From the NCBI RefSeq assembly GCF_008065135.1, contig NZ_CP042914.1, positions 6,863,404-6,927,403 of the forward strand: a stretch of 64,000 nt of DNA. The letters are read 5' to 3'. A model generated the notes under the pieces. The model was not told the origin of the DNA. It did no database searches and saw only the letters and a list, made by a program, of their open reading frames with translations. Within the stretch, counting starts at the first letter, position 1, and the number at the start of each line of letters is the position of its first letter. The translations under genes were made by a program, and so were the position numbers. Below, piece after piece: positions 1-64,000 of the stretch. The stretch is from Roseimaritima ulvae. Lineage in GTDB: Bacteria > Planctomycetota > Planctomycetia > Pirellulales > Pirellulaceae.

Positions 1-647
1 TTGTCGTAGTACGCCACCACATAGGTATCTCCCACCGAACCGGCGGTCACCAAACCGGCTTCGTCGATTTCCGCAATCGAATCGTCATTGCTGGAAAAGC
101 GACAAATCGCGGTTACGTCCTCGCTGGCTCCGCTGTCCCAATGAGCAATCACCTGCAGCGGTTGCTGTTGTCCTTCGTCGTTAAACACGATCTCTTCAGG
201 CACAACTTCCAAGCGGTTCAAGCGAGCCGGTTGCTTGGCGTCGTAAGGAGCTCCGGCGGCGACCCAATTGCGGATCACATGATACTGCCAGCTGTGCTTA
301 TCATAGCGTTTGCCGCCCTCGTGTAGATCCGCATCGGTAGGCTTGGCGATGATCAGACTCTCTTCCACATCATCGGCATCCACCCGCCCGCTGTGTTCGG
401 CCATCAAGGCCGCGTGGTCGGCGGCAAAGTCGTAGCCGAACAGGGACAATTGCAATCCGCCACGGCCTTGAAAAGAACCATGGCAAGCCCGTCCGTTGCA
501 CCCCAAGCGTCCCAGCAGCGGCGTCACATGCCGCTGGAAATCGGGCACCTCGCTGGTCTCGGCCGCGGCGAACCGCACGTCCAAACCAGGCAGGGGCTCG
601 GCGGCGACAAGCGTGCCGGGGACAAACATCAGCAGCCCCAGCAGCAC
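1..647 (-). CDS. Secreted DUF1549-type cytochrome-like protein, partial (N-terminal part)
   Basis: The reading frame enters from outside the window, so only about 215 N-terminal residues are visible. It starts with a hydrophobic leader (residues 1-17) that fits a signal peptide. Around residues 50-56 there is CNGRACH, a C-x4-C-H heme-like motif typical of planctomycete PSCyt/DUF1549 proteins. This is followed by a bacterial Ig-like (BIG2-type) region that continues to the window edge. GTG at 647 was chosen because GGGAGG lies just upstream; ATG at 629 is the alternative. It is the last visible gene of a sigma factor operon. Such proteins are predicted to be periplasmic or surface c-type cytochrome-like proteins whose substrates are unknown. 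The family call rests on the motif and domain order; the C-terminal DUF1553 part is not visible. Confidence 0.75.
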   Translation of the reverse strand, partial: MLLGLLMFVPGTLVAAEPLPGLDVRFAAAETSEVPDFQRHVTPLLGRLGCNGRACHGSFQGRGGLQLSLFGYDFAADHAALMAEHSGRVDADDVEESLIIAKPTDADLHEGGKRYDKHSWQYHVIRNWVAAGAPYDAKQPARLNRLEVVPEEIVFNDEGQQQPLQVIAHWDSGASEDVTAICRFSSNDDSIAEIDEAGLVTAGSVGDTYVVAYYD

Positions 648-656
648 CCACCTCCC

Positions 657-721
657 GTAGCCGAACTCGCCAGAGTTTGGAATGGGGGCCGTGGTGTCCG
701 AACTCTGGCGAGTTCGGTTAC
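657..721. repeat. Pair of GTAG-headed palindromes, AACTC-tggc-GAGTT type
   Basis: Two inverted copies face each other: one starts GTAGCCGAACTCGCCAGAG at 657 and the other is its near reverse complement ending at 721. Each forms a short hairpin with a TGGC/GCCA loop. They lie between the coiled-coil gene and the partial cytochrome gene, directly next to the latter's ribosome binding site. Confidence 0.8.
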
Positions 722-748
722 GGGAGTGGCGATAGGCTGGCAAAGCAT

Positions 749-1525
749 TCACGATTGGGGACTCCGTTTGGTCCGATTGGTGGGCGTCGGGGAGGCATCC
801 GAGGCGGGTTTCTCAGAGCGAGTCCGAGAGCGAGCACGTTTGTCGTTGCCGCGGGTCGAATCCGCTCGACCTGCTTTCCGCAGCAGCGTTTTAAAATCCT
901 TCTCGGCGTCTTCATCCAGCGACTGACGAGCGTTCTCAAGCCGTTGCTCTACCGCCGCCAATTGCTCGGTGGTGCGTTTTAATCGTTTGCTCAGCGTCTC
1001 GCGTTCAAACGTCAGACGTTCGATCCTCAACTGCTGCAACCGGCGAATATCGCGGCGCAGTTGCTGCCGCAGTTCCGGTTCGTCACGCAGCCGCAGCTTG
1101 GCCACCGCCAGATCGATGGCCGTTTCCAGCTTGATGATTTGCAATTCGTTGTCGTAAAAATGTTCGCCCCGTTTGCGAGAGGTTTCCAACCGTCGCATCT
1201 GTCGCGACAAGTCACGGAGGGCCCGTTCGTACTCGCGCGGCGAGTTGTCGCGCAGATAATCCAGCACCGTGGTCAGTTGCGGCAAGTGCTGGTCGACCAT
1301 CTGCAGCACCTGCGCCCGCTGCTGGGGAGTGGGCGGATCGGCGGCTTGCAGCGGCAGGCACAGCGCGGCCGCTGCCAGCGTAGCTACCGTCGCCAGACGG
1401 TGGGTTCTCGACGCGGTAAAAAATAAGACCGCAGCCCACGCTCTGGCGAGCGTAGCTACGAGGCGCCCTGTCCACGCTCTGGCGAGCGTAGCTACGAAAG
1501 CGGCAGTTTCAAAAGGTTTAGCCAC
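749..1525 (-). CDS. Secreted coiled-coil protein of the sigma factor operon
   Basis: A protein of about 258 residues with no recognised enzymatic domain. After an N-terminal hydrophobic stretch that fits a signal peptide ending near LPLQAA, the mature part is a highly charged helix with many Arg, Glu, Leu and Gln residues, predicted to be coiled coil. It ends in a basic, Ser/Thr-rich tail. GTG at 1525 was chosen: GGAGG lies six bases upstream, and the start overlaps the stop of the anti-sigma gene (GTGGCTAA), which suggests translational coupling. ATG at 1546 is the longer alternative. The odd feature is that the first 60 or so codons run through three palindromic repeats, twice read as VATLARAW. 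Placement suggests a role linked to the anti-sigma protein or the downstream cytochrome protein; the function is unknown. Confidence 0.6.
   Translation of the reverse strand: MAKPFETAAFVATLARAWTGRLVATLARAWAAVLFFTASRTHRLATVATLAAAALCLPLQAADPPTPQQRAQVLQMVDQHLPQLTTVLDYLRDNSPREYERALRDLSRQMRRLETSRKRGEHFYDNELQIIKLETAIDLAVAKLRLRDEPELRQQLRRDIRRLQQLRIERLTFERETLSKRLKRTTEQLAAVEQRLENARQSLDEDAEKDFKTLLRKAGRADSTRGNDKRARSRTRSEKPASDASPTPTNRTKRSPQS
1380..1496. repeat. Three GTAG-headed palindromes inside the 5' end of a coding region
   Basis: Copies lie at 1380-1404 (stem ACCGTC/GACGGT), 1435-1460 and 1471-1496 (stem ACGCTC/GAGCGT). All keep the TGGC/GCCA loop and the GTAGCTAC head. They fall in the reading frame of the coiled-coil gene and add repeated peptide; the innermost copy forms part of the hydrophobic leader. 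Confidence 0.85.
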
Positions 1526-2171
1526 CGGAGACCTCCGTGCCGTCATGCTGCTGGGCGTCCAGTCCCGCCAAGGCGGCGACCATCCAATCCGGCGGCGAAG
1601 CGGGTTCGTGCCAGCCGTCGGTCGCTTCCTCGGGCAGGGTTTCTAATTGCTCAACGTCGGCAGCAAGATCAGTATCAATCAGTTCAGGGTCAACCAGTTC
1701 TGCGTCGACCGGTTCATGCAGGGGTTGCCGCACCGTGCCGTAGGAGACCAGCCAGGCGTCGGCCAACTGTTTTGTTTGCAGACGTTGCTCGGCGGCCGTG
1801 CCGGATGGCTGATGTGCCGCTGGCTGCCACCACACCAGACACAGCACCGAAGCCGCCAGGGCAACGAGGGCGGCAGCGACGGTGACGCGCGGTTTGTAGC
1901 GGAATGGCTTGGTGTGCGAAGAGGCTGCAGCGTTATCCAACCGCTGGCAAGCTCCGCTGACCTCGGCGAGCGGGGCTTCTCCCAAGCGAGCGATCAGGTC
2001 CGCCTCGGTCGCCAGCCGCTGACGCAGTTCCACGTCGTGCTGAAGCGAGTGCTCAAAACGCTCCGCCGCCTCGGCGTCCAGTTCTCCAAACAGATACAAC
2101 AAGCAGCGCTGCGAATCGTCATCGCAGCGACTGTCGTCATCGTCGGGAAGGGCGGGAAGAGAGGGATTCAT
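1518..2171 (-). CDS. Membrane anti-sigma-like protein
   Basis: A protein of 217 residues with an acidic N terminus, an N-terminal segment of about 90 residues resembling the cytoplasmic domain of anti-sigma factors (LYLFGELDAEAAERFE), one transmembrane helix at about residues 96-115, and a 100-residue extracytoplasmic tail rich in Asp and Glu. It follows an ECF sigma gene by 45 bases, the usual arrangement for a sigma/anti-sigma pair. No HxxxCxxC zinc motif is present, so it would be a non-zinc type. The prediction is that it holds the sigma factor at the membrane and releases it on an envelope signal. The role is inferred from topology and neighbours rather than a strong family signature. 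Confidence 0.65.
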   Translation of the reverse strand: MNPSLPALPDDDDSRCDDDSQRCLLYLFGELDAEAAERFEHSLQHDVELRQRLATEADLIARLGEAPLAEVSGACQRLDNAAASSHTKPFRYKPRVTVAAALVALAASVLCLVWWQPAAHQPSGTAAEQRLQTKQLADAWLVSYGTVRQPLHEPVDAELVDPELIDTDLAADVEQLETLPEEATDGWHEPASPPDWMVAALAGLDAQQHDGTEVSGG

Positions 2172-2216
2172 AGGAAACGGTTTTGCTTTGTTATTAAAGT
2201 ATTCAAATCTCAGATC

Positions 2217-2792
2217 TCAAATCTCAGGCGGATCCTGCAGGCCCTCGGCCAATCGCTGCAGCGCCTTGTGCATGCGTGACAGGGCGGTGCCGAGCGGGAT
2301 GTTCAATCGCTGTGCAATTTCTTTAAAGGTTAAGTCTTCCTGGATTCGCAGTTCGACCACTTGGCGTTGTTCCGGCCGCAAGCTTTCGATGGCGACTCGT
2401 ACTTGTTGTTGTCGTTCGGCGCGGATCGCCAAATCCGCCACATCCCAGACCGAGCCCGGTGGTTCCGCCTGCGTCTGTTCGATTCCACGCCGCTCGGTAG
2501 CCCGTCGTCCCGTCGCTCGTCGTCGCACCAACGCGGCCGCTTGATTGCGAGCGACCGAGTACAGCCATGCCTTACGTGCAGCCGGCAGACATTCGCCACC
2601 GCGCGCCACCAAGACCGCGAAACAGTCCTGCAAGCAATCCGCCGCATCCGCTTCGCAGCCCAACAAGGAGTGCAGAAACCGCTGCAATCCCGGAGCTACT
2701 TCGGCGTACAACCGATCCACTTCTGCCCGTGACAGGGCAGCCGTTCCCGCCAGTCGTTCCGAGGGATCAGGAGTGGACTTAGCAGGAAACAC
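2217..2792 (-). CDS. ECF-type RNA polymerase sigma factor
   Basis: A protein of 191 residues with the two-domain ECF layout. Sigma-2 lies at about residues 24-95 (DRLYAEVAPGLQRFL and a core-binding helix around ADCLQDCF), and sigma-4 at about 135-185 contains the helix-turn-helix LTFKEIAQRLNIPLGTALSR. A polar linker joins them. The start is GTG at 2792, since no upstream ATG is open in frame; no clear Shine-Dalgarno sequence is seen. It heads a minus-strand operon with an anti-sigma-like gene, a secreted coiled-coil gene and a cytochrome-like gene, so those downstream genes are likely under its feedback control. The trigger is unknown. Confidence 0.88.
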   Translation of the reverse strand: MFPAKSTPDPSERLAGTAALSRAEVDRLYAEVAPGLQRFLHSLLGCEADAADCLQDCFAVLVARGGECLPAARKAWLYSVARNQAAALVRRRATGRRATERRGIEQTQAEPPGSVWDVADLAIRAERQQQVRVAIESLRPEQRQVVELRIQEDLTFKEIAQRLNIPLGTALSRMHKALQRLAEGLQDPPEI

Positions 2793-2907
2793 GATGGTAG
2801 GTTGCGCCGAGAGACGAATTTATTGCCGCGATTTGGAAAATTTCGCAAAATCGCATTCTAGTGCGGTTTGCCCGCCCCGTTGCGACGACACGCCAGAACG
2901 TGCCCCC

Positions 2908-3046
2908 GTATCTACGCTCGCCAGAGCGTGGGGGCCCGTAGCTACGCTCGCCAAAGCTTGGGCCGTGGTCCAATACTTCGCTTGGTCGCGAGCCCAGCGT
3001 CTGGCGAGGGCAATTACGGGGCCCACCGTCTGGCGACGGTAGCTAC
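2908..3046. repeat. Cluster of GTAG-headed palindromes in a 440-base gap
   Basis: The gap 2793-3235 between the divergent sigma factor and ROK kinase genes contains no convincing gene. It holds copies at 2908-2932, 2938-2962 and 3021-3046, plus a degenerate one near 2991-3016. Stems are ACGCTC/GAGCGT, ACGCTC/AAGCTT-like and ACCGTC/GACGGT, with fixed GCCA/TGGC loops. The promoters of both divergent genes must lie here, but no clear -35/-10 pair could be assigned. Confidence 0.85.
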
Positions 3047-3235
3047 CAGAACGGCGGCGGGGCGCCGCCGAAATCGCTCCCCTGGCCCATCGCCGTTGAG
3101 CCATTTATTCTGCTGGATGCGGTGCTGATCGGTATCTTGCTGACGGTGACCGCATCGACCCCTAACCTGCCTCCTCGCCCGGCCTTGGCCCGCCGCGCGG
3201 AACACGCCCAAGATCAACAACTTACGGAATCCTGG

Positions 3236-4225
3236 ATGAGCGATAATTCCAATGCTTCAGATGCGGTATGGATCGGCTTTGATTTGGGCGGCACCAAAAT
3301 GTTGGCTGTGGCCTACGACAACGATCTGAAGCCGCTGGGTCGTCGCCGCCGCAAAACCAAGGGAGCCGATGGAGCCGAATCGGGACTGGAGCGGATCGAA
3401 GCCACGATCGCCGATGCCCTGGAAGACGCCGAAGTCGAACGCGACCGGGTCGCCGGCATCGGCATCGGCTGCCCGGGACCGGTCGACCCCATCAAAGGCC
3501 ACATCCTGACGGCCGTGAACCTGGGCTGGGACGACGTGCCGGTCGCCGCCGAGCTGACCAAACGATTCAAATGCCCCACCTGGGTGCTGAACGACGTCGA
3601 TGCTGGCGTGTATGGCGAGTACCGCTTCGGAGCCGCCCGAGGGGCTCGTTGCGCGGTGGGCATTTTTCCCGGTACCGGCATCGGCGGCGGCTGTGTGTAT
3701 GACGACATCATCCTGCACGGCAAAAACATCACCTGCATGGAAATCGGCCACACCCGGATCAGCAGCAGCTCGCGGACCAGCGGCTTCGACCTGACCGGGA
3801 CCCTGGAAGCCGAAGCCAGTCGGATGACGATCGCTGCTGAAGCGGCCAAAGCGGCGTATCGCGGCGATGCTCCCTACCTGCTAAAACACGCCGGCACCGA
3901 CCTCAGCGATATCCGCAGCGGCGCCCTGGCGCAGTCGGTGGCCAACGGCGATAAAGCCATCAAGGAACTGATCGAATCGACCTGCGAAACCATCGGCATC
4001 GGCGTGGTCAACATCGTCCACCTGCTGGCCCCCGACATGATCGTGCTGGGCGGCGGACTGGTCGAAGCCATGGAAGAGCTGATCGTTTCTACGGTCAAAA
4101 AAACCGCTCGCCGACACTGCCTGGAACCGTACCGCAACACCTTTGACGTGGTGCCCGCCAAACTGGGCGACGACGCCGCCGTGCTGGGCGCAGCCGCCTG
4201 GGCCCGCAAAAAAGCCGACGTCTAA
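3236..4225 (+). CDS. ROK family sugar kinase (glucokinase-like)
   Basis: A protein of 329 residues. The N-terminal phosphate-1 motif GFDLGGTK is at residues 14-21, a GCPGPVDP turn at about 79-86, the catalytic-type LND at 118-120, and the GTGIGGG loop at 146-152. These place it in the ROK family of ATP-dependent sugar kinases, probably phosphorylating glucose or a related hexose in the cytoplasm. ATG at 3236 was chosen over upstream in-frame starts because those run through repeat-rich DNA. The EIGH metal-site segment (169-172) is present, but the CxCGxxGC cysteine cluster that normally follows is absent and replaced by Ser/Thr-rich sequence. The sugar cannot be told from sequence. Confidence 0.85.
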   Translation: MSDNSNASDAVWIGFDLGGTKMLAVAYDNDLKPLGRRRRKTKGADGAESGLERIEATIADALEDAEVERDRVAGIGIGCPGPVDPIKGHILTAVNLGWDDVPVAAELTKRFKCPTWVLNDVDAGVYGEYRFGAARGARCAVGIFPGTGIGGGCVYDDIILHGKNITCMEIGHTRISSSSRTSGFDLTGTLEAEASRMTIAAEAAKAAYRGDAPYLLKHAGTDLSDIRSGALAQSVANGDKAIKELIESTCETIGIGVVNIVHLLAPDMIVLGGGLVEAMEELIVSTVKKTARRHCLEPYRNTFDVVPAKLGDDAAVLGAAAWARKKADV

Positions 4226-4256
4226 ACGCCAGCGGCGCAGGCGCCTCCATCGCCCC

Positions 4257-4353
4257 GTAGCTACCGTCTCCAGACGGTGGTTCTTCGCGGCTCCCACGCT
4301 CTGGCGAGCGTAGCTACGATGCGCTTTCCCACGCTCTGGCGAGCGTAGCTACG
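4257..4353. repeat. Three GTAG-headed palindromes between convergent genes
   Basis: Copies lie at 4257-4280, 4293-4318 and 4328-4353 in the 155-base gap between the convergent kinase and xylA genes. The first has an ACCGTC/GACGGT stem, the other two ACGCTC/GAGCGT. No separate T-tract terminator is visible, so these hairpins may supply the 3' ends. Confidence 0.85.
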
Positions 4354-4380
4354 ATGCGTTTTTCCACGCCCGGCGTACCG

Positions 4381-5700
4381 CTAGACGCGGTCGATGTAGC
4401 GATTGAAGACCGCTTCCAGCATCTCTTGGCGGCCGCTGGCGTTGGCGTCGCTGTTGCCTTTTTCCAGCATGTACTGCTGCAATTGCTCCAGCCCCACCTC
4501 GCCGGCTTCGATCTTGGCGCCGATGCCGGTATCCCAGCTGGCGTAACGCTCTTTGACAAAACCGTCCAGTTTGTTGTCGGCCCGGATCGCGGCGGCGATC
4601 TTGAGGCCCTTGGCAAACGCGTCCATGCCGCCGATGTGAGCGAAAAACAGATCGATCGGCTCAAAACTCTCACGCCGCACCTTGGCGTCGAAGTTCACGC
4701 CGCCCGATCCCAAGCCGCCATGCTTCAAAATCATCAACATGGTCTGCGTGGTGAGGTAATAATCGGTGGGGAACTGGTCGGTGTCCCAGCCCAGCAGCAG
4801 GTCGCCCGTGTTGGCGTCGATGCTGCCCAATCCGCCCTGCAAGCCCGCGTAATCCAGCTCGTGCATCATCGTATGCCCAGCCAAGGTGGCGTGATTGGTT
4901 TCGATGTTCAGCTTGAAGTGGTCCTGCAAGTCGTAGGCACGCAGGAAGTTCATGCAAGCCGCCGCGTCGCTGTCGTACTGATGCTTGGTCGGCTCCTTCG
5001 GCTTGGGCTCGATCAAAAACTGGCCCTTGAAGCCGATTTTCTGAGCGTAATCGACGGCCATGTGCAGGAACCGGCCGAGGTTGTCCAGTTCGCGTTTCAT
5101 GTCGGTGTTGTACAGGTTCTGGTAGCCTTCGCGGCCGCCCCAGAAAACGTAGTTTTCGCCGCCCAATTCATTGGTGACTTCCAGGCACTTCTTGACCTCC
5201 GAGGCCGCGTAAGCGAACACGTCGGCATTGCAACTGGTGGCCGCGCCGTGCATGTAACGGGGGTGACTGAACAGGTTGCAGGTACCCCACAACAGTTTGA
5301 CGCCCGAACGCTCTTGTTCTTCTTTCAGAGCCGCCGCCAGGGTGTCGAAGTTTTTGTGCGATTCGGCCAGCGTACTGCCTTCGGGCGACACGTCGCGGTC
5401 GTGGAACGCGTAATACGGTGCCTGCAGTTTTTCGAACAACTCAAAGGCCACCCGCACGCGTTTGACGGCGTTGTCCACCGAATCGCTGCCATCATCCCAG
5501 GGACGCACGGCGGTGCCGGGACCAAAGGGGTCGCTGCCGGTGCCGCGGAAGGTATGCCAATAGACGATCGAGAACCGCAAATGATCCTTCATCGACTTGC
5601 CTTCCACCATTTCGTCGGGATTGTACCAACGGAATGCCAGCGGGTTATCGCTGTCGGGGCCTTCGTACTCAATCTTGTCGATGTCTGGAAAAGCGCTCAT
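4381..5700 (-). CDS. xylA: Xylose isomerase
   Basis: A protein of 439 residues, the usual length for class II xylose isomerases, interconverting D-xylose and D-xylulose in the cytoplasm. Recognisable features include the N-terminal region with [19 protein letters not shown] with the catalytic His-Asp pair, FWGGREGY, and the metal-ligand segments [13 protein letters not shown] and [12 protein letters not shown] at 5700 starts [14 protein letters not shown]; upstream in-frame codons are not similar to the family. It converges on the ROK kinase gene, and no xylulokinase gene lies in this window. No operator could be assigned. Confidence 0.95.
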
Positions 5701-5816
5701 CGTTGGGGCTCTCAGGGCAGGGCAGGGTGGGAAGTTTAAAATACGGCACTCATAAAGTAACACCGCTCGGCGAGCGGTAAAGAGCCGATGCGGTGGGCGG
5801 CGGCGGCCGCGCCGCC

Positions 5817-6755
5817 TTAAGTGTCGTCGGATTTGGAGCTGGTGAATTTTAACAACAACCAGTCGCCCAGTCCGGGCCAGGCGTGCCCGATGGCTACCAG
5901 CGGACGCAAATGCCAGGGCAAAATAATGTCCGCGCTGCGGCGACGGATCATGCGGACCACCGCCGCGGCGACCCGTTCAGGCGGCAAGCCTTTGACCCGC
6001 GTGCCCCCGCCCGGACGCGCGGCTTGAGCCGGCAAGTCGCCGGACTGCTGTACCTGCTGCGCGTATCGCTGGCCGGCATCGGGACGCTGGATCGGCCCCG
6101 GACTGACCAACCCCACATGCACTCCGCGCGGTTTCCATTCCAACCGCATCTGTTGTGTCAGCCCGGCCAGCGCGTGTTTGGCCAACGGATAACCGCCCAG
6201 GTATCGCGCCCCCACCTTGGCGGCCAACGAACCGATATTCACTACCACGCCGCCACTGCGTTCGAGCAGCGGCAGGCAGGCCTGAGCACATAACAAAGCG
6301 GTCACCAAATTGGCGTTGATCAACTGCTGAACCCTGTCGGCCTTCAGCTCCGTCACCAACCCACGGTCACTTTGCCCCACCACGTTCACCAACACATCCA
6401 ACCGTCCCCACCGCCGCTGCACCTGTTCGACCAGCCGCTGAACGGCCGCCGCATCGGTGACGTCGCAGGCGATCGGCAACACCCCGTCATCCGGCAGATC
6501 ATCACCTGCCGGCTGAATGGGGGCCGTCGGTTGCACCGGATCGGCCGCGGGGTCGCGGCCGTAGACCGCGGCGGCGGCGGTCGCCAAGCGGTCGGAGTCG
6601 CGGCCCACGATCACCAACCGGTAGCCCTGTCGGCGGAGTGCTCGGCAAATCGCCAGCCCCAACCCCGCAGTCGCTCCACTGACCATCGCCACCGCGGCAG
6701 CCTCCGGGACGCGGTGTGAGGAGGCGGGTTGGGGTTCGGTGGCGAAGTCGGGCAT
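5817..6755 (-). CDS. Short-chain dehydrogenase/reductase
   Basis: A protein of 312 residues with a classical SDR Rossmann fold. The cofactor loop [15 protein letters not shown] is at about residues 26-40, the DVTD adenine-binding turn follows, then an NxxG-like NVVG segment, the catalytic Ser in NIGSLAAK and YPLAK (Tyr-x-x-x-Lys). An Arg-containing VGRDSDRL after the second strand suggests NADP(H). A Pro/Asp-rich insertion of about 30 residues between strands 2 and 3 and a C-terminal extension ending in a hydrophobic, Trp-rich stretch suggest membrane association. The substrate is unknown. It lies between xylA and the divergent pyk. Confidence 0.85.
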
Positions 6756-6976
6756 GGAAAGCTTTTTTTAAAATTCGCGGCAGGGACGCGAAACGGATTG
6801 TCGATGCAGAAGGTTAAGGGCTGCGGGGCCGATCGCCAGAGGCGGTTTGTCAAACATTAAGGGGCCCTCAATGTAGCCGCCTCGGCCTCACCTCCCAACG
6901 GGCTCGCGTGGGCTTTGAAATAACCTACATTTTGGCTAGCGATCATTTGAGTCCCCATTGAATCGAAGGATGTCCC

Positions 6977-8437
6977 ATGCCTCGCCCCACGCTGCAAGAA
7001 GCTTCCACCAAAATCATTGCCACTGTTGGACCGGCCTGCGATTCATTGGAAAAGCTGGTGGAATTGATTGAGTCCGGAGTCGACGTCTTTCGCATCAACA
7101 CCGCCCACGGCAGCCGCGAGAGCCACGCCGAAACCCTGCGCAAGATCCGCCAAGCGTCCGAACAGTCGAGCTTTCCGGTGGGCGTGCTGCTGGACCTGTC
7201 GGGCCCCAAAATCCGCCTGGGCACCCTGCTGCAGGACCCCTTGCCGTGCGAGATGGGCATGGAACTGAGCTTTGTCAGCGGCGACGAACCCAACGACGCA
7301 ACCGAACTGACCAGTTCCTACAAACGCCTGCTGCAAGAGCTGCAAGTCGGCGACAACGTGATGCTGGCCGACGGGATCGTGTCGATGGTGGTGGTCTCCA
7401 AAACGGACGATCGCGCGGTCTGCCGTGTGACCTCGCCGGGCGTGCTTCGCAGTCGCCAAGGCATCAATCTGCCGGGCGTCAAGCTGAGCGTTTCGTCGAT
7501 GCGGCCGGAAGACGTGGACAACGCAATCTGGGGCGCCCAAGCCGGCATCGATTTCATCAGCCTCAGCTTCGTGCGCTCGGCTTCCGACGTCCGCTCGCTG
7601 AAAGACCTGTTAACCAGCTACGAATCGATGGCTCTGGTGATCGCCAAAATTGAAAAACGCGAAGCCATGGAAGACCTGGACGCGATCGTCGAAGCGGCCG
7701 ACGGCGTGATGGTCGCCCGCGGCGACTTGGGCGTGGAAATTGATGTTTCCGAAACCCCAGTGGCGCAAAAGCGGATCATCGATGCCTGCACCGAAAAAAT
7801 GAAACCGGTGATCGTCGCCACCCAAATGCTCGACTCCATGCATCACTGCCCACGGCCCACGCGGGCCGAAGCCAGCGACGTCGCCAACGCCATCCTCGAC
7901 GGCGCGGACTGCTGCATGTTAAGCGGCGAAACGGCGATCGGCGACTTTCCCATCGAAGCCGTGCAGACCATGCGGCGGATCATGCTGCACACCGAACGCA
8001 ACCTACTGACCGAACTCAGCCCGGATCGCTTTAAAGTCAACAGCAAATATCCGATCACCTCGGCCGTGGCTCAAAGCGCCATCATGCTGGCCGAAAGCGT
8101 GTCGGCGAAAGTTCTGGTGATCGCGACCCGCAGCGGTGGCACGGCCTGGGTGGAAAGCAAACAACGCTCGCTGGTCCCGACCCTGGGCGTCAGCGACAAC
8201 GAAGAAGCACTGCGGCGAATGAACCTGTTCTGGGGCGTCAAACCAGTACGCGTCTCCCAGCTGGACGACGCCACCCAACTGTTCGACGAAATCACCGCCT
8301 GGGGCTGCCGCTCGCAAATGCTCAACGGAGGCGATCTGGCCGTTCTGGTGACCGGCAATGGCGTCATGGACCGCGCCCACAACCTGGTCATGGTGCACAC
8401 CGTCGATCCGGACAAGTGCAAGATCGCCTGGAACTGA
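6977..8437 (+). CDS. pyk: Pyruvate kinase
   Basis: A protein of 486 residues catalysing the last glycolytic step, phosphoenolpyruvate plus ADP to pyruvate plus ATP. It shows the ordered family motifs: KIIATVGPAC near the N terminus, RINTAHG, LDLSGPKIRLG, the signature IAKIEKREAMEDLD with the catalytic Lys, VARGDLGVEI, and LSGETAIGDFP. The C-terminal alpha/beta domain includes ATRSGGTA. ATG at 6977 is preceded by AAGGATG. It stands alone on the plus strand; the repeats and the group II intron lie directly downstream, so the intron does not disrupt it. Confidence 0.95.
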   Translation: MPRPTLQEASTKIIATVGPACDSLEKLVELIESGVDVFRINTAHGSRESHAETLRKIRQASEQSSFPVGVLLDLSGPKIRLGTLLQDPLPCEMGMELSFVSGDEPNDATELTSSYKRLLQELQVGDNVMLADGIVSMVVVSKTDDRAVCRVTSPGVLRSRQGINLPGVKLSVSSMRPEDVDNAIWGAQAGIDFISLSFVRSASDVRSLKDLLTSYESMALVIAKIEKREAMEDLDAIVEAADGVMVARGDLGVEIDVSETPVAQKRIIDACTEKMKPVIVATQMLDSMHHCPRPTRAEASDVANAILDGADCCMLSGETAIGDFPIEAVQTMRRIMLHTERNLLTELSPDRFKVNSKYPITSAVAQSAIMLAESVSAKVLVIATRSGGTAWVESKQRSLVPTLGVSDNEEALRRMNLFWGVKPVRVSQLDDATQLFDEITAWGCRSQMLNGGDLAVLVTGNGVMDRAHNLVMVHTVDPDKCKIAWN

Positions 8438-8468
8438 AACGCAATTCCATCAACCAGCTATACTGGCC

Positions 8469-8521
8469 CGTAAACGAATTCGCCAGAATTTGGACTCCGC
8501 GCACTTCGTAGCCGAATTCGC
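8469..8521. repeat. Left part of a palindrome array interrupted by the group II intron
   Basis: A full unit with stem AATTC/GAATT lies at 8469-8493. A 14-base spacer and then a half unit GTAGCCGAATTCGC (8508-8521) follow. The missing half, CAGAATTTGG, is found at 10674, beyond the intron, so the insertion split the middle unit at its loop. Confidence 0.8.
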
Positions 8522-9307
8522 GCGTGAGCCGCAGGGCTCACGAACTTAGTCGTGGGTGGGTGAAACCCCATCCACTATAAACGGTGAGGTCGCTGACAAG
8601 CGGCTGAAGCCTACCTGGGCGGGTCCGTTCCTGTCCAGAACTTGTTCCTCGAACTTCAATTTTGGAGGTAAGCAGCTAGTGTCACCCTAAAAAGTGGTAT
8701 CGAAGGAGCCAGGGAACAAGACCTGGGGAGGATTCACGATTCGGCCTAGACGAAGTGCCAGCTTCCGCGAAATAGTGAAGCACGGCGGTCCCTCGAATGA
8801 CCGTCGGACGGCGACAAAAACGGTTAGTCGTCGTTCAAGCGTCAGGGTGGTTGGTGGATTCGCCTCGGGAAAATGGTTCGTGAGCTTGACCGGTGAGGTC
8901 CCCCTTCGTCCGTCAACACAGTGCACAGTGGAGACGGTAAGCCAACGTATAAGCCGACGGTGAAATCCGAGGTAATGCGAAGGATAGGAGCCAGAGGCAT
9001 CCATCTGCCTTGCGAATTTTCCTCCAGGAAAAACCTGGGGTGACCCGGCCCCCACCAAGGCCGCCAGTCACCTGGGACCACAGCAGATCCGGAGTAGTCG
9101 CAGCCCCGTGCCGCGATGAAAGGAGAAACCAGGGTTAGTCCATCGGAAGCACGAGAGCAGACGCCCCCACGTTAGCCGCCGAGAGTCGAAGGATCACCAA
9201 ATGATCCGTCTGTGTTCTGCAAAGCCCGGACATCGACAACTGTGCAGCTAAAGAACCGAGGCAAGCGGCCCCCGTGAACAGGATGATGGCGGTTACGAAA
9301 ACGTAGG

Positions 9308-10507
9308 ATGGCCCTCATGGGCAAGAAAATCAAAGTGCATTCGTTGACCGGTCGGATTGACGATCGGCTGATGAGGCAGAGCTTTCTAGCGGTCAAGCGG
9401 AACCGTGGCGCAGCAGGAATCGACAAGGTCAGCATTGGGATGTTCGAAGAAAATCTCGACGCCAATCTGGCGAGCCTCAAACGGGACTTGAAAACGAAGG
9501 GCACCTTCGTTCCCAAACCGTTGCGGCGGGTGTTTATTCCCAAAGACGCCAGGGGAACTGCGTATAGACCCTTGGGTATTCCGGCAGTAAGAGATCGGGT
9601 CGCACAGGAAGTGATTCGAAGGCTTCTTGAACCGATCTTCGAGCCGCTGTTTCATGATTGCTCGTTCGGGTTTCGACCAAAGCGAAGTTGCCATCTGGCG
9701 ATCGAGCGGTTGTTGTCATTCCATGAAGCAGGTGACCGCATCACACTTGATGCGGATATCGCCGGCTTCTTCGATAACATCCCGCACAAACTGATTGTCG
9801 ATGCCGTGGCGGAAGAAGTATCCGACGGGAACATCTTGGACTTAGTCAAACGATTTCTGGCAGCCGGTGTAATGGAAAACGGAGTTTTCAAGCCCACCAC
9901 GATCGGAACGCCGCAAGGCGGGGTGATCAGTCCGTTGCTTGCGAACGTCGTGCTGAACAAGCTCGACTGGCGATTGGAGAAAGCGGGATATCGCTTCGTG
10001 CGGTATGCCGACGACTTCGTCGTCGCTTGCGAGACGAAGACACAGGCACAAGCAGCCTTGGAATTAGTCGCAGAGGTAATGACCGAACTCGGACTCTCTC
10101 TGAGTCCCGAGAAGACGAAGATTGCGAGCTACGGGAGGGGTTATGACTTCCTGGGCTTTCGACTTTCGAGCAAGTCGCGAACGATGCGTGCGAAGTCCTT
10201 GGAGAAGTTCAAGACCAAGATCCGAGAGATAACCCGTCGGTGTAACAACCTGGACGCACGGGTGATCGAGAAACTGAACCAAGTGATTCGAGGAACGGCG
10301 AACTACTTCGCCACGGAGTTTTCAACGTGCGTAAAGCTTTACCAAAAGCTGGACAAGTGGATTCGGATGCGAGTCCGCAGCATGAAATTCAAGCGGAAAC
10401 TGTCTTTCGACAACTACCGCTTGAAACGACGATACTTCGACAACAAACTTGGGCTGCTACGGCTTCTTGATTTTACTGCAACGTCCATGAGCAAGACGCG
10501 AGCGTGA
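9308..10507 (+). CDS. Group II intron reverse transcriptase/maturase
   Basis: A protein of 399 residues. The RT fingers and palm run from about residue 20 to 290, with LDADIAGFFDN holding the first catalytic Asp (about 150), GTPQGGVISPLLAN at 200-213, and the YADD box at 233-236. A C-terminal thumb/maturase (GIIM-like) region with SKSRTMRAK and an RGTANYF segment follows at about 290-390. There is no HNH endonuclease domain. The start may instead be ATG at 9317, which has AGGA eight bases upstream. It would assist intron splicing and drive retrohoming through target-primed reverse transcription. The frame is intact, so the element may be active. Confidence 0.92.
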   Translation: MALMGKKIKVHSLTGRIDDRLMRQSFLAVKRNRGAAGIDKVSIGMFEENLDANLASLKRDLKTKGTFVPKPLRRVFIPKDARGTAYRPLGIPAVRDRVAQEVIRRLLEPIFEPLFHDCSFGFRPKRSCHLAIERLLSFHEAGDRITLDADIAGFFDNIPHKLIVDAVAEEVSDGNILDLVKRFLAAGVMENGVFKPTTIGTPQGGVISPLLANVVLNKLDWRLEKAGYRFVRYADDFVVACETKTQAQAALELVAEVMTELGLSLSPEKTKIASYGRGYDFLGFRLSSKSRTMRAKSLEKFKTKIREITRRCNNLDARVIEKLNQVIRGTANYFATEFSTCVKLYQKLDKWIRMRVRSMKFKRKLSFDNYRLKRRYFDNKLGLLRLLDFTATSMSKTRA

Positions 10508-10568
10508 CTCCTCTATGGCGGGGCTGGTTCTTGGCGAACCGCCTCCGCCAGAGGCAATGACCTGGGGG

Positions 10569-10600
10569 TAGCCCGGTGCGGGAAAGCCGCACGCCGGTAA
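10569..10600 (+). ncRNA. Group II intron domain V
   Basis: The sequence carries the catalytic AGC triad (10570-10572), a stem CCGGTGCGG closed by a GAAA-type loop, and the returning strand CCGCA, a two-base CG bulge and CCGG. These are the invariant parts of group II domain V, which binds the catalytic metal ions. Confidence 0.85.
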
Positions 10601-10636
10601 ATACAGGGAATTAACCCTGTCGCTACAACGGGGAGG

Positions 10637-10666
10637 CAGTGGCTAGGATAACCTAGCCACTGTTTT
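10637..10666 (+). terminator. Perfect hairpin with T-tract at the 3' end of the intron
   Basis: CAGTGGCTAGG (10637-10647), loop ATAA and CCTAGCCACTG (10652-10662), followed by TTTT. This is an intrinsic-terminator shape with an 11-bp perfect stem. It lies between domain V and the rejoined repeat flank, so it is either domain VI/3' extension of the intron or a terminator carried along with it. Confidence 0.6.
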
Positions 10667-10673
10667 ACCCACT

Positions 10674-10766
10674 CAGAATTTGGACTCCGCGCGGCTTCGT
10701 AGCCGAACTCGCCAGAGTTTGGAGGCTCGGCGACAGCTGCCCAAAGTCTGGCGACTTCTGCTACGG
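10674..10766. repeat. Right part of the interrupted palindrome array
   Basis: Begins with the half unit CAGAATTTGG, then the same spacer (actccgcgc.gcttc) seen left of the intron. A complete unit starting GTAGCCGAACTCGCCAGAG follows, then a variant with stem AAGTC/GACTT at about 10737-10766. Confidence 0.8.
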
Positions 10767-10794
10767 CGTTTGCAAATCGATGGGAAGATACGTG

Positions 10795-13179
10795 ATGAAA
10801 ACCATGCGGTGGCTGTCCGGGTGCAGCCGTTTACTATTGTTCGCCATCGCTTGGTGCGAAATCCACTCTTCCCAGGTCGCCGCAGCGGACAGCCCGCCAG
10901 ATGACAAGCCAGCGGTTGATTTCGCTCGCCAAATCCTGCCCATCCTGTCCGACAAGTGTTTTGTCTGCCACGGCCCCGACGCCAAGAACGATACCGACCT
11001 GCGGCTCGATTCGTTTGCCGCCGCCACGGCCGATCTGGGCGGCTACCGCGCCATCGATCCCGATGCCCCTGCTGAAAGCACGTTGCTGACGCGGATCCAT
11101 TCGGCCGACGATCCGATGCCGCCGGCCGACGCCGACAAGCAACTCAGCGAGCCCGAACGCGAATTGCTGGATCGCTGGGTAGGGCAGGGCGGGGCGTTCG
11201 CAAGCCACTGGGCGTTTGTCGCCCCGCAGCGTCCGCAAGTGGACCCCGGCGATAAGCATTCGGCGATCGACTTGTTTGTCCGTCGGCAACTTCAATCCGC
11301 CGGACACGCGCCCGCGCCGCCGGCCGACCCCGAAACGCTGGCCCGACGCCTGGCGTTGACGCTGACCGGTCTGCCCCCCGAACCGCAGCAGTTGGCCGAA
11401 TACCTGGCCGACCCCAGCGAAGCCGCTTACCTGCGACTGGTCGATCAATTACTGGCCAGCCCGCGTTTTGGCGAACATCAAGCCCGCTACTGGCTGGACG
11501 CCGTCCGCTACGGCGACACGCACGGTTTGCACCTGGATAACCGCCGCGGCATCTATCCCTACCGCGACTGGGTCGTCCGCGCCTTCAACGACAACCTGCC
11601 GCTGGATGATTTCATCACCTGGCAACTGGCCGGCGACCTGCTGCCCGATCCATCGTTGGAACAACAGGTGGCCACTGGATTTGTCCGCATGAATCCCAGT
11701 ACGGGCGAAGGCGGCGCGATCAGCGAAGAGTTCCAGATGAAGAACAATTTTGATCGCGTGGAAACCTTTGGCACCGTGTTCCTGGGTATGACCTTCAACT
11801 GTGTGCGTTGCCATACCCACAAATACGATCCCATCCTGCACACCGAATACTATCGCCTGATGGCGTTCTTTAATAACACCGCCGAACCGGCGCTGGACGG
11901 CAACTCGTACACCTATGGCCCCACCGTCAAAGTCCCCGCCGACCAACAGCAGTGGGAACAGTGGCGAAGCCTGATCGCCCAGCGTCAACAACTGGATGCG
12001 GCCGCAGCGGAACAGGCCGAACCGGCGTCCGACCAAGATCGTCAGCAAGCCGAGCAGTTGGCGGCTCAGCTGCAAGAACTCGAAACCAAGTTTACGACCA
12101 GCCTGGTCGCCAAAGAGTTGCCGCAGCCACGCGCCACTCGGTTACTGCATCGCGGCGAATACAACCAACCCACCGGCGACCCGCTGCTGCCCGGCACGCC
12201 GGTGGTGATGAGCCCCTTCCCGGACGACGCCCCGCGCAACCGCCTGGGTCTGGCGCGATGGTTAACCGCCCCCGACAACCCGCTGGTCACCCGCGTGCTG
12301 GTCAATCGAATCTGGCAACGCACCCTCGGCAACGCTCTGGTGCGAACGCCCGAAGACTTTGGGCTACAAGGCCAACAACCGACACATCCACAACTGCTGG
12401 ATTGGCTGGCGGTAGAGCTGAGGGAGAGCGGCTGGGATCTAAAACACTTGCTGCGTTTGATCGTTACCAGTCAAACCTTTCGGCAAAGCTCGGCTCGTCG
12501 CCCCGATCTGCAAGACCCCGAAAACCGCCTGCTCGCCCGTGGCCCCAGCTACCGCCTGGACGCGGAGGTACTGCGTGACATGGGCCTGTGGGCCAGCGGC
12601 TTGCTGGATCCCAAAATGGGTGGCGAAGGCGTCAAACCCTACCAGCCCAGCGGGATGTGGCTGGCCATGGCCCACCCGGCCAGCAACACCAAAAAATACG
12701 AACGCGATCACGGCCGGAAACTCTATCGCCGCAGCCTGTACGTGTATTGGAAACGGACCAGCCCGCATCCCATGATGACACTGTTTGACGCCCCGGATCG
12801 CGAGACCAGTTGTGTGCGGCGGTCGCGCACCAGCACGGCCGTGCAGTCGCTAGGGATGTTAAACGAAACGCAGCGCATCGAGATCGGCCGCCGACTGGCC
12901 GCGCGGTTGCTGCACCACCGCGACTCCGACGACCAGCGTTTAGCGATGTTGTTTGAGCTGCTGGCCTGCCGCCCACCGACACCGGTCGAATCCGCCGCTT
13001 GCACACAACTCCTGCAAACGCTGACCGCTCGTTACACCGCACATCCCGACGACGCAGAACGGCTGCTGGCGATCGGCGATGTCGCTCGTGATGACGCTTT
13101 GGATCTGCCCAGCCATGCCGCCTGGACGCAAGTCTGCGTGACCGTGCTGGCCAGCGACCTTGCCATCATGCTCTACTAG
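10795..13179 (+). CDS. PSCyt1/DUF1549/DUF1553 cytochrome-like protein
   Basis: A protein of about 794 residues. After a signal peptide (roughly residues 1-30) comes a planctomycete cytochrome C domain with the heme motif CFVCHG at about residues 57-62. DUF1549 follows (DRLLASPRFGEHQARYWLD and a conserved YRDWVVRAFN), then a variable Gln/Ala-rich linker, and a C-terminal DUF1553 domain (NRLGLARWLTAP, NRIWQRTLG). ATG at 10795 was chosen because GGGAAG sits seven bases upstream. It ends 10 bases before a DUF1501 gene, the standard planctomycete pair, predicted to work together in the periplasm or at the surface. Biochemical function is unknown; links to sulfated polysaccharide use have been proposed for the family. 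Confidence 0.9.
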   Translation: MKTMRWLSGCSRLLLFAIAWCEIHSSQVAAADSPPDDKPAVDFARQILPILSDKCFVCHGPDAKNDTDLRLDSFAAATADLGGYRAIDPDAPAESTLLTRIHSADDPMPPADADKQLSEPERELLDRWVGQGGAFASHWAFVAPQRPQVDPGDKHSAIDLFVRRQLQSAGHAPAPPADPETLARRLALTLTGLPPEPQQLAEYLADPSEAAYLRLVDQLLASPRFGEHQARYWLDAVRYGDTHGLHLDNRRGIYPYRDWVVRAFNDNLPLDDFITWQLAGDLLPDPSLEQQVATGFVRMNPSTGEGGAISEEFQMKNNFDRVETFGTVFLGMTFNCVRCHTHKYDPILHTEYYRLMAFFNNTAEPALDGNSYTYGPTVKVPADQQQWEQWRSLIAQRQQLDAAAAEQAEPASDQDRQQAEQLAAQLQELETKFTTSLVAKELPQPRATRLLHRGEYNQPTGDPLLPGTPVVMSPFPDDAPRNRLGLARWLTAPDNPLVTRVLVNRIWQRTLGNALVRTPEDFGLQGQQPTHPQLLDWLAVELRESGWDLKHLLRLIVTSQTFRQSSARRPDLQDPENRLLARGPSYRLDAEVLRDMGLWASGLLDPKMGGEGVKPYQPSGMWLAMAHPASNTKKYERDHGRKLYRRSLYVYWKRTSPHPMMTLFDAPDRETSCVRRSRTSTAVQSLGMLNETQRIEIGRRLAARLLHHRDSDDQRLAMLFELLACRPPTPVESAACTQLLQTLTARYTAHPDDAERLLAIGDVARDDALDLPSHAAWTQVCVTVLASDLAIMLY

Positions 13180-13189
13180 AAAGCCCGCC

Positions 13190-14707
13190 ATGTTTGCCCC
13201 CTCAGAACCCCTTCGTCAACTCTCCCAAACGCTCACCCGCCGCCAATTGTTCGGACGCTCCGCGCTGGGCCTGGGCACCGCCGCGTTGGCCGGCCTGATC
13301 GGCGACGAACTGGGCGCTGACGTCGTATCGGATCGGCCCCCGCAAGGCTTACACCATCCGGCCAAAGCCAAAACGGTGATCTATTTGTTCATGAGCGGCG
13401 GGCCCAGCCAACTGGACATGTGGGACTACAAACCCAAATTAAACGATCGGTTCAATCAACAGTTGCCCGACCATATCCGCGACGGGCAACGCGTCACCGG
13501 GATGACCGCCAACCAAAAAAATGGGCTGCCGATCTGCCCCAGCAAATACAAATTCACCAAGTACGACAACAACGACCGCGGAGTCTGGATCAGCGAGCTG
13601 CTGCCGCATACGGCCAAGGTCGCCAAAGAGCTGTGCGTGGTTCACAGCACGTTTACCGAAGCCATTAACCACGACCCGGCGATCACCTTCATCCAAACCG
13701 GCAGCCAGATCCCCGGTCGCCCCAGCCTCGGCGCCTGGCTCAGCTATGGCCTGGGCAGCATGAACGAGAACCTGCCGCACTATGTGGTCATGCACGCCAA
13801 GACGCGGCACGCCGAACAAAGCCTGTTCAACCGCTTGTGGGGCACCGGTTTTATGCCCTCGGACCATCAGGGCATGCTGATGCGCAGCGAAGGCGACCCG
13901 GTGCTGTACCTGAGCAACCCGGCCGGCGTCAGCCGCGACGACCGTCGCGCCCAACTGGACGCCCTCACGGCCCTGAACGAAGCCCAACACCAACGCTTGG
14001 CCGACCCGGAAGTGCTGTCGCGAATCAAACAGCATGAAATGGCGTATCGGATGCAAGCTTCCGTGCCCGAGCTGACGGATCTCTCTCAGGAAACGGAAGA
14101 AACCATCCGCCTATACGGCGACGACGCTCGCACCCCGGGCACGTTTGCCGCCTGCTGCCTAAACGCGCGGCGGCTGGCCGAACGCGGCGTCCGCGTGATC
14201 CAGATTTTTCATCGCGGCTGGGACGCCCACGGCAATTTGCCGGGCGAACACGGTTCGCAGTGCCGGGACATCGATCAGGGCTGTGCGGGTTTGATCGCGG
14301 ATTTGAAACAGCGCGGCATGTTGGACGAAACGCTGGTCATCTGGGGCGGCGAATTCGGCCGCACGGTTTATTGTCAGGGCAACCTGACGCGAGACAACTA
14401 CGGCCGCGACCACCATCCGCGTTGCTTTACGACTTGGCTGGCCGGCGGCGGCGTCCAACCCGGAATCACCTACGGACAAACCGACGATTACGGTTACAAC
14501 CTGGCCGACGCCGATGGCAATCCCCTGGTGCCGCAACCCACGCCCGACCGCTGGACGCCCGGCACGATGCACATCCACGACCTGAACGCCACGATCCTGC
14601 ATCAATTAGGCATCGACCACAAACGCCTGACCTACCGCTATCAAGGCCGCGACTTCCGCCTAACCGACGTCCACGGGCATGTTTTGAAAGATCTGTTAGT
14701 GGGGTGA
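13190..14707 (+). CDS. DUF1501 protein with Tat-type leader
   Basis: A protein of 505 residues. The N-terminal TRRQLFGRSALGLG stretch followed by a hydrophobic run is a twin-arginine signal, so it is probably exported folded. The body has the DUF1501 (alkaline-phosphatase-like superfamily) features: MSGGPSQLDMWDYKP near residue 68, HDP and HGNLPGEHG segments with metal-binding type His and Asp, and GGEFGRT near the C-terminal third. The start at 13190 follows the upstream stop by 10 bases. It pairs with the DUF1549/1553 gene. DUF1501 is related to sulfatases, but the typical Cys/Ser-x-Pro-x-Arg site is not seen, so enzymatic activity is not claimed. Confidence 0.9.
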   Translation: MFAPSEPLRQLSQTLTRRQLFGRSALGLGTAALAGLIGDELGADVVSDRPPQGLHHPAKAKTVIYLFMSGGPSQLDMWDYKPKLNDRFNQQLPDHIRDGQRVTGMTANQKNGLPICPSKYKFTKYDNNDRGVWISELLPHTAKVAKELCVVHSTFTEAINHDPAITFIQTGSQIPGRPSLGAWLSYGLGSMNENLPHYVVMHAKTRHAEQSLFNRLWGTGFMPSDHQGMLMRSEGDPVLYLSNPAGVSRDDRRAQLDALTALNEAQHQRLADPEVLSRIKQHEMAYRMQASVPELTDLSQETEETIRLYGDDARTPGTFAACCLNARRLAERGVRVIQIFHRGWDAHGNLPGEHGSQCRDIDQGCAGLIADLKQRGMLDETLVIWGGEFGRTVYCQGNLTRDNYGRDHHPRCFTTWLAGGGVQPGITYGQTDDYGYNLADADGNPLVPQPTPDRWTPGTMHIHDLNATILHQLGIDHKRLTYRYQGRDFRLTDVHGHVLKDLLVG

Positions 14708-14784
14708 GCGTTCCCGAGGCGGCTCTGCAATCGTGGCGCAGCGACGGGAGATGGCTTGCGGTCGGCGAAATTTGACAGCGCAAC

Positions 14785-14944
14785 AGTCGCGAAGCGACGA
14801 TAGGCGATAGCCCAGGACGCCAGTCCTGGGAGGCGCGGGGACAGACACCGCGCACTCCGTTAGGCACCGGAGGCGCGGGGACAGACACCGCGCACTCCGC
14901 TAGGCACGGAGTGCCGACATAATCTCTGCCGGGGGTGTGAACCC
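14785..14944. repeat. Intergenic hairpins and 40-bp direct repeat
   Basis: The 237-base gap after the DUF1501 gene has no gene. It holds a small hairpin at 14785-14797 (GTCGC/GCGAC), a stronger one at 14811-14830 (CCCAGGAC-gcca-GTCCTGGG) and two direct copies of a 40-base unit containing gcggggacagacaccgcgc (from about 14830 and 14870). A GTGCCGACATAATCTCTGCC block then leads to the IS target palindrome. Further copies of these blocks occur at 16672 and 16945. Confidence 0.75.
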
Positions 14945-16472
14945 AATGCCACCTACTTTTCCGTTAATCGGGTGGGGGAGTTGGGTCTTTGGTATTGGAT
15001 TTCCGAAGCGATTTTTGAAATTTGGTTGTCTTTTGGCGGCGCGCATGGGCAAGGCGGGGGTAGCTCCGTGGCTCTTTGCGATTAGGCAGCTTGCGGCCTG
15101 ATGCGCTCACCAGTGCTCCTTGGTAGGCAAGGTTCCACTCTTCCAGCGTGTTGAAGTCTTTGTACAGAAGGTCGTAACGAAATGTCGTCCACACGCCGCT
15201 GAAGCTGAGGCGACGAGGTTTGACATTGATCAGTTTAGCCGCTTGTTTGCGAAACTGAGTCACTAGGTTGTAAGCGATCACTGATCCCAGCAACTCTTTC
15301 TTGACCGTGTCGACGCTCTTGGCACGAATGTTCTCGGAGTCCATCGTGACCTTCAGGTCTCGGATATCGAATTCAATATCATACCGCCGCCGATACAACT
15401 CCCCGACCGATACCCCATCAGTCTCAACATTGGTAACCAATTCAAGCGTTTGCTCATTCTCCAAATCGACTTGATGAATGAATGCCTCGACGGCTGCGTC
15501 GGCCGGAAGCGCAGGATGTTTCTTTCGTTCTTTAGCGGTCGGTTTCCAGATCAGGTGATAGGTTCGGCAACCTTCCGTTTCTTCGATCAGAGTGGCCTTC
15601 TTGATGTACGCTTTGTAACGCTGTTTGGTCAACCTGAAGACGAACGGCTTTGCTCGCAACTGGCAATGGAAAGCGACTGAAAAGATGCCGAAACCGCTAT
15701 CCGCCAACACGATCGAGTTCTCGGGAAGTCGGTCAATGATCTTCTCAGCTTGTTTCGGTTCGCTGGAGTTTTTGGAGCCGTACATCGGATCGACCTGGGG
15801 AACCAACGCGCAGCCGGTCTGCATTTCGTGAGCAACCATCAAACAAGCCACTGGCCATACCGACTCGCCGTGCTTGTTCATTGCGGGCGGGAAAGCCTTT
15901 TTTAGTTCCTGTGTTGGCGGCAGCGTGATGGTCGTTCCATCGAGGATGAAGACGCGCTGGTCTAGGAAAGCTGGTTCCGCCCGACGAGCCAGGTGATCGC
16001 ATACTCGATGTGAGAATTCCTCGATCACTTCAATTGGCAGATTCTGCCGAGCCTTGTTGTAAGCGGAGTTATTTTCAGACAGCTTGCCTTCGGTGACTCG
16101 TCGATTCTCGGGCAGAATGTCACTGTGGTTATTGATGAGGTCTTTGACAACTTGCTCAAGCGTCAGTCCACCTCCTAGTCGCTGCATCACCAGCAACCAG
16201 AGCGTGGGTGCCTGCGTGTAGACCCTTTTGGCGTGAGAAGGTTCCTGTCCTTCAAAGGCAGCTTGAAGCTGAGGTAAGCCAATCAAATCGGCAAGCAAAG
16301 TCTTTGCACGACAGAACGGAGAATCAGGATCGGATTCGTTTGTTGGTGCTACCATCACGGTTTCTACGCCAAAGTGACATTGGAAAAGAAACCAATTTCA
16401 CTGCGCGAATTCCGTGCCAAAGAGCTGTCGATTCCAGCCATCCCCCCCGGAAAAACCAAAGTAGGTGGCATT
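14945..16472 (-). mobile_element. IS4-family insertion sequence with defined ends
   Basis: A 1528-bp element. The terminal inverted repeats begin with AATGCCACCTACTTT at both ends (15 of 15 identical). The flanks are 12-bp direct repeats, GGGTGTGAACCC (14933-14944 and 16473-16484). A 12-bp duplication fits the 10-13 bp known for IS4-type elements. Removing the element and one repeat restores the hairpin CCGGGGGT-gtga-ACCCCCGG, an intact paralogue of which is present around 16731-16750. Confidence 0.92.
14964..16355 (-). CDS. IS4-family transposase
   Basis: An intact DDE transposase of 463 residues. The C-terminal half shows the IS4 signature Y-(2)-R-(3)-E-(6)-K in YRRRYDIEFDIRDLK. The first Asp lies in FILDGTTITLPP and the second in VLADSGFG. 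ATG at 16355 is preferred over GTG at 16358. It fills the element, leaving about 20 bases at the 3' side. It is predicted to cut and paste the element; the intact frame and clean duplication suggest recent movement. Confidence 0.92.
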   Translation of the reverse strand: MVAPTNESDPDSPFCRAKTLLADLIGLPQLQAAFEGQEPSHAKRVYTQAPTLWLLVMQRLGGGLTLEQVVKDLINNHSDILPENRRVTEGKLSENNSAYNKARQNLPIEVIEEFSHRVCDHLARRAEPAFLDQRVFILDGTTITLPPTQELKKAFPPAMNKHGESVWPVACLMVAHEMQTGCALVPQVDPMYGSKNSSEPKQAEKIIDRLPENSIVLADSGFGIFSVAFHCQLRAKPFVFRLTKQRYKAYIKKATLIEETEGCRTYHLIWKPTAKERKKHPALPADAAVEAFIHQVDLENEQTLELVTNVETDGVSVGELYRRRYDIEFDIRDLKVTMDSENIRAKSVDTVKKELLGSVIAYNLVTQFRKQAAKLINVKPRRLSFSGVWTTFRYDLLYKDFNTLEEWNLAYQGALVSASGRKLPNRKEPRSYPRLAHARRQKTTKFQKSLRKSNTKDPTPPPD

Positions 16473-16992
16473 GGGTGTGAACCCCCGGACCCAAGATAAC
16501 AGCAGCTACAAGGCCCGGAGGGCCGTCACAGTTCTGCCCATGCGCGGCACAGTAACTCTTTATGTCGGCCCTCCGGGCCTGTATTGTTTTGTGGGGGCCG
16601 TACCGGGGCTTTACAGCCCCGGCAAGGGCTATGTCGGCCCTCCGGGCCTAGCGCGTCGAGAATCGGAACCGCGCGGGGACAGACACCGCGCCCACTCCGC
16701 TAGGCACGGAGTGCCGACATAATCTCTGCCGGGGGTGTGAACCCCCGGACCCAAGACAACAGGAGCTACAAGGCCCGGAGGGCCGACACAGTTCTGCTCA
16801 TGCGCGGCACAGTAACTCTTTATGTCGGCCCTCCGGGCCTGTGTTGTTTTGTGGAGGCCGTACCGGGGCTTAACAGCCCCGGCAAGGGTTATGTCGGCCC
16901 TCCGGGCCTAGCGCGTCGAGAATCGGAACCGCGCGGGGAACTGCGCGGGGACAGACACCGCGCCCACTCGTCTGCGCATACACCTGCCGTCG
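16473..16992. repeat. Two tandem copies of a 260-bp palindrome-rich unit
   Basis: The block starting GGGTGTGAACCCCCGGACCC at 16473 recurs at 16733 with few changes, a period of 260. Each unit contains several hairpins: GGCCCGGAGGGCC, GTCGGCCCTCCGGGCC (twice), GGGGCTTTACAGCCCC and the gcggggacagacaccgcgc block. No plausible gene lies in 16485-17190; apparent reading frames here are translations of the palindromes. Confidence 0.88.
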
Positions 16993-17000
16993 CTTCGCGA

Positions 17001-17079
17001 CTCCTAACTCCTAACTCCTAACTCCTAACTCCTAACTCCCAACTCCCAACTCCCAACTCCCAACTCCCAACTCCCAACT
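17001..17079. repeat. Heptanucleotide tandem array upstream of flhA
   Basis: About five copies of CTCCTAA are followed without a break by about six copies of CTCCCAA. The two variants differ by one base and are grouped in blocks, which suggests slippage expansion. The array ends about 110 bases before the flhA start. Confidence 0.92.
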
Positions 17080-17190
17080 TTTCCGCCTAGACCCCGCGGT
17101 ACCGCTTTGACTACTCTCCCTCGATATGATTCGGCCCCTTGCCGGGTCCAGAATCTGCATCGTGTTCGGCTGTCGTAGGATTGGTTGGGA

Positions 17191-19257
17191 ATGGATTTCG
17201 CAAGACGCTATCGGGATTTGATCCTGCCGGTTGGCATTATTGCCTGCTTGCTGGTGATCCTGGTTCCGTTGCCGCCGTTCTTGATGGATGTTTTGCTAGC
17301 AGCCAACATCACGATCGGTTTGATCGTGTTATTGACCACCGTGTATGTGGCCACGCCGCTGGAATTCAGCATCTTTCCTTCGTTGTTGCTAGCAACCACG
17401 TTGGCTCGGCTGGTTCTAAACGTCGCCACGACGCGTTTGATCCTGACCCGCGCGGACACTGAAGAGATGGACGCGGCGGGAGGCGTGATTCAGGGGTTTG
17501 GCGAATTTGTCGCCGGCGACCGGATCGAAGTCGGACTGATTATTTTCGGCATCATCATGCTGATTCAGTTCATCGTGATCACCAAGGGAGCCACGCGGAT
17601 CAGTGAAGTCGCCGCGCGCTTTGCCTTGGACGGGATGCCGGGTCGTCAGATGGCCATCGACGCCGACATGAACGCCGGCTTGATCGACGAAAAAGAGGCC
17701 CAGCGACGACGCGAAGAAGTGGGTGCCCAAGCGGATTTTTACGGAGCCATGGACGGTGCCAGCAAATTCGTGCGGGGCGATGCCATCGCCGGTCTGGTGA
17801 TTATGGTGATCAACGTCTGCGGCGGGCTGTACATCGGCATGTTCCAGGCGGAGATGACGATGGGCGAAGCCGGCTCGCTGTATACCAAACTGACGATCGG
17901 CGATGGTCTGGTCAGTCAAGTTCCGGCGTTGCTGATTTCGCTGGCCGCCGGTTTGCTGGTCACGCGAAGTGCTCAAAAAACCAACCTCCCCGAACAGTTT
18001 CTCAGCCAGTTGTTTGGCAATCCGCGAGCCTTGATGGTCGCCGGCGCGTTTTTGGCGTTGATGATTTTGACCCGTCTGCCACGCGTCCCGATGGCCACGC
18101 TGGCCGTCGGCTGCATCGGCTTGGCGGTGGTCATGAACCGACAAACGGCTCGCGACGAAAGCGATCACCAGCGCCGCGAAGAAGAAGAGCAGGCGGCGGC
18201 CAGTGCCCCACCGGAAAAGCGGGTGGAAGACTATCTGACGGTCGATCCGATGGAGTTGTCGATTGGCATCGGGCTGCTGCAACTGGCCGATCCGGCTCGC
18301 GGCGGCGACTTGATGGAACGCATCGCCGGGGTCCGCAACGCGATCGCGGCCGACATCGGTATCGTGTTGCCCAAGGTCCGTGTTCGCGATGACATGCAAC
18401 TGGGCGATTTGGAATACGAAATCCGCATCGCCAGCAACCCCGTGGCCCGTGCGGCCGTTTACCCCGACCGTTTTTTGGCCATCGATTCAGGCGCCACCAC
18501 GGGCGTTATTGACGGGGAACCGACACGTGACCCGACGTTCGGCGAACCCGCCGTATGGATCGACCCCGCACGCCGCGAGCAAGCGGCGATCTACGGCTAC
18601 ACAACCGTCCAGCCCGGATCCGTATTGGCCACCCACCTGCAAGAAATCTCGCGGCGACATGCTGATGAATTATTGTCGCGCGACGCCACCAAACATTTGT
18701 TGGACGAATTAAAAGAGGTCGCTCCGGCGGTCGTCGACGAGTTGATCCCGGCTCAGATGAAACTGGCCGAAGTCCAGCAGGTGCTGCACATGCTGCTGCG
18801 TGAGGACGTGCCGATTCGACAATTGGGCATCATCCTGGAAACCTTGGGTGACTCGGCGGGGCGAACCAAAGACCCGATCCTGTTAACCGAATTTGTCCGT
18901 CACCGGCTGGCGCGAACGATCAGCACCCGCTACCGCGACCAACAGGGGCGGTTGTTTGTGGTGGCCCTCGACCCGGCCGTGGAAGACCGGATTGCCGCCG
19001 GGGTGGAACACAGCGAACGCGGGTTGTTTGTGCGGATGAGTCCGCAAGCGATCGAGACCACCTGTCAGCGAATCGAACAAGCAACCAAGAAACTGACCAC
19101 CGCCGGGCATTCTCCGATCGTGCTGGTCAGTCCCCGCATCCGTCCGGCCTTGCGACAGATCACGGCATCCGCATTGCCGCGACTCCGCGTTCTTTCGTAC
19201 AACGAAATTACTCAAGACACCACCATCGAATCGGTTGGTATTGTCACCGATGTTTAG
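17191..19257 (+). CDS. flhA: Flagellar type III export gate protein FlhA
   Basis: A protein of about 688 residues, the normal FlhA length. The N-terminal half is membrane embedded (about eight hydrophobic helices to residue 320) and carries the FHIPEP-family stretch LARLVLNVATTRLIL near residue 70 and the cytoplasmic loop GMPGRQMAIDADMNAGLI. The C-terminal half is the cytoplasmic domain that docks chaperone-substrate complexes. ATG at 17191 was chosen with AGGA ten bases upstream; TTG at 17185 is the alternative. It opens a plus-strand operon with flhF, a small membrane protein gene and fliA. An A/E-rich linker around residues 325-345 is typical. Confidence 0.95.
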   Translation: MDFARRYRDLILPVGIIACLLVILVPLPPFLMDVLLAANITIGLIVLLTTVYVATPLEFSIFPSLLLATTLARLVLNVATTRLILTRADTEEMDAAGGVIQGFGEFVAGDRIEVGLIIFGIIMLIQFIVITKGATRISEVAARFALDGMPGRQMAIDADMNAGLIDEKEAQRRREEVGAQADFYGAMDGASKFVRGDAIAGLVIMVINVCGGLYIGMFQAEMTMGEAGSLYTKLTIGDGLVSQVPALLISLAAGLLVTRSAQKTNLPEQFLSQLFGNPRALMVAGAFLALMILTRLPRVPMATLAVGCIGLAVVMNRQTARDESDHQRREEEEQAAASAPPEKRVEDYLTVDPMELSIGIGLLQLADPARGGDLMERIAGVRNAIAADIGIVLPKVRVRDDMQLGDLEYEIRIASNPVARAAVYPDRFLAIDSGATTGVIDGEPTRDPTFGEPAVWIDPARREQAAIYGYTTVQPGSVLATHLQEISRRHADELLSRDATKHLLDELKEVAPAVVDELIPAQMKLAEVQQVLHMLLREDVPIRQLGIILETLGDSAGRTKDPILLTEFVRHRLARTISTRYRDQQGRLFVVALDPAVEDRIAAGVEHSERGLFVRMSPQAIETTCQRIEQATKKLTTAGHSPIVLVSPRIRPALRQITASALPRLRVLSYNEITQDTTIESVGIVTDV

Positions 19258-19316
19258 CATCCGTTAGGAAACCGTAAAGCGTTCACGTTCCAGAAACACA
19301 GCTGCCCTTAATTTCG

Positions 19317-20357
19317 ATGCATATCCGAACCTTCCGCGCCGCGAATCTTCAAGCCGCCTTGGCCGAGATCCGTACCCAGATGGGGCCCCAGGCCGCCGTT
19401 CTGCATACGCGCCAGGTACGCGATGGCTGGATGGGCTGGCTGGGTCGCACGCAGGTGGAAGTCACAGCGGGCTTGCGCGACGCAGCCGAACAACCACGAC
19501 GGGAACGTCTGCAGCGGAGCGAAAATTCGCCTCATCGCGAAACGGAAATGTTGCGGGAGCGACTGATTCGGGTGGGCGTCAGCGATTCGCTGGCACAGCG
19601 TTGGAGCCAACGTTCCGAAGCCACCATGCGTCAGCAACACAGCGGTCAAGCGGTCGCGTTCTCACAGCCCTCGCTGGAAGCCGCACTCAAACGCGTGGTC
19701 GCCAGTGACCTGCACTGCGGGCCTCCGATTCGTTCCTTGCCCTCCCAGCGACGCGTGGTCGCGTTGGTGGGTCCCACCGGCGTGGGCAAAACCACCACGG
19801 TCGCCAAGTTGGCCGCCGGCTTTCGGCTGCAGCAACAACGTCGCGTGGGTTTGTTGACCATCGACACCTACCGCATCGCGGCCGTGCAACAGTTGCAAGC
19901 TTACGCCGACATCATGGACCTGCCGATGCAGGTGGTCGAACGCCCCGAACAAATGCAAACCAGTTTAGAAGCCTTGGGAGACGTAGACCTGGTGTTGATC
20001 GACACCGCCGGCCGCAGTCCCAACTTTGCCGCTCGCATCGATCAGCTGCGTGTGATGTTGCAGGCGGCCCGTCCGGATGAAACGCATCTGGTCGTCAGCG
20101 CCACCTCCAGCGCCGCCTCGACCGCTCGTGTACTGCAGGGCTTTGCCAGTATCCGGCCCACGGCCACGATCGTGACCAAGCTGGACGAAACCGAACAAAC
20201 CGCCGGGGTGCTGGCCGCCTTGGTTGAACATCAAGCCGCGCCGCTGAGCTACCTGACCAACGGACAACAGGTTCCCGACGATATCGAATCAAGCGATCGG
20301 GAAAAACTTGTCGGTCCGTTACTAGGAACGACTGCAGTTCTTCCGGTGGCGGCGTAA
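19317..20357 (+). CDS. flhF: Flagellar SRP-like GTPase FlhF
   Basis: A protein of 346 residues. The variable N-terminal B domain (1-110) precedes an N domain and an SRP-type G domain: P-loop GPTGVGKTTT at 152-161, DTYRIAA at 183-189, DTAGR at 229-233 and TKLDE near 285. FlhF acts at the cell pole or envelope to place and number flagella, usually with the ATPase FlhG. It follows flhA by 59 bases and is probably co-transcribed. No flhG gene follows here; the next gene encodes a small membrane protein. The C terminus ends PVAA. Confidence 0.93.
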   Translation: MHIRTFRAANLQAALAEIRTQMGPQAAVLHTRQVRDGWMGWLGRTQVEVTAGLRDAAEQPRRERLQRSENSPHRETEMLRERLIRVGVSDSLAQRWSQRSEATMRQQHSGQAVAFSQPSLEAALKRVVASDLHCGPPIRSLPSQRRVVALVGPTGVGKTTTVAKLAAGFRLQQQRRVGLLTIDTYRIAAVQQLQAYADIMDLPMQVVERPEQMQTSLEALGDVDLVLIDTAGRSPNFAARIDQLRVMLQAARPDETHLVVSATSSAASTARVLQGFASIRPTATIVTKLDETEQTAGVLAALVEHQAAPLSYLTNGQQVPDDIESSDREKLVGPLLGTTAVLPVAA

Positions 20358-20513
20358 CGACTTACCTCAACCGGGCTGATCGGAAATAAAAACAGAAACC
20401 TCACGAAAGGACTGATTGCCGCCGGGCTTTGCAACCGATAACGAAAAGGCAGACGGCTTGCTGCAACCCGACGCGGCGGCAGCAAGACACAGAAGCTTGG
20501 GAGATTCGCAAAT

Positions 20514-20783
20514 ATGCATCGCAGTTTTGCCGTCGTGCTAGGAGCCCTGGCGCTGGCATTGGTCGTCCTGCGGGGCGGGCTGCGAGGCGAAGTTGCCGCA
20601 GATGTCCTTTGCGAAGGCTTGCTGGCAATGATGATTTTTGTGGGGATTGGTGCGATCGCCGGAATGATTGCGGATCACCTATTACAGCACACAGTAGAGA
20701 CACAGTTCCGAGCTCGGGTTCAGTGGTTCCAACAGGAACAACAAAAACGCGATGCTCAGAACCAGGAGACTGACGAGTCTTAA
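20514..20783 (+). CDS. Small two-helix membrane protein between flhF and fliA
   Basis: A protein of 89 residues, not recognised. Two hydrophobic segments (about 5-22 and 30-55, the second Gly/Ile/Met rich) precede a hydrophilic, Gln-rich C-terminal tail of about 30 residues likely to be helical. The TTGGGAGATTCGCAAAT sequence before ATG 20514 offers GGGAG as ribosome binding site. It lies between flhF and fliA with gaps of 156 and 116 bases, the place where flhG or other regulators are often found. A role in flagellar assembly or regulation is inferred only from position. Confidence 0.6.
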   Translation: MHRSFAVVLGALALALVVLRGGLRGEVAADVLCEGLLAMMIFVGIGAIAGMIADHLLQHTVETQFRARVQWFQQEQQKRDAQNQETDES

Positions 20784-20899
20784 CGGCAAGGATGCTTTGC
20801 GGATTCGTCAGATAATTGGAACCTTTCCGAATCGACACGGATGTTGCTTCGGTCGGGTTCCGCTTGCACACGGTGCCGAATAGGCCACGGAGAATTTGG

Positions 20900-21694
20900 A
20901 TGGCGACGACCACGGCTGATGAAGAAATCAAACAAGTTTGGGCCGACTTCAAAACTACGGAGAAGAACGGTCCCGGCTATGAAGACCTTCGCAACCGTCT
21001 GGTGGAACGGTACATGCCGCTGGTTCGCTACAACGGCGAACGGATCTGGCAACGGCTCCCCGACGGCGTAGAACTGGACGACCTGCTCAGCGCCGGGATC
21101 TTCGGCCTGATGGACGCGATCGATGCCTTCGACATGGAACGCGGCGTCAAGTTTGAAACCTACTGCGTGCCCCGAATTCGCGGTGCCATGTTGGACGAAC
21201 TGCGAACCATGGACTGGGTGCCCCGCCTGGTACGCAGCAAAGCCAGCAAGCTGAACGAAGCTCGCAAGAAGCTGGAAACCAAACACGGCCGGCCACCAAC
21301 CGTGCAGGAACTGGCCGCCCAGCTGGAAATCACCGTCGCCGAATGCGAAAAGATGCAGTCCGACGCCAACGCCGTGGGACTCGTCTCGCTGAACAAAAAA
21401 TGGTACGAGACGGACAGCTATAAAGACGTTCGTGAGATCGACATTCTGGAAGACCAAAAGGGCGAAGACCCTACCATCCGCGTCCAGAAAAACGACCTCA
21501 TGCGACTGGTCACCAAAGGACTCAATCGCAACGAACGGCTGATCATCATTCTGTATTACTACGAAGAACTGACGATGAAGGAAATCGGCGCCACGCTCGA
21601 TCTGTCCGAATCTCGCGTCAGTCAAATGCACAGCTCGATCGTCAATCGGCTGCAATCCCAATTGGGAACGCGACGCATTGAATTTGGTGCTTAA
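20900..21694 (+). CDS. fliA: Flagellar sigma factor FliA/WhiG family
   Basis: A protein of 264 residues with the sigma-28 layout. Sigma-2 (about 10-95) includes LVERYMPLVRYNGERIWQ, DDLLSAGIFGLMDAI and KFETYCVPRIRGAMLDELR; sigma-3 follows (about 105-165, RPPTVQELAAQLEI), and sigma-4 (about 205-258) has the helix-turn-helix LTMKEIGATLDLSESRVSQ. ATG at 20900 is preceded by GGAGA. It would direct RNA polymerase to late flagellar promoters. It is the last gene of the flagellar operon; a type-E repeat follows directly and may terminate it. No FlgM anti-sigma gene is seen nearby. Confidence 0.93.
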   Translation: MATTTADEEIKQVWADFKTTEKNGPGYEDLRNRLVERYMPLVRYNGERIWQRLPDGVELDDLLSAGIFGLMDAIDAFDMERGVKFETYCVPRIRGAMLDELRTMDWVPRLVRSKASKLNEARKKLETKHGRPPTVQELAAQLEITVAECEKMQSDANAVGLVSLNKKWYETDSYKDVREIDILEDQKGEDPTIRVQKNDLMRLVTKGLNRNERLIIILYYYEELTMKEIGATLDLSESRVSQMHSSIVNRLQSQLGTRRIEFGA

Positions 21695-21711
21695 AGCGGC
21701 TAGCCTTACTT

Positions 21712-21841
21712 CACCCTCCCTCTGGGAGGGTCGAGCGTCAGCGAGGGGAGGGTTTTTCGGCGGTTAAAAACGTCCCTGACGATCTGCAGGTTCAACGAGC
21801 CCTCCCCGCTCGTTCCTCGCGACCCTCCCAGGGGGAGGGTG
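21712..21841. repeat. Inverted pair of GGGAGGG/GAGCGTCAGCGAGG repeats
   Basis: Two arms, 21712-21752 and 21798-21841, are reverse complements in outline. Each has a CCCTCCC/GGGAGGG hairpin joined to a GTCGAGCGTCAGCGAGG-like block. The first arm is followed by a TTTTT run, so it can act as a terminator for fliA. The same element occurs at 27113. Confidence 0.82.
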
Positions 21842-21900
21842 CAAGGTGATTAGGGCAGGCGTCTCCGAGGGTGCCGGCGAATCCAACACCCGGCGGACCA

Positions 21901-22629
21901 ATGCTGCTGCTGATCGATGGCTACAACCTGCTTCATCAATCCGACCTGCTGGGTCGGAGCAGGGCAGGGGAGTGGTTGCGGCAAGCTCGCCAACGTCTGC
22001 TGCGGCAATTGGCTAAACATCTGGGCCCCGATCTGGGCGCCGCCACCTGCATCGTGTTCGACGCCGAAGACCCACCGCCAGGCCGGCCCAGCCAACTGCA
22101 CTTCCAATCCATCGACGTGCGGTTCGCCGTCGATTACCCCGAAGCCGACGACTTGCTCGAAGAGCTGATCGCTCAACATCCGGCCCCCACGCGGCTGACC
22201 GTGGTCTCCTCAGATCATCGCGTGCAGCGAGCCATCTTGCGCCGCCGCGGACATTGCTTCGACGCAGACCATTGGTATCATCGTCTGGTCAGCCAGGGGC
22301 CCGTGCTGGGCATCCCTTGGCCGGCTGGCTCGGCCATCGACCCGGCCGCCGAAGTCGAAAAAGAAAAACCTCAAGACCTTAGCGCCGCCGAAGCCGCTCG
22401 CTGGCTGGCAACCTTCGGCATCGCGCCTCCGACACCGCAAGAACCACAACCACAGCCACCACAAGAACCAGCAAATGCACCTGAGCCAGCAAAAAGGAAA
22501 CCAAAACCGAAACCCAAAGCAACATCAAAACGACCGCAGCCGCCGCCCGACAAACGGGATCCCAACCGCAAGCTAGACGCGCCCGCCGACAATCCCTTCC
22601 CCGAAGGCTACGGAGAAGATCTGTTATAA
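21901..22629 (+). CDS. NYN-domain (YacP-like) predicted ribonuclease
   Basis: A protein of 242 residues. The N-terminal 150 residues form a PIN-like NYN/YacP domain: LLLIDGYNLLH at 2-12 with the first acidic residue, FDAEDPPPGR, and VVSSDHRVQRAILRRRG with the conserved Asp. Family members such as Rae1/YacP are endoribonucleases. The C-terminal tail (about 165-235) is unusual: long Pro, Gln, Lys repeats (QPQPPQEP, KPKPKPK), disordered and basic, which could bind nucleic acid. ATG at 21901 was chosen because it starts the conserved strand. Confidence 0.78.
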   Translation: MLLLIDGYNLLHQSDLLGRSRAGEWLRQARQRLLRQLAKHLGPDLGAATCIVFDAEDPPPGRPSQLHFQSIDVRFAVDYPEADDLLEELIAQHPAPTRLTVVSSDHRVQRAILRRRGHCFDADHWYHRLVSQGPVLGIPWPAGSAIDPAAEVEKEKPQDLSAAEAARWLATFGIAPPTPQEPQPQPPQEPANAPEPAKRKPKPKPKATSKRPQPPPDKRDPNRKLDAPADNPFPEGYGEDLL

Positions 22630-22630
22630 G

Positions 22631-22784
22631 GTCGTCGTTCGCTCCGCGAACGCAACGCAGCAGAACACAGCTCCTGGTTTCGTTGTGTTCGCGGAGCGAA
22701 CAACGACCAAAGCGAACGCAACGCAGCACAGCTCCTGGTTTCGTTTTGTTCGCGGAGCGAACAACGACCAAAGCTAACAACGAC
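22631..22784. repeat. Repeats of a TTCGC/GCGAA hairpin with shared spacer
   Basis: Three copies of a GTCGTT-GCTCCGCGAAC type palindrome surround two copies of the spacer cgcaacgcagca..acagctcctggttt. The array fills the gap between the convergent NYN and nrnA-like genes. Confidence 0.82.
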
Positions 22785-23798
22785 CTAGCCGTTTAGCGCG
22801 GCTTGCAGACGCTCGCGAACTACCGGCAAGACTTTGTCTTGCACCTCTTTCAACGAGCCTTCCACGAAGGCGCCCGCGGCGGCTTTGTGCCCACCGCCAT
22901 TGAACTGCTGGGCGATGGCGTTGCAATCCAACGGACAGCGACTGCGGAAGCTCAACTTAAAGCCACCCTTGACCTGTTCAATCATGATCACGGCCGCTTC
23001 GGTGCCGCCGACCGCCATCGTCAGGTTGATCGCGTCCTCGGTGTCGTTGGGCAGCGCTCCGGTTTCCTCGAAGTCTTGTTTGGTGACGTAGGTATGCACC
23101 AGCTTGCCGTCGAGTTCCGCGGTGGTGCGTGAGAGAATCCGCCCTCGCAACCGCATCCGTCCCAGCGTGTCGCGTTCGTACAGATCGCCGTAGACCTCGG
23201 CCGGCACCACGCCCGCATCGACCAGGCGAGCGATCACGCGATAGGTTTCGGACGTCACGCTGCCAAACCGAAACCAACCGGTGTCGGTGGCGATGGCCGC
23301 AAAGGCGGGGCTGGCAATGGCGCGGGTCAGCGGAACGTTCAAGGCGTCGGCGGCTTGGATCACCAGGTGGCCGGTCGCTTCGGAGTGGTAATCCTTGTAC
23401 ATCGTGGCCCCCAGATCGTCCTCGCCAACATGATGGTCGACGACCATCTTGTCGGCTTTGGATGCTCTGACCACGTCCGCCATATCGCCCAGCTGCTGCC
23501 AAGCACTCGTGTCCAACACCATCAGGCAATCGGCCTTCACCTCTTCGGGTTCGATCGAATCGCCCAACACATCGATGCGGCCCGCAGGGTCGAGGAACTG
23601 CAGGGCAGGGGGCGTGCGATGAGCGTTGACGATCTGCACCTGTTTGCCCACCGTCCGCAGCACTTCCGCCATCGCCAGTTCGCTGCCCAAGGCGTCACAG
23701 TCCGGCCGGATATGACTGGTCAGCACAAACGACTCGTAATGGCTGATCTGATTGACGAAGGCTTTCCAGTTGACACTCATTTCGTTTCCATTTTTCAT
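22785..23798 (-). CDS. DHH/DHHA1 phosphoesterase (nanoRNase/pAp phosphatase, NrnA-like)
   Basis: A protein of 337 residues with the DHH-DHHA1 architecture. The metal-binding motifs are RPDCDALGSELA near residue 32, LDTSAW near 95, VVDHHVG near 118 and ATDTGWF near 170. The C-terminal DHHA1 domain has FNGGGHKAAAG near 305. NrnA enzymes degrade short RNA oligomers and 3'-phosphoadenosine 5'-phosphate in the cytoplasm. ATG at 23798 overlaps the ribF stop (ATGA), suggesting translational coupling; ATG at 23780, which has its own GGAAA, is an alternative start. It forms a two-gene operon with ribF. Confidence 0.88.
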   Translation of the reverse strand: MKNGNEMSVNWKAFVNQISHYESFVLTSHIRPDCDALGSELAMAEVLRTVGKQVQIVNAHRTPPALQFLDPAGRIDVLGDSIEPEEVKADCLMVLDTSAWQQLGDMADVVRASKADKMVVDHHVGEDDLGATMYKDYHSEATGHLVIQAADALNVPLTRAIASPAFAAIATDTGWFRFGSVTSETYRVIARLVDAGVVPAEVYGDLYERDTLGRMRLRGRILSRTTAELDGKLVHTYVTKQDFEETGALPNDTEDAINLTMAVGGTEAAVIMIEQVKGGFKLSFRSRCPLDCNAIAQQFNGGGHKAAAGAFVEGSLKEVQDKVLPVVRERLQAALNG

Positions 23799-24736
23799 TC
23801 GGGCGCCGATTCGGCGACCATCGATTCCACCTGCGCGATATCTCGCTGCAGTTGCTGTTTCAATTCTTGCACCGACGTAAACTGCGCAATGTCACGAACA
23901 TGCGTCAGGAAGTCAACACTCAGCAAACGGCCGTAAAGGTCACCATTGAAGCTCAACACGTGGACCTCGACCTTATCGGCCGTACCACCAAAGGTCGGGT
24001 TGGGCCCAATATGCGTCGCCGCCGCGTAGGCTTGTCCGTCGATGTGAACCCGCGTGGCATACACGCCGGCGGCCGGCACCAAGGTTTGCAGGCCATGCAG
24101 ATTCGCGGTCGGAAATCCCAGCTGGCGGCCGCGTTGGTCGCCGGTTTCGACGCGTCCGGTCAATTGATAGTGCGCAGTCAGCCGCTGATTGGCGTCCTCG
24201 ATCCGGCCGGCCGCAAGCAGGCGGCGGATCTGCGAGCTGCTGATCATCTCTTCGGCCCGCTGGCAGGGTTCCACGACCGTCAATTCCACCCCGGCTTGCT
24301 GCGAGAGTTCGCGGAGCCGCGGCAGATCGCCTTCTCGATTGCGACCGAAAAAGAAGTTGGGGCCTTCGACCACCGCGCGGCTGCGGAGCCGGTCCACGAC
24401 CACGCCTTGAAAGAATTGTTCGGCCGAGAGGTTCAAGAACTCCTGATCGACGGGGCACACGATCACATGCTGGACGCCCAAACGAGCCAGCAGCTCCGCA
24501 CGTCGTTCAACGGTGGTCAGCCGAGCCGGTTCGTGTTCGGGACGCAGGATCGCCGCCGGGTGCGGGTCAAAGGTCACCACCACAGCCGGACCGCCCACAC
24601 GCCGCGCCGCTTCGCACAACTGCTCGACCAAGCTCGCGTGCCCCTGATGCACGCCATCGAAGTTGCCGATACTGACCGCGCCGCCGCGAGCCTCATCGCT
24701 CAGGTCATCGAAGCTGCGAATGAGAGTCTGGACCAC
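23795..24736 (-). CDS. ribF: Bifunctional riboflavin kinase/FAD synthetase
   Basis: A protein of 313 residues. The N-terminal nucleotidyltransferase domain carries IGNFDGVHQGH (about 22-32) and FDPHPAAILRP, with the late ISSSQIRRLL motif. The C-terminal riboflavin kinase domain starts near residue 190 with RGRQLGFPTANL and contains GPNPTF. It converts riboflavin to FMN and then FAD. It overlaps the DHH phosphoesterase gene by four bases. Its upstream gap to larB (24737-24880) shows no clear FMN riboswitch or other regulatory structure. Confidence 0.94.
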   Translation of the reverse strand: MVQTLIRSFDDLSDEARGGAVSIGNFDGVHQGHASLVEQLCEAARRVGGPAVVVTFDPHPAAILRPEHEPARLTTVERRAELLARLGVQHVIVCPVDQEFLNLSAEQFFQGVVVDRLRSRAVVEGPNFFFGRNREGDLPRLRELSQQAGVELTVVEPCQRAEEMISSSQIRRLLAAGRIEDANQRLTAHYQLTGRVETGDQRGRQLGFPTANLHGLQTLVPAAGVYATRVHIDGQAYAAATHIGPNPTFGGTADKVEVHVLSFNGDLYGRLLSVDFLTHVRDIAQFTSVQELKQQLQRDIAQVESMVAESAPE

Positions 24737-24880
24737 GTCGAGGCAGGGCAGGGGAGTAAAGCGGACAGATACAGTGCGTATTTTCTGGCCTCAGTATGAC
24801 CGCCACGAAACAGGGAACAAGCCGTGCAGCGGGGGCGGAACCCTGCAGGCCGGCTCCATCGAGTCCCGCCACCGTCCTGT

Positions 24881-25717
24881 TTAACAGGCCGGATCACCCT
24901 GGCTGGCGATCAACCCGGCCACGTAACCGCCTTTAAATCCGGCGTCGATATTGACCACCGAGACGTTGGAAGCACAGCTGGTCAGCATCCCCAGCAAGGC
25001 CGTCCAGCCGCCCAATGACGCGCCGTACCCCACGCTGGTGGGCACCGCCACAACCGGCACCGCCACATGCCCGGCCACCGCACTGGGTAGCGCCCCCTCC
25101 ATCCCGGCCACCACCACGATCGCCCGAGCCAAACGCAAACGGTCCACCACAGCCAACAACCGCTGCGGGCCAGCCACGCCAATGTCGTCGATGCGGTCCA
25201 CGCGGATCCCCATCCAAGCCAGCGTTTCAGCGGCTTCGCGAGCCACCGGTAGGTCGGTGCTGCCGGCACAAACCACGGCCACCCGAGAGCCGTTCGCCGA
25301 CGAGGTTTCGGACGAGGCTTCAAGCGAGGGGGCGTCCAACGGTGATTCACTCAGTCGCAACGTGCGGGCGACGTCGTCGTAGCGATGGCAGGCAAAGTCA
25401 TTGGCAACCTGTTCCGCCACCTGCGATTCGCAGCGGGTAACCAGAACTTCTCGCTGCTGCGGCAATAAACGCCGAGCGATTTCGGTGATCAAGGCCGCCG
25501 ATTTACCTTCCCCGTAGATGACTTCGCCAAAACCACAGCGCTGGACCCGGCCGACATCCACCGTCGCCCCCTCGATCGGCGCCATTGCGTGGGGGCCAAA
25601 CCCACCGGCAGCTGCCTGTAAGGTTGCATCGTCGGCCGTCAATTGGCCGGCAGCCACCATTTGAAACAGTCGCAGCAGGTGCTCCGGCGGAGCGTTGGAG
25701 GAGTTGGACGAAGGCAT
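24881..25717 (-). CDS. larB: Nickel-pincer cofactor biosynthesis protein LarB
   Basis: A protein of 278 residues with a PurE-like C-terminal domain: VVCAGSTDLPVAREAAETL, VAGMEGALPSAVAG and VPTSVGYGASLGG. LarB carboxylates and hydrolyses nicotinic acid adenine dinucleotide in the first step of the lactate-racemase nickel-pincer cofactor. ATG at 25717 starts MPSSNSSN; the longer frame runs through low-complexity heptamer DNA. The N-terminal 70 residues match the LarB lead-in (VDVGRVQRCGFGEVIYGEGKS). No larA, larC or larE gene is nearby. Confidence 0.88.
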   Translation of the reverse strand: MPSSNSSNAPPEHLLRLFQMVAAGQLTADDATLQAAAGGFGPHAMAPIEGATVDVGRVQRCGFGEVIYGEGKSAALITEIARRLLPQQREVLVTRCESQVAEQVANDFACHRYDDVARTLRLSESPLDAPSLEASSETSSANGSRVAVVCAGSTDLPVAREAAETLAWMGIRVDRIDDIGVAGPQRLLAVVDRLRLARAIVVVAGMEGALPSAVAGHVAVPVVAVPTSVGYGASLGGWTALLGMLTSCASNVSVVNIDAGFKGGYVAGLIASQGDPAC

Positions 25718-25730
25718 GGGCGGGGTAGGG

Positions 25731-25758
25731 GAGTAGTGAGTAGTGAGGAGTGAGGAGT
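25731..25758. repeat. Short heptanucleotide tandem array
   Basis: Two copies of GAGTAGT are followed by two of GAGGAGT, just upstream of the larB start. It has the same 7-base period and blockwise variants as the array before flhA. Confidence 0.8.
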
Positions 25759-25884
25759 AAGCGTTCAGCTCCATCATACCCAGGCCGGTTGCCAGCTTGG
25801 CCGGTGGGCAATCACAATAGGCAACCTGAACATCCCCTACAACCGACAACCCTTTAGCCGCCCGCGGCTGGGAGACTGAAATCG

Positions 25885-27102
25885 ATGAGTAAAAGCTGCG
25901 TCCTGGCGTATTCCGGTGGACTGGACACCTCGGTCATTTTGGGCTGGCTGCAAGACGAGGGCTACGACGTGCACGCCGTGTACGTGGATTTGGGACAACC
26001 CTGCGAAGACCGCGAAGCGACGATGCAGAAGGCCCGCGACTGCGGCGCGGTATCGTCGCGGATCGTCGACGTGCGGGAAGAGCTGTGCCGCGACTTCGCC
26101 TTCCCCGTGCTGGCCTGGCAAGCCAAGTACGAATCGATCTATCTGCTGGGCACCTCGATCGCTCGGCCCCTGATCAGTAAAGTCTGCTTGGAGGTGGCTC
26201 GCGAAGTGGGCGCCACCGCCTACGCTCACGGCGCCACCGGCAAAGGCAACGACCAGTGCCGTTTCCAGCTGGCCGCCGAAGCTCTTAATCCGCACGTCGA
26301 AATGATCGCTCCCTGGCGAATCAAAGCCTTCCGTGACGCCTTCCCCGGACGCACCGAACTGATCGCCTACTGCGAACAGAAAAACATTCCCGTCAAAGCG
26401 TCCACGGCCAAACCCTACAGCAGCGACGAAAACGTGCTGCACATCAGCTACGAAGCCGGCCGCCTGGAAGAGCTGGATGTGAACGGCGTGGAAACGGTCG
26501 ACTTCGGCATGGGCGTCAGCCCGCAGGAGGCCCCCGACAAAGTCGAAGAAGTCACGATCGGCGTCGAAGCTGGCGTGCCGGTTTCGCTGAACGGGAAAAC
26601 GGTCTCCGCGTTGGAAATGGTCGAACAACTCAACACCATCGGCGGCCGCAACGGGGTAGGGCGGATCGACATGATCGAAAACCGTTTTGTAGGCATGAAG
26701 AGCCGCGGCGTATACGAGTCGCCCGGGATGACCATCCTGTACGACGCCCTGATGTACATCGAACAACTAACGCTCGACCGCGACCTGTTGCACCTCCGCG
26801 ATCGACTGGCGCCCGAAGTCGCCGAAATGGTGTACTACGGATTTTGGTACACGCCCAAGTTGGATGCTTTGATGGCGTTTATCCGCGAAGCTCAACAACC
26901 GGTGACCGGCGAAGTCACGTTGCAGATGTATAAGGGCAACATCATGGTTTCCAAACGCAGCAGCCCCAACAGCTTGTACGATGACGAAATCGCCACCATG
27001 GAAGGCGGTGGCTCGTACAACCAAGACGATGCCGAAGGGTTCCTACGAATCCAAGGCCTGCCGTCGCGAGTGCAGGGCACTGTACGGCCACGAAATTACT
27101 AG
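25885..27102 (+). CDS. argG: Argininosuccinate synthase
   Basis: A protein of 405 residues, standard length. The N-type ATP pyrophosphatase motif AYSGGLDTSVIL is at 8-19, GATGKGNDQ around 116-124, and the C-terminal domain has YESPGMTILYDAL. It joins citrulline and aspartate to argininosuccinate in arginine synthesis. ATG at 25885 has GGGAGA upstream. It is monocistronic; a type-E repeat and then the ISL3 element follow its stop. Confidence 0.96.
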   Translation: MSKSCVLAYSGGLDTSVILGWLQDEGYDVHAVYVDLGQPCEDREATMQKARDCGAVSSRIVDVREELCRDFAFPVLAWQAKYESIYLLGTSIARPLISKVCLEVAREVGATAYAHGATGKGNDQCRFQLAAEALNPHVEMIAPWRIKAFRDAFPGRTELIAYCEQKNIPVKASTAKPYSSDENVLHISYEAGRLEELDVNGVETVDFGMGVSPQEAPDKVEEVTIGVEAGVPVSLNGKTVSALEMVEQLNTIGGRNGVGRIDMIENRFVGMKSRGVYESPGMTILYDALMYIEQLTLDRDLLHLRDRLAPEVAEMVYYGFWYTPKLDALMAFIREAQQPVTGEVTLQMYKGNIMVSKRSSPNSLYDDEIATMEGGGSYNQDDAEGFLRIQGLPSRVQGTVRPRNY

Positions 27103-27112
27103 GGGGTCTTCT

Positions 27113-27216
27113 TCACCCTCCTTTTCAAGGAGGGTCGAGCGTCAGCGAGGGGAGGTTTTTGCATTGCAGGCGGCGTGGTCGCCCTCTCCTCGCTGACGCT
27201 CGACTCTCCCAGAGGG
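27113..27216. repeat. GGGAGGG/GAGCGTCAGCGAGG inverted pair, second arm split by ISL3 element
   Basis: The first arm (27113-27156) ends in a T-run and may terminate argG. The second arm is read in reverse from 27181; its terminal hairpin ACTCTCCC-aga-GGGAGAGT is cut by the insertion sequence and continues at 28526-28540. Confidence 0.85.
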
Positions 27217-28525
27217 GGCTCTTCGTCGGTTTTAGTGGCTGAAATCCGGCTCCATCTTTAGGGCCCCACAATAAAACAAGATGCGGGTGCGGTAGTTCTC
27301 GAAGTTGCGAAAGCCGCGGGCCGCCGACTTGATGGCCTGCACTCGACCGTTGAAGGCCTCACTTTTGGCATTGGTGATGGAGTACTCGAAGTAGGCCAGC
27401 AAGCCGGCGAGGTGTTTCTTGAGCATTCTCGCAACCTTCTTGATCGGATCGAGTTTGCTACGAATGGCCCATGCGTACCAACGGTCAAAGAACTTCTTCG
27501 CCCAAGCGCCGCTGCGGTATGTCCAGAAGTCACGAAACATTTCCTTGATTCCCCACGCACGTGCCGTCTTGATCGCGACTTGCCGAATGTCTTCGATTTG
27601 CTTTTGCGTGGCATCATCAAGAGTCTCCTCGTTGTAGAGCCAAAGTTGACGCGTACCCGTCAGGTCATTAATGCCTTCGCTTCGGAGCAGTTTGTTCTCT
27701 CGGCGTCGAACCAGATCGACCGCTTCGCCGAGGTATTGGCTGATGTGGAAATGGTCGTGAACGATCTTCGCCTGGGGAACTTGTTTGACAATGCTGTTTC
27801 GAAAAGCTTGCCAGAAGTCCACGGCGACTGCCCGAATGCCCGATTTTTGCTCATCGGTGAGACTGTCAAAGAGTTTGTCACAAGATGCCTCGCTGCGGTC
27901 TTTGACGACTTCCAGCACTCGCGATCCTTCCAGGTCAACCATCAGCGACACGTAGTCCTGGCCTTTGCCAAAGCTCTTTTCATCAATGCCCAGGGTTTCA
28001 ATCGGATCGGTATCACGACGCTGTAGTCCTCGCTCAACCCCGCGTTGCATGAGCTCGTGAGCGGTCTTCCAAGAGACCTTCAGTAACTTGGTCGCCGCCG
28101 AAACGCTGCTAGCCGCCTGAAGGACTTTGATCGCAAAAGCTTCAAACATCAGCGTGAATCGAGAGTGCTTCCCTGCCCAGGGTACGGCAATCGTTTTCAC
28201 ACCGCACCGATCGCATTTTGAACGAGGAATTGCCGCTTCGATAATGGTCTCGAACTGCATCGTGTCCAAGTGCCTCCACTGACGCGTTGGCGCGGTATCC
28301 GCACGAGAGCATTCGTCCTGGCACTCGGGGCAGCAGAGCTTGCCGCCAGAGTGACGTAATTGGATGACGACACTATTGGCTTCCATCTGAAGGTCAACGT
28401 TCTGGACCTGCCACTGGTCATCAAGTCCCAGCAGCAAACGATAGTGGGCATGTAGTTCATTCATGCTGCCATGATAGAAAATCCAAGACAGCTGAGACAT
28501 TAGCCACTAAATTTGACGAAGAGCC
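27217..28525 (-). mobile_element. ISL3-family insertion sequence
   Basis: A 1309-bp element with inverted repeats GGCTCTTCGTC..TTTAGTGGCT at both ends (about 21 of 24 matching). It is flanked by CCCAGAGGG on both sides (27208-27216 and 28526-28534); ISL3 elements make 8-bp duplications, so one base of the match may be chance. Joining the flanks restores the apex of a hairpin in a type-E repeat. Confidence 0.9.
27232..28464 (-). CDS. ISL3-family transposase
   Basis: An intact transposase of 410 residues. An N-terminal zinc-binding helix-turn-helix part has CCPECQDEC and CDRCGVKTI; the DDE core shows GIDEKSFGKG, AVAVDFWQAFRNSI with IVHDHFHISQYL, and a C-terminal NAKSEAFNGRVQAIKS containing the catalytic Glu. 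ATG at 28464 (MNELHAHY) was chosen over 28500, which lies in the inverted repeat region. No passenger gene is present. Confidence 0.93.
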   Translation of the reverse strand: MNELHAHYRLLLGLDDQWQVQNVDLQMEANSVVIQLRHSGGKLCCPECQDECSRADTAPTRQWRHLDTMQFETIIEAAIPRSKCDRCGVKTIAVPWAGKHSRFTLMFEAFAIKVLQAASSVSAATKLLKVSWKTAHELMQRGVERGLQRRDTDPIETLGIDEKSFGKGQDYVSLMVDLEGSRVLEVVKDRSEASCDKLFDSLTDEQKSGIRAVAVDFWQAFRNSIVKQVPQAKIVHDHFHISQYLGEAVDLVRRRENKLLRSEGINDLTGTRQLWLYNEETLDDATQKQIEDIRQVAIKTARAWGIKEMFRDFWTYRSGAWAKKFFDRWYAWAIRSKLDPIKKVARMLKKHLAGLLAYFEYSITNAKSEAFNGRVQAIKSAARGFRNFENYRTRILFYCGALKMEPDFSH

Positions 28526-28556
28526 CCCAGAGGGAGAGTGAAGTATAGTCGCTACG

Positions 28557-28585
28557 CGTCCAAAGTCTGGCGACTTCGGCTACCG
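28557..28585. repeat. Single GTAG-headed palindrome, AAGTC/GACTT stem
   Basis: The reverse strand reads GTAGCCGAAGTCGCCAGACT. It sits downstream of the 28594 gene's stop, with the fixed GCCA loop and a stem variant shared with 10737. Confidence 0.75.
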
Positions 28586-28593
28586 ATCATGGC

Positions 28594-29505
28594 TTAGTCC
28601 AAGATATCATCGGCCAGCGGTTCGCCGCCGGCCGGACTGAGCAAAGCTCGGATCTCGACCGGCGAGAGGGCGTCGCGGAGGAAGTGGCTGCGGCCGTCGA
28701 CCGTCGCCACCACCGCCCCGCGCTGGTGTTGGCCGCCGATTTCGACGCCGTCATTACCGGCGATGGCGAACTGCATTTTGCGAATGTCTAAATCCACCGG
28801 CTCCATCCAATTTAATCCGGTGGCCGCCGGCGGTTTGCCTTCGACCACCAAAATCGTCTTCGCCGGATCGTCCACCAGATCCTCCGGCGAAAGCGACGTG
28901 GTGGGCGTCGGAAACAGGGTCCCCGGCCCGGTCACCAGAAAGTAAGCCGTCTCAAACCCAAAGCCCTGCCCGGCGCTGGCCTGGTAGACGGCCGGCGTGG
29001 AGTAGATCTGGTTCATGTTGGCATCCCAGGACTGTTCCATATCGTACTGCCGGTACAGCTCTTCCTGTCCCAGGTACGGCAGGATCAACACTCGCCAACT
29101 GTGCATCGGTTGGCCGTTGGCATCGTTGGTAACCGGCGGCGGGTATTGGCCGTAATCGGCGGCATAGGCATTTAAGGCTTTGGCGATATTGACCAGATTC
29201 GACGCGTCCTGTTGCTTGCGGCGGTTGGCCTGCAGTTGAGCCAGCGTGGAACTGCTGAACTTGATGAACACAAACAGCAAGCAAGCGGTCAAGGCCAGCG
29301 TAATCGTGCCGGCGATCGCCAACCGCACGCTGCGATGAGCCATCCAGGATTCCCGCACCGGTTGATCATCGACTGGTCCCAAGCCGGCGAAATCCGGCAG
29401 CTCGACCGCCTCACGACAAACCGCGCAATCCCCAGCCAATCCGCTGTACTCATCGCCCACCAAGGTCTGCGACTTGCAATGAGGGCAGGTAAACAGGTAA
29501 GACAT
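28594..29505 (-). CDS. Membrane protein with zinc-ribbon N terminus and DUF1559-like domain
   Basis: A protein of about 303 residues. The N terminus has two CxxC knuckles (CPHC near 8 and CAVC near 27), resembling a small zinc ribbon. A single membrane helix lies at about residues 62-82. The extracytoplasmic part has LVNIAKALNAYAADYGQYPPP and SWRVLILPYLGQEELY, typical of planctomycete DUF1559/prepilin-like proteins, but here without the usual N-terminal methylation motif. ATG at 29505 was chosen; 29511 is nearly equal. Role unknown; the family is greatly expanded in planctomycetes. Confidence 0.72.
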   Translation of the reverse strand: MSYLFTCPHCKSQTLVGDEYSGLAGDCAVCREAVELPDFAGLGPVDDQPVRESWMAHRSVRLAIAGTITLALTACLLFVFIKFSSSTLAQLQANRRKQQDASNLVNIAKALNAYAADYGQYPPPVTNDANGQPMHSWRVLILPYLGQEELYRQYDMEQSWDANMNQIYSTPAVYQASAGQGFGFETAYFLVTGPGTLFPTPTTSLSPEDLVDDPAKTILVVEGKPPAATGLNWMEPVDLDIRKMQFAIAGNDGVEIGGQHQRGAVVATVDGRSHFLRDALSPVEIRALLSPAGGEPLADDILD

Positions 29506-29597
29506 CGCCATTCCGCGTTCGTGGGGTCCGTTGCCAACATCGGCCGGTTGCATTGTACCCCAGTTTTGCCCCCTGCCGAGAATAGGTGAATGCCCCG

Positions 29598-30038
29598 ATG
29601 AGATGTGTCCTGCAACGTGTTAGCCAAGCCCGTGTGGAGATCGACGGCGAGGTGGTCGGCAGCATTGAGCGCGGCTTGATGGTGTTGGTCGGAGTAGGGC
29701 AGGGCGATACCGAAAAAGATTGCTTGGCACTGGCCGACAAAACCGCCGTGCTGAGGATCTTCCCCGACGAAGACGACAAGATGAACCGCTCGCTGCTGGA
29801 CGTCCAAGGCCAAGCCCTGGTGGTCAGCCAGTTCACGCTGCTGGCCGATTGCCGCAAAGGTCGACGCCCCGCGTTCACCGCCGCGGCCGCTCCCGACCTG
29901 GCCACCGAGCTTTACGAACGCTACTGCCAGCGACTGCGAGAGCAGGGCATCGACGTGCAAACCGGGGTGTTCGCCGCCGACATGCAAGTCCACCTGACCA
30001 ACGACGGCCCGGTCACGATCCTGCTGGAAAGCCCGTAA
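29598..30038 (+). CDS. dtd: D-aminoacyl-tRNA deacylase
   Basis: A protein of 146 residues. It starts with [13 protein letters not shown] and carries the diagnostic [15 protein letters not shown] and the C-terminal [11 protein letters not shown] with the GPVT Gly-cisPro motif. Dtd hydrolyses D-aminoacyl-tRNAs and glycyl-tRNA(Ala), protecting translation. ATG at 29598 is preferred over GTG 29586 because the family begins at MR and GGTGA lies nine bases upstream. It is divergent from the DUF1559-like gene. Confidence 0.95.
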
Positions 30039-30047
30039 GGTTTGCTC

Positions 30048-30110
30048 GTAGCTACCGTCGCGTTCGCGGTGGGAAAGTCGCGGCCCCACGCTCTGGCGAG
30101 CGTAGCTACG
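30048..30110. repeat. Two GTAG-headed palindromes after dtd
   Basis: One degenerate copy (30048-30073, ACCGTCGCGTTCGCGGT) and one exact ACGCTC/GAGCGT copy at 30085-30110 lie in the convergent gap between dtd and the 30146 gene. Confidence 0.8.
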
Positions 30111-30145
30111 GGTTTGTGGTCGGATCTCTGCGTTCGAATATCTTC

Positions 30146-30895
30146 CTAGCGGCGGCTGATCGGGCCGCGTAATTTTTCCAGCCACTGCTCGGCCGGCTGC
30201 GCCATGTACGGCACGTTGATCGACTGCCGCTCGTGCGTGTGCTCATGCTTCCGCAACACGCCGTGGTCCGTCCAAGCCAGATAGGCCAACAGAGCCAGTT
30301 TGGCGTAGGTCGAGATATTGGCCCAAGCGTTGTTGCTGGAAAACTTCAGCGCCGTGCCAAACGATTTCTTCAATCGTGTCCGTCCCGAACGCATTTGGAC
30401 CGACCAGATTTCGTCCATCACCAGATGCGTCATGAACCCCAGCGTGACAGCCAAGCTCTTATACACCCGGATCGCTTCGCTGGGACACGGAATCACCAAG
30501 TACGCCAACAGGCCCGCCGAAGCGGCCGCCGGCAGACTGTGCCACATGCCGCGATGGACCGTGTACTTTTTAAAAATCCCCACCAACACAAATCGCATGA
30601 ACAGATAGATCAGCATCGCCGCCAAAGCCATCTCTTCAGGCGTCATTTCGAGGGCTCGAAAACGATCGATCATCAACATCGGCACCAACGCCGACGCGAA
30701 GTTGCTGGTCTCGCGAAGCGGGATGCCGGAATCGCTGTCTAAGTCCGGCAGCATTCCGCTGACCGCGCACAAGCCAGCCGCCAACATGCCGCTTTCGATC
30801 GGCATGCTCTGATGCATCGTTCCCCAATAGCCATAGGCCACTCCGACCATCGTGCTACCGGTGATGTGGGCTTTGAAACCGGCCACCCAGAACAC
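30146..30895 (-). CDS. YdjM-like membrane metal-dependent hydrolase (DUF457)
   Basis: A protein of 249 residues. The N-terminal FKAHITGSTMVG, LPDLDSD and VHRGMWHS segments give the conserved His/Asp residues of the YdjM/DUF457 family, within several hydrophobic helices; FMTHLVMDEIW is the late His-Asp motif. The C-terminal 50 residues are hydrophilic. The start is GTG at 30895, the first codon after an in-frame stop; GTG at 30886 is also possible. Members are predicted membrane hydrolases of unknown substrate. Confidence 0.75.
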   Translation of the reverse strand: MFWVAGFKAHITGSTMVGVAYGYWGTMHQSMPIESGMLAAGLCAVSGMLPDLDSDSGIPLRETSNFASALVPMLMIDRFRALEMTPEEMALAAMLIYLFMRFVLVGIFKKYTVHRGMWHSLPAAASAGLLAYLVIPCPSEAIRVYKSLAVTLGFMTHLVMDEIWSVQMRSGRTRLKKSFGTALKFSSNNAWANISTYAKLALLAYLAWTDHGVLRKHEHTHERQSINVPYMAQPAEQWLEKLRGPISRR

Positions 30896-31073
30896 TCACG
30901 CGTTGCTAGCAATTCGAACCTGTGAAGGAATCGCAGGTCTTTGCATCACTCTTACTCGGATTCGGTGAGTTCTGCCAAGACCGAAGCGTGGTGAGCGAAT
31001 GGCATTTGACCTTTCGATTCGCTGCGCCGCTTTGGTAGGCTCGACCGCAGGACCGATTCCAGGAGCCGTTGGA

Positions 31074-31592
31074 GTGGAGACATACGATATTTTGATGCTG
31101 GTCGTGCTGGCCGGCGCGGCGATCTTCGGCGCGATCAAGGGCTTTGCCTGGCAGCTCGCGTCGATCGGATCGATCGTGCTCAGCTATGTGGTCGCGGTGC
31201 GCTACCGCGAACCGTTCAGCCAAGCGATCGCCGCCGACCCGCCTTGGAACCGATTGCTAGCGATGCTGATCCTGTACGTCGGCACGTCGCTGGTGATCTG
31301 GGTGGCATTTCGGATGATCAGCAAAACCATCGACCGGATGAAACTGCGCGAATTCGACAGGCACGCCGGAGCGGCGTTTGGATTGGGCAAAGGCATTTTA
31401 TATTGCACCTTGATCACGCTGTTCGCAGCCACGCTGCTAGGGCCCGCGGCGAGCGAAAAAATCGTTCAGTCGCGAAGCGGATATTACATCGCCAAACTGT
31501 TGGCCCGCGGCAACGGAGTGATGCCGACCGAAGTCCAACAAGTGATCGGGCCGTACATCGAACGCTTCGACGCCGACAAGGCCGACAAGTAG
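31074..31592 (+). CDS. CvpA-family membrane protein
   Basis: A protein of about 172 residues starting VETYDILMLVV. Four hydrophobic helices, with the GAIKGFAWQLASIGSIVLSY stretch of the CvpA/colicin V production family at about 20-40, and FGLGKGILYCTLI in the C-terminal half. GTG at 31074 was chosen because AGGAG lies nine bases upstream and the family starts here; the in-frame ATG at 30999 would add 25 unrelated residues. CvpA proteins are implicated in envelope homeostasis. It is divergent from the YdjM-like gene and followed at once by a split palindrome. Confidence 0.8.
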   Translation: METYDILMLVVLAGAAIFGAIKGFAWQLASIGSIVLSYVVAVRYREPFSQAIAADPPWNRLLAMLILYVGTSLVIWVAFRMISKTIDRMKLREFDRHAGAAFGLGKGILYCTLITLFAATLLGPAASEKIVQSRSGYYIAKLLARGNGVMPTEVQQVIGPYIERFDADKADK

Positions 31593-31607
31593 CATGGGCC
31601 AGGGGCC
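31589..31607. repeat. Left half of a GTAGCATGGGCC palindrome split by an IS
   Basis: GTAGCATGGGCC-AGG-GGCC at 31589-31607. The right half, GGCC-AGG-GGCCCATGCTAC, is at 33137-33155. Together, minus one 11-bp duplication, they form a perfect 12-bp inverted repeat around AGG. Confidence 0.85.
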
Positions 31608-33136
31608 TGCTGATTACCCAATTCTTTTTTTGAAATCGCAAAAAAACACCGCGATTTCGGCACGCTTTTTGCGCCTCGTGTTACCTATTTTTACACGATA
31701 GGAGCGCGATTGATGACCATTGAACCAGCCACGATTGAGCACGAATTTGACACCATCGACTTCGGCCATAAAAGCCGTAACGATCGATCGAAAGAACTTC
31801 TCCAGGCCCTCTTCGCCAATCCTCAAGCGAGCATTAATGCGGCTTGCGATAAATGGTGTGCTGCGAAAGGGGCTTACCGGTTCTTGGATAACCCCAAGGC
31901 CGATAGCCAGGAAATTCTTGCTGCGCACCGTCGGGCGACGATCAAGCGGATCAAGTCCCAGAAGGTGGTTTGCGTGGCCCAAGACACGACGGAGTTAGAC
32001 TTCAACGGTCACGCCCCCGACGATGTGAAGTGCCTAAACATGGCAGACCGACGGGGATTGTATGACCATAGCTCTGTAGCCTTTACGCCCGAGAAGCTTT
32101 GTCTGGGCGTGCTGGATGTGGAGTTCTTTGATCGTAGTGAAGACAGCCTAGGAAAGGGCAGTCAACGGAAGAGTGATCCGATCGAAGAGAAGGAAAGTTT
32201 TCGATGGCTTCAAGGCTATCGCCGATGCTGTGAATTGGCCTCACAGTGCCCGGAGACTCAAGTTGTTTCTTTAGCGGATCGCGAAGGTGACATCTACGAC
32301 ATCTTTGTTGAAGCTGAACAGCACGATAATCCGGCCGACTTCGTGATTCGCAGCAAGCAAGTCCGGTGTTTGCCTGAAAAAGACGACGAAGCCGGTGGCG
32401 ACAGCTACAAGAAGATCCGATCCGAAGTTGCAAAAACAGATCTCGTTACAACGCGGCAAGTCGAGTTGCCAGCCACTGCCCAACGTGCCGCCCGAATGGC
32501 CACTCTAGAAATCCGTGCCATTCGCACAAAGATAAAACCGCCCCATGCACGACGCTCGGCTATTCCGGAAGTGACGCTCAGCGTAGTGCTCGTTCAAGAG
32601 GTCGACGGGCCGCAGGATGGAACCGACCTGAACTGGCTGCTATTGAGCTCCCTTCCGATTGACGATTACCGAGATGTATTGCGGATTGTTGACTACTACG
32701 TCGCACGGTGGCCTGTCGAAATGTTCTTCCGAGTACTCAAATCGGGATGCCGCGTTGAGGACATCCAGCTGAAAACCAAAGCCAGGCTGATTCGCGCGTT
32801 GATGTTTTACAAAGTTGTTGCATGGCGGATCATGTTTATCACATTCCTCGGACGCGAGTGTCCTGAGTTGCCATGCGATGTTGTATTCAGCGACGCTGAA
32901 TGGAAGTCGGTTTGGAAAGTCGCTAAGGAATCGGAGCCGCCGAAATCAGCTCCCGAACTCTCGCAATTCATCCCCGTGCTTGCTCAGCTAGGTGGCTACA
33001 ATGGACGCAAACACGACGGCCCACCAGGAATGGAAACGATCTGGCGTGGAACTCGCCGAATGATGGACTTCGCCTTAGCCTGGCAAGCCTTCGGGCCTCC
33101 AAAATCATCCGTTCACTAAAAATTGGGTAATCAGCA
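31608..33136 (+). mobile_element. IS4/IS50-like insertion sequence
   Basis: A 1529-bp element with inverted repeats TGCTGATTACCCAATT (16 of 16) and an 11-bp direct repeat GGCCAGGGGCC on both sides (31597-31607 and 33137-33147). The target is itself palindromic, so the boundary could shift by a base or two. The insertion is centred on a GTAG-headed palindrome of the same family as those at 37293 and 38629. Confidence 0.9.
31713..33119 (+). CDS. IS4-family (Tn5/IS50-like) transposase
   Basis: An intact protein of 468 residues. The N terminus resembles the Tn5 transposase DNA-binding domain (ASINAACDKWCAAKGAYRFL). The catalytic core has VAQDTTELDF, LADREGDIYDIF and the Y-(2)-R-(3)-E-(6)-K signature in YVARWPVEMFFRVLK. 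ATG at 31713 is preceded by GGAG at a good distance. It is unrelated in sequence detail to the other IS4-type transposase at 14964, so two different lineages are present. Confidence 0.92.
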   Translation: MTIEPATIEHEFDTIDFGHKSRNDRSKELLQALFANPQASINAACDKWCAAKGAYRFLDNPKADSQEILAAHRRATIKRIKSQKVVCVAQDTTELDFNGHAPDDVKCLNMADRRGLYDHSSVAFTPEKLCLGVLDVEFFDRSEDSLGKGSQRKSDPIEEKESFRWLQGYRRCCELASQCPETQVVSLADREGDIYDIFVEAEQHDNPADFVIRSKQVRCLPEKDDEAGGDSYKKIRSEVAKTDLVTTRQVELPATAQRAARMATLEIRAIRTKIKPPHARRSAIPEVTLSVVLVQEVDGPQDGTDLNWLLLSSLPIDDYRDVLRIVDYYVARWPVEMFFRVLKSGCRVEDIQLKTKARLIRALMFYKVVAWRIMFITFLGRECPELPCDVVFSDAEWKSVWKVAKESEPPKSAPELSQFIPVLAQLGGYNGRKHDGPPGMETIWRGTRRMMDFALAWQAFGPPKSSVH

Positions 33137-33346
33137 GGCCAGGGGCCCATGCTACGCGGCGAATCACGAAAATGCCCGTTTTCCTGGGAAAAACGCAGGC
33201 CGAATACAACATAAGAGGCATTATCGGACGTTGGGGATAGGGCGTTTTTACAATGATTCGCTGGTCAGCCGGGTTCACCGCAGCGGGAATTCGGCAATCA
33301 TGTACGGGCCATCGAACACCTTCCTCACACCGATCCGCGATCCATC

Positions 33347-34666
33347 ATGACACGGCTGCAGTGGACTCGACTCCTTTCCGACTATCGCTGCCCCCGCCCC
33401 GGCAACGAGCCGCGACCATCGCGCGAGGAACCGTTTCGTTCGGCCTTCGAAGCCGACTATGACCGCATCGTTTACTCAGCGGCCTTTCGCCGACTGGCTC
33501 GCAAGATGCAGGTCTATCCGACCTCGCCGCACGACCACATTCATAACCGTCTGACGCACTCCATCGAAGTCGCCAGCGTGGGCCGATCGTTCGGCAAACG
33601 GATGGCCGATTTGTTGCTTCGCCGCGGCGAGTTGCCCGCAGACCGCACGGCGGAAGATGTGTGCCAGATCCTACAAGCGGCCTGCCTGGCTCATGACATC
33701 GGCAACCCGCCTTTTGGCCACGGCGGCGAGTACGCGGTTCGCCAATGGGTCCGCGATCACAAAGAGCTGGTGTTCGGACACGATGGCGAAGCGGTCGACG
33801 ACGGACTTCGCCGCGACTGGCTGATCTTCGAAGGCAACGCACAAGGCTTCCGTCTGGCCGCTCGAGCCGACAACCCGCAAGCCGGTTACATGCGGCTGAC
33901 CTTCGCCACTCTGGGCGCGATGGTTAAGTATCCCTGGCACTCCTGCGATAGCCGCGCGCTTATGCAGCAGAAGTTCAATGTCTTCTCCAGCGAGCAAGAG
34001 CTGTTCGAACAAACTTGGACGCACATGGACTTGGGCACCGGCGCGGACGCTCGACGGCATCCGCTGTCGTTCCTGTCCGAAGCGGCGGACGATATCTGTT
34101 ACCGGATCCTGGACCTGGAAGACGCCGTCGACATGAACATCCTGGACGATGCGGCCGTCCGACCAGTGCTGCTGCAGATTCTGGGCAGCGAGAACTCGGA
34201 CCTGCCGCTGTCGGTCCTCCGCGGCCAAGCCATCCATACGCTGGTCAACGCCACCTGGGAGATCTTCGAAACCGATTACGAAGCGATCATGCACGGCCAG
34301 CGAACCGCCGACCTGAAAACCAACTTGGCCGAATCGCTTGCCGATGCTTTGGAACAAGTCGCCGCGCACTACACGACGATCTTTGCCCATCGCTCCAAAG
34401 TCACCACCGAACTGGGCGCCTACCAGGCGCTAGGCCGGATCGTGGGCGCGATGAGTCAAGCGACGCTGCAGCTGACCGAACGCGGATCGTACCGCGACAC
34501 CGATTTCCTGGCCAAGCGTTGCTTGATGCTGGCCTGGGGTGAAGCGTACGTGACCGACAACGAACATCGGCCTTATGCCTGGTGGTTGCACCAAGTGATG
34601 GATTACTTCGCGGGCCTGACCGACAACCACGCCGCGCAGCTGTCGCAGCAGATCTCCGGAACGTAA
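33347..34666 (+). CDS. dgt: dGTPase-like deoxynucleotide triphosphohydrolase
   Basis: A protein of 439 residues with an HD domain: RLTHSIEVASVGR near residue 68, AHDIGNPPFGHGGE near 112-125, and a later SEAADDICYRILDLEDAV segment completing the metal site. It also has FRRLARKMQVYP at the N terminus, typical of the family. These enzymes hydrolyse dNTPs to deoxynucleosides and tripolyphosphate, keeping dNTP pools in check and sometimes limiting phage. It follows a 190-base non-coding gap after the IS; a GTAG-type array follows its stop. Confidence 0.92.
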   Translation: MTRLQWTRLLSDYRCPRPGNEPRPSREEPFRSAFEADYDRIVYSAAFRRLARKMQVYPTSPHDHIHNRLTHSIEVASVGRSFGKRMADLLLRRGELPADRTAEDVCQILQAACLAHDIGNPPFGHGGEYAVRQWVRDHKELVFGHDGEAVDDGLRRDWLIFEGNAQGFRLAARADNPQAGYMRLTFATLGAMVKYPWHSCDSRALMQQKFNVFSSEQELFEQTWTHMDLGTGADARRHPLSFLSEAADDICYRILDLEDAVDMNILDDAAVRPVLLQILGSENSDLPLSVLRGQAIHTLVNATWEIFETDYEAIMHGQRTADLKTNLAESLADALEQVAAHYTTIFAHRSKVTTELGAYQALGRIVGAMSQATLQLTERGSYRDTDFLAKRCLMLAWGEAYVTDNEHRPYAWWLHQVMDYFAGLTDNHAAQLSQQISGT

Positions 34667-34673
34667 GTACGCC

Positions 34674-34772
34674 GTAGCATGACTCTCCGAGTCGTGTAGA
34701 CCACAACAACGCCGTAGCATGACTCTCCGAGTCGTGCAAACCACAGCGACACGACTCAGAGAGTCATGCTAC
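34674..34772. repeat. Three GTAGCATGACTC palindromes
   Basis: Two direct copies (34674-34696 and 34714-34736) read GTAGCATGACTCTCCGAGTC. One inverted copy (34750-34772) follows. The stem is ATGACTC/GAGTCGT. The array fills the convergent gap between dgt and the DUF3127 gene. Confidence 0.88.
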
Positions 34773-34787
34773 GGTTGCCCATGCCAA

Positions 34788-35165
34788 CTAGAAGGGCACG
34801 TCGTCTTCGTCGAAGGCGGCTTCGGAGAGGCTGTCATTGGCGTTCTGCCCTGCCCCGCCCTGGTTGCCGCTGTCCAGTTTCTGAAATGACATGCCTTCAG
34901 CGTTCAGGAAGTAACGCACATCGCTGTTGGCATCCTTCTGCCACTTGCGACCGCTCAACCGATACGTGACTTCCACCTGATCGCCGACGGTCAGGTCATC
35001 GACGGTATCACAGGCGTCGCGAATAAATTCGATCGGCACGTAATTAGTGAAGCTCCCCAGTTCTTGTTCCAGCACGACCAAACGTTTACGGAAACCCTTC
35101 TGTCCGTAGGTTTTGGTTTCTTCGATCACGTGGACAACGCCGGTGACCTTGGCATCATTACTCAT
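34788..35165 (-). CDS. DUF3127 OB-fold-like protein with SSB-type acidic tip
   Basis: A protein of 125 residues. The N-terminal 85 residues match the DUF3127 pattern (KVTGVVHVIEETKTYGQKGF then RKRLVVLEQ), a short beta-rich fold thought to resemble OB folds. A Gly/Asn/Gln-rich linker leads to the acidic end AFDEDDVPF. That ending mirrors the conserved single-stranded DNA binding protein tip (DDDIPF), which recruits partner proteins. ATG at 35165 was chosen with GAAGG upstream. A nucleic-acid-binding role is inference. Confidence 0.7.
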   Translation of the reverse strand: MSNDAKVTGVVHVIEETKTYGQKGFRKRLVVLEQELGSFTNYVPIEFIRDACDTVDDLTVGDQVEVTYRLSGRKWQKDANSDVRYFLNAEGMSFQKLDSGNQGGAGQNANDSLSEAAFDEDDVPF

Positions 35166-35187
35166 CTCAACAGCCTTCAATCAAAAA

Positions 35188-35318
35188 GAAATCTAGTACG
35201 TCAGCCTTTCCAGGCTGACCGTTTCGTAACCGCAGTCGCCCGACGATGGCTACGGTGGACGGTGGACGGTGGACGGTGGAGGTTCATGTCAGGCTGGAAA
35301 GCCTAACGTACGTTAGGC
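35188..35318. repeat. CAGCCT/AGGCTG palindromes and a GGTGGAC heptamer array
   Basis: A GTACGTCAGCC-ttt-CCAGGCTGAC hairpin lies near 35193-35216. Four copies of GGTGGAC run at about 35253-35280. An inverted GTCAGGCTGGAAAGCCTAAC copy lies at 35287-35306 with a further partial copy reaching the accA stop. Confidence 0.78.
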
Positions 35319-36272
35319 TTCCAGAAACACACCCATGCGGCGAAATTTTTCGTAGCGAGCGTCCAGCAACTGCTCGACGCCCTGCGTCTCCAACTCGCTC
35401 AAGGTGCGAGTCAGATAGGTTTTCAGCCGGTTTGCCATTTGGTGATGATCGCGATGGGCGCCGCCCAGCGGTTCGTCGATCACGTCGTCGACGACTCCCA
35501 ATCGCTGCAAATCCGTGGAAGTAAAACGCAGGGCTTCGGCGGCGTTGGGCGCAAACTGGTGGCTCTTCCACAAAATCCCCGCACAGCCTTCGGGGCTGAT
35601 CACCGAGTAATACGCGTTCTTCAGCACCGCGACACGATCGCCGACGCCGATCCCCAGAGCTCCCCCCGAGCCGCCTTCGCCGATCACCACACAGATCACC
35701 GGGACCGTCAAGCGGCTCATCTTGAACATACTTTCGGCGATCACTTGCGCCTGCCCGCGTTCTTCGGCGCCCACGCCTGGGTAGGCGCCCGGGGTGTCGA
35801 TAAAGCAGATTAGCGGCAAGCGATATTTTTCCGCGATCCGCATCTTTAACATCGCTTTGCGATAGCCTTCGGGATGGGCGCAACCAAAGTGACAGGCGGC
35901 GCGTTCCTTGTAGGTGCGGCCCTTTTGGTGGCCCACGATCATGACCTTGAAGCGGTCGAGTTTGGCGAATCCGGTCAGCATGGCGCGGTCATCACCAAAG
36001 TGTTTATCGCCGTGCAATTCGACGAAGTCATCAAAAGCCAGCTTCAAGTAGTCGCGCGTATACGGGCGGTTTTGATGACGGGCAACCTGCACCGTTTGCC
36101 AGGGGCTGAGGTTCGCGTACACGTCGCGAAGGGTGTCATTTAACTGTTGCCGCAAACTGCGGATTTCCGCATCTTGCTCGCTGCTGCGATCGGCCAATCG
36201 TTCACGCTCGGCCAACTGGTTTTCCAGCTGCACGATTTCGCGTTCAAACTCTAACCCGGGACCTGCATCCAT
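35313..36272 (-). CDS. accA: Acetyl-CoA carboxylase carboxyltransferase subunit alpha
   Basis: A protein of 319 residues, standard for AccA. The N-terminal helical part (LENQLAERERLAD) is followed by the crotonase-like carboxyltransferase core: ARHQNRPYTRDYL, GHQKGRTYKER, PLICFIDTPGAYPGVGAEERGQ and GEGGSGGALGIGVGD. With AccD it transfers the carboxyl group from carboxybiotin to acetyl-CoA in the first step of fatty acid synthesis. It is 24 bases from the upstream protein kinase gene on the same strand and may be co-transcribed with it. Confidence 0.96.
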   Translation of the reverse strand: MDAGPGLEFEREIVQLENQLAERERLADRSSEQDAEIRSLRQQLNDTLRDVYANLSPWQTVQVARHQNRPYTRDYLKLAFDDFVELHGDKHFGDDRAMLTGFAKLDRFKVMIVGHQKGRTYKERAACHFGCAHPEGYRKAMLKMRIAEKYRLPLICFIDTPGAYPGVGAEERGQAQVIAESMFKMSRLTVPVICVVIGEGGSGGALGIGVGDRVAVLKNAYYSVISPEGCAGILWKSHQFAPNAAEALRFTSTDLQRLGVVDDVIDEPLGGAHRDHHQMANRLKTYLTRTLSELETQGVEQLLDARYEKFRRMGVFLEA

Positions 36273-36296
36273 CGGTGTTCTCTCACAAAAATAAAA

Positions 36297-37208
36297 TTAG
36301 CTACGAAACAGATCGTCGGGATTCTTAAAACTGGGAATGTCATCAAACACACTGATTTCCGGAGCCCGGGGCGTGCGTTTGAAGATGTTCATAGCGCGAA
36401 CATCTTTGAGGAATTCCCACATTGATGCCGGCCGATTATCAGCCGATTTGGCCATCATCGATCGAATCAGAGCGGCGAAATCGGGGCTCACGTTGTCGTT
36501 GTATACCACCGGACTGGGAATGTTTGCTTTGAGGTGCTTGGTGAGCAGTTCGTTGGGGGTGGACCCGGTGTATGGGGCTTTGGCGGTGACCAGTTCGAAC
36601 AGCACGCAACCGAAGCTGTAGATGTCGGATCGTTCGTCGACATTTTTGCCGCGAATCTGTTCCGGCGACATATAGCTGCGGGTGCCCTCAATGCTGGATT
36701 TGCCGAACAGCTTGCTCAGCCCGGTGCGTTTCTTCTCGGCGATCTGGAAGTCGATCAGTTTGGTTTCACCCTCGCGGCTGACCAAGAAGTTGTCGGGCTT
36801 GATATCGCGGTGGATCCAGCCCTTGGTGTGCATGAAATAAATGCCCTCGGCCGCCTGCTCGATGATTTTGTCGAGCATGAAGGCCAGCGATTCGGGCCCC
36901 CGCCGGAGGGCCTGCTTCATATTCAGCTCGCTGAACAGCTCCATCACCAGCAGCGGCGTATCACTTTCGATTTTGAAATCGTAGATCTTGATGATCCGAT
37001 TGCTGGTCGCCAGGGTCGAGGCAACGGCATGCTCGTGCTTCAGCGAAGCCAGCTCAGCTTTGTCGTGGCGTTTCTTGGGACGCAGGATTTTCAGCGCGTA
37101 GCGTTCGTCTTTTTCGCTGTCAATCGCTTCCCAAACCTCGCAGGATCGACCGGCTCGAATCAGTCGAGTCAGCCGATAGGGTCCTAGAAAGTCGCGGATC
37201 TTGGTCAT
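36297..37208 (-). CDS. Serine/threonine protein kinase with altered DFG motif
   Basis: A protein of 303 residues, a single cytoplasmic Hanks-type kinase domain without membrane helix. The ATP-site Lys is K40 (ALKIL), the catalytic loop HRDIKPDN is at 133-140, SPEQ replaces APE at 181-184, and DERSDIYSFG lies near 191. Two deviations are visible: the glycine loop reads IRAGRSCEV, and the metal-binding DFG is DFQ (153-155) with the Asp kept. Catalytic residues are otherwise present, so it is probably active. It lies just upstream of accA; a regulatory link is only a possibility. Confidence 0.88.
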   Translation of the reverse strand: MTKIRDFLGPYRLTRLIRAGRSCEVWEAIDSEKDERYALKILRPKKRHDKAELASLKHEHAVASTLATSNRIIKIYDFKIESDTPLLVMELFSELNMKQALRRGPESLAFMLDKIIEQAAEGIYFMHTKGWIHRDIKPDNFLVSREGETKLIDFQIAEKKRTGLSKLFGKSSIEGTRSYMSPEQIRGKNVDERSDIYSFGCVLFELVTAKAPYTGSTPNELLTKHLKANIPSPVVYNDNVSPDFAALIRSMMAKSADNRPASMWEFLKDVRAMNIFKRTPRAPEISVFDDIPSFKNPDDLFRS

Positions 37209-37292
37209 GCGTGGTCGTCGGTTAGGCGTGAAGGGTGCCCCACCATCTTAACACCGCACGGACAGGGGAAAAGCCGCTGCATTTTTCCCACC

Positions 37293-37431
37293 GTAGCATG
37301 GGCCCCTGGCCCGTGTCCCCTTCCGTAGCATGGGTCCCCGGCCCGTGGAAACCGCGCCGCGAAAACCTTCGCCGACCACACGGGCCGGGGGCCCATGCTA
37401 CTTACCCACACGGGCCGGGGGCCCATGCTAC
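37293..37431. repeat. Four-unit GTAGCATGGGCC palindrome cassette, 3' side of a glycosyltransferase gene
   Basis: Direct copies lie at 37293-37315 and 37325-37348; then a spacer ggaaaccgcgccgcgaaaac, then two inverted copies at 37377-37401 and 37407-37431. The last copy touches the stop codon of the glycosyltransferase gene. The stem is GGGCC/GGCCC with a CATG core. Confidence 0.9.
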
Positions 37432-38589
37432 TTATTTGCCCAGGATCTCTTGATAGATCTCGCGCAGCCGCCGGGTCATGGTTTGCGTGCGGAATTGGTC
37501 GGTGAATCGTTCCCGGCCGGTCCCCCCCAGCCGCTGCCGCAATTCGGCATCGGCCGCCAGCTGACTGAGCCGCTCGCCCAGCGTGGCCGTATCGCCGGGC
37601 TGGACGAGGTAGCCGGTCTCGTCGTCGATGACCACCTCCCGGGCGCCGTCGACGTCGTAGCTGACGACCGGTTTTCCGGCGATCAGGGCCTGCGGCAGGG
37701 CTCGTGCCAAGCCTTCGCGGTAGGAGGTGTGGACCAGCAGATCCATCGCGCCGAGCAACCCTGGGATCTCGCGAGGCGGGACCAGCCCGGTGAACACAAA
37801 CCGATCGCCCAGCCCGGCCCGCTCGATCTGCTGCTCCAGCGACGCTCGCAGGATCCCGTCGCCGATGAGCAGAAATTTCACGCGGGGGGAAGCCGCCACC
37901 ACGGCGGCGGCCGCGCGGATCAGATCGGCGTGACCCTTGAGGTGGTACAGTCGAGCGATCTTGCCGATCACCACGTCATCGGGGGTAAAGCCCAACTGCT
38001 GTCGCATCGCCGCTCGCTGCTGATTAGCCGCCAGAAAGGGTTCCACATCCATACCGCTGTAAACGGTGACAAATTTCTCTCGGGCAGCGACGCCGCCAGC
38101 AACCATCAGATCGGTCATCGCATCGGCGACCGAAACCAAGCGGTGGCACTGCCCCGCCGCGCGGCGTTCACAACGTTGGTAGAACCACCGCACGGCCGCG
38201 TTTTGGTAAGCGTGAAAGGGCGCCCCATGCACGGTGTGTACGATGGCAGGAACCTTCAGCGACCAGGCCGCCTGACGCCCCAGGATGCCGCCCTTGGCGC
38301 TATGGGTATGCACGACGTCGGGTTGGAAGCGACGCAGCTGGCCGGTGATCGCGCGGAGCGCCTGCGGGTCGCGCAGCGGATGGATCGCGCGCCGCAATTG
38401 GGGCAGCTCCACCACCGGCAACTCCCCTGCCCTCCCCTGGTTCAACAAGCCGCCTTCGGGTCCGAGCGAAGGCCCCGTGATCAGCACCACGTCGTCACCG
38501 AAATCACGCATCAGTCCTTGGCAGCTGAGCAGCGTATTCTCCTGCGCCCCGCCAACGATCATTCGAGTAATCACATGAGCCACACGCAT
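37432..38589 (-). CDS. Family 4 glycosyltransferase
   Basis: A protein of 385 residues with a GT-B fold. The N-terminal MRVAHVITRMIVGGAQENT is the typical GT4 start; the C-terminal donor domain has GKIARLYHLKGHADLI, FLLIGDGILR and the EX7E-type region SYREGLARALPQALIAGKPVV. ATG at 38589 is supported by GGTGATGGCGG upstream; the longer frame translates palindromic repeats. It probably transfers a sugar from a nucleotide donor to a lipid or glycan. It is isolated from the polysaccharide locus and bracketed by near-identical repeat cassettes. Confidence 0.88.
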   Translation of the reverse strand: MRVAHVITRMIVGGAQENTLLSCQGLMRDFGDDVVLITGPSLGPEGGLLNQGRAGELPVVELPQLRRAIHPLRDPQALRAITGQLRRFQPDVVHTHSAKGGILGRQAAWSLKVPAIVHTVHGAPFHAYQNAAVRWFYQRCERRAAGQCHRLVSVADAMTDLMVAGGVAAREKFVTVYSGMDVEPFLAANQQRAAMRQQLGFTPDDVVIGKIARLYHLKGHADLIRAAAAVVAASPRVKFLLIGDGILRASLEQQIERAGLGDRFVFTGLVPPREIPGLLGAMDLLVHTSYREGLARALPQALIAGKPVVSYDVDGAREVVIDDETGYLVQPGDTATLGERLSQLAADAELRQRLGGTGRERFTDQFRTQTMTRRLREIYQEILGK

Positions 38590-38628
38590 TGTTCCGCCAT
38601 CACCTTCAAGAGTCACCGCCCCCAACAA

Positions 38629-38770
38629 GTAGCATGGGCCCCCGGCCCGTGTATCTAAGTAGCATGGGCCCCCGGCCCGTGGAAACCGCGCTGCGAAAAC
38701 CTCCGCCTTTGCACACGGGCCAGGGGCCCATGCTACTTTGCTTTGCACACGGGCCGGGGGCCCATGCTAC
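38629..38770. repeat. Four-unit GTAGCATGGGCC palindrome cassette, 5' side of a glycosyltransferase gene
   Basis: Same order as the 37293 cassette: direct copies at 38629-38651 and 38659-38682, the related spacer ggaaaccgcgctgcgaaaac, and inverted copies at 38712-38736 and 38746-38770. Confidence 0.9.
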
Positions 38771-38883
38771 GAAAAAAGTGGCTGGGCGGGAGCCCGTGGT
38801 ATCGCGGGGCGATTGGTACCGTTTTGCCAAAGGGTTACTAGCGATCACCGGCGAGCGGCCCCTATGATCGCGGTTAGACAACC

Positions 38884-39700
38884 GTGAGCGAGCCTCGACG
38901 CCGCTTTGGGATTCACTGGATGGGAAAACGGAACAACCGCCGCAAGAACAAACGCAAGCCGCCTCGTCGTCGCGCCGCCAGTCCGGCAAAGCTGGCCGCG
39001 CCGGCATGCCACCGATGCATCTATCGAGTAAACAGCTGGATGGTTTGCTTGAGTTCAGCGGCGACGAAGACAGTTGCGAGATCGCCCTGAAACAATTCTT
39101 GTCGATCAGCTTACCATAGAACCAACACGTATTCGCGGAACTTGCCGCCGCGCTGCGCGGACGGATCTACTTGATGCAAGCTCGTGGCATAATTTCCGAG
39201 CATCCCGCCCCTGGTCTGTTTCGCGACTCTCGTCCCGCGGCCCCGGAGGCGGAGAAGTTGGAAGCTCTGTTCCGCGACTCCCTTCCGGCTTACCCGGCCA
39301 ACCCACAAGCCCATCAGGACTACGTTAATTGGCTTCGCGACTCGCTGAAGATGCTGTACTACGACCAAGAGCAGCAGCGACAACTGGAAGCCAAGCTGCG
39401 AGCGGCGATGGAACAGTGGAGCGAAAGTTTGCCGGAGGAAATCGAGCCGCGACTGTGGTAGGTCGATACATACCTCGAAGAAGAATCTTTGGCGCTGGCC
39501 GAGCCGCATGTGCAGTGGCTGGCCCAATCACGCCATGCCGATCCTCGCGTCCGCATCATCCTCTGGAAATGGCAAATCCTGGAGGCGATGCGGCGGATGC
39601 GGATGCGGCGGGTGATGTCGACCAATCGCAGCAAGCCGTGCACGCCGCCGAATCGATCCGTGGTCCCAAAGCCGCCGCCCCTCCCTCGTAGCTACCGTCG
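38884..39700 (+). pseudogene. Decayed gene with frameshifts and in-frame stops
   Basis: A GTG start at 38884 opens a basic N terminus (MGKRNNRRKNKRK). Coding character then moves to another frame near 39006 (MPPMHLSSKQLDGLLEFSGD), which is cut by TAG at 39117. It reopens as HVFAELAAALRGRIYLMQA and runs to LPEEIEPRLW with TAG at 39459, then continues as a plausible DTYLEEESLALAEPH before shifting frame again into a D/A-rich tail. The pieces look like parts of one protein but no family was recognised. Alternatively 39171-39461 could be a real small gene of 96 residues. Confidence 0.5.
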
Positions 39701-39815
39701 CCAGACGGTGGGGCCCACGCTCTGGCGAGCGTAGCTACGGCTCGCGGCCAGTCCACGCTCTGGCGAGCGTAGCTACGGGGCGCGGTCAATCCAAACTCTG
39801 GCGAGTTCGGCTACG
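39688..39815. repeat. Four GTAG-headed palindromes
   Basis: Copies at 39688-39712 (ACCGTC/GACGGT), 39714-39739 and 39752-39777 (ACGCTC/GAGCGT) and 39790-39815 (AACTC/GAGTT). Three stem types lie side by side with the same loop. Confidence 0.88.
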
Positions 39816-39824
39816 CCTGATCTG

Positions 39825-40622
39825 CTACGATTCCTCACCGAGCGGTTGGACGTCGTAATCGACGCGGGCCAGGAACAGCCCCTGCGGCGGTGCGGTCGGG
39901 CCGGCTTGATCGCGGTCGCCGACGGCGAGTAGATGCTCGATCCATTCCGGCGACTGCTTGCCGCGACCAACTTCCAACAGCGTGCCCACGATGTTGCGGA
40001 CCATGTTGTACAGGAACCCATCGGCTTCGATCTCGATCGCCCATGCCTGCCCCCCTGCCCTGCCCCGCAGCGGCCCGTCGTCGATGATATCCACCGCTCG
40101 CACGTCGCGGACCGTGGTTTTGCGGACGCTGCCGGTGGCTTGGAAGCTGGCGAAATCATGTTTTCCCACAAACTTTTTTGCCGCCGCTCGCATCGCTTCC
40201 ACGTCCACCGCCCCCTGCACATGCAGGCGATAGCGATACTCGAAGGCATCCCGCACACCGCCCAGCTGCCACTGGTACCGATACCGTTTGCCCACCGCGT
40301 CGCGGATGGCGTGAAAGTTCAGCGGCATCTCCCAGGCCCCAGTGATGGCGATATCGGCGGGCAGTTTGGTATTCATGGCCCGCATCAACGCGTCGGCCGG
40401 CGCTCGCCAGGTGTCGGTGGTCAGACTTCCCACCTGAGCGATGGCGTGCACCCCCGAATCCGTCCGTCCGCTGCCCACCACGGCCAAGCGTTGCCCGGTC
40501 AATTGCCGCAGTGCCTTTTCCAACTGACTTTGGATGGTCGGTTGGTTGGGTTGGATTTGCCAACCTGCATAGTCGGTGCCATCATAGGCAATCTGCAACT
40601 TAAAGGTTCGTAACACACGCAC
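39825..40622 (-). CDS. truA: tRNA pseudouridine synthase A
   Basis: A protein of about 265 residues. The catalytic Asp lies in GSGRTDSGVHA near residue 47, with the lead-in FKLQIAYDGTDYAGWQ; later motifs include KRYRYQW, HDFASFQATG and EADGFLYNMVRNIVG. It forms pseudouridine at positions 38-40 of tRNA anticodon arms. The start is uncertain: GTG at 40622 or 40616 agrees with family length and keeps it clear of the divergent peptidase gene starting at 40643; ATG-like codons further up overlap that gene. Confidence 0.92.
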   Translation of the reverse strand: MRVLRTFKLQIAYDGTDYAGWQIQPNQPTIQSQLEKALRQLTGQRLAVVGSGRTDSGVHAIAQVGSLTTDTWRAPADALMRAMNTKLPADIAITGAWEMPLNFHAIRDAVGKRYRYQWQLGGVRDAFEYRYRLHVQGAVDVEAMRAAAKKFVGKHDFASFQATGSVRKTTVRDVRAVDIIDDGPLRGRAGGQAWAIEIEADGFLYNMVRNIVGTLLEVGRGKQSPEWIEHLLAVGDRDQAGPTAPPQGLFLARVDYDVQPLGEES

Positions 40623-40642
40623 AGTGACTAAGGCTTTCTTCG

Positions 40643-42793
40643 ATGCGAGAAATCGTTGCGTTTTCACTCATAACGTTTTGTCTGGCCATCCTGCCCGCGG
40701 CGGCTCAAGCCCCACCGGCGACCTCCAAGTCGCCCGTGACGGACATCTATCACGGTGAATCGGTGGTGGAAGACTACCGCTGGTTGGAAGACGCCGACAG
40801 TCCGGCCGTCGAGCAATGGACGGCCGCCCAGAAACAGTACGCTCGACAAACGCTGGACAACTTACCCCACGCCGATGCGATTCGGAAACAGGTCACCGAA
40901 ATCCTCAGCGCCAAAACGGTCAGCTACTCGTCCGTCACTTATCGCCAAGGTCGTTTCTTTGCCGTCAAACAACAGCCTCCCAAACAGCAGCCCTTTATTG
41001 TGCTCATCGATGCGTTGGATGCGCTGGACGCGGCCCGCACGGTGGTCGACCCCAACGAACTGGACCCCAGCGGCAGCACTTCGATCGATTGGTACAAGGT
41101 GTCTCCAGACGGCAAGCTGATCGCCGTTTCGCTGTCCGCCGGGGGCAGCGAAACCGGCGACCTGCACGTGTTCGACGTGGCTTCGGGCAAACAGGTGGAA
41201 GCCAAGATCGCCGGCGTCAACAGCGGCACCGCCGGCGGTTCGCTGGCCTGGTGGCCCGACAGCGACGGCTTCTTCTACACCCGACACTTCAAGGTCGATC
41301 CCCAGGACCCGCAGAACCATAGCGTCTATCAACAAGTTTACCGTCATCGCTTGGGCACCTCGATCGAAGACGACCGTTACGAACTGGGCAAAGGCTTTCC
41401 GCAGATCGCCGAAATCCAGTTAACGGTCGACAATCCAACGGGCCGGTTGCTGGCCACGGTTCAAAAAGGGGATGGGGGTAATTTTGCTCACTACCTCCGC
41501 GAACCCGATGGCAACTGGCGTTCGTTCAGCGTTTTCGGAGACGGGGTTAAACAGGCCGTGTTCGGCCACCAAGACGACCTCTGGGTGGTGACGCTTCGCG
41601 ACGCACCGCGAGGCCGCATCGTCCGCGTCCCCATCGCCACGCTGGACGTGCAAGCCGCAGCGACCGTGATCGCCCAAAGCGAAGACACGATCGTCACCGG
41701 CGGCGTTCCGTTTTGGGGGCAGACCACCGTGTTACCCACCGCCGACCGGCTGTACGTCGTCTATCAATTGGGCGGTCCCAGTGAACTACGCTGCTTCAAT
41801 TACGACGGCCAGGCCCTGCCCGCTCCGCGGCAACTGGAAGTCTCAGCAATCCACCAACTGCTGGCGACTGGCGAGCATTCGATTCTGTTCGGCAACGCCT
41901 CCTTCACGCAGCCCAACACCTACTACCGCTATGACGCGGCGACGGATCAGACCACGGCCACGGCACTGGGAACCACGTCGCCCACTCGCCTGGACGACGT
42001 CCGCGTGCTGCGCCGCTTTGCGACCTCCAAAGACGGCACCCAGATTCCCATGAACATCATGCTGCCGGCCGGCGTCGAGCCCGACGGCAACACGCCCTGT
42101 GTGGTGTATGGTTACGGCGGGTACGGCATCAACCTGGAGCCCAGTTTCAAACCATTAAATCGAATCCTGATGGATCGCAAAGTCATTTATGTGGTCACCA
42201 ATTTGCGCGGGGGTAATGAATACGGCGAGCAATGGCATCTGCGGGGTAACCTGTTGAACAAGCAAAACGTGTTCGACGACTTTGCCGCTTGCGTGCAGAA
42301 CATGACCGAGCTCGGCTACACGCGTCCGGCCAAGACCGCCATCATGGGTGGCAGCAACGGCGGCTTGCTGATGGGCGCGACGCTGACGCAGCATCCAGCC
42401 ATCGCCAAAGCCGTGGTATCGCTGGTGGGCATCTACGACATGTTGCGGGTCGAACTGTCACCCAACGGAGCGTTTAACGTGCCCGAGTTTGGTTCGGTCA
42501 AAGACCCACAGCAGTTTGCGGCGCTGCGAGCTTATTCGCCCTACCACAACGTCGTCGACGGGGTGCCCTACCCTGCTGTGCTGTTCATCACCGGCGAAAA
42601 CGATCCGCGGGTCGACCCCATGCAGAGTCGCAAGATGACGGCCAGACTGCAAGCGGCCACCTCCTCAGACGAACCCATTCTGTTGCGAACCAGTGCCAAT
42701 GCCGGCCACGGCCGCGGCAACTCGCTCAGTCATCAGATCGAACAAGCCGTCGACACTTACGCGTTTCTGTTTGACGAATTGGGCGTCCGCTAG
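40643..42793 (+). CDS. Secreted prolyl oligopeptidase (S9A)
   Basis: A protein of 716 residues. A signal peptide (about 1-22, ending AAAQA) precedes the beta-propeller domain (about 80-440) and the alpha/beta hydrolase domain. The catalytic triad is visible: Ser in GGSNGGL near 571, Asp in GENDPRVDP near 654, and His in NAGHGRG near 689. The YDMLR and RGGNEYGEQWH segments are typical of prolyl endopeptidases. It would cleave short peptides after proline outside the cytoplasm. It is monocistronic and divergent from truA. Confidence 0.94.
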   Translation: MREIVAFSLITFCLAILPAAAQAPPATSKSPVTDIYHGESVVEDYRWLEDADSPAVEQWTAAQKQYARQTLDNLPHADAIRKQVTEILSAKTVSYSSVTYRQGRFFAVKQQPPKQQPFIVLIDALDALDAARTVVDPNELDPSGSTSIDWYKVSPDGKLIAVSLSAGGSETGDLHVFDVASGKQVEAKIAGVNSGTAGGSLAWWPDSDGFFYTRHFKVDPQDPQNHSVYQQVYRHRLGTSIEDDRYELGKGFPQIAEIQLTVDNPTGRLLATVQKGDGGNFAHYLREPDGNWRSFSVFGDGVKQAVFGHQDDLWVVTLRDAPRGRIVRVPIATLDVQAAATVIAQSEDTIVTGGVPFWGQTTVLPTADRLYVVYQLGGPSELRCFNYDGQALPAPRQLEVSAIHQLLATGEHSILFGNASFTQPNTYYRYDAATDQTTATALGTTSPTRLDDVRVLRRFATSKDGTQIPMNIMLPAGVEPDGNTPCVVYGYGGYGINLEPSFKPLNRILMDRKVIYVVTNLRGGNEYGEQWHLRGNLLNKQNVFDDFAACVQNMTELGYTRPAKTAIMGGSNGGLLMGATLTQHPAIAKAVVSLVGIYDMLRVELSPNGAFNVPEFGSVKDPQQFAALRAYSPYHNVVDGVPYPAVLFITGENDPRVDPMQSRKMTARLQAATSSDEPILLRTSANAGHGRGNSLSHQIEQAVDTYAFLFDELGVR

Positions 42794-43148
42794 GACGCTC
42801 CCACGACACGCATGCCTCGCAACTTTTTTAAGTGGGCACAAATTTTTTCGCTGGGTGGCGATTTTGCGGCCGCGTTGCCTGCGGACAACGTGCGGCCCCC
42901 ATCCTAGGGCCGCGTCGACGCTAAACGGCCGTCGGCTGCCGACATCTTTCATAGCCCCAGCAAGGCATTCAGCTTAGCCTGCTAGCCTTTATGCCTGTTC
43001 GCCGTTGCACTCCGCTTGAGTGATAGCATTCGGTGAGGAGGGGTTGCATTTGGGCATCGTCGCTTCGCAGAATGAAAAAGCCCGCTCGACCCCGTTGGGA
43101 ATCTTCGTCAGTGCGATTTCATCGCAGCGACTTATTGGTTTATAAGGT

Positions 43149-43190
43149 AGGGTCTATAGGTGACAGCGAAGCATATTCGCTTCTCTACCC
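43149..43190 (+). other. Nested inverted repeat in the 460-base gap before the CAP gene
   Basis: The gap 42794-43253 has no convincing gene. Within it AGCGAA-gcata-TTCGCT is nested inside AGGGT/ACCCT arms and followed by TTAGTCTTTT, about 65 bases before the CAP gene start. It could be a terminator, a 5' leader structure or a regulator site; none is established. Confidence 0.4.
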
Positions 43191-43253
43191 TTTAGTCTTT
43201 TCATCGTCTCCAACCTGAATTCTCGGGCCAAGAATAAGCCGCATAGGACCATC

Positions 43254-44942
43254 ATGCTTCGTCAAGCCAACAAGCGCCGTTCCCTTCGCTTGGAATCTTT
43301 GGAAAATCGCCAGATGCTAGCAGGCGATGTAGGCAGCTTGGACATCACGCCTCATTCTCAGCTTTTGATTGAGTTGATCAATCGAGCCCGCGAAAACCCG
43401 GTTGCGGAAGCCAACCGCTACGGGATCGGCCTAAACGACGACGTCCCAGCCGAAAGCACGATTTCGAGCGACGCCAAACAACCCCTGGCGCCTCACCAGG
43501 CACTTGTGGACGCAGCGATGGCCCATTCGTTGGACATGCTCGAACGCGACTTTTTTGCACATGACACGCCTGCCCCCAATAGCACCTCCCCATCGGATCG
43601 AGCGATGGCCGCTGGATATCCCGTGGGTGCCGGAGAAAACATAGGTTGGGGCGGTACCACGGGCAGCGTCGACCAAATTGCTCACGTTTACACCCGTCAC
43701 GAACGTCTGTTCTTGAGCGTGGGACATCGCATCAACATGTTGTACGGCTCCTACCGCGAAGTCGGCACGGGCGTGCAGTACGGTGTCTACACGGCCTACA
43801 ACTCCACGCTCGGGCGAAACGTCGACTACAACTCCAGCATGGCGACGGAGATGTTTGGCAGTCGCGGAGGCAGCAACTATTTCATCACCGGTGTCGCCTT
43901 TGACGACAGCGTGACAGACGACGCTTTTTATACGATTGGCGAAGCCGAAGGCGGCTTAACGGTCCGCGCTGAAAGCAGCACGGGCAGCGTTTATGAAACC
44001 ATCACCGCCGACGCGGGGGGATACACCTTGGAGGTGCCCGAAGGGACGTATACGGTCACGTTCGTCGACCCCAGCACGTCCAACTATGTGTCGTTTGAAT
44101 CGATTATTGTCAGCGGCGAAAACGAAAAGGTCGACCTCGACACATCGATTTCCGTCTGGACGACGGCGGCACCCACAATCACAACGGAAGTCCAGCTCGA
44201 CCGAGACCTAGAGCTAGGGTACAGCGGTAGCGACAGCTTGAACTGGGGCGGTTGGCAAGAGAAATGGATCTACAGTGCAACCGGAGACTGGTACTTTATC
44301 ACGCCCAGCGGCGACTTTTACCAGTGGGACTCAAGCAATTTCGAAGCCAGTCCACTGGTGGCAACCCTATCCACATCCAACTACGCAGACACCAGCAATC
44401 TGCACAGTGCGTATGATCGGGTGGCCGCCGAATATGCCGATGCCGATACGCTCGTACCGCGCAGCAGTGCCGTAGCACTGGACAATCGCTACGCACTGTC
44501 GATCAGCGAGCATGGTGATTACGCCAACTACCTAGGGCTCAATGAAAGATGGCTGGAGGCCGACAACAGCGCTTGGTACGTTGTCCGGCCCAATGGGGAT
44601 TTCTACCAATGGACCGGTGGCAGCAATCTTGTGTGGCTAGCGCGAGTCGATGCGGGCTTTCATGCCGATCTGCATACCCTTGCCTACGCTTCCTCAGTCA
44701 CCAGCGAAATCGTATCGATCGACCAAACTCTCGCCTTAACCACCCACACCAATAATTCCCTAAATTGGGGCGGCCTGAATGAAAAATGGATTCTTTCACA
44801 ATCCAACCAATGGTACTACATCACGCCGGCTGGAGGCCTCTACCAATGGAACGGTGGATCAGTGAACAACCGCACCCTGATCGATACCGTGGATGAAGTC
44901 TTCTACAGCTATACCGATCTGCTAACCGACGCCTACGCTTAG
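43254..44942 (+). CDS. Secreted CAP/SCP-domain protein with three C-terminal WGG-type repeats
   Basis: A protein of 562 residues. The N terminus RRSLRLESLENRQMLAG is the LExLExRxML-type export motif of planctomycete surface proteins. A CAP/SCP domain follows (about 35-205: INRARENP, MAHSLDMLERDFFAHD, GENIG, VGHRINML). Next is a small beta domain like a carboxypeptidase regulatory or Cna-B fold (about 210-300, AGGYTLEVPEGTYTVTF). The last 240 residues hold three repeats, near 320, 420 and 500, sharing NWGG-EKW, WYFITPSGDFYQW and a YADTSNLHSAY-like tail. The protein is probably surface-attached or secreted; function unknown. Confidence 0.85.
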   Translation: MLRQANKRRSLRLESLENRQMLAGDVGSLDITPHSQLLIELINRARENPVAEANRYGIGLNDDVPAESTISSDAKQPLAPHQALVDAAMAHSLDMLERDFFAHDTPAPNSTSPSDRAMAAGYPVGAGENIGWGGTTGSVDQIAHVYTRHERLFLSVGHRINMLYGSYREVGTGVQYGVYTAYNSTLGRNVDYNSSMATEMFGSRGGSNYFITGVAFDDSVTDDAFYTIGEAEGGLTVRAESSTGSVYETITADAGGYTLEVPEGTYTVTFVDPSTSNYVSFESIIVSGENEKVDLDTSISVWTTAAPTITTEVQLDRDLELGYSGSDSLNWGGWQEKWIYSATGDWYFITPSGDFYQWDSSNFEASPLVATLSTSNYADTSNLHSAYDRVAAEYADADTLVPRSSAVALDNRYALSISEHGDYANYLGLNERWLEADNSAWYVVRPNGDFYQWTGGSNLVWLARVDAGFHADLHTLAYASSVTSEIVSIDQTLALTTHTNNSLNWGGLNEKWILSQSNQWYYITPAGGLYQWNGGSVNNRTLIDTVDEVFYSYTDLLTDAYA

Positions 44943-45028
44943 AGCTCGGTTCATCGCATCGGCCCCTAACGGTAGATTTTGGCCGTTCGAGACGACGAAA
45001 AAACGAGCCGATGTCGTTAGCCATCCGA

Positions 45029-45973
45029 CTAAGCGGCGACAGCGGGTCGTGCCGCTCGACCTAGCAACTTCAGCGTACGATCAAGAATCGCGGGGCAGTT
45101 CAAGCCGTAATGGGCTCGCAAGTAAGCCTGGCTACCCACCACGGAGGAAAATTGGTCTTCCAGCCCGATACGCAAGAAATGCTCCGGCCGATCAGGGCCA
45201 CTCAGCAGAACCTCAGCGACGGCGGAACCGATGCCTCCGAGTACCGTGTGTTCTTCGACGCAAACCATTGCTTTTGTCTTGCGTGCCGCCGCTCGCAGTG
45301 CATTTTCGTCAAGCGGCTTGATGGTCGGTAAGGACATTACAGCAGCACTTACGCCATGCTGTCGCAGTTGGTTTGCCGCGTCGAGGACTTCTTGCAGAAT
45401 CCCTCCCGCCGCGACGAACGTTACGTCTGACCCCTCTTGAATCAATCGTGCGCGGCCTACGGCAAACGGTTCGGAAGTCTCAGGTGTGGAAGCCACCGAT
45501 TTGTCGAGCCGCAAGTAGCTGACGCCCTTGGATGCGGCCGATGCGCGGGTAACGGCGTCGGTTTCCCAGGTATCCGAGGGACAAAACACGGTCGCCCCGG
45601 GAATCGTTCGCATAATCGCCAGATCTTCTGTAGCGTGATGCGAAATCCCCAAAGCACCGTAGCTGAATCCGCCCCCCACGGAAACGACATTCACATTTGC
45701 GTCGTGATAGGCGGCGTCATTACGGATCTGCTCCAGGCACCGCATGAACACAAAGTTGGCAATCGAGTAGGTGTAGACTTTATAACCTTCCAAAGCCATA
45801 CCGCTGGCGATGCCCGTCATATTCTGCTCAGCAACCCCGGCATTAATATACTGCTTGGGAAATCGTTTTGCGAAATCGTTTAAAACGCCGAAGCCTAAGT
45901 CTCCGGTAATCAAAACCACCGAATCATCGGCTTCAGCCATTTCGGTCAAGGTTGCAATAAATTGGTCGCGCAT
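45029..45973 (-). CDS. Transketolase C-terminal subunit (split transketolase)
   Basis: A protein of 314 residues with the pyrimidine-binding and C-terminal domains of transketolase: MAEADDSVVLITGDLGFGV, GVAEQNMTGIASGMALEGY with the conserved Glu, and VCVEEHTVLGGIGSAVAE. It would form a thiamine-diphosphate enzyme with the adjacent N-terminal subunit, moving two-carbon units between sugars. Such split pairs are common in polysaccharide and secondary-metabolite loci. It is the last gene of the minus-strand locus, 15 bases after its partner, and ends AVAA. Confidence 0.9.
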   Translation of the reverse strand: MRDQFIATLTEMAEADDSVVLITGDLGFGVLNDFAKRFPKQYINAGVAEQNMTGIASGMALEGYKVYTYSIANFVFMRCLEQIRNDAAYHDANVNVVSVGGGFSYGALGISHHATEDLAIMRTIPGATVFCPSDTWETDAVTRASAASKGVSYLRLDKSVASTPETSEPFAVGRARLIQEGSDVTFVAAGGILQEVLDAANQLRQHGVSAAVMSLPTIKPLDENALRAAARKTKAMVCVEEHTVLGGIGSAVAEVLLSGPDRPEHFLRIGLEDQFSSVVGSQAYLRAHYGLNCPAILDRTLKLLGRAARPAVAA

Positions 45974-45988
45974 CGTGTGTCTCGCCTG

Positions 45989-46801
45989 TTAGGCTGAATG
46001 CTTTAGTTCGTTCATCGCCGCGTCAAACTCGGCATCGCGTGCGGTGCGGTAATGCCATAACACGGAGTTCTCCATGAAAGAAACTCCTTTGCCTTTGGTC
46101 GTATGCGCCACTACCACACGGGGCCCTTCGATGTCTTCTGTTCCAGCCAGCGCGTCGGTCAGAGAAGCATGACAGTGGCCATCGACTTCGCTGACATGCC
46201 AACCAAAGCTCTCCCATTTCGAACGGAATGGTTCCAGCCCCAGCGTTTCTTCAACGGGTGCCAGACTCTGAATTTTGTTGTAGTCGATGATAGCCACAAG
46301 GTTATTCAACTTGTGATGCGAAGCGAACAGAATCGCTTCCCAGTTTGAACCTTCATCACACTCGCCATCGCTAAGCAAGACAAACACGCGATGCGTTCGT
46401 TGTTGCAATTTGGCGGCTTTTGCCATCCCAACCCCGACGGGCAAACCATGCCCCAGGCTGCCGGTGGAAAACTCGACTCCGGGAATCCCTTTGTGGGACA
46501 CATGCCCGCTCAGCTGGCTGCCATCCTGATAGTGGGTCTTTAATTGCTCGACCGAAAAGAAACCACGCTCGGCTAGAGCCGCATAAACCCCGGCTCCGGC
46601 ATGTCCTTTACTGAGGATAAACCGATCGCGATCTGGCCATTGCGGATTATCAGGGTCCACGTTCAGCACTTGCCCATAGAGCACCGCCATAATATCCGCC
46701 ATCGACAGCGCCGAACCAATATGCGAACTGCCACCTCGACTGGTCATTTCGAGCGTATGGATACGAATACGTCGCGCAAGTTCTGCAAGATCGGTCATCA
46801 T
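45989..46801 (-). CDS. Transketolase N-terminal subunit (split transketolase)
   Basis: A protein of about 270 residues carrying the thiamine-diphosphate pyrophosphate domain: GGSSHIGSALSMADIMAVLY, SKGHAGAGVYAALAERGFF, GSLGHGLPVG and the LSDGECDEGSNWEA...YNK metal/ThDP motif. The start at ATG 46801 or 46798 is preferred to 46825 because GAAGAG lies upstream and the family begins near LAELARRIR. It pairs with the C-terminal subunit gene. A role in making an unusual sugar for the polysaccharide is inferred from context. Confidence 0.88.
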   Translation of the reverse strand: MMTDLAELARRIRIHTLEMTSRGGSSHIGSALSMADIMAVLYGQVLNVDPDNPQWPDRDRFILSKGHAGAGVYAALAERGFFSVEQLKTHYQDGSQLSGHVSHKGIPGVEFSTGSLGHGLPVGVGMAKAAKLQQRTHRVFVLLSDGECDEGSNWEAILFASHHKLNNLVAIIDYNKIQSLAPVEETLGLEPFRSKWESFGWHVSEVDGHCHASLTDALAGTEDIEGPRVVVAHTTKGKGVSFMENSVLWHYRTARDAEFDAAMNELKHSA

Positions 46802-46831
46802 CAACTCTTCTTTAAGGGGCGGCATAGTCTG

Positions 46832-47596
46832 TCAGAGGACAGCGAATCCGATAAACGGATCCCAGGGAAGTCGTTGAATTTCGATGTTATTCATGCCAAT
46901 CGTGTCGAGAATCGCTTGGGTTTCGCCGGGCCAAATTGGATTGTCCAGTTCATCAAAAGCGATGATGCTGCCCTTGGGCATCCGCGGCAAGAATTGCTCG
47001 ATCGCCACCTTCGTCGGCTCGTACAAATCAAAGTCCAAGAACAACAGGCTGACGACCAAGTGGGGGTGTTCTTGGACAAATTTGGGAATCGACTCACAGG
47101 CATCGCCGGCGATCAGGTGGGCCTTATCGATATGACCAAGAAAGCGATCTTTGTCGTATTGCTCGATTAGATCTTCCAACTCGTCTTTGCTGTTCGCTTC
47201 CAGGTCACCCGTTTGCGGCATCGCAATAACTTGCTCGCCATGAGCATTTTGGTCTTTAGGGGCAATCGAGGGAAAGCCGCTGAAGGAGTCAAACCCGTAG
47301 ATCCGACGTGTCAAATTCTCGGGCTCCAAGATGGTGCTCAACTTCGCCCAGCTCATAAAGCCAAAACCGCGAAAGACACCACATTCGATAATCGACCCCT
47401 TTACGTGCAATACCTTCTGGAAGATCTCGTAGTGAGCCAGGAACCGCTTGAGGTGCTGACGCCGCGCGTACTTCGGGAAATTCTCAATCTTGTGCTCAGT
47501 GGAGTCCGTACAACGATCAAAAATATCCGCAATGGCCGGCCCGACCTGCAATTCGGATTCCGTACGAAAGTTTCTAGTAGTGCTGGCGGTCGCCAT
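46832..47596 (-). CDS. TylF/MycF-type SAM-dependent methyltransferase
   Basis: A protein of 254 residues. The SAM-binding region is GSIIECGVFRGFGFMSWAKL near 67-86, followed by RRIYGFDSFSGFP, HLIAGDACESIP and the metal-site-like FLDFDLYEPTKVAIE. TylF-family enzymes O-methylate sugars in antibiotics and polysaccharides. ATG at 47596 has GGAG seven bases upstream. It lies between the aminotransferase and the transketolase genes, so it probably modifies a sugar of the same pathway. Confidence 0.85.
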   Translation of the reverse strand: MATASTTRNFRTESELQVGPAIADIFDRCTDSTEHKIENFPKYARRQHLKRFLAHYEIFQKVLHVKGSIIECGVFRGFGFMSWAKLSTILEPENLTRRIYGFDSFSGFPSIAPKDQNAHGEQVIAMPQTGDLEANSKDELEDLIEQYDKDRFLGHIDKAHLIAGDACESIPKFVQEHPHLVVSLLFLDFDLYEPTKVAIEQFLPRMPKGSIIAFDELDNPIWPGETQAILDTIGMNNIEIQRLPWDPFIGFAVL

Positions 47597-47607
47597 GGGG
47601 TGCTCCT

Positions 47608-48747
47608 TTAAGCGGCGTGTTGCGTGGTTTTACTGTCGTAAAATTGCTCGATGCAATCGCAGATATAGTCCACGTCTTCTGCGGTAAGCGTGGTGTTCAG
47701 GGGCAGCATCAGCAAACGCTTAAACAGTTGATCAGTGTATGGTAACGACTGGGTCAGACCTAAGTCTTTGAATTGATGGACCGCTTTGCCGCCCCATTGA
47801 ATCAAAGTACCGATACCACGATCCGTTAAATGACTACGCAGCTGATCGCGATGCTCGGCTTCTAATTCGTAATTCTGAAAGATATCAAAATGTCGATCGT
47901 CCGAATCTGGCGCCGGTGGCAACACCAACGTTGAGATCGCTCCCAATCGCTCTTGATACTGCGATGCGATTTCACGACGCCGCGCAATGGCCTGATCATA
48001 GGACTTAAACTTATGATTCAAAATGGCGGCTTGAAGATTGTCCAAACGCGAATTGAGTCCCCACAGGCGGACTTCGCCTTCGGCATCGCGACCGTGATCC
48101 CGCAGCAAACACAGATTGTGATAGACCTCGTCATCATTGGTGAACACGCAACCGCCGTCGCCAAAACAACCGAGTGTTTTCGCAGGATAGAAACTGATGC
48201 AGCCAGCCTTGCCAAACGTACCGGCACACTGTGCCTTGAATTTCGACCCTAAGGCTTGTGCCGAGTCTTCCAAGATCATGAGCCCGTGTTTATCCGCGAT
48301 GGCCTGAATCGCATCCATATCGGCCGTCCGACCATTCAACTGCGTCGGCATGATGGCTTTGGTCCGCGAGGTCACGGCGGCTTCCGCAGAGGCGGGATCC
48401 ATCAAATGGTCGGGACCACACTCACAAGGAACGGGAACCCCACCGGCGTAATGAATCGATGCGGCCGTCGCCACCATCGTGTGCGAACAAAAGATCACTT
48501 CGTCGCCTGCTTCGATCCCCACAGCACGCAGCGCGAGATGCAACGCGTCGGTGGCGTTGGCAATCCCCAACACATGTTTGGCTCCCACGTATTCGCCCAA
48601 GCGTTGCTCGAACTCTTCGAGGTCGCGTTGCTGAATGAACGCGCCACGCCGGCACACATCCGTAAAGATTTCTACCATCTTGGCCTCTTCTTCAACAAAG
48701 AGCGATGGATAGTTAAAAAACGGAACGGTTCTGTTCGAGCTGCTCAT
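47608..48747 (-). CDS. DegT/DnrJ/EryC1/StrS aminotransferase
   Basis: A protein of 379 residues, PLP-dependent sugar aminotransferase family. Visible motifs are the N-terminal RRGAFIQQRDLEEFE, GIANATDALHLALRA, LEDSAQALGS and the PLP-Lys segment SFYPAKTLGCFGDGG. ATG at 48747 is preceded by a strong AGGAGGG. It transfers an amino group to a keto-sugar nucleotide. It ends QHAA and lies 11 bases before the methyltransferase gene. Confidence 0.92.
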   Translation of the reverse strand: MSSSNRTVPFFNYPSLFVEEEAKMVEIFTDVCRRGAFIQQRDLEEFEQRLGEYVGAKHVLGIANATDALHLALRAVGIEAGDEVIFCSHTMVATAASIHYAGGVPVPCECGPDHLMDPASAEAAVTSRTKAIMPTQLNGRTADMDAIQAIADKHGLMILEDSAQALGSKFKAQCAGTFGKAGCISFYPAKTLGCFGDGGCVFTNDDEVYHNLCLLRDHGRDAEGEVRLWGLNSRLDNLQAAILNHKFKSYDQAIARRREIASQYQERLGAISTLVLPPAPDSDDRHFDIFQNYELEAEHRDQLRSHLTDRGIGTLIQWGGKAVHQFKDLGLTQSLPYTDQLFKRLLMLPLNTTLTAEDVDYICDCIEQFYDSKTTQHAA

Positions 48748-48793
48748 GATCCCTCCTTGGACCGATGGCTGTTTCACGTCTTACCAAAAGTAC

Positions 48794-49480
48794 TCAAGCA
48801 GCGGCGCGTTGCGGCTGCTGCCGTTGTTGCTGTTCTTGTTCGAACTGTTTAATGATGACTTTCCCGTCTGGCGATTGACACCACAGCGGGTCCACTCCGG
48901 CAATCGCCAGCACCGTTGCCGTGATCACTTTCAAGTCCGTGATCACATTATGGCGATGAACGTATTCCAACGCCAGACGATTTTTTCGCGGGGCGATCAG
49001 CTTGAGGTAATCGGCGTCTGGATCCGAACTACCACGCAAGATTTCGCCTTCATTGCGAAACGCCAACGATGCGTAATCGGTGATTCCTGGACGCACCGAG
49101 AGTAAATCACGCTCGGCTTCGCTGTAAAGATCAACCGCCCACTGGACTTGGGGGCGAGGCCCCACAAAACTCATTGTCCCCATAAACACATTAAACAATT
49201 GTGGCAGCTCATCCAGCTTCAAGCGACGCAGCCAGTGCCCCGCCCTGGTAATCCGAGGGTCGTCGTCAGCTGTCGAACTGCCTCCGATCTGATCCGCATC
49301 AACGACCATTGTGCGAAATTTGGCGATGCGAAAACGACGACCGTGCCGTCCCACCCGCTCCCCCCGGTACAACAGCGGCCCGCGGGAATCCAACTTGATC
49401 CACAATGCAATTGCCGCCAGCGGCAAACCTAACGCGACAATACCGATGGCGCTTAGCCAAATATCAAGCAGCCTTTTCAT
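48794..49480 (-). CDS. Initiating sugar-phosphate transferase (bacterial sugar transferase)
   Basis: A protein of 228 residues. One N-terminal membrane-inserting hydrophobic helix (about 6-28) precedes the cytoplasmic domain with KFRTMV, LDELPQLFNVFMGTMSFVGPRP and GITDYASLAFRNE. These are the motifs of the PglC/WcaJ small-core enzymes that load the first sugar phosphate onto undecaprenyl phosphate. The C terminus is Gln/Arg rich and ends RAAA. It overlaps the preceding GNAT gene by 17 bases. It probably starts assembly of the repeat unit made by this locus. Confidence 0.92.
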   Translation of the reverse strand: MKRLLDIWLSAIGIVALGLPLAAIALWIKLDSRGPLLYRGERVGRHGRRFRIAKFRTMVVDADQIGGSSTADDDPRITRAGHWLRRLKLDELPQLFNVFMGTMSFVGPRPQVQWAVDLYSEAERDLLSVRPGITDYASLAFRNEGEILRGSSDPDADYLKLIAPRKNRLALEYVHRHNVITDLKVITATVLAIAGVDPLWCQSPDGKVIIKQFEQEQQQRQQPQRAAA

Positions 49481-50039
49481 ACGAATCCATTCGTGTTTGC
49501 GGCAAATTAGTACTTAGCTCGTTAATAACATAGGCCCCCAGGGCCCTGCAATGGAATTTCTTTGTACGACTGCCCTGCCCTACGCTGGTAAACCCGATCC
49601 GTTCCGCCAGTCGAATGGACGCCGTGTTGGTGCTTTCGGTCAAATACCAGACACGCCGCGGGCCAGTCGATGCAAGCTGTGTGAGGGCCCGCGCCAGCCC
49701 CATTCCAGCGATACCTTGACCACGATAATCCGGGTCGGTCCAGACGTCACCGATCTGCAAGTCCCGAGGCTCCATGAAGGGGAACCGAAAGTATCCTGGG
49801 AACACGCAGGTTCGGTGTATGGGCCTGCTGCCGTCGTAGGCAAGCATCACGGCGTACTGACGGTTGCGAAACCGCCGAGTCACGTGCATCAAACTCCACG
49901 CGGCAAACGGCAACCAAGAGCACCCGGGGGGCACAACGCTCCGAAGCCCAGGCTGCCAATATTCCCAGCGATAAGGTGAATGAGAGGCAACCGCAAACGT
50001 CGGCTGACTGACCTCCATGGCAAAAAACTGACAGTTCAT
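49464..50039 (-). CDS. GNAT-family acetyltransferase
   Basis: A protein of 191 residues. The acetyl-CoA-binding segment is GDVWTDPDYRGQGIAGMGLA near 99-118, followed by NTASIRLAERIGF, the usual GNAT C-terminal helix and strand. The first 85 residues include a Trp-rich stretch. It sits between the WbuB-like glycosyltransferase and the sugar transferase, with overlaps on both sides (ATGA with the upstream stop). Acetylation of an amino sugar of the repeat unit is the likely role. It ends EKAA. Confidence 0.8.
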   Translation of the reverse strand: MNCQFFAMEVSQPTFAVASHSPYRWEYWQPGLRSVVPPGCSWLPFAAWSLMHVTRRFRNRQYAVMLAYDGSRPIHRTCVFPGYFRFPFMEPRDLQIGDVWTDPDYRGQGIAGMGLARALTQLASTGPRRVWYLTESTNTASIRLAERIGFTSVGQGSRTKKFHCRALGAYVINELSTNLPQTRMDSYEKAA

Positions 50040-51319
50040 GCTGCCCTCTTGGACGGAGTTACTGCCTCCAGCGAAGCTTCGACCCGATGCTCGGCCCCCG
50101 TCAGCTGGATCAACATCTGCGAAACCTCATCGACCAAGGCCTGTCGCGAGTACCGGTTTATCGCTGCCTTACGGCCTTTCTGGCCCATGGCAGCGAGCGT
50201 CTCGGCTGGCAGCTGGTGGAGCTCTCGCACGCGATCCGCCAATGCTTCTGCGTTACACGGCGGGCAGGAAACCCCAGCGTCTGCGGCCGTAACCACATCC
50301 GCCACATCGCCCTCCACGGCCGCCAAAATCGGTTTGGCCGACGCCAGATAGGCAAATGTCTTGTGCGGAATCGTGATGCGAAACAACGGATCGTCGGCCA
50401 GATGGATCAGCAAGACGTCTGCGAGTGCGTAAAAATCCGCCATCTTGCCGGACGGTTGGCGGCCCAAAAAACGCACATTGTTTAAACCCTTTTCAGTCGT
50501 CCGCTGCTGCAAAGCCTCCAAGGCCGCCCCATCGCCGACAAACACAAACTGAATATCCTGGCTATCGCCAGAACCTTGCAGCAACGCCGCAGCGTCGACG
50601 ACCGTTTCCAATGCCTGAGCCAATCCCAACGTGCCGGCGAACATCACGTTGAACTTGCCTGCCAATCCCTTGCTCTCAGCTAATGCGGCATCGGGTGCAA
50701 CGGGCCGGTAACAATCTGTATCCACCCAATTGGAAATCACATGCACCTTTTCCTGCGGCACACCCTTTCCAATCAAATTCTGGCGAAAGCCTGGTGAAAT
50801 GACACGGATGGCAGCCGCACGACGATAAACCCATTTGGCGAAGCGTCCCACCACAGCCAGAATGCGTGGATTGGAAACCATGCCGGTTGCCTTAAGCGTT
50901 TCCGGCCACATGTCTTGAATCTCGTAGACGAACGGGACCCGTAGCCGCTTGCTTAACACCCACGCCGGCAGCCCCACGGTGACCGGGGGGTGGATTACGT
51001 ATATCAAATCGACCTTAGGAACAAACCAGGGCCCCAGAAATGCGCACGCTAACGCGAACGAAATATAGTTGAACGCGCGTTTGATCGGGTTGCGGCTGTG
51101 ATCGGGGAACAGCGGTACGCGGATGATCTGCAGACCGTTCATCGTTTCCCGATGACACAGACGCAAGCGGTAACCAGGATAGATTTTTCCCGACGGATAA
51201 TTGGGAAAGCCCGTTAAGACGGTCACTTCGTGTCCGCAATCACGAAGCGTTTCGGCCAAATCCGAAACCACCTTTTGCGGCTCCGGAGGATACCACTGGC
51301 TGAGTAATAAAATGCGCAT
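50036..51319 (-). CDS. WbuB-like family 4 glycosyltransferase
   Basis: A protein of 427 residues, GT-B fold. It starts MRILLLSQWYPPEPQKVVSD, with YVIHPPVTVGLPAWVL and YEIQDMWPETLKATG in the N-terminal domain and FAGTLGLAQALETVVDAA, VFVGDG and an IPHKTFAYLASAKPILAA donor motif in the C-terminal one. The pattern is that of WbuB-type L-FucNAc transferases, which matches the FnlABC-type genes in this locus. ATG at 51319 was chosen. It overlaps the GNAT gene by four bases. Confidence 0.85.
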   Translation of the reverse strand: MRILLLSQWYPPEPQKVVSDLAETLRDCGHEVTVLTGFPNYPSGKIYPGYRLRLCHRETMNGLQIIRVPLFPDHSRNPIKRAFNYISFALACAFLGPWFVPKVDLIYVIHPPVTVGLPAWVLSKRLRVPFVYEIQDMWPETLKATGMVSNPRILAVVGRFAKWVYRRAAAIRVISPGFRQNLIGKGVPQEKVHVISNWVDTDCYRPVAPDAALAESKGLAGKFNVMFAGTLGLAQALETVVDAAALLQGSGDSQDIQFVFVGDGAALEALQQRTTEKGLNNVRFLGRQPSGKMADFYALADVLLIHLADDPLFRITIPHKTFAYLASAKPILAAVEGDVADVVTAADAGVSCPPCNAEALADRVRELHQLPAETLAAMGQKGRKAAINRYSRQALVDEVSQMLIQLTGAEHRVEASLEAVTPSKRAA

Positions 51320-51393
51320 GAGCGTCGTTCCTTTGCTGCTAAACACGAGGATTTAGCAATTGCCACTTTCTAATCGACCGTCCGTACACCTCG

Positions 51394-52350
51394 CTAAGCA
51401 GAACGTCGCAGCCCGAGCACTACCGGCCTCGGTTCCAGCACATCGGTATCATCCTGCATTCGATTGACGCTTTGCAATGCGGCCGTAAGAACCGATTTCC
51501 AAGGCACCCAAAACACGTAGCAAATTGCCAACTGCAAAAACATCGGTCCAATCAACAAGTAGATTCCGACATGCAGGCTGTACGCCGCGGGAATGAGCAG
51601 CAGCCTCATACGCTTGCTGAACAATGCGGAAATAACCGACAGCTCGATCACCAACGAACCAAACGCAAGCAGCTTGCAAAGCAGCGGAAATTTTGCCAAC
51701 TCGGGGCCCCAATTTGTCGGGGCGCCATAGTATTGATGCCAGACAAGCAAGTGACACATATAGTCGGAAGTAAACCAATGAGTACCTGATACCCGCAGTT
51801 TAGAAAAACCCGCGCAGAAGTACATCAACGCCATCAACGCGCAGGCTAATTGAATTGGCCATCGATACTCCGGTGACTTTTGCGGCGTTTGGGCGGGAGA
51901 GCCCGAACGAAAGCGCCGAATCAAATTGTCGACAGAGATCACGTCCCCGCTGCGGGAAATCGCGAAGATCGCCAACATCAGGACATGCACCGCATCATAG
52001 TGAGAAATGGTCCCGAAACTATGAGTCAGACCGATCAGATAGATTCCTAACGCAAAGGAAACAATCGTCGACAGCCGTGTCGCCAGCCCAATCGCCGCAG
52101 TCGCCAGTGACAATTTCCACGCCCACTGCAACCCCAACAGCACCGCGGGATTTGCAAGCCCGAAATTCGCGTACTTCAACAAGCCCACCGGTTCATAGAA
52201 CTCGGAAGGGACGTTCTGATACCAGCCAAAATCAAAACGAAAATAGAAGGCACACATCATCCCGAAGAACAGGATCCGACAGATTGCTAAATCGAATCCA
52301 TCAGTTGGCGTAAACCAAAACGAGTTTAATCGTCTACGTATCCAAAGCAT
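51394..52350 (-). CDS. HTTM-domain membrane protein
   Basis: A protein of 318 residues with about seven membrane helices. The N-terminal FTPTDGFDLAICRILFFG and the LTHSFGTISHYDAVHVLM segment belong to the HTTM family, named for homology to the membrane part of vitamin K-dependent gamma-carboxylase. The family's lumenal carboxylase domain is absent, as in most bacterial members. It follows a gene for another membrane protein by 30 bases and probably works with it. The reaction is unknown. Confidence 0.78.
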   Translation of the reverse strand: MLWIRRRLNSFWFTPTDGFDLAICRILFFGMMCAFYFRFDFGWYQNVPSEFYEPVGLLKYANFGLANPAVLLGLQWAWKLSLATAAIGLATRLSTIVSFALGIYLIGLTHSFGTISHYDAVHVLMLAIFAISRSGDVISVDNLIRRFRSGSPAQTPQKSPEYRWPIQLACALMALMYFCAGFSKLRVSGTHWFTSDYMCHLLVWHQYYGAPTNWGPELAKFPLLCKLLAFGSLVIELSVISALFSKRMRLLLIPAAYSLHVGIYLLIGPMFLQLAICYVFWVPWKSVLTAALQSVNRMQDDTDVLEPRPVVLGLRRSA

Positions 52351-52380
52351 GGAATGTGCCTTTCTGCTGTTGCAACCAAA

Positions 52381-53193
52381 TCAGAATTTTTTTGTGGTTT
52401 CGACGAGTAAAGCTCTACGGTTTGGAACCGCGCGATCGGCGCCATGTGGGTCCAAACTATCCCATTCTTCGCGATACAAACGCAATGATTTGTAGACTGG
52501 ACCCGGACGCACTCGTTGCTCTTGCTCAGCATGGTAAACAACCAGCAATTGCTCCATGGCTTGCTGCAATTTGTCGTCACTCAACTGCCTTTTGGACCAA
52601 CTGCCCAATACGTTTTCCGCTCGATACGGCTGATCAATGGGCTCAGAGAAATCGAACCAAACCTCAAGTTCAGGCACGGTCTCCGTGACGCCGTAAAGCC
52701 GGTAATGGGACACGGCCGGTCCCTGACGGGGCCGGCTATTTGCATACATGGTGTATGGCGAAAACGGCCACAGCTCCACATTAACCAACGCAGCAATGGC
52801 CGCAGCTGCTAGAAACCCTACGATGCTTGTACAGATCACAGCGCGTCGCAACCGCGAGATCTCCGACAGCGGCGACTCTTCGGGGGCAGGCCCAAACCGT
52901 TGTTCCCACCACCGCTGAAATCGCGGTTCTTGCACCAAGAATGTGATGCAAACACCACTCGCAAATAGCATCCCAATCCAGAACAGACTAGTCTTTGCGT
53001 AACTAACATACAGCTCCAAGGGTCGCGGAGGCTGTCTTGCGAAAAGTGCATTCAGAAACTCAAACGAGCTTTCCCCATGATAGGCAGCCGCAACCATCTC
53101 AGGTGCAACCTTGAATGCCAACACGGCATACAAAGCAACTGCCACGAGGAGGATGCTCATTAGGGCGAGAATTCGCATATTTGGCCTACTCAT
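52381..53193 (-). CDS. Membrane protein of unknown function, partner of HTTM protein
   Basis: A protein of about 270 residues, not recognised. Three hydrophobic helices are seen (about 7-27, 50-72 and 105-128). A soluble C-terminal part of about 140 residues follows, containing LWPFSPYTMYANSRP, VSHYRLYGVT and an arginine-rich end. The start is ATG at 53193, with ATG 53178 possible. HTTM genes in bacteria often neighbour such small membrane proteins; the WPF..YxMY motif at the membrane exit is the most useful handle. Confidence 0.55.
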   Translation of the reverse strand: MSRPNMRILALMSILLVAVALYAVLAFKVAPEMVAAAYHGESSFEFLNALFARQPPRPLELYVSYAKTSLFWIGMLFASGVCITFLVQEPRFQRWWEQRFGPAPEESPLSEISRLRRAVICTSIVGFLAAAAIAALVNVELWPFSPYTMYANSRPRQGPAVSHYRLYGVTETVPELEVWFDFSEPIDQPYRAENVLGSWSKRQLSDDKLQQAMEQLLVVYHAEQEQRVRPGPVYKSLRLYREEWDSLDPHGADRAVPNRRALLVETTKKF

Positions 53194-53257
53194 TACCAAC
53201 TTTGCCTCAAAACAACAGTCAAAATCCGAGCGGAACAAGGTTGCTTCAGAGGGGACA

Positions 53258-53283
53258 GTAGCCGAACCCCCGATCCGGGGTCA
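53258..53283. repeat. GTAG-headed palindrome, ACCCC/GGGGT stem
   Basis: GTAGCCGAACCCCCGATCCG then GGGTC. It lies in the 145-base gap between wecB-like and the membrane protein gene, the only such repeat inside the polysaccharide locus. Confidence 0.6.
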
Positions 53284-53338
53284 ATAACAACATGGGCGTC
53301 CTGCCTCACGAAGTTGACGAGGCGGCGTTTTCAAGTGT

Positions 53339-54460
53339 CTAGCCTCTTCTCCAGACCACACGGTTGATGTAACTCGTGTAGCTCATGATAATTCTGACGA
53401 CCTTTTCCGAGACGTTGGGCATGCTGTAGTCAGCGACGGGACGAAGCTTGCGTGGGTCACGGCGCGATTGCTTGGCCACAATGGACAGCGCTAGTTGGAT
53501 TTCATCCCAATCCATCCCCACCATCATCACCGACGCCTCTTCCATCGCTTCGGGACGCTCATGCGCTTCCCTTATGTTGAGTGCGGGAAAATTGAGAATC
53601 GAGGATTCTTCCGAGATCGTCCCACTGTCCGACAATGTCGCCCTGGCATGCATCTGCAGGTTCACATAGTCCGTCATCCCCATCGGCTTCTGTAGGCGAA
53701 TCAACGGATGCAGCTGCTGGTCCGACTGTTCGAAGCGTTTCCGGGTTCGCGGATGGGTTGAAACCACAACCGGCAACGAAAATTTGTTTGCCAACCCATT
53801 GAGAACCGCTACAAATTTCTCAAACTGTGTAACGGAATCCACGTTTTCTTCACGGTGTGCACTAACAACAAAGTACTCGCCATCGCTCAAGCCAAGATCG
53901 GACATGATCCGCGACGCCAAGATCTTTGAAGAATAGTGGCTGAGTACCTCGTTCATCGGACTGCCAGTCTTAATGACCCTGTCCGGAGGCAAGCCTTCGC
54001 GCAGTAGATACTCCCGAGAGATATCCGAATACGGCATGTTAATGTCGCTGATATGATCAACGATCTTTCTATTGATCTCCTCAGGTACTCGCTGATCGAA
54101 ACAGCGATTGCCCGCTTCCATATGAAACACAGGAATTTTTCGACGCTTCCCGGCCAGTGCCGACAAACAACTATTGGTGTCCCCTAATACCAGCATCGCC
54201 TGGGGGTTGAGTTCGGCGAATGCCTGATCGGCTTTGCTGATCACCTGGCCGATGGTCACCGCGGCATTGCTGCCCGCGGCGTCTAAGAACACATCTGGCG
54301 CTCGAATCCCGAGGTCTTCGAAGAATACCTCGTTGAGTTCATAGTCATAGTTCTGACCTGTGTGTATCAGCACATGATCAAACGCATCGTCCAGCGCGGC
54401 GATCACTCGTGAAAGCCGAATGATTTCAGGCCGCGTTCCGACGACCGTTGCAACTCTCAT
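53339..54460 (-). CDS. wecB: UDP-N-acetyl sugar 2-epimerase (FnlC/WecB family)
   Basis: A protein of 373 residues, nonhydrolysing 2-epimerase family. Motifs are VVGTRPEIIRLSRV at the N terminus, HTGQNYD, VLGDTNSCLSA, FHMEAGNRCFD and VVSAHREENVD; DSGTISEES in the C-terminal domain binds the nucleotide. Directly downstream of fnlA and fnlB-like genes, it is best read as FnlC/CapG, converting UDP-L-PneNAc to UDP-L-FucNAc, rather than making UDP-ManNAc. ATG at 54460 overlaps the upstream gene by 35 bases. A 2-epimerase role in another pathway cannot be excluded. Confidence 0.92.
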   Translation of the reverse strand: MRVATVVGTRPEIIRLSRVIAALDDAFDHVLIHTGQNYDYELNEVFFEDLGIRAPDVFLDAAGSNAAVTIGQVISKADQAFAELNPQAMLVLGDTNSCLSALAGKRRKIPVFHMEAGNRCFDQRVPEEINRKIVDHISDINMPYSDISREYLLREGLPPDRVIKTGSPMNEVLSHYSSKILASRIMSDLGLSDGEYFVVSAHREENVDSVTQFEKFVAVLNGLANKFSLPVVVSTHPRTRKRFEQSDQQLHPLIRLQKPMGMTDYVNLQMHARATLSDSGTISEESSILNFPALNIREAHERPEAMEEASVMMVGMDWDEIQLALSIVAKQSRRDPRKLRPVADYSMPNVSEKVVRIIMSYTSYINRVVWRRG

Positions 54461-55589
54461 CTGAACCCTCTGTTTCTCGGATGACTGCTTCAAAGTAGGT
54501 GTCGGGCTGACTGGGGTTGAACACTTCACTAGCCCAGAACAAGACGACCATTTCGCTATTGCCAATATTCTCGATCGAGTGGGTATAGCCCGGTGGAATG
54601 TCCACCACCCGCATCTCGTCACCGGACACCGCGTATTCAAGCACTTCGTCACTCAAGACGTGGCGAAACCGGATCATCGACTGACCACTCAACACCATGA
54701 ACTTTTCGGTTTTGGTGTGGTGATAGTGATTGCCGCGTGTAATTCCCGGTTTGGTTCGCGACACGAATACTTGCCCAAACGCCGGTGCCTTAATAAATTC
54801 CGCCAACACACCTCTTTGATCCTCCCGCTGCAGCAAGGGGTAGGCGTAATCAGTCTCGGGCAAGAAAGATAAATAAGTTGCATAGAGCTTGCGAGCCAAA
54901 GGCGTTTCAAGACTTGGCATCTGCAACGTGTCTCGACTGCTGCGAAACTGCTCCAGCATGTCGGCCAATTCGCCCAGCTTGATCTGCTCGACGGGATCCA
55001 CCGTTGCCTGCCGAAAGCCAGCCAACGGATGTTCCAACTGGTCAATAAAGGCATCCACCACATCGTCGATATAAACCAACGACAAGGTTCGCTCTGGCAC
55101 GGTCACGTGAATCGGCAGATCACGCGTCAAGTTATGGCAAAAGGTCGCAATCGCTGAGTTGTAGTTTGCTCGCGACCATTTCCCGAACACGTTCGGCAAC
55201 CGAAAAATCACCACCCCCGTATCCGTTCCATCGGCTGTCGCCCGCAAAACCTCCTCGGCAGCTCGTTTACTTGCGCCGTACGGATTGTCAAGCTCGGCCT
55301 GAATGGATGAGGCGAAGAGTAGCTGCCTTGGGCGAGGATATTTTACTAACAAGTCACACAAGACTTCGGTAAAGCCTACGTTGCCACTGACAAACTGATC
55401 GTCCGAAGGCGGACGATTGATTCCCGCCAAATGAATCACCACATTAGCCTGCTGCACCGCTTGGTCCAATTGCTCAGCCGTAGTCTTGCGATGACACTCT
55501 AGCACCCGAACGCCTTCACGATGGCCGAGGGCATGGACCAGATTGCGGCCAATAAATCCTTCGGCGCCGGTGACAAGCACTGTATTCAT
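54426..55589 (-). CDS. fnlB: FnlB/CapF-type SDR reductase with C-terminal cupin
   Basis: A protein of 387 residues. The N-terminal extended SDR domain has VLVTGAEGFIGRN at 4-16, the NRPP loop and YGASKRAAEE (Tyr-x-x-x-Lys) near 122. The C-terminal cupin, from about residue 265, has GNHYHHTKTEKFMVLSG with metal-binding His residues. This two-domain layout is specific to CapF/WbjC/FnlB, which reduces the 4-keto intermediate to UDP-L-PneNAc. ATG at 55589 was chosen. It is 21 bases after fnlA and overlaps wecB. Confidence 0.93.
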   Translation of the reverse strand: MNTVLVTGAEGFIGRNLVHALGHREGVRVLECHRKTTAEQLDQAVQQANVVIHLAGINRPPSDDQFVSGNVGFTEVLCDLLVKYPRPRQLLFASSIQAELDNPYGASKRAAEEVLRATADGTDTGVVIFRLPNVFGKWSRANYNSAIATFCHNLTRDLPIHVTVPERTLSLVYIDDVVDAFIDQLEHPLAGFRQATVDPVEQIKLGELADMLEQFRSSRDTLQMPSLETPLARKLYATYLSFLPETDYAYPLLQREDQRGVLAEFIKAPAFGQVFVSRTKPGITRGNHYHHTKTEKFMVLSGQSMIRFRHVLSDEVLEYAVSGDEMRVVDIPPGYTHSIENIGNSEMVVLFWASEVFNPSQPDTYFEAVIRETEGSDESCNGRRNAA

Positions 55590-55610
55590 AACGAACTTCC
55601 TTGCAGGCAA

Positions 55611-56645
55611 TTAGGCAGCGACACGAACCGGCTCGACCGTGCCCAGCGCTTCCTGGACACACTCCAACTGCAACAACAACTTGACCATTCCGGGCACGTC
55701 CAACAATTCGACGTTGTGAGAGTTGTAGTCGGCGGCCTGCGAAACCTCTTGCTGTCCTTCGGTAAAGAAGGATGCATAATTCAAACCGCGGTTGTCGGCG
55801 GGAATACAAAGGTAATCCCCCAGGTCCGAAGCACAGGAAAACTCCTCGCGAGTCAACAAAGTCTCGTACAGCTTCTCGCCGTGACGCGTTCCAATGGTTC
55901 GGATCTCGTTGGTGGCACGAAAAATCTGCTTCAATGCCGTAGCCAACGTTTCGATCGTGGCCGAGGGAGCTTTTTGCACGAAGATATCACCGGCTTTGCC
56001 GTGCTCAAACGCATACAACACCAAGTCCACCGCGTCGTCAATCGACATCATGAACCGGGTCATGTTGGGATCGGTGACCGTTAGAGGCTTGTTCTCTTTG
56101 ATTTGATTGATGAACAGCGGAATCACCGATCCGCGGGAAGCCATCACGTTTCCGTAACGCGTGCCACACATGATCGTACCACTTGCTTCCGCCACACGAG
56201 CCTTGGCAACCATCAATTTTTCCATCATCGCTTTGGACACGCCCATGGCATTGATGGGATAGACAGCTTTATCCGTCGACAGCGTGATCATTCGCTGCAC
56301 CCCAGCCTGGCGGGCGGCGTTCATCACATTTTCGGTTCCCAAAGCGTTGGTTTGTAACGCTTCCACCGGATAGAACTCACAGGACGGCACCTGCTTCAAA
56401 GCCGCCGCATGGAAAATAAAATCCACCCCCTGGACCGCATCGGCGATCGAATTCGGATTCCGAACGTCACCAATGTAGAATTTGAGCTTGGGATGGTTGT
56501 AGTGGATCCGCATGTCCTCCTGCTTCTTTTCATCGCGTGAGAAAATGCGAATTTCACCGATATCGGTCTGCAGGAATCGATCCAGCACGGCATTCCCGAA
56601 GGTACCCGTACCACCGGTGATCAGGAGAGTTTTGTCTTTGAACAT
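55611..56645 (-). CDS. fnlA: UDP-GlcNAc 4,6-dehydratase/epimerase, FnlA/CapE/WbjB family
   Basis: A protein of 344 residues. The Rossmann motif is LLITGGTGTFGNAVLD near 6-21. The active-site segment is STDKAVYPINAMGVSK, where Met takes the place of the usual SDR Tyr in Y-x-x-x-K, as described for CapE-type enzymes. RYGNVMASRGSVIPLF is a family stretch. It opens the UDP-L-FucNAc pathway by dehydrating and epimerising UDP-GlcNAc. ATG at 56645 or 56648 follows AAGGA. The C terminus is PVRVAA. Confidence 0.93.
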   Translation of the reverse strand: MFKDKTLLITGGTGTFGNAVLDRFLQTDIGEIRIFSRDEKKQEDMRIHYNHPKLKFYIGDVRNPNSIADAVQGVDFIFHAAALKQVPSCEFYPVEALQTNALGTENVMNAARQAGVQRMITLSTDKAVYPINAMGVSKAMMEKLMVAKARVAEASGTIMCGTRYGNVMASRGSVIPLFINQIKENKPLTVTDPNMTRFMMSIDDAVDLVLYAFEHGKAGDIFVQKAPSATIETLATALKQIFRATNEIRTIGTRHGEKLYETLLTREEFSCASDLGDYLCIPADNRGLNYASFFTEGQQEVSQAADYNSHNVELLDVPGMVKLLLQLECVQEALGTVEPVRVAA

Positions 56646-56673
56646 CATGCATCCTTGCTTTTGAAAACGCTTC

Positions 56674-57267
56674 TCACGCTGCGTGGCGGTTCGGCGACGA
56701 AGTCGAGGGAGGCTGCGACGCATCCGGCGGCAACAGCTGGCCCAACTTTAACAGATTCGCTTCGTGAACGTCGATCTCAGTTTCGGTAAATCGCATCCGC
56801 AGCACTTTGGCGGGCACGCCCCCCACGATAGCATAGGCGGGCACGTCTCGGGTGACCACGCTGCCCGCCGCCACGACAGCCCCGCGGCCAATGCTAGCAG
56901 GAGCCAAGATGGTCACTCCATGACCGATCCAGACATCATCCTGGACGACAATTCTTGCATCAGGGCCGCGACCGGCGTCCCAGATTCGTTGCCCCACCTG
57001 GTCAAAGCGATGCTCTTGAGCATTCAAAAACGCGACCTGGCTAGCGATTAACACCCCGCTGCCAATTTCAGTATCGCACTGAAATAGACACCGCAGACCG
57101 ATGCCCACGTCGTTACCAATTGAAATCTGCCGATTCGGCGACCAAAACGTCGTGCTGAGTGTGCAACGGACATTCCTCCCAATTTGTACCCAGCGGTACC
57201 GGAACCCAAAAACATAGCAGGATCGCAACCAACTAAGCCGCTTTCGTAGATACGAGATCACCGTCAT
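56674..57267 (-). CDS. Left-handed beta-helix acyltransferase
   Basis: A protein of 197 residues. The centre shows the hexapeptide repeats of LbH acetyltransferases (ISIGNDVGIGLRCLFQ, IVVQDDVWIGHGVTILAPAS, IGRGAVVAAGSVVTRDVP), ending with AIVGGVPAKVLRMRF. ATG at 57267 has GGAGGGG just upstream; the overlap with the preceding glycosyltransferase is 35 bases. It would O- or N-acetylate a sugar of the repeat unit. It ends NRHAA. Confidence 0.9.
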   Translation of the reverse strand: MTVISYLRKRLSWLRSCYVFGFRYRWVQIGRNVRCTLSTTFWSPNRQISIGNDVGIGLRCLFQCDTEIGSGVLIASQVAFLNAQEHRFDQVGQRIWDAGRGPDARIVVQDDVWIGHGVTILAPASIGRGAVVAAGSVVTRDVPAYAIVGGVPAKVLRMRFTETEIDVHEANLLKLGQLLPPDASQPPSTSSPNRHAA

Positions 57268-58462
57268 GGCCCCCCTCCTTTGGTGCATACCATCGTCGAA
57301 TCTGCTTAAGCAGCGGCTGAACTTCAACCGACCAGTTGTAGTGCTGAACAAAAGCCTGACGCCCACGGTCGGCCATCTGAAGACGCTTCTGCTTGTCCTC
57401 GTACAAATCCAGAATCGCCTTGGCGATGTCGACGGGATCTTCAAAATCGACACACAAGCCGCAATCACACTGCGCGACGACCGGAGCAATACCATCGTCG
57501 TAGATTGGCACCAACATCGGCAAGCTGCAGGCCATATATTCGTAGGCTCGATTGGGCTGAGTACCAGCGGCTAGCGACCGCCCGTGAGCAATCATGCCAA
57601 CATCGCATTTTTTTAGAATCGCCTCCATTTGCTCGAACGGAACCGGTTTCCGCAAATCGACGCAACGTTCAAGCGACAAACTTTGGATTTTTTGCAGTAG
57701 TTGATCCCGGCCCTTGCAGTCTGCTTCACCCCACCAGTCAAACATAATCACCGATAGTTCGGGGATCCGATCCGCGACGAGCGCCAGGGCTTCCAGCACA
57801 GTCGAAGTACCATTGTATTCGGTTGACTTTCCATGCATCAGCGTAAACCGATTGTTACGCGGTGGCTGCGTTACAACCGTGCTCCCAAACGACTGACCAG
57901 CGCAATTCCGAACAAGAAAGTGCTTGGACGCATGCCGCCAATACGGTTCGAGGACACCATCACTAACCCCTACGATCGCATCGCATTTGGAACATAGCCT
58001 TTTCATATATCCAATCAATGCCCGTCTAGCCATAGGCAGCAATGGGCGGGGAACCCAAGCCGTGATATGCGATTGGTGATAGAGTTCGTGAATGTCGAAG
58101 ATCACGGCGCCGCCGAAGCGATTCCGATGTTCACAAGCGGCCTTAGCAGAATCCGGCTCCGCTGCCAAATAAACATCAGCATGCCCGACAGCTTCCAACG
58201 CCTGAGACATACCAGAGGAAGTCAGCCTGTGGAGACGTGACTTCGGCCGCGGAAAGAGAAATGGCTGGATATCGCGCAGCGTGTCGCCGTTTGCCGTTCC
58301 ACAATAGTGATAATCAGGCCCTACCCAACTAACACGCATACCGTCTTCGAGAAACGAAGATGCAAGTTTCGCGTACAGACGCACGTCATCGACTGGATGG
58401 GCACTCGTAACAATGCAGACGTGGGGACGGTCATCACCTTGCTGGTTCTTCCTACAATTCAT
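57233..58462 (-). CDS. Glycosyltransferase, family 4-like
   Basis: A protein of 409 residues with GT-B features: VCIVTSAHPVDDVRLYAKLA at the N terminus, VIFDIHELYHQ, CDAIVGVSDG and the donor-domain region QPNRAYEYMACSLPMLVP. The C-terminal helix LDLYEDKQKRLQMADRGRQAF is usual for GT4. ATG at 58462 is preferred over the TTG nine bases upstream. It overlaps the Wzy-like gene end by 11 bases. The donor sugar is unknown. Confidence 0.85.
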   Translation of the reverse strand: MNCRKNQQGDDRPHVCIVTSAHPVDDVRLYAKLASSFLEDGMRVSWVGPDYHYCGTANGDTLRDIQPFLFPRPKSRLHRLTSSGMSQALEAVGHADVYLAAEPDSAKAACEHRNRFGGAVIFDIHELYHQSHITAWVPRPLLPMARRALIGYMKRLCSKCDAIVGVSDGVLEPYWRHASKHFLVRNCAGQSFGSTVVTQPPRNNRFTLMHGKSTEYNGTSTVLEALALVADRIPELSVIMFDWWGEADCKGRDQLLQKIQSLSLERCVDLRKPVPFEQMEAILKKCDVGMIAHGRSLAAGTQPNRAYEYMACSLPMLVPIYDDGIAPVVAQCDCGLCVDFEDPVDIAKAILDLYEDKQKRLQMADRGRQAFVQHYNWSVEVQPLLKQIRRWYAPKEGGHDGDLVSTKAA

Positions 58463-59768
58463 TTTTTTCAATCCGGTGCGACCTTACGTGCGAATCATAC
58501 ACAAAAACATAAACCATCAATGTCAGTAAAACAGCTGTTAACGCTGATACTAAAAATGCCGAAATACCGCAAACCAGACCCGCTGAGACTTTGTATGCAA
58601 CCCAACCGTAAAGGCAGCACGTGATATGATTCTTGGGTAACATATCAAACGCAAACGAAAATCCCCACAACACAAACGAAACGTATACCACCGATATCCC
58701 AACCGCCAACCAGCCTCCTACTGCGTAAGCCTCACCAATGAAAAATGTAGGAATCGTTCCTGCCGTTCCGTTCTGTGCGGAGGCGGGATTGTAATACTCC
58801 ATCAACTCGCGACCGGGCGTAGGAGGCACTTCCATCGCTAAAACGCTCCGAATTTTCGGATGCACAAACGTCTTGGGAGTAATTTTGTAGTCTTCGAAAT
58901 AGTACAGGTACATGGGCATCCCTAACCACTGCCCATGCACTAAACGGTCGCTCATCTTTTGCCCTGCAATGGTCAGCGAGGACTTGGTTGAATACACAAC
59001 CAGCGCTAGCGAGACGACGCCTAAGACGACGATCCCCATTGCCATTTTCGAAAGATTCCGTATTGGCAGTTCTCGACAGGCAACGAAACTAAAAAACGAA
59101 ATCATGATCGATACGGGAAGAAAACTGCGGTTCAACGCAAAACACGCTGCGAGTAATAACAGTAAAACAGATCCCAACCTGAACCGAATGGCATTTCGGC
59201 GGATACAAAAGAAGGACAAAAACACCAGCATTGGCACCAACAGGTGAGCATTAAAGTTGGCAATGCTGGGGTTCATACCTTCGCTTAAACCGTTCCGATA
59301 CAACAGGTACTGAGTCGCATCTAACGACATCCCAGATAGCAACGGCAACCGGTAACCCGCCTGCTTGAACAGTATACTGCAATTCAATACAACGATCGCC
59401 GCAGTCACAAACCAGGCCTTGACGTAAGTCGCATGCGAGGCAAGCACAAATGTCCTGTATTGGAAATTTTCGACCCGTCTTTTGGTGGATAACACACGGT
59501 ACAGGACGACGAGTGTTGCAAATGCGATGAACGTCAATACATAAGCCCGCCACATGTACTGCGGACCACCTGATGCGTCTTCAATAGCGATACAAAATTC
59601 GCTGCCGATGCAAAGATAGAGCGGATAGCTTAGCAGAGACTGAAAGAAAACTAAGCAAAAGCAGAGACTAAAAACCGTTACCGTTCTAGTCTTCGCATTC
59701 GCCCTGGCGCCAGCTACGCTATCACTGGGCTGAGCGTATTTTGATCCAGGTATACTGATCGTTGACAT
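58452..59768 (-). CDS. Wzy-like polysaccharide polymerase
   Basis: A protein of about 438 residues with 11 or so membrane helices, Phe/Leu/Val rich, and a large loop near residues 265-350 containing MYLYYFEDYKITPK and PPTPGRELMEYYNPASAQNG. Topology, size and position suit a Wzy-type polymerase that joins lipid-linked repeat units at the outer face of the inner membrane. Sequence conservation in this family is low, so the call rests on topology and context. Confidence 0.7.
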   Translation of the reverse strand: MSTISIPGSKYAQPSDSVAGARANAKTRTVTVFSLCFCLVFFQSLLSYPLYLCIGSEFCIAIEDASGGPQYMWRAYVLTFIAFATLVVLYRVLSTKRRVENFQYRTFVLASHATYVKAWFVTAAIVVLNCSILFKQAGYRLPLLSGMSLDATQYLLYRNGLSEGMNPSIANFNAHLLVPMLVFLSFFCIRRNAIRFRLGSVLLLLLAACFALNRSFLPVSIMISFFSFVACRELPIRNLSKMAMGIVVLGVVSLALVVYSTKSSLTIAGQKMSDRLVHGQWLGMPMYLYYFEDYKITPKTFVHPKIRSVLAMEVPPTPGRELMEYYNPASAQNGTAGTIPTFFIGEAYAVGGWLAVGISVVYVSFVLWGFSFAFDMLPKNHITCCLYGWVAYKVSAGLVCGISAFLVSALTAVLLTLMVYVFVYDSHVRSHRIEKNEL

Positions 59769-59792
59769 CAATTCTTAACCTTGGCTGGCCAC

Positions 59793-61154
59793 TTAAGCGG
59801 CAACAGGTGTGCGGTGTGCGTGTTCAAACAGCATTTTGAGGATTGCACTATCATTAAAACAATTGTGCACTAACAAAACCGCTTCACCGCCGACGGTGTG
59901 AGCCCGCTGCATAATGGAGTCGACAAGCGCAGACACGTCTTGGCCCTGTTGACGCAAAGCTGTCAACGCCACATCCATGATCAGCAACGGTCGCTCAATG
60001 AGATCCAGGGCTCGGTTCTGCTTGAGCGAATAGACAGGATAGGGATGACAGGTCCCTGCTCTAAAACCTGCGGTCCTTGCAAATCCCACGCTGCTGTCAT
60101 ACAGCAGGCCTGCGGCCGCCCATTGGTCCCAGGCGGCGGGGGTCCAACGAAGATAGTGATGGCGGCCACCATACCGGCTCCCAAAACCAAGTTGATCCAT
60201 CCGCTGTTTTTCTGTTTGATAGCGGTCAGCATCGGTCGCGGCGTCGTATCCGGGATGCCACCCGATCTCGTGCCCTCGGCGGGAGAGATCTTGAAGAATC
60301 TCGTAGTATCTTCCTTGGTTTGGCGGGTAACCTTCGTCGTATCGCCTTGCATCCGCGGTCATTACATAGAATCTTCCGCGAGTACCGATCGCTTCGCTAA
60401 CGGACGCCAGATCGACAATAGACGATAAATAGGGATCGTGACGCACCCCGCTGAAACACTGAACCCCTTGCCTAAATTCCCGTCCGGCGGCAAACAGATT
60501 CGCTTTCCGCCGTTGCAGAAACTCCCCCGCAGCACCGCGAAAAATTCGATAAAGCGAAGGATACCGGACGGGTCGGTCAAGATCGTGGGTAAGCACGACA
60601 TTCGATTGCCGAGGTGCGGGCCTGATGCCAAAAAGCCGCAGCCAACTGCGTAATACGACGCACCACTGATCGACAATGGGGCGATCATGAAAACCGGCAC
60701 GACATGCCAACATCTCGCTGTCCTTCGTTCGGCCATGCTCATCAAGACGCAGCTGCAGATTTACTTCTTCCCATCTCGAGAGCATCAGGAACGTCATGCT
60801 GACGAGATCAAATGGAAACTCACCATTAGGCAGGCGATTCTCTCTTCGCATTTCCCGTATGGGAAACACGGGAAGCTGGGCGGAATCAAATGGATTGGCA
60901 GTTCCAGTGGGCAGCACAGAATCCACAGAGACCCAGTCCACGATCGGTTCCACGGCCCGAAAAAGGCTACCGACTTCTGCCTTGGATGCCGATTCAATGT
61001 GAATCAACGGCGTGGCACAGCGGACGGTATTGCCAACAGCGATTCGCCACAATTGACGAAGCGCGTAAACCGCTTGCTGTTCGTTCAGAAAACTCTCTGG
61101 ACGTAGCCGGTAACGCAGGCCTTCAACGGCAATTTCGCGACAGTCAGCGTTCAT
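59793..61154 (-). CDS. Polysaccharide deacetylase-like protein
   Basis: A protein of 453 residues. A 190-residue N-terminal part of unknown fold precedes a NodB-like region: VVLTHDLDRPVRYPS with a catalytic-type HDLD near 205, RGRFYVMTA, RRGHEIGWHPGYD near 310 with the HExxxHxxxD-like metal site, and late LLVHNCFND. It probably removes acetyl groups from the polysaccharide or is a degenerate relative. ATG at 61154 was chosen over 61199. It is followed by the Wzy-like gene after 24 bases, and preceded by a 229-base gap (61155-61383) with no gene. Confidence 0.78.
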   Translation of the reverse strand: MNADCREIAVEGLRYRLRPESFLNEQQAVYALRQLWRIAVGNTVRCATPLIHIESASKAEVGSLFRAVEPIVDWVSVDSVLPTGTANPFDSAQLPVFPIREMRRENRLPNGEFPFDLVSMTFLMLSRWEEVNLQLRLDEHGRTKDSEMLACRAGFHDRPIVDQWCVVLRSWLRLFGIRPAPRQSNVVLTHDLDRPVRYPSLYRIFRGAAGEFLQRRKANLFAAGREFRQGVQCFSGVRHDPYLSSIVDLASVSEAIGTRGRFYVMTADARRYDEGYPPNQGRYYEILQDLSRRGHEIGWHPGYDAATDADRYQTEKQRMDQLGFGSRYGGRHHYLRWTPAAWDQWAAAGLLYDSSVGFARTAGFRAGTCHPYPVYSLKQNRALDLIERPLLIMDVALTALRQQGQDVSALVDSIMQRAHTVGGEAVLLVHNCFNDSAILKMLFEHAHRTPVAA

Positions 61155-61383
61155 CGTGAAGGAACCCCAGTGACATAGCGACACATTGCACAACTTCACC
61201 CAAACGACTGTCAGAAAGGATCCGGCACATGGGACACAAAAACTTCGGATACGGAAACGCGGTCAACACGGGTGTCGAGAGGTTACCAAAATCGCAAAGG
61301 GCACTCCACATCAATCCCGGCATGACGCTATGGGTGGTGTCCGTGCCCGCTTTCGTGTTCAGCTTGGTCGGGACCCGCTGCGA

Positions 61384-62715
61384 TCAGGCCGCCCTATTTG
61401 TCGATGATGCTTGCAAAGTTGCCACTGGCCGTCCTTCCCCCGGTCGGTGCCCATTGCCAGGTTTTGCCGCCGCTCGCAGGCGGAAGCATTTCTGCAGACA
61501 TTTGCGTAAAGCTTTCCCGAGGAGGTAGCCGCATAAATTCCGATATGGCGAAACGTCTCGCCACATCAGCATCGGGTCGTTTCGCCGCTTGCCGGCCAGC
61601 GGCTGCCACCAATGCTTAGCAAACCCGCTAGCCCACAAAACTGGACGGACACTTGCCGTGGCGCGGAGACTGTCGACGAGATGAGGAAGATGTCGACACC
61701 AAACCCAGGGTTCTGATGGTATCGATACATCAGGCAGCTCCAATTTCAGTTCTGGGCACATATCACTGATCGCCGCCGCTGGCAAATTACAGCCCATTCT
61801 CGTAGCGGCAAAGTTCAGCATACACGCTCGCGGATTGATCTCGATCAAGTACGGCGTGTTTCGGGGCCCCGAAAGCTTAAATTCGATATCAAAAAATCCA
61901 TGAAATCCCAGCTTGCCAAGGATCGATTTGGTAAGCCGCAGAAGTTCCGCGTCACAGGCTTCGATCTGGGCAACATTTCCGCACCCCAAAAAGCCTTCCG
62001 TTTGAGACAACTTGCGATACTGACTTGCCAATATGTTGCCGCCGCGATCCACGTACCCCTGCAAGGAAACCAATGACGTCACCGGTCCTGCAATAAACTC
62101 TTCCGCCAGAATATCGCAACTGGGGCCCTGACTGCCGCGGGCATCCGCCCAAGCCAAAAAGTCGGGGACGGTTTCAAACAGTTCATAAAAACTGAACCCG
62201 AGCGCGGTTTGATTATCGCCCTTCGTTGTCGGCTTAACGACGATCGGAAAGGACATGCCTTCCACCACCCGCTGGTACGCTGGCCAACTGTCTCCCTTGC
62301 CGTATCCGATCGCCTTGGCGGTACATACCCGCTGTTGCTGACACCACTGCTTGAAGCGAGTCTTGTCAGCACATAACAATGCCGCCTGTGGATTGGCACA
62401 GGGGATCACCACACCTGCACGCTGGTACCGATCGGAATGCTCCAGACAATCCACCAGCCAGCGTTCATCGGTTGGAAACAGGACGACGGGGTTGGGCAGT
62501 TGCTCCACCCATGTCAGTAGCGCCGCTCGCTTGGCTTCAAAGGTCAGCGCACTGGATACCAACTGGCGATCGTGAAACAGCCTGGACTTTTCTAGTAGCG
62601 GGGCCGCCGAGTCATCGAACCCATAGCAGGGAACCCCAACCGCATGCAGGCTGCGTGCCAATCCGTGGGCATTGTAGCCGGAGCCAATTATCAGAGCCGA
62701 TACATTAGACATCAT
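61384..62715 (-). CDS. ATP-grasp carboxylate-amine ligase-like protein
   Basis: A protein of 443 residues. A Rossmann-like N terminus (ALIIGSGYNAHGLARSLH), a central lid region (SFPIVVKPTTKGDN with the ATP-binding Lys) and the catalytic FFDIEFKLSG...YLIEINPRACM metal site identify the ATP-grasp superfamily. Such enzymes ligate a carboxylate to an amine through an acyl phosphate. In this locus it may attach an amino acid to a sugar. It overlaps the upstream gene by 11 bases and ends TNRAA. Confidence 0.85.
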   Translation of the reverse strand: MMSNVSALIIGSGYNAHGLARSLHAVGVPCYGFDDSAAPLLEKSRLFHDRQLVSSALTFEAKRAALLTWVEQLPNPVVLFPTDERWLVDCLEHSDRYQRAGVVIPCANPQAALLCADKTRFKQWCQQQRVCTAKAIGYGKGDSWPAYQRVVEGMSFPIVVKPTTKGDNQTALGFSFYELFETVPDFLAWADARGSQGPSCDILAEEFIAGPVTSLVSLQGYVDRGGNILASQYRKLSQTEGFLGCGNVAQIEACDAELLRLTKSILGKLGFHGFFDIEFKLSGPRNTPYLIEINPRACMLNFAATRMGCNLPAAAISDMCPELKLELPDVSIPSEPWVWCRHLPHLVDSLRATASVRPVLWASGFAKHWWQPLAGKRRNDPMLMWRDVSPYRNLCGYLLGKALRKCLQKCFRLRAAAKPGNGHRPGEGRPVATLQASSTNRAA

Positions 62716-63721
62716 CAAAACCTTTGTTATGCATCACAATCAGGTTGGGCCTCAAACTGGTCACGCGATCATGAAATACGGCGTAAGGAGGCTTAACCCG
62801 ATTTGGCAACGTTCCTGGCGCAGAGTCAATAATCAAATACGGACTCGATGTCCTGAATGGCAGTTCGCGAACCGCCAAATCTGAATCCGCCAATCGGGTT
62901 CGCTGCTGCACCAATCGGTCGACCGCGTCCATCCCTAAGACGGCCAGTACCAGTTGCAGTTTCGATGGCTGCCGAGCGACCAAGTCAAAGGGAAATCGCT
63001 CGCACGTTGAATATTCAAACGTTCTTGGTGGCTGTACTTGAGCGTCGCGTGAGGAGCGAAACAGCGAGCGTACCAGGGCCCGCGAGGCTTTGCGGCCATA
63101 GTAGTAATACAGGCAGCCCGACTCGCGCAGCGATGGTGAGGGCGAAGAAAAGTTCAGCGGTTGCGGAGACAGAATCCCGCCCCCCATCGCTCCTGGAAAG
63201 CTCTTGTCGTTGAAACTCAACACCGCGCTCAACTGGCTTGCGAATCCTGATGGAATCCTGTGTCGCAACGTGACGTCCTGACAGATATCCAACAATACGT
63301 GGACGCCTGACGCCAACAACCTCCGCCGCACCGATGCTTCGTTTAAAACATCGAGGCCGCCCGCAGATCCATAGATACTAGCGAACACCATAATCGCAGC
63401 GTGCGGGTCCGCAATCGCCAGATCCAGGGCTTTCCGATCGGGATTGAAATTCTCGTCGGTCGCGTAAGAGACTGTTTCAAAACCAGCTTCGCGAAGCGCC
63501 CTTTCGACAACATTACAAATGTAATCAGGAACGTAGGCTTTACGACGATCCGTGTTCTGCCTCAGTTGTTGCGCTAGCTGTAGGATCGCGGTGCGTCCTG
63601 AAAACGTTGGCGTGAACACCAGCGAATCCGTATCGACCCGCTTGCGCAACCGGTTGACCAAGGCACGATGGCTACACAGATGCAGCCATAGAAAACGGAG
63701 CATGGCGACCACGGATGTCAT
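62705..63721 (-). CDS. DegT/AHBA-like PLP enzyme
   Basis: A protein of 338 residues. The aminotransferase fold is seen in TPTFSGRTAILQLAQQL, VPDYICNVVERALREAGFETV, LDICQDVT in place of the usual ED(A/S)AQ, and the candidate PLP Lys in SFNDKSFPGAMGGG. The family resemblance is to the AHBA synthase/perosamine-type group, but the N-terminal half is divergent. ATG at 63721 lies two bases after the upstream stop. The substrate is unknown; a second DegT gene lies in the same locus at 47608. Confidence 0.78.
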   Translation of the reverse strand: MTSVVAMLRFLWLHLCSHRALVNRLRKRVDTDSLVFTPTFSGRTAILQLAQQLRQNTDRRKAYVPDYICNVVERALREAGFETVSYATDENFNPDRKALDLAIADPHAAIMVFASIYGSAGGLDVLNEASVRRRLLASGVHVLLDICQDVTLRHRIPSGFASQLSAVLSFNDKSFPGAMGGGILSPQPLNFSSPSPSLRESGCLYYYYGRKASRALVRSLFRSSRDAQVQPPRTFEYSTCERFPFDLVARQPSKLQLVLAVLGMDAVDRLVQQRTRLADSDLAVRELPFRTSSPYLIIDSAPGTLPNRVKPPYAVFHDRVTSLRPNLIVMHNKGFDDV

Positions 63722-63723
63722 GG

Positions 63724-64000
63724 CTACGCTTGGTTTCGACGAAACACGAGGACCTTGTAGTCTGCCCAGGCATGCGCCCCGAGCCGATGAAGCCATTTCT
63801 CCCCTGCCGCGAATCGCTTGGCGATCGTCGTGTCATCATAGGGTGAGTTAGCGAGCCATTCGCGGTATGGCCAAAACAGCACGCCGCTGCGAAAGGTCAA
63901 TTTCAACCCCAACTCAGAAAAAGCGTCGACGACTTGCTTGGATGAAAACCACGCACGTGACATCCACTTGTTGCGATGAAAGGGATCGATCATCAGGATC
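63724..64000 (-). CDS. Probable SAM-dependent methyltransferase, partial (C-terminal end)
   Basis: The frame enters from the right edge of the window and about 91 residues are visible. The stretch ILMIDPFHRNKWMSRAWFS followed by LGLKLTFRSGVLFWPYR and WADYKVLVFRR resembles the last strands of class I SAM methyltransferases. The SAM-binding motif itself would lie outside the window, so the call is tentative. It is the first visible gene of the minus-strand locus. Confidence 0.55.
   Translation of the reverse strand, partial: ILMIDPFHRNKWMSRAWFSSKQVVDAFSELGLKLTFRSGVLFWPYREWLANSPYDDTTIAKRFAAGEKWLHRLGAHAWADYKVLVFRRNQA

Follow-up and report, generated by a model that had tools for sequence, protein, structure and literature searches.

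The window analysed here is a 64,000-nucleotide stretch of contig NZ_CP042914.1 from Roseimaritima ulvae. It contains a group II intron, an IS4-type element, an ISL3 element and an IS50-like element, each interrupting a palindromic repeat at its centre. All four sites are as the original prediction described them, except that the IS50-like duplication, given there as 11 bp, is 9 bp with a CTG terminus. The features are listed below, with palindrome halves, target duplications (TSD) and REP copies read directly from the sequence.

8508 to 8521, plus strand: 5' half of a GTAG-tagged REP, GTAGCCGAATTCGC, with the putative IBS1 AATTCGC
8522 to 10673, plus strand: group II intron, 3 near-identical copies in the genome
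9012 to 9018, plus strand: putative EBS1 GCGAATT, complementary to IBS1 at 7/7 positions
9308 to 10507, plus strand: intron-encoded reverse transcriptase/maturase (TIGR04416, 373.8 bits against a cut-off of 300; RVT_1 and GIIM)
10674 to 10683, plus strand: 3' half of the interrupted REP, CAGAATTTGG
10702 to 10722, plus strand: empty REP of the intron-site family, GCCGAACTCGCCAGAGTTTGG, 18 bp beyond
14929 to 14944, plus strand: left half of a palindrome, with TSD GGGTGTGAACCC at 14933-14944
14945 to 16472, minus strand: IS4-family insertion sequence (NF033592, 147.2 bits against a cut-off of 115; YREK motif; 8 copies)
16473 to 16488, plus strand: right half of that palindrome, with the second TSD copy (16473-16484)
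16729 to 16748, plus strand: empty paralogous near-copy of the palindrome, CCGGGGGTGTGAACCCCCGG, one of 26 empty genome copies
27203 to 27216, plus strand: left half of palindrome ACTCTCCCAGAGGG, with TSD CCCAGAGGG at 27208-27216
27217 to 28525, minus strand: ISL3-family insertion sequence (NF033550, 329.7 bits against a cut-off of 180; 14 copies)
28526 to 28539, plus strand: right half of the ACTCTCCCAGAGGG palindrome, with the second TSD copy (28526-28534)
31589 to 31606, plus strand: left half of GTAG-tagged palindrome GTAGCATGG, with the 9-bp TSD GCCAGGGGC at 31598-31606
31607 to 33137, plus strand: IS50-like IS4-family insertion sequence, TIR CTGCTGATTACCC (NF033590, 384.6 bits against a cut-off of 160; Tn5 dimerisation domain)
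33138 to 33155, plus strand: right half of the IS50-like site palindrome, with the second TSD copy (33138-33146)

The intron has its junctions at 8521/8522 and 10673/10674. Its rebuilt empty site, CCGAATTC-GC/CA-GAATTTGG (the slash marks the junction), folds into a hairpin of 8 bp, one of them a G-T pair, and the junction falls in the middle of the loop. All three genome copies split a REP of the same family, D, and in all three the junction lies in the REP hairpin loop rather than after a terminator or attC hairpin, as a group IIC assignment would require. The putative EBS1 pairs at 7/7 positions with the T variant of this family and at 6/7 with the C and G variants. The T variant hosts two of the three insertions but makes up 1 of 91 family D matches in a 2-Mb genome sample (50 G, 39 C, 1 mixed). 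Since the C and G variants pair equally well, EBS1 alone does not account for C being chosen over G, and three insertions make a small sample. Pfam matches of the encoded protein include no endonuclease domain, and the intron has no Rfam match at E up to 1.

The IS4-type duplication GGGTGTGAACCC is enclosed by CCGG..CCGG. The TIR reads (C)AATGCCACCTACTTT, its initial C being assignable to element or target; counting AATGCC as the start of the element makes the duplication 12 bp, and counting CAATGCC makes it 10 bp. The target is repeat family A, CCGGGGG-N6-CCCCCGG, which is matched by pattern at 7/8 copies, while the eighth (L008) is a hybrid whose halves are both A-like. Exact empty copies of family A number 26 across the genome, against 0 in a backward control, and of the 595 intergenic hairpins in the 2-Mb sample that reach a dyad score of 7, the family accounts for 2 (about 0.3%). 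The core GGGN6CCC (the IS231A target is GGGN5CCC) gives 948 matches when both strands of that sample are counted; these correspond to 474 places, of which about 73 fall outside ORF calls. Because these places far outnumber the A palindromes, the specificity of the IS4-type element exceeds its TSD core.

Both this element and the IS50-like element fall within the IS4 family, with the YREK motif in each and duplications of 10-12 and 9-10 bp, respectively. The six IS50-like copies in the genome are 100% identical to one another, so their insertions are recent. In the window the duplication is enclosed by GTAGCATGG..CCATGCTAC, and it extends to 10 bp in 4/6 copies. The exact 27-bp empty site has 0 matches in the 2-Mb sample, and a looser family pattern has 93 on both strands. 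Family C is the target of 5/6 copies and another GTAG REP that of the sixth; copy L027 lies in a REP with different arms. A second IS4-type element likewise targets family C, in 4/4 copies.

The ISL3 element, assigned through NF033550 and three Pfam ISL3 domains, duplicates CCCAGAGGG between ACTCT and AGAGT. The 28-bp empty version of its site occurs 26 times in the 2-Mb sample. Family B is recognised by pattern at 11/14 copies, and L017 is an imperfect B by eye. Outside the window, an IS1380 element (E1; NF033539, 392.2 bits against a cut-off of 180) duplicates CTAG in 10/11 copies and CTAA in 1/11, and 7/11 copies lie in a bulged repeat of its own, family E. Its sites score 0/11 by gapless dyad and 2/11 by strict fold. 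The third and fourth IS4-type elements fit poorly, with a dyad score of at least 5.5 in 1/4 and 1/3 copies.

Genome-wide, copies at palindrome centres amount to 8/8 for the IS4-type element, 6/6 for the IS50-like element, 3/3 for the intron and 12/14 for ISL3, which bears out the prediction that unrelated element types share palindrome centres and that several repeat families (A, B, C and D) are hit. The same prediction would have most copies inside palindromes, and 29/31 are, 27 by pattern and two (L008 and L017) by eye. An element set between two fragments of one broken palindrome, the type 1 REP association, is seen for IS4 (7/8 plus one hybrid), ISL3 (12/14), IS50-like (6/6) and the second IS4-type (4/4). 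Empty paralogous sites in the same genome retain the palindrome or hairpin. Four further multi-copy elements were identified without using palindromes as a criterion, from a self-comparison that spanned about one quarter of the genome; a genome search for rve transposases gave none at E up to 0.001. The genome may therefore contain more elements than these eight.

In the set of 53 rebuilt empty sites from eight elements (two of them, L008 and L331, rough reconstructions without an exact duplication), 22/53 have a gapless dyad scoring 7 or more whose position agrees with the insertion centre to within 1 bp; among 40,000 intergenic points drawn at random the rate is 1.08% (binomial p ~2e-29). 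This is the comparison with random intergenic positions that the original prediction called for. At a score of at least 5.5 the figures are 32/53 and 2.97%. A strict folding test with a stem of at least 8 pairs gives 37/53 against a 12.4% background, with a strict range of 37-40/53. Folding-based apex tests discriminate weakly because their intergenic background is high (40-47% in the loose version, 12-23% in the strict one), and the gapless dyad score is preferred; it is blind to bulged hairpins such as those of IS1380 and the second IS4-type.

In the 2-Mb sample, families B, C and D occur in large numbers. By crude ORF calls, 63/91 D-core, 64/104 B and 112/179 C2 matches lie outside the calls. 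The GTAG tag is present in families C, D and I and absent from A, B and E. The genome has 13 Y1-transposase matches, here called RAYT-like on the strength of the Y1_Tnp match. REPs flank both sides at 3/13 of these loci: L033 with A-unit repeats (the palindrome on one side, GGCCCTCCGGGCC on both), and L040 and L044 with other REP families. C repeats stand on one side of L032, and 9/13 loci lack a flanking match to the tested REP motifs. At L034, one short GTAG match lies inside the Y1 stretch itself.

The most probable reading of these data, at roughly 0.72, is that several mobile elements each prefer one REP family, insert at its symmetry axis and use it in a sequence-specific manner. The intergenic space offers many REP families, several of them GTAG-tagged, and four families adjoin Y1-transposase genes that resemble RAYTs (three on both sides). 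RAYTs may be the source of the repeats. Separate elements would each have adopted one REP family as the preferred target. For the insertion sequences, what a dimeric transposase recognises is most likely the sequence of the REP apex and adjoining arms, with its two-fold symmetry. The intron most likely finds its target through pairing between the EBS1 in its RNA and the REP's left arm and loop.

The original prediction offered a different account, in which the hairpins form a common landing pad, perhaps extruded as cruciforms or exposed as single strands at the fork. On a view of this kind, many transposases, and the intron too, would respond to their shape. Insertion centres do match dyad centres far above background, as this account expects. 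It is nevertheless unlikely, since the well-fitting elements (ISL3, IS50-like, the second IS4-type and the intron, each mostly confined to its own repeat family, and the IS4-type element, which keeps to family A) largely ignore hundreds of other hairpins. The intron adds to the difficulty: two of its three copies occupy the rare EBS1-matching variant, even though arm pairing is retained in the C and G variants, and folding should hinder intron pairing because IBS1 lies within the stem.

Arm covariation in related genomes bears on the same question from both sides. Loci passed to site reading number 19/29 for IS4, 17/29 for IS50 and 19/29 for ISL3, with partial and contig-end matches excluded and extra loci added; an unclear TIR and TSD then removed 14/39 IS4, 7/20 IS4x, 8/42 IS50 and 16/21 ISL3. 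The swap test uses 69 rows (25 IS4, 12/13 IS4x and 32/34 IS50, three identical rows having been dropped), or 66 distinct ones when strand is ignored, and its "IS4" label includes five elements only 27-29% identical to the query. Within elements, arms pair at a mean of 3.05 of 6 bp with their own partner and 3.42 with that of another copy (14 elements), so the copies of one element share sequence. Between elements and genomes the arms do covary, at 3.44 of 6 bp against 1.75 when swapped (29 sites, one per genome and group), and in each of 60 draws all 1000 swaps stayed below the value observed. In one relative, G137, two IS4 copies have unrelated near-perfect arms of at least 20 bp with the core alone in common (own pairing 6.0, other 3.0). 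Family restriction and the within-element swap together reject a generic hairpin of any sequence as the target, with G137 as the exception. That pair, together with the different arms at L027, hints at some structural role.

Among relatives of the other two elements, ISL3 shows palindromes at 0/5 readable sites (5 of 21 loci were readable), including that of one 92% protein-identical relative. Ten more intron loci were inspected, and the six with both junctions placed were tested; L240, L310 and L242 have the 3' side only, and L241 was left out. L236 (G141) lies at a REP apex with a dyad score of 6.5. No REP apex is found at L237, L238, L239 and L309 (dyad 2, 4.5, 2 and 2), and at L311 (dyad 1.5) the fold puts the junction just after a small inner hairpin within a longer inverted repeat. 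An exact complement of 6-9 nt in the first 820 nt belongs, among seven introns, to the window's intron only. The putative EBS1 of the G024 intron pairs at 7/7 only when G-U is counted, with 4 Watson-Crick pairs.

A second structural account has REP hairpins as a target in their own right: IS4-family transposases might recognise a hairpin tip that is extruded or single-stranded, under a short core constraint, and RAYT-spread palindromes would serve as a shared gene-free niche for later mobile elements. The G137 pair and the covariation between lineages leave a structural target in this bacterial family a small but real chance, and a literature search on cruciform hotspots found no reports. Quite improbable is the idea that dimeric transposases prefer short dyadic cores anywhere and that insertions in REPs survive because these are abundant and harmless. 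Tn5 target sites are described as palindromic (PMC1525189), and TSD cores are often dyadic here, as that idea would have it. Against it, the 474 GGGN6CCC places in the sample, even the roughly 73 outside ORF calls, compare with 26 empty A copies genome-wide, yet the IS4-type element is in A in 8/8 copies. Selection against gene hits is also unlikely to yield base-pair precision at the apex, the identity of the IS50-like copies marks them as recent, and the argument is inapplicable to the intron. That the palindromes are by-products of the elements, through excision or duplication, is barely credible: element ends are inverted repeats, so flanks may look palindromic, but the duplications lie inside the palindromes and the same families recur empty in element-free stretches, the empty copies rejecting such an origin for A, B, C and D.

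These observations suggest that REP targeting extends beyond a handful of IS families: this genome alone has IS4 (at least three types, including the IS50-like element), ISL3, IS1380 and a group II intron all drawn to REP families, for the most part different ones. The genome therefore lends itself to studying how recognition of palindromic repeats by transposases arises, and whether REPs protect the host by diverting insertions from genes. If sequence recognition is all there is, the result neatly extends what is already known; a role for structure would instead mean a new mode of target choice.

Several known systems offer comparisons. Group IIC introns insert at terminator or attC hairpins (PMC4424553). 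The window's intron likewise is hairpin-associated and has no matched endonuclease domain, but its junction lies inside the loop instead of after a terminator motif, and its putative IBS1, with a 7-nt EBS1 match, sits within the hairpin arm. IS4 subgroup elements have conserved target arms and duplications of about one helix turn, with 8-9 bp for the IS50 subgroup (PMC2266710), whereas 4/6 IS50-like copies here have 10 bp. Repeats with a GTAG start, several families per genome and RAYT genes flanked by repeats are described with R. baltica among the hosts (PMC3733652). All three traits recur here, but families A, B and E lack the GTAG, and insertion of other elements into such repeats is not a subject of the accessible text of that paper.

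The closest precedent is the report by Tobes and Pareja in 2006 (PMC1525189) of REP targeting in five IS families, IS3, IS110, IS4, IS256 and IS5, with ISRm22 (IS4 family), ISPsy8, ISPa11, ISPpu9/10 and ISRm19 among the named elements. ISRm22 duplicates its target and occupies the axis of palindromy in a strongly palindromic consensus sequence, and in 2/9 cases a group II intron is found associated with REPs. All copies of an element stay within one REP family there, as most do here, and L008 resembles copies without matching duplications, which that report attributes to recombination. The novelty claimed in the original prediction is thus partial, since insertion sequences on the REP symmetry axis have been known since 2006; the additions are ISL3, which the accessible part of PMC1525189 leaves unmentioned, IS1380, absent from the family list given there, and the intron. 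With at least six element types in one genome, the finding is best read as extending a known bacterial IS habit of REP targeting, and not as a shared hairpin landing pad.

The host genome of the window, a single 8.21-Mb contig, carries four confirmed mobile elements between 8.5 and 33.2 kb of the window: a group II intron encoding a reverse transcriptase/maturase, one insertion sequence each of the IS4 and ISL3 families, and an IS50-like member of the IS4 family. Each splits its palindrome at the middle, which bears out the original prediction that all four lie at palindrome centres. An empty near-copy of the IS4 target repeat is found at 16729-16748, about 250 bp past that element, and a 28-bp empty version of the ISL3 target is present 26 times in a 2-Mb genome sample. 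The exact 27-bp IS50-like site has no empty copy in this sample, where its repeat family is common.

The genome holds eight IS4, 14 ISL3, six IS50-like and three intron copies. The same palindrome family recurs in the flanks of IS4 (8/8), ISL3 (12/14, with L013 and L022 outside it) and the intron (3/3); IS50-like flanks are palindromic in 6/6, five in one GTAG-tagged family and one in another. Pattern matching alone places seven IS4, 11 ISL3, six IS50-like and three intron copies in their families. One IS4 copy, L008, has no target duplication, and its flanks are halves of different members of the IS4 palindrome family (family A, CCGGGGG-N6-CCCCCGG), as expected from recombination between IS4 copies. 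Four empty A palindromes at 258-bp spacing form a tandem array (G000:C1:3991460-3992253) just downstream of another IS4 copy, L005, which sits at the array edge.

Further elements were sought without regard to palindromes, through self-comparison of the sample and genome profile searches for DDE_Tnp_1 (36 matches) and rve (no match). These added an IS1380 element (11 places) and a second, third and fourth IS4-type (4, 4 and 3 places). All four copies of the second IS4-type lie in a GTAGCATGGG..CCCGTGT REP, a family shared with the IS50-like element. Seven of the 11 IS1380 copies lie in a ATCAGCCGC..CTAG..GGTT repeat, and ten of the 11 have CTAG as the duplication. By pattern, six of the seven copies of the third and fourth IS4-types are in or near GGGGTCAGG-type repeats, and dyad scoring places them mostly not cleanly at dyad centres. 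Three copies of a 1.65-kb IS4-type element (L325, L326 and L327; TIR CAATAGTGTTCGGCAC) are inserted in GGTCAGGCC/GGCTGACCC; their sites lie beside or inside a longer inverted repeat and not at the tip of it, and the sequence around the insertion site can fold into a shorter, imperfect hairpin.

For all 53 copies of the eight elements, gapless dyads were scored at no more than 1 bp from the insertion centre, with intergenic sequence defined as that outside greedy ORF calls. Dyads of at least 7 occur at 22 sites (IS4 8/8, ISL3 10/14, IS50-like 4/6, others 0) versus 1.08% of random intergenic points. At a threshold of 5.5 the count is 32, versus 2.97%, comprising IS4 8, ISL3 12, IS50-like 6, intron 3/3, second IS4-type 1/4, third 1/4, fourth 1/3 and IS1380 0/11. 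Strict folding gives stems of at least 8 at 37/53 sites, against a 12.4% background.

The original prediction also held that hairpins act as a common landing pad for unrelated elements, a mechanism that is not supported, since IS4 keeps to family A, which is rare among hairpins. The sample contains 595 intergenic hairpins with a dyad of at least 7, assigned to the ISL3 family (B, 62), the family of the IS50-like element and second IS4-type (C, 17), the intron family (D, 13), a GTAG-tagged REP family (I, 3), A (2), K (1) or none (498), one hairpin being counted twice. Were any hairpin an acceptable target, a set of IS4 insertions confined to A would hardly ever arise. Searching the whole genome by pattern gives 26 empty A palindromes (backward control 0), so that roughly one A site in four is occupied. 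The duplicated core GGGN6CCC is far commoner than the A palindrome: the sample has 474 such places, of which about 73 are outside ORF calls. IS4 recognition therefore extends past the core.

Related proteins were found across 199 genomes from the same family, and their sites were rebuilt wherever element ends were readable. Dyads of at least 7 occur at 7/24 distinct IS4 sites, 3/12 more distant IS4 sites, 8/30 IS50-like sites and 0/5 readable ISL3 sites, and in 0.2-0.6% of flank controls. With their own right arms, 29 sites, one per genome and group, pair at 3.44 of 6 bp, and after right arms are swapped among them at 1.75, indicating that different elements have different palindromic targets. 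Within one element, own arms pair at 3.05 versus 3.42 of 6 bp with another copy's arm, and own pairing is better in five of 14 elements and equal in one; this lack of advantage favours sequence recognition. The clearest exception is the relative G137 (own 6.0, other 3.0), where IS4 copies L146 and L265 occupy palindrome centres with unrelated, nearly perfect arms of at least 20 bp and share the core GCCGTAAGGC on opposite strands. This pair is the best candidate for structure-driven targeting, and an IS50-like group in G147 leans the same way (5.25 versus 3.75). Two IS50-type copies from different genera, L204 in G077 and L027 in the host genome, share 29% identity and the same REP type (GTAGCCTAGGCTTCCAGCCTGGG). 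Among the matches listed, one in-frame TGA was counted in each of 16 IS50-like copies of genomes G006 and G072 (62-63% identity); open frames of 477-505 aa are still given for them, and the TGA may be an end effect.

For the intron, a putative EBS1, GCGAATT (window 9012-9018), perfectly complements the seven pre-junction bases in two of three copies. Both lie in the T variant of the D REP, which accounts for 1 of 91 D-family matches in the sample; the third lies in the C variant (39 of 91), and the commonest, G (50 of 91), holds none. A homologous intron in the relative G141 also occupies a GTAG REP tip and has an identical EBS1. Four other related introns tested at both junctions are not at such a tip, and a fifth, L311, adjoins an inner hairpin with no dyad at the junction. 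On these few insertions, base pairing is the best explanation of how the window intron is targeted. The intron does not show the insertion position of group IIC introns. No Rfam model matches it (8522-10673) at E up to 1, although its protein has a good score as a group II maturase; the intron RNA may fall outside current models.

Thirteen Y1-transposase matches were found in the genome. Repeats of the IS4 target region flank one (L033) on both sides, other REP families flank L040 and L044 on both sides, and the REP family of the IS50-like element lies on one side of L032; none of the tested motifs flanks the remaining nine. The repeats beside Y1 loci fit RAYT-spread REPs, as described by Di Nocera et al. 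(2013, PMC3733652), that would later have become targets of other elements. An Acido-Lenti-1 RNA match (RF01687, 53.4 bits; window 14785-14830, minus strand) adjoins the repeat block entered by IS4; it is partly the inverted repeat of 16972-17002 and may itself be a repeat.

Limited literature searches on REPs and group II introns, on IS and palindromes in planctomycetes, and on ISL3 and REPs did not find a report of this multi-element combination in titles and abstract openings. The multi-element case is real and strong, and the behaviour is already known. Tobes and Pareja (2006, PMC1525189) surveyed 981 elements and reported REP targeting in IS3, IS110, IS4, IS256 and IS5, with ISRm22 (IS4) on the palindromy axis and a P. 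putida group II intron at 2/9 in their table, and conserved target arms are noted in a review of IS4 (PMC2266710).
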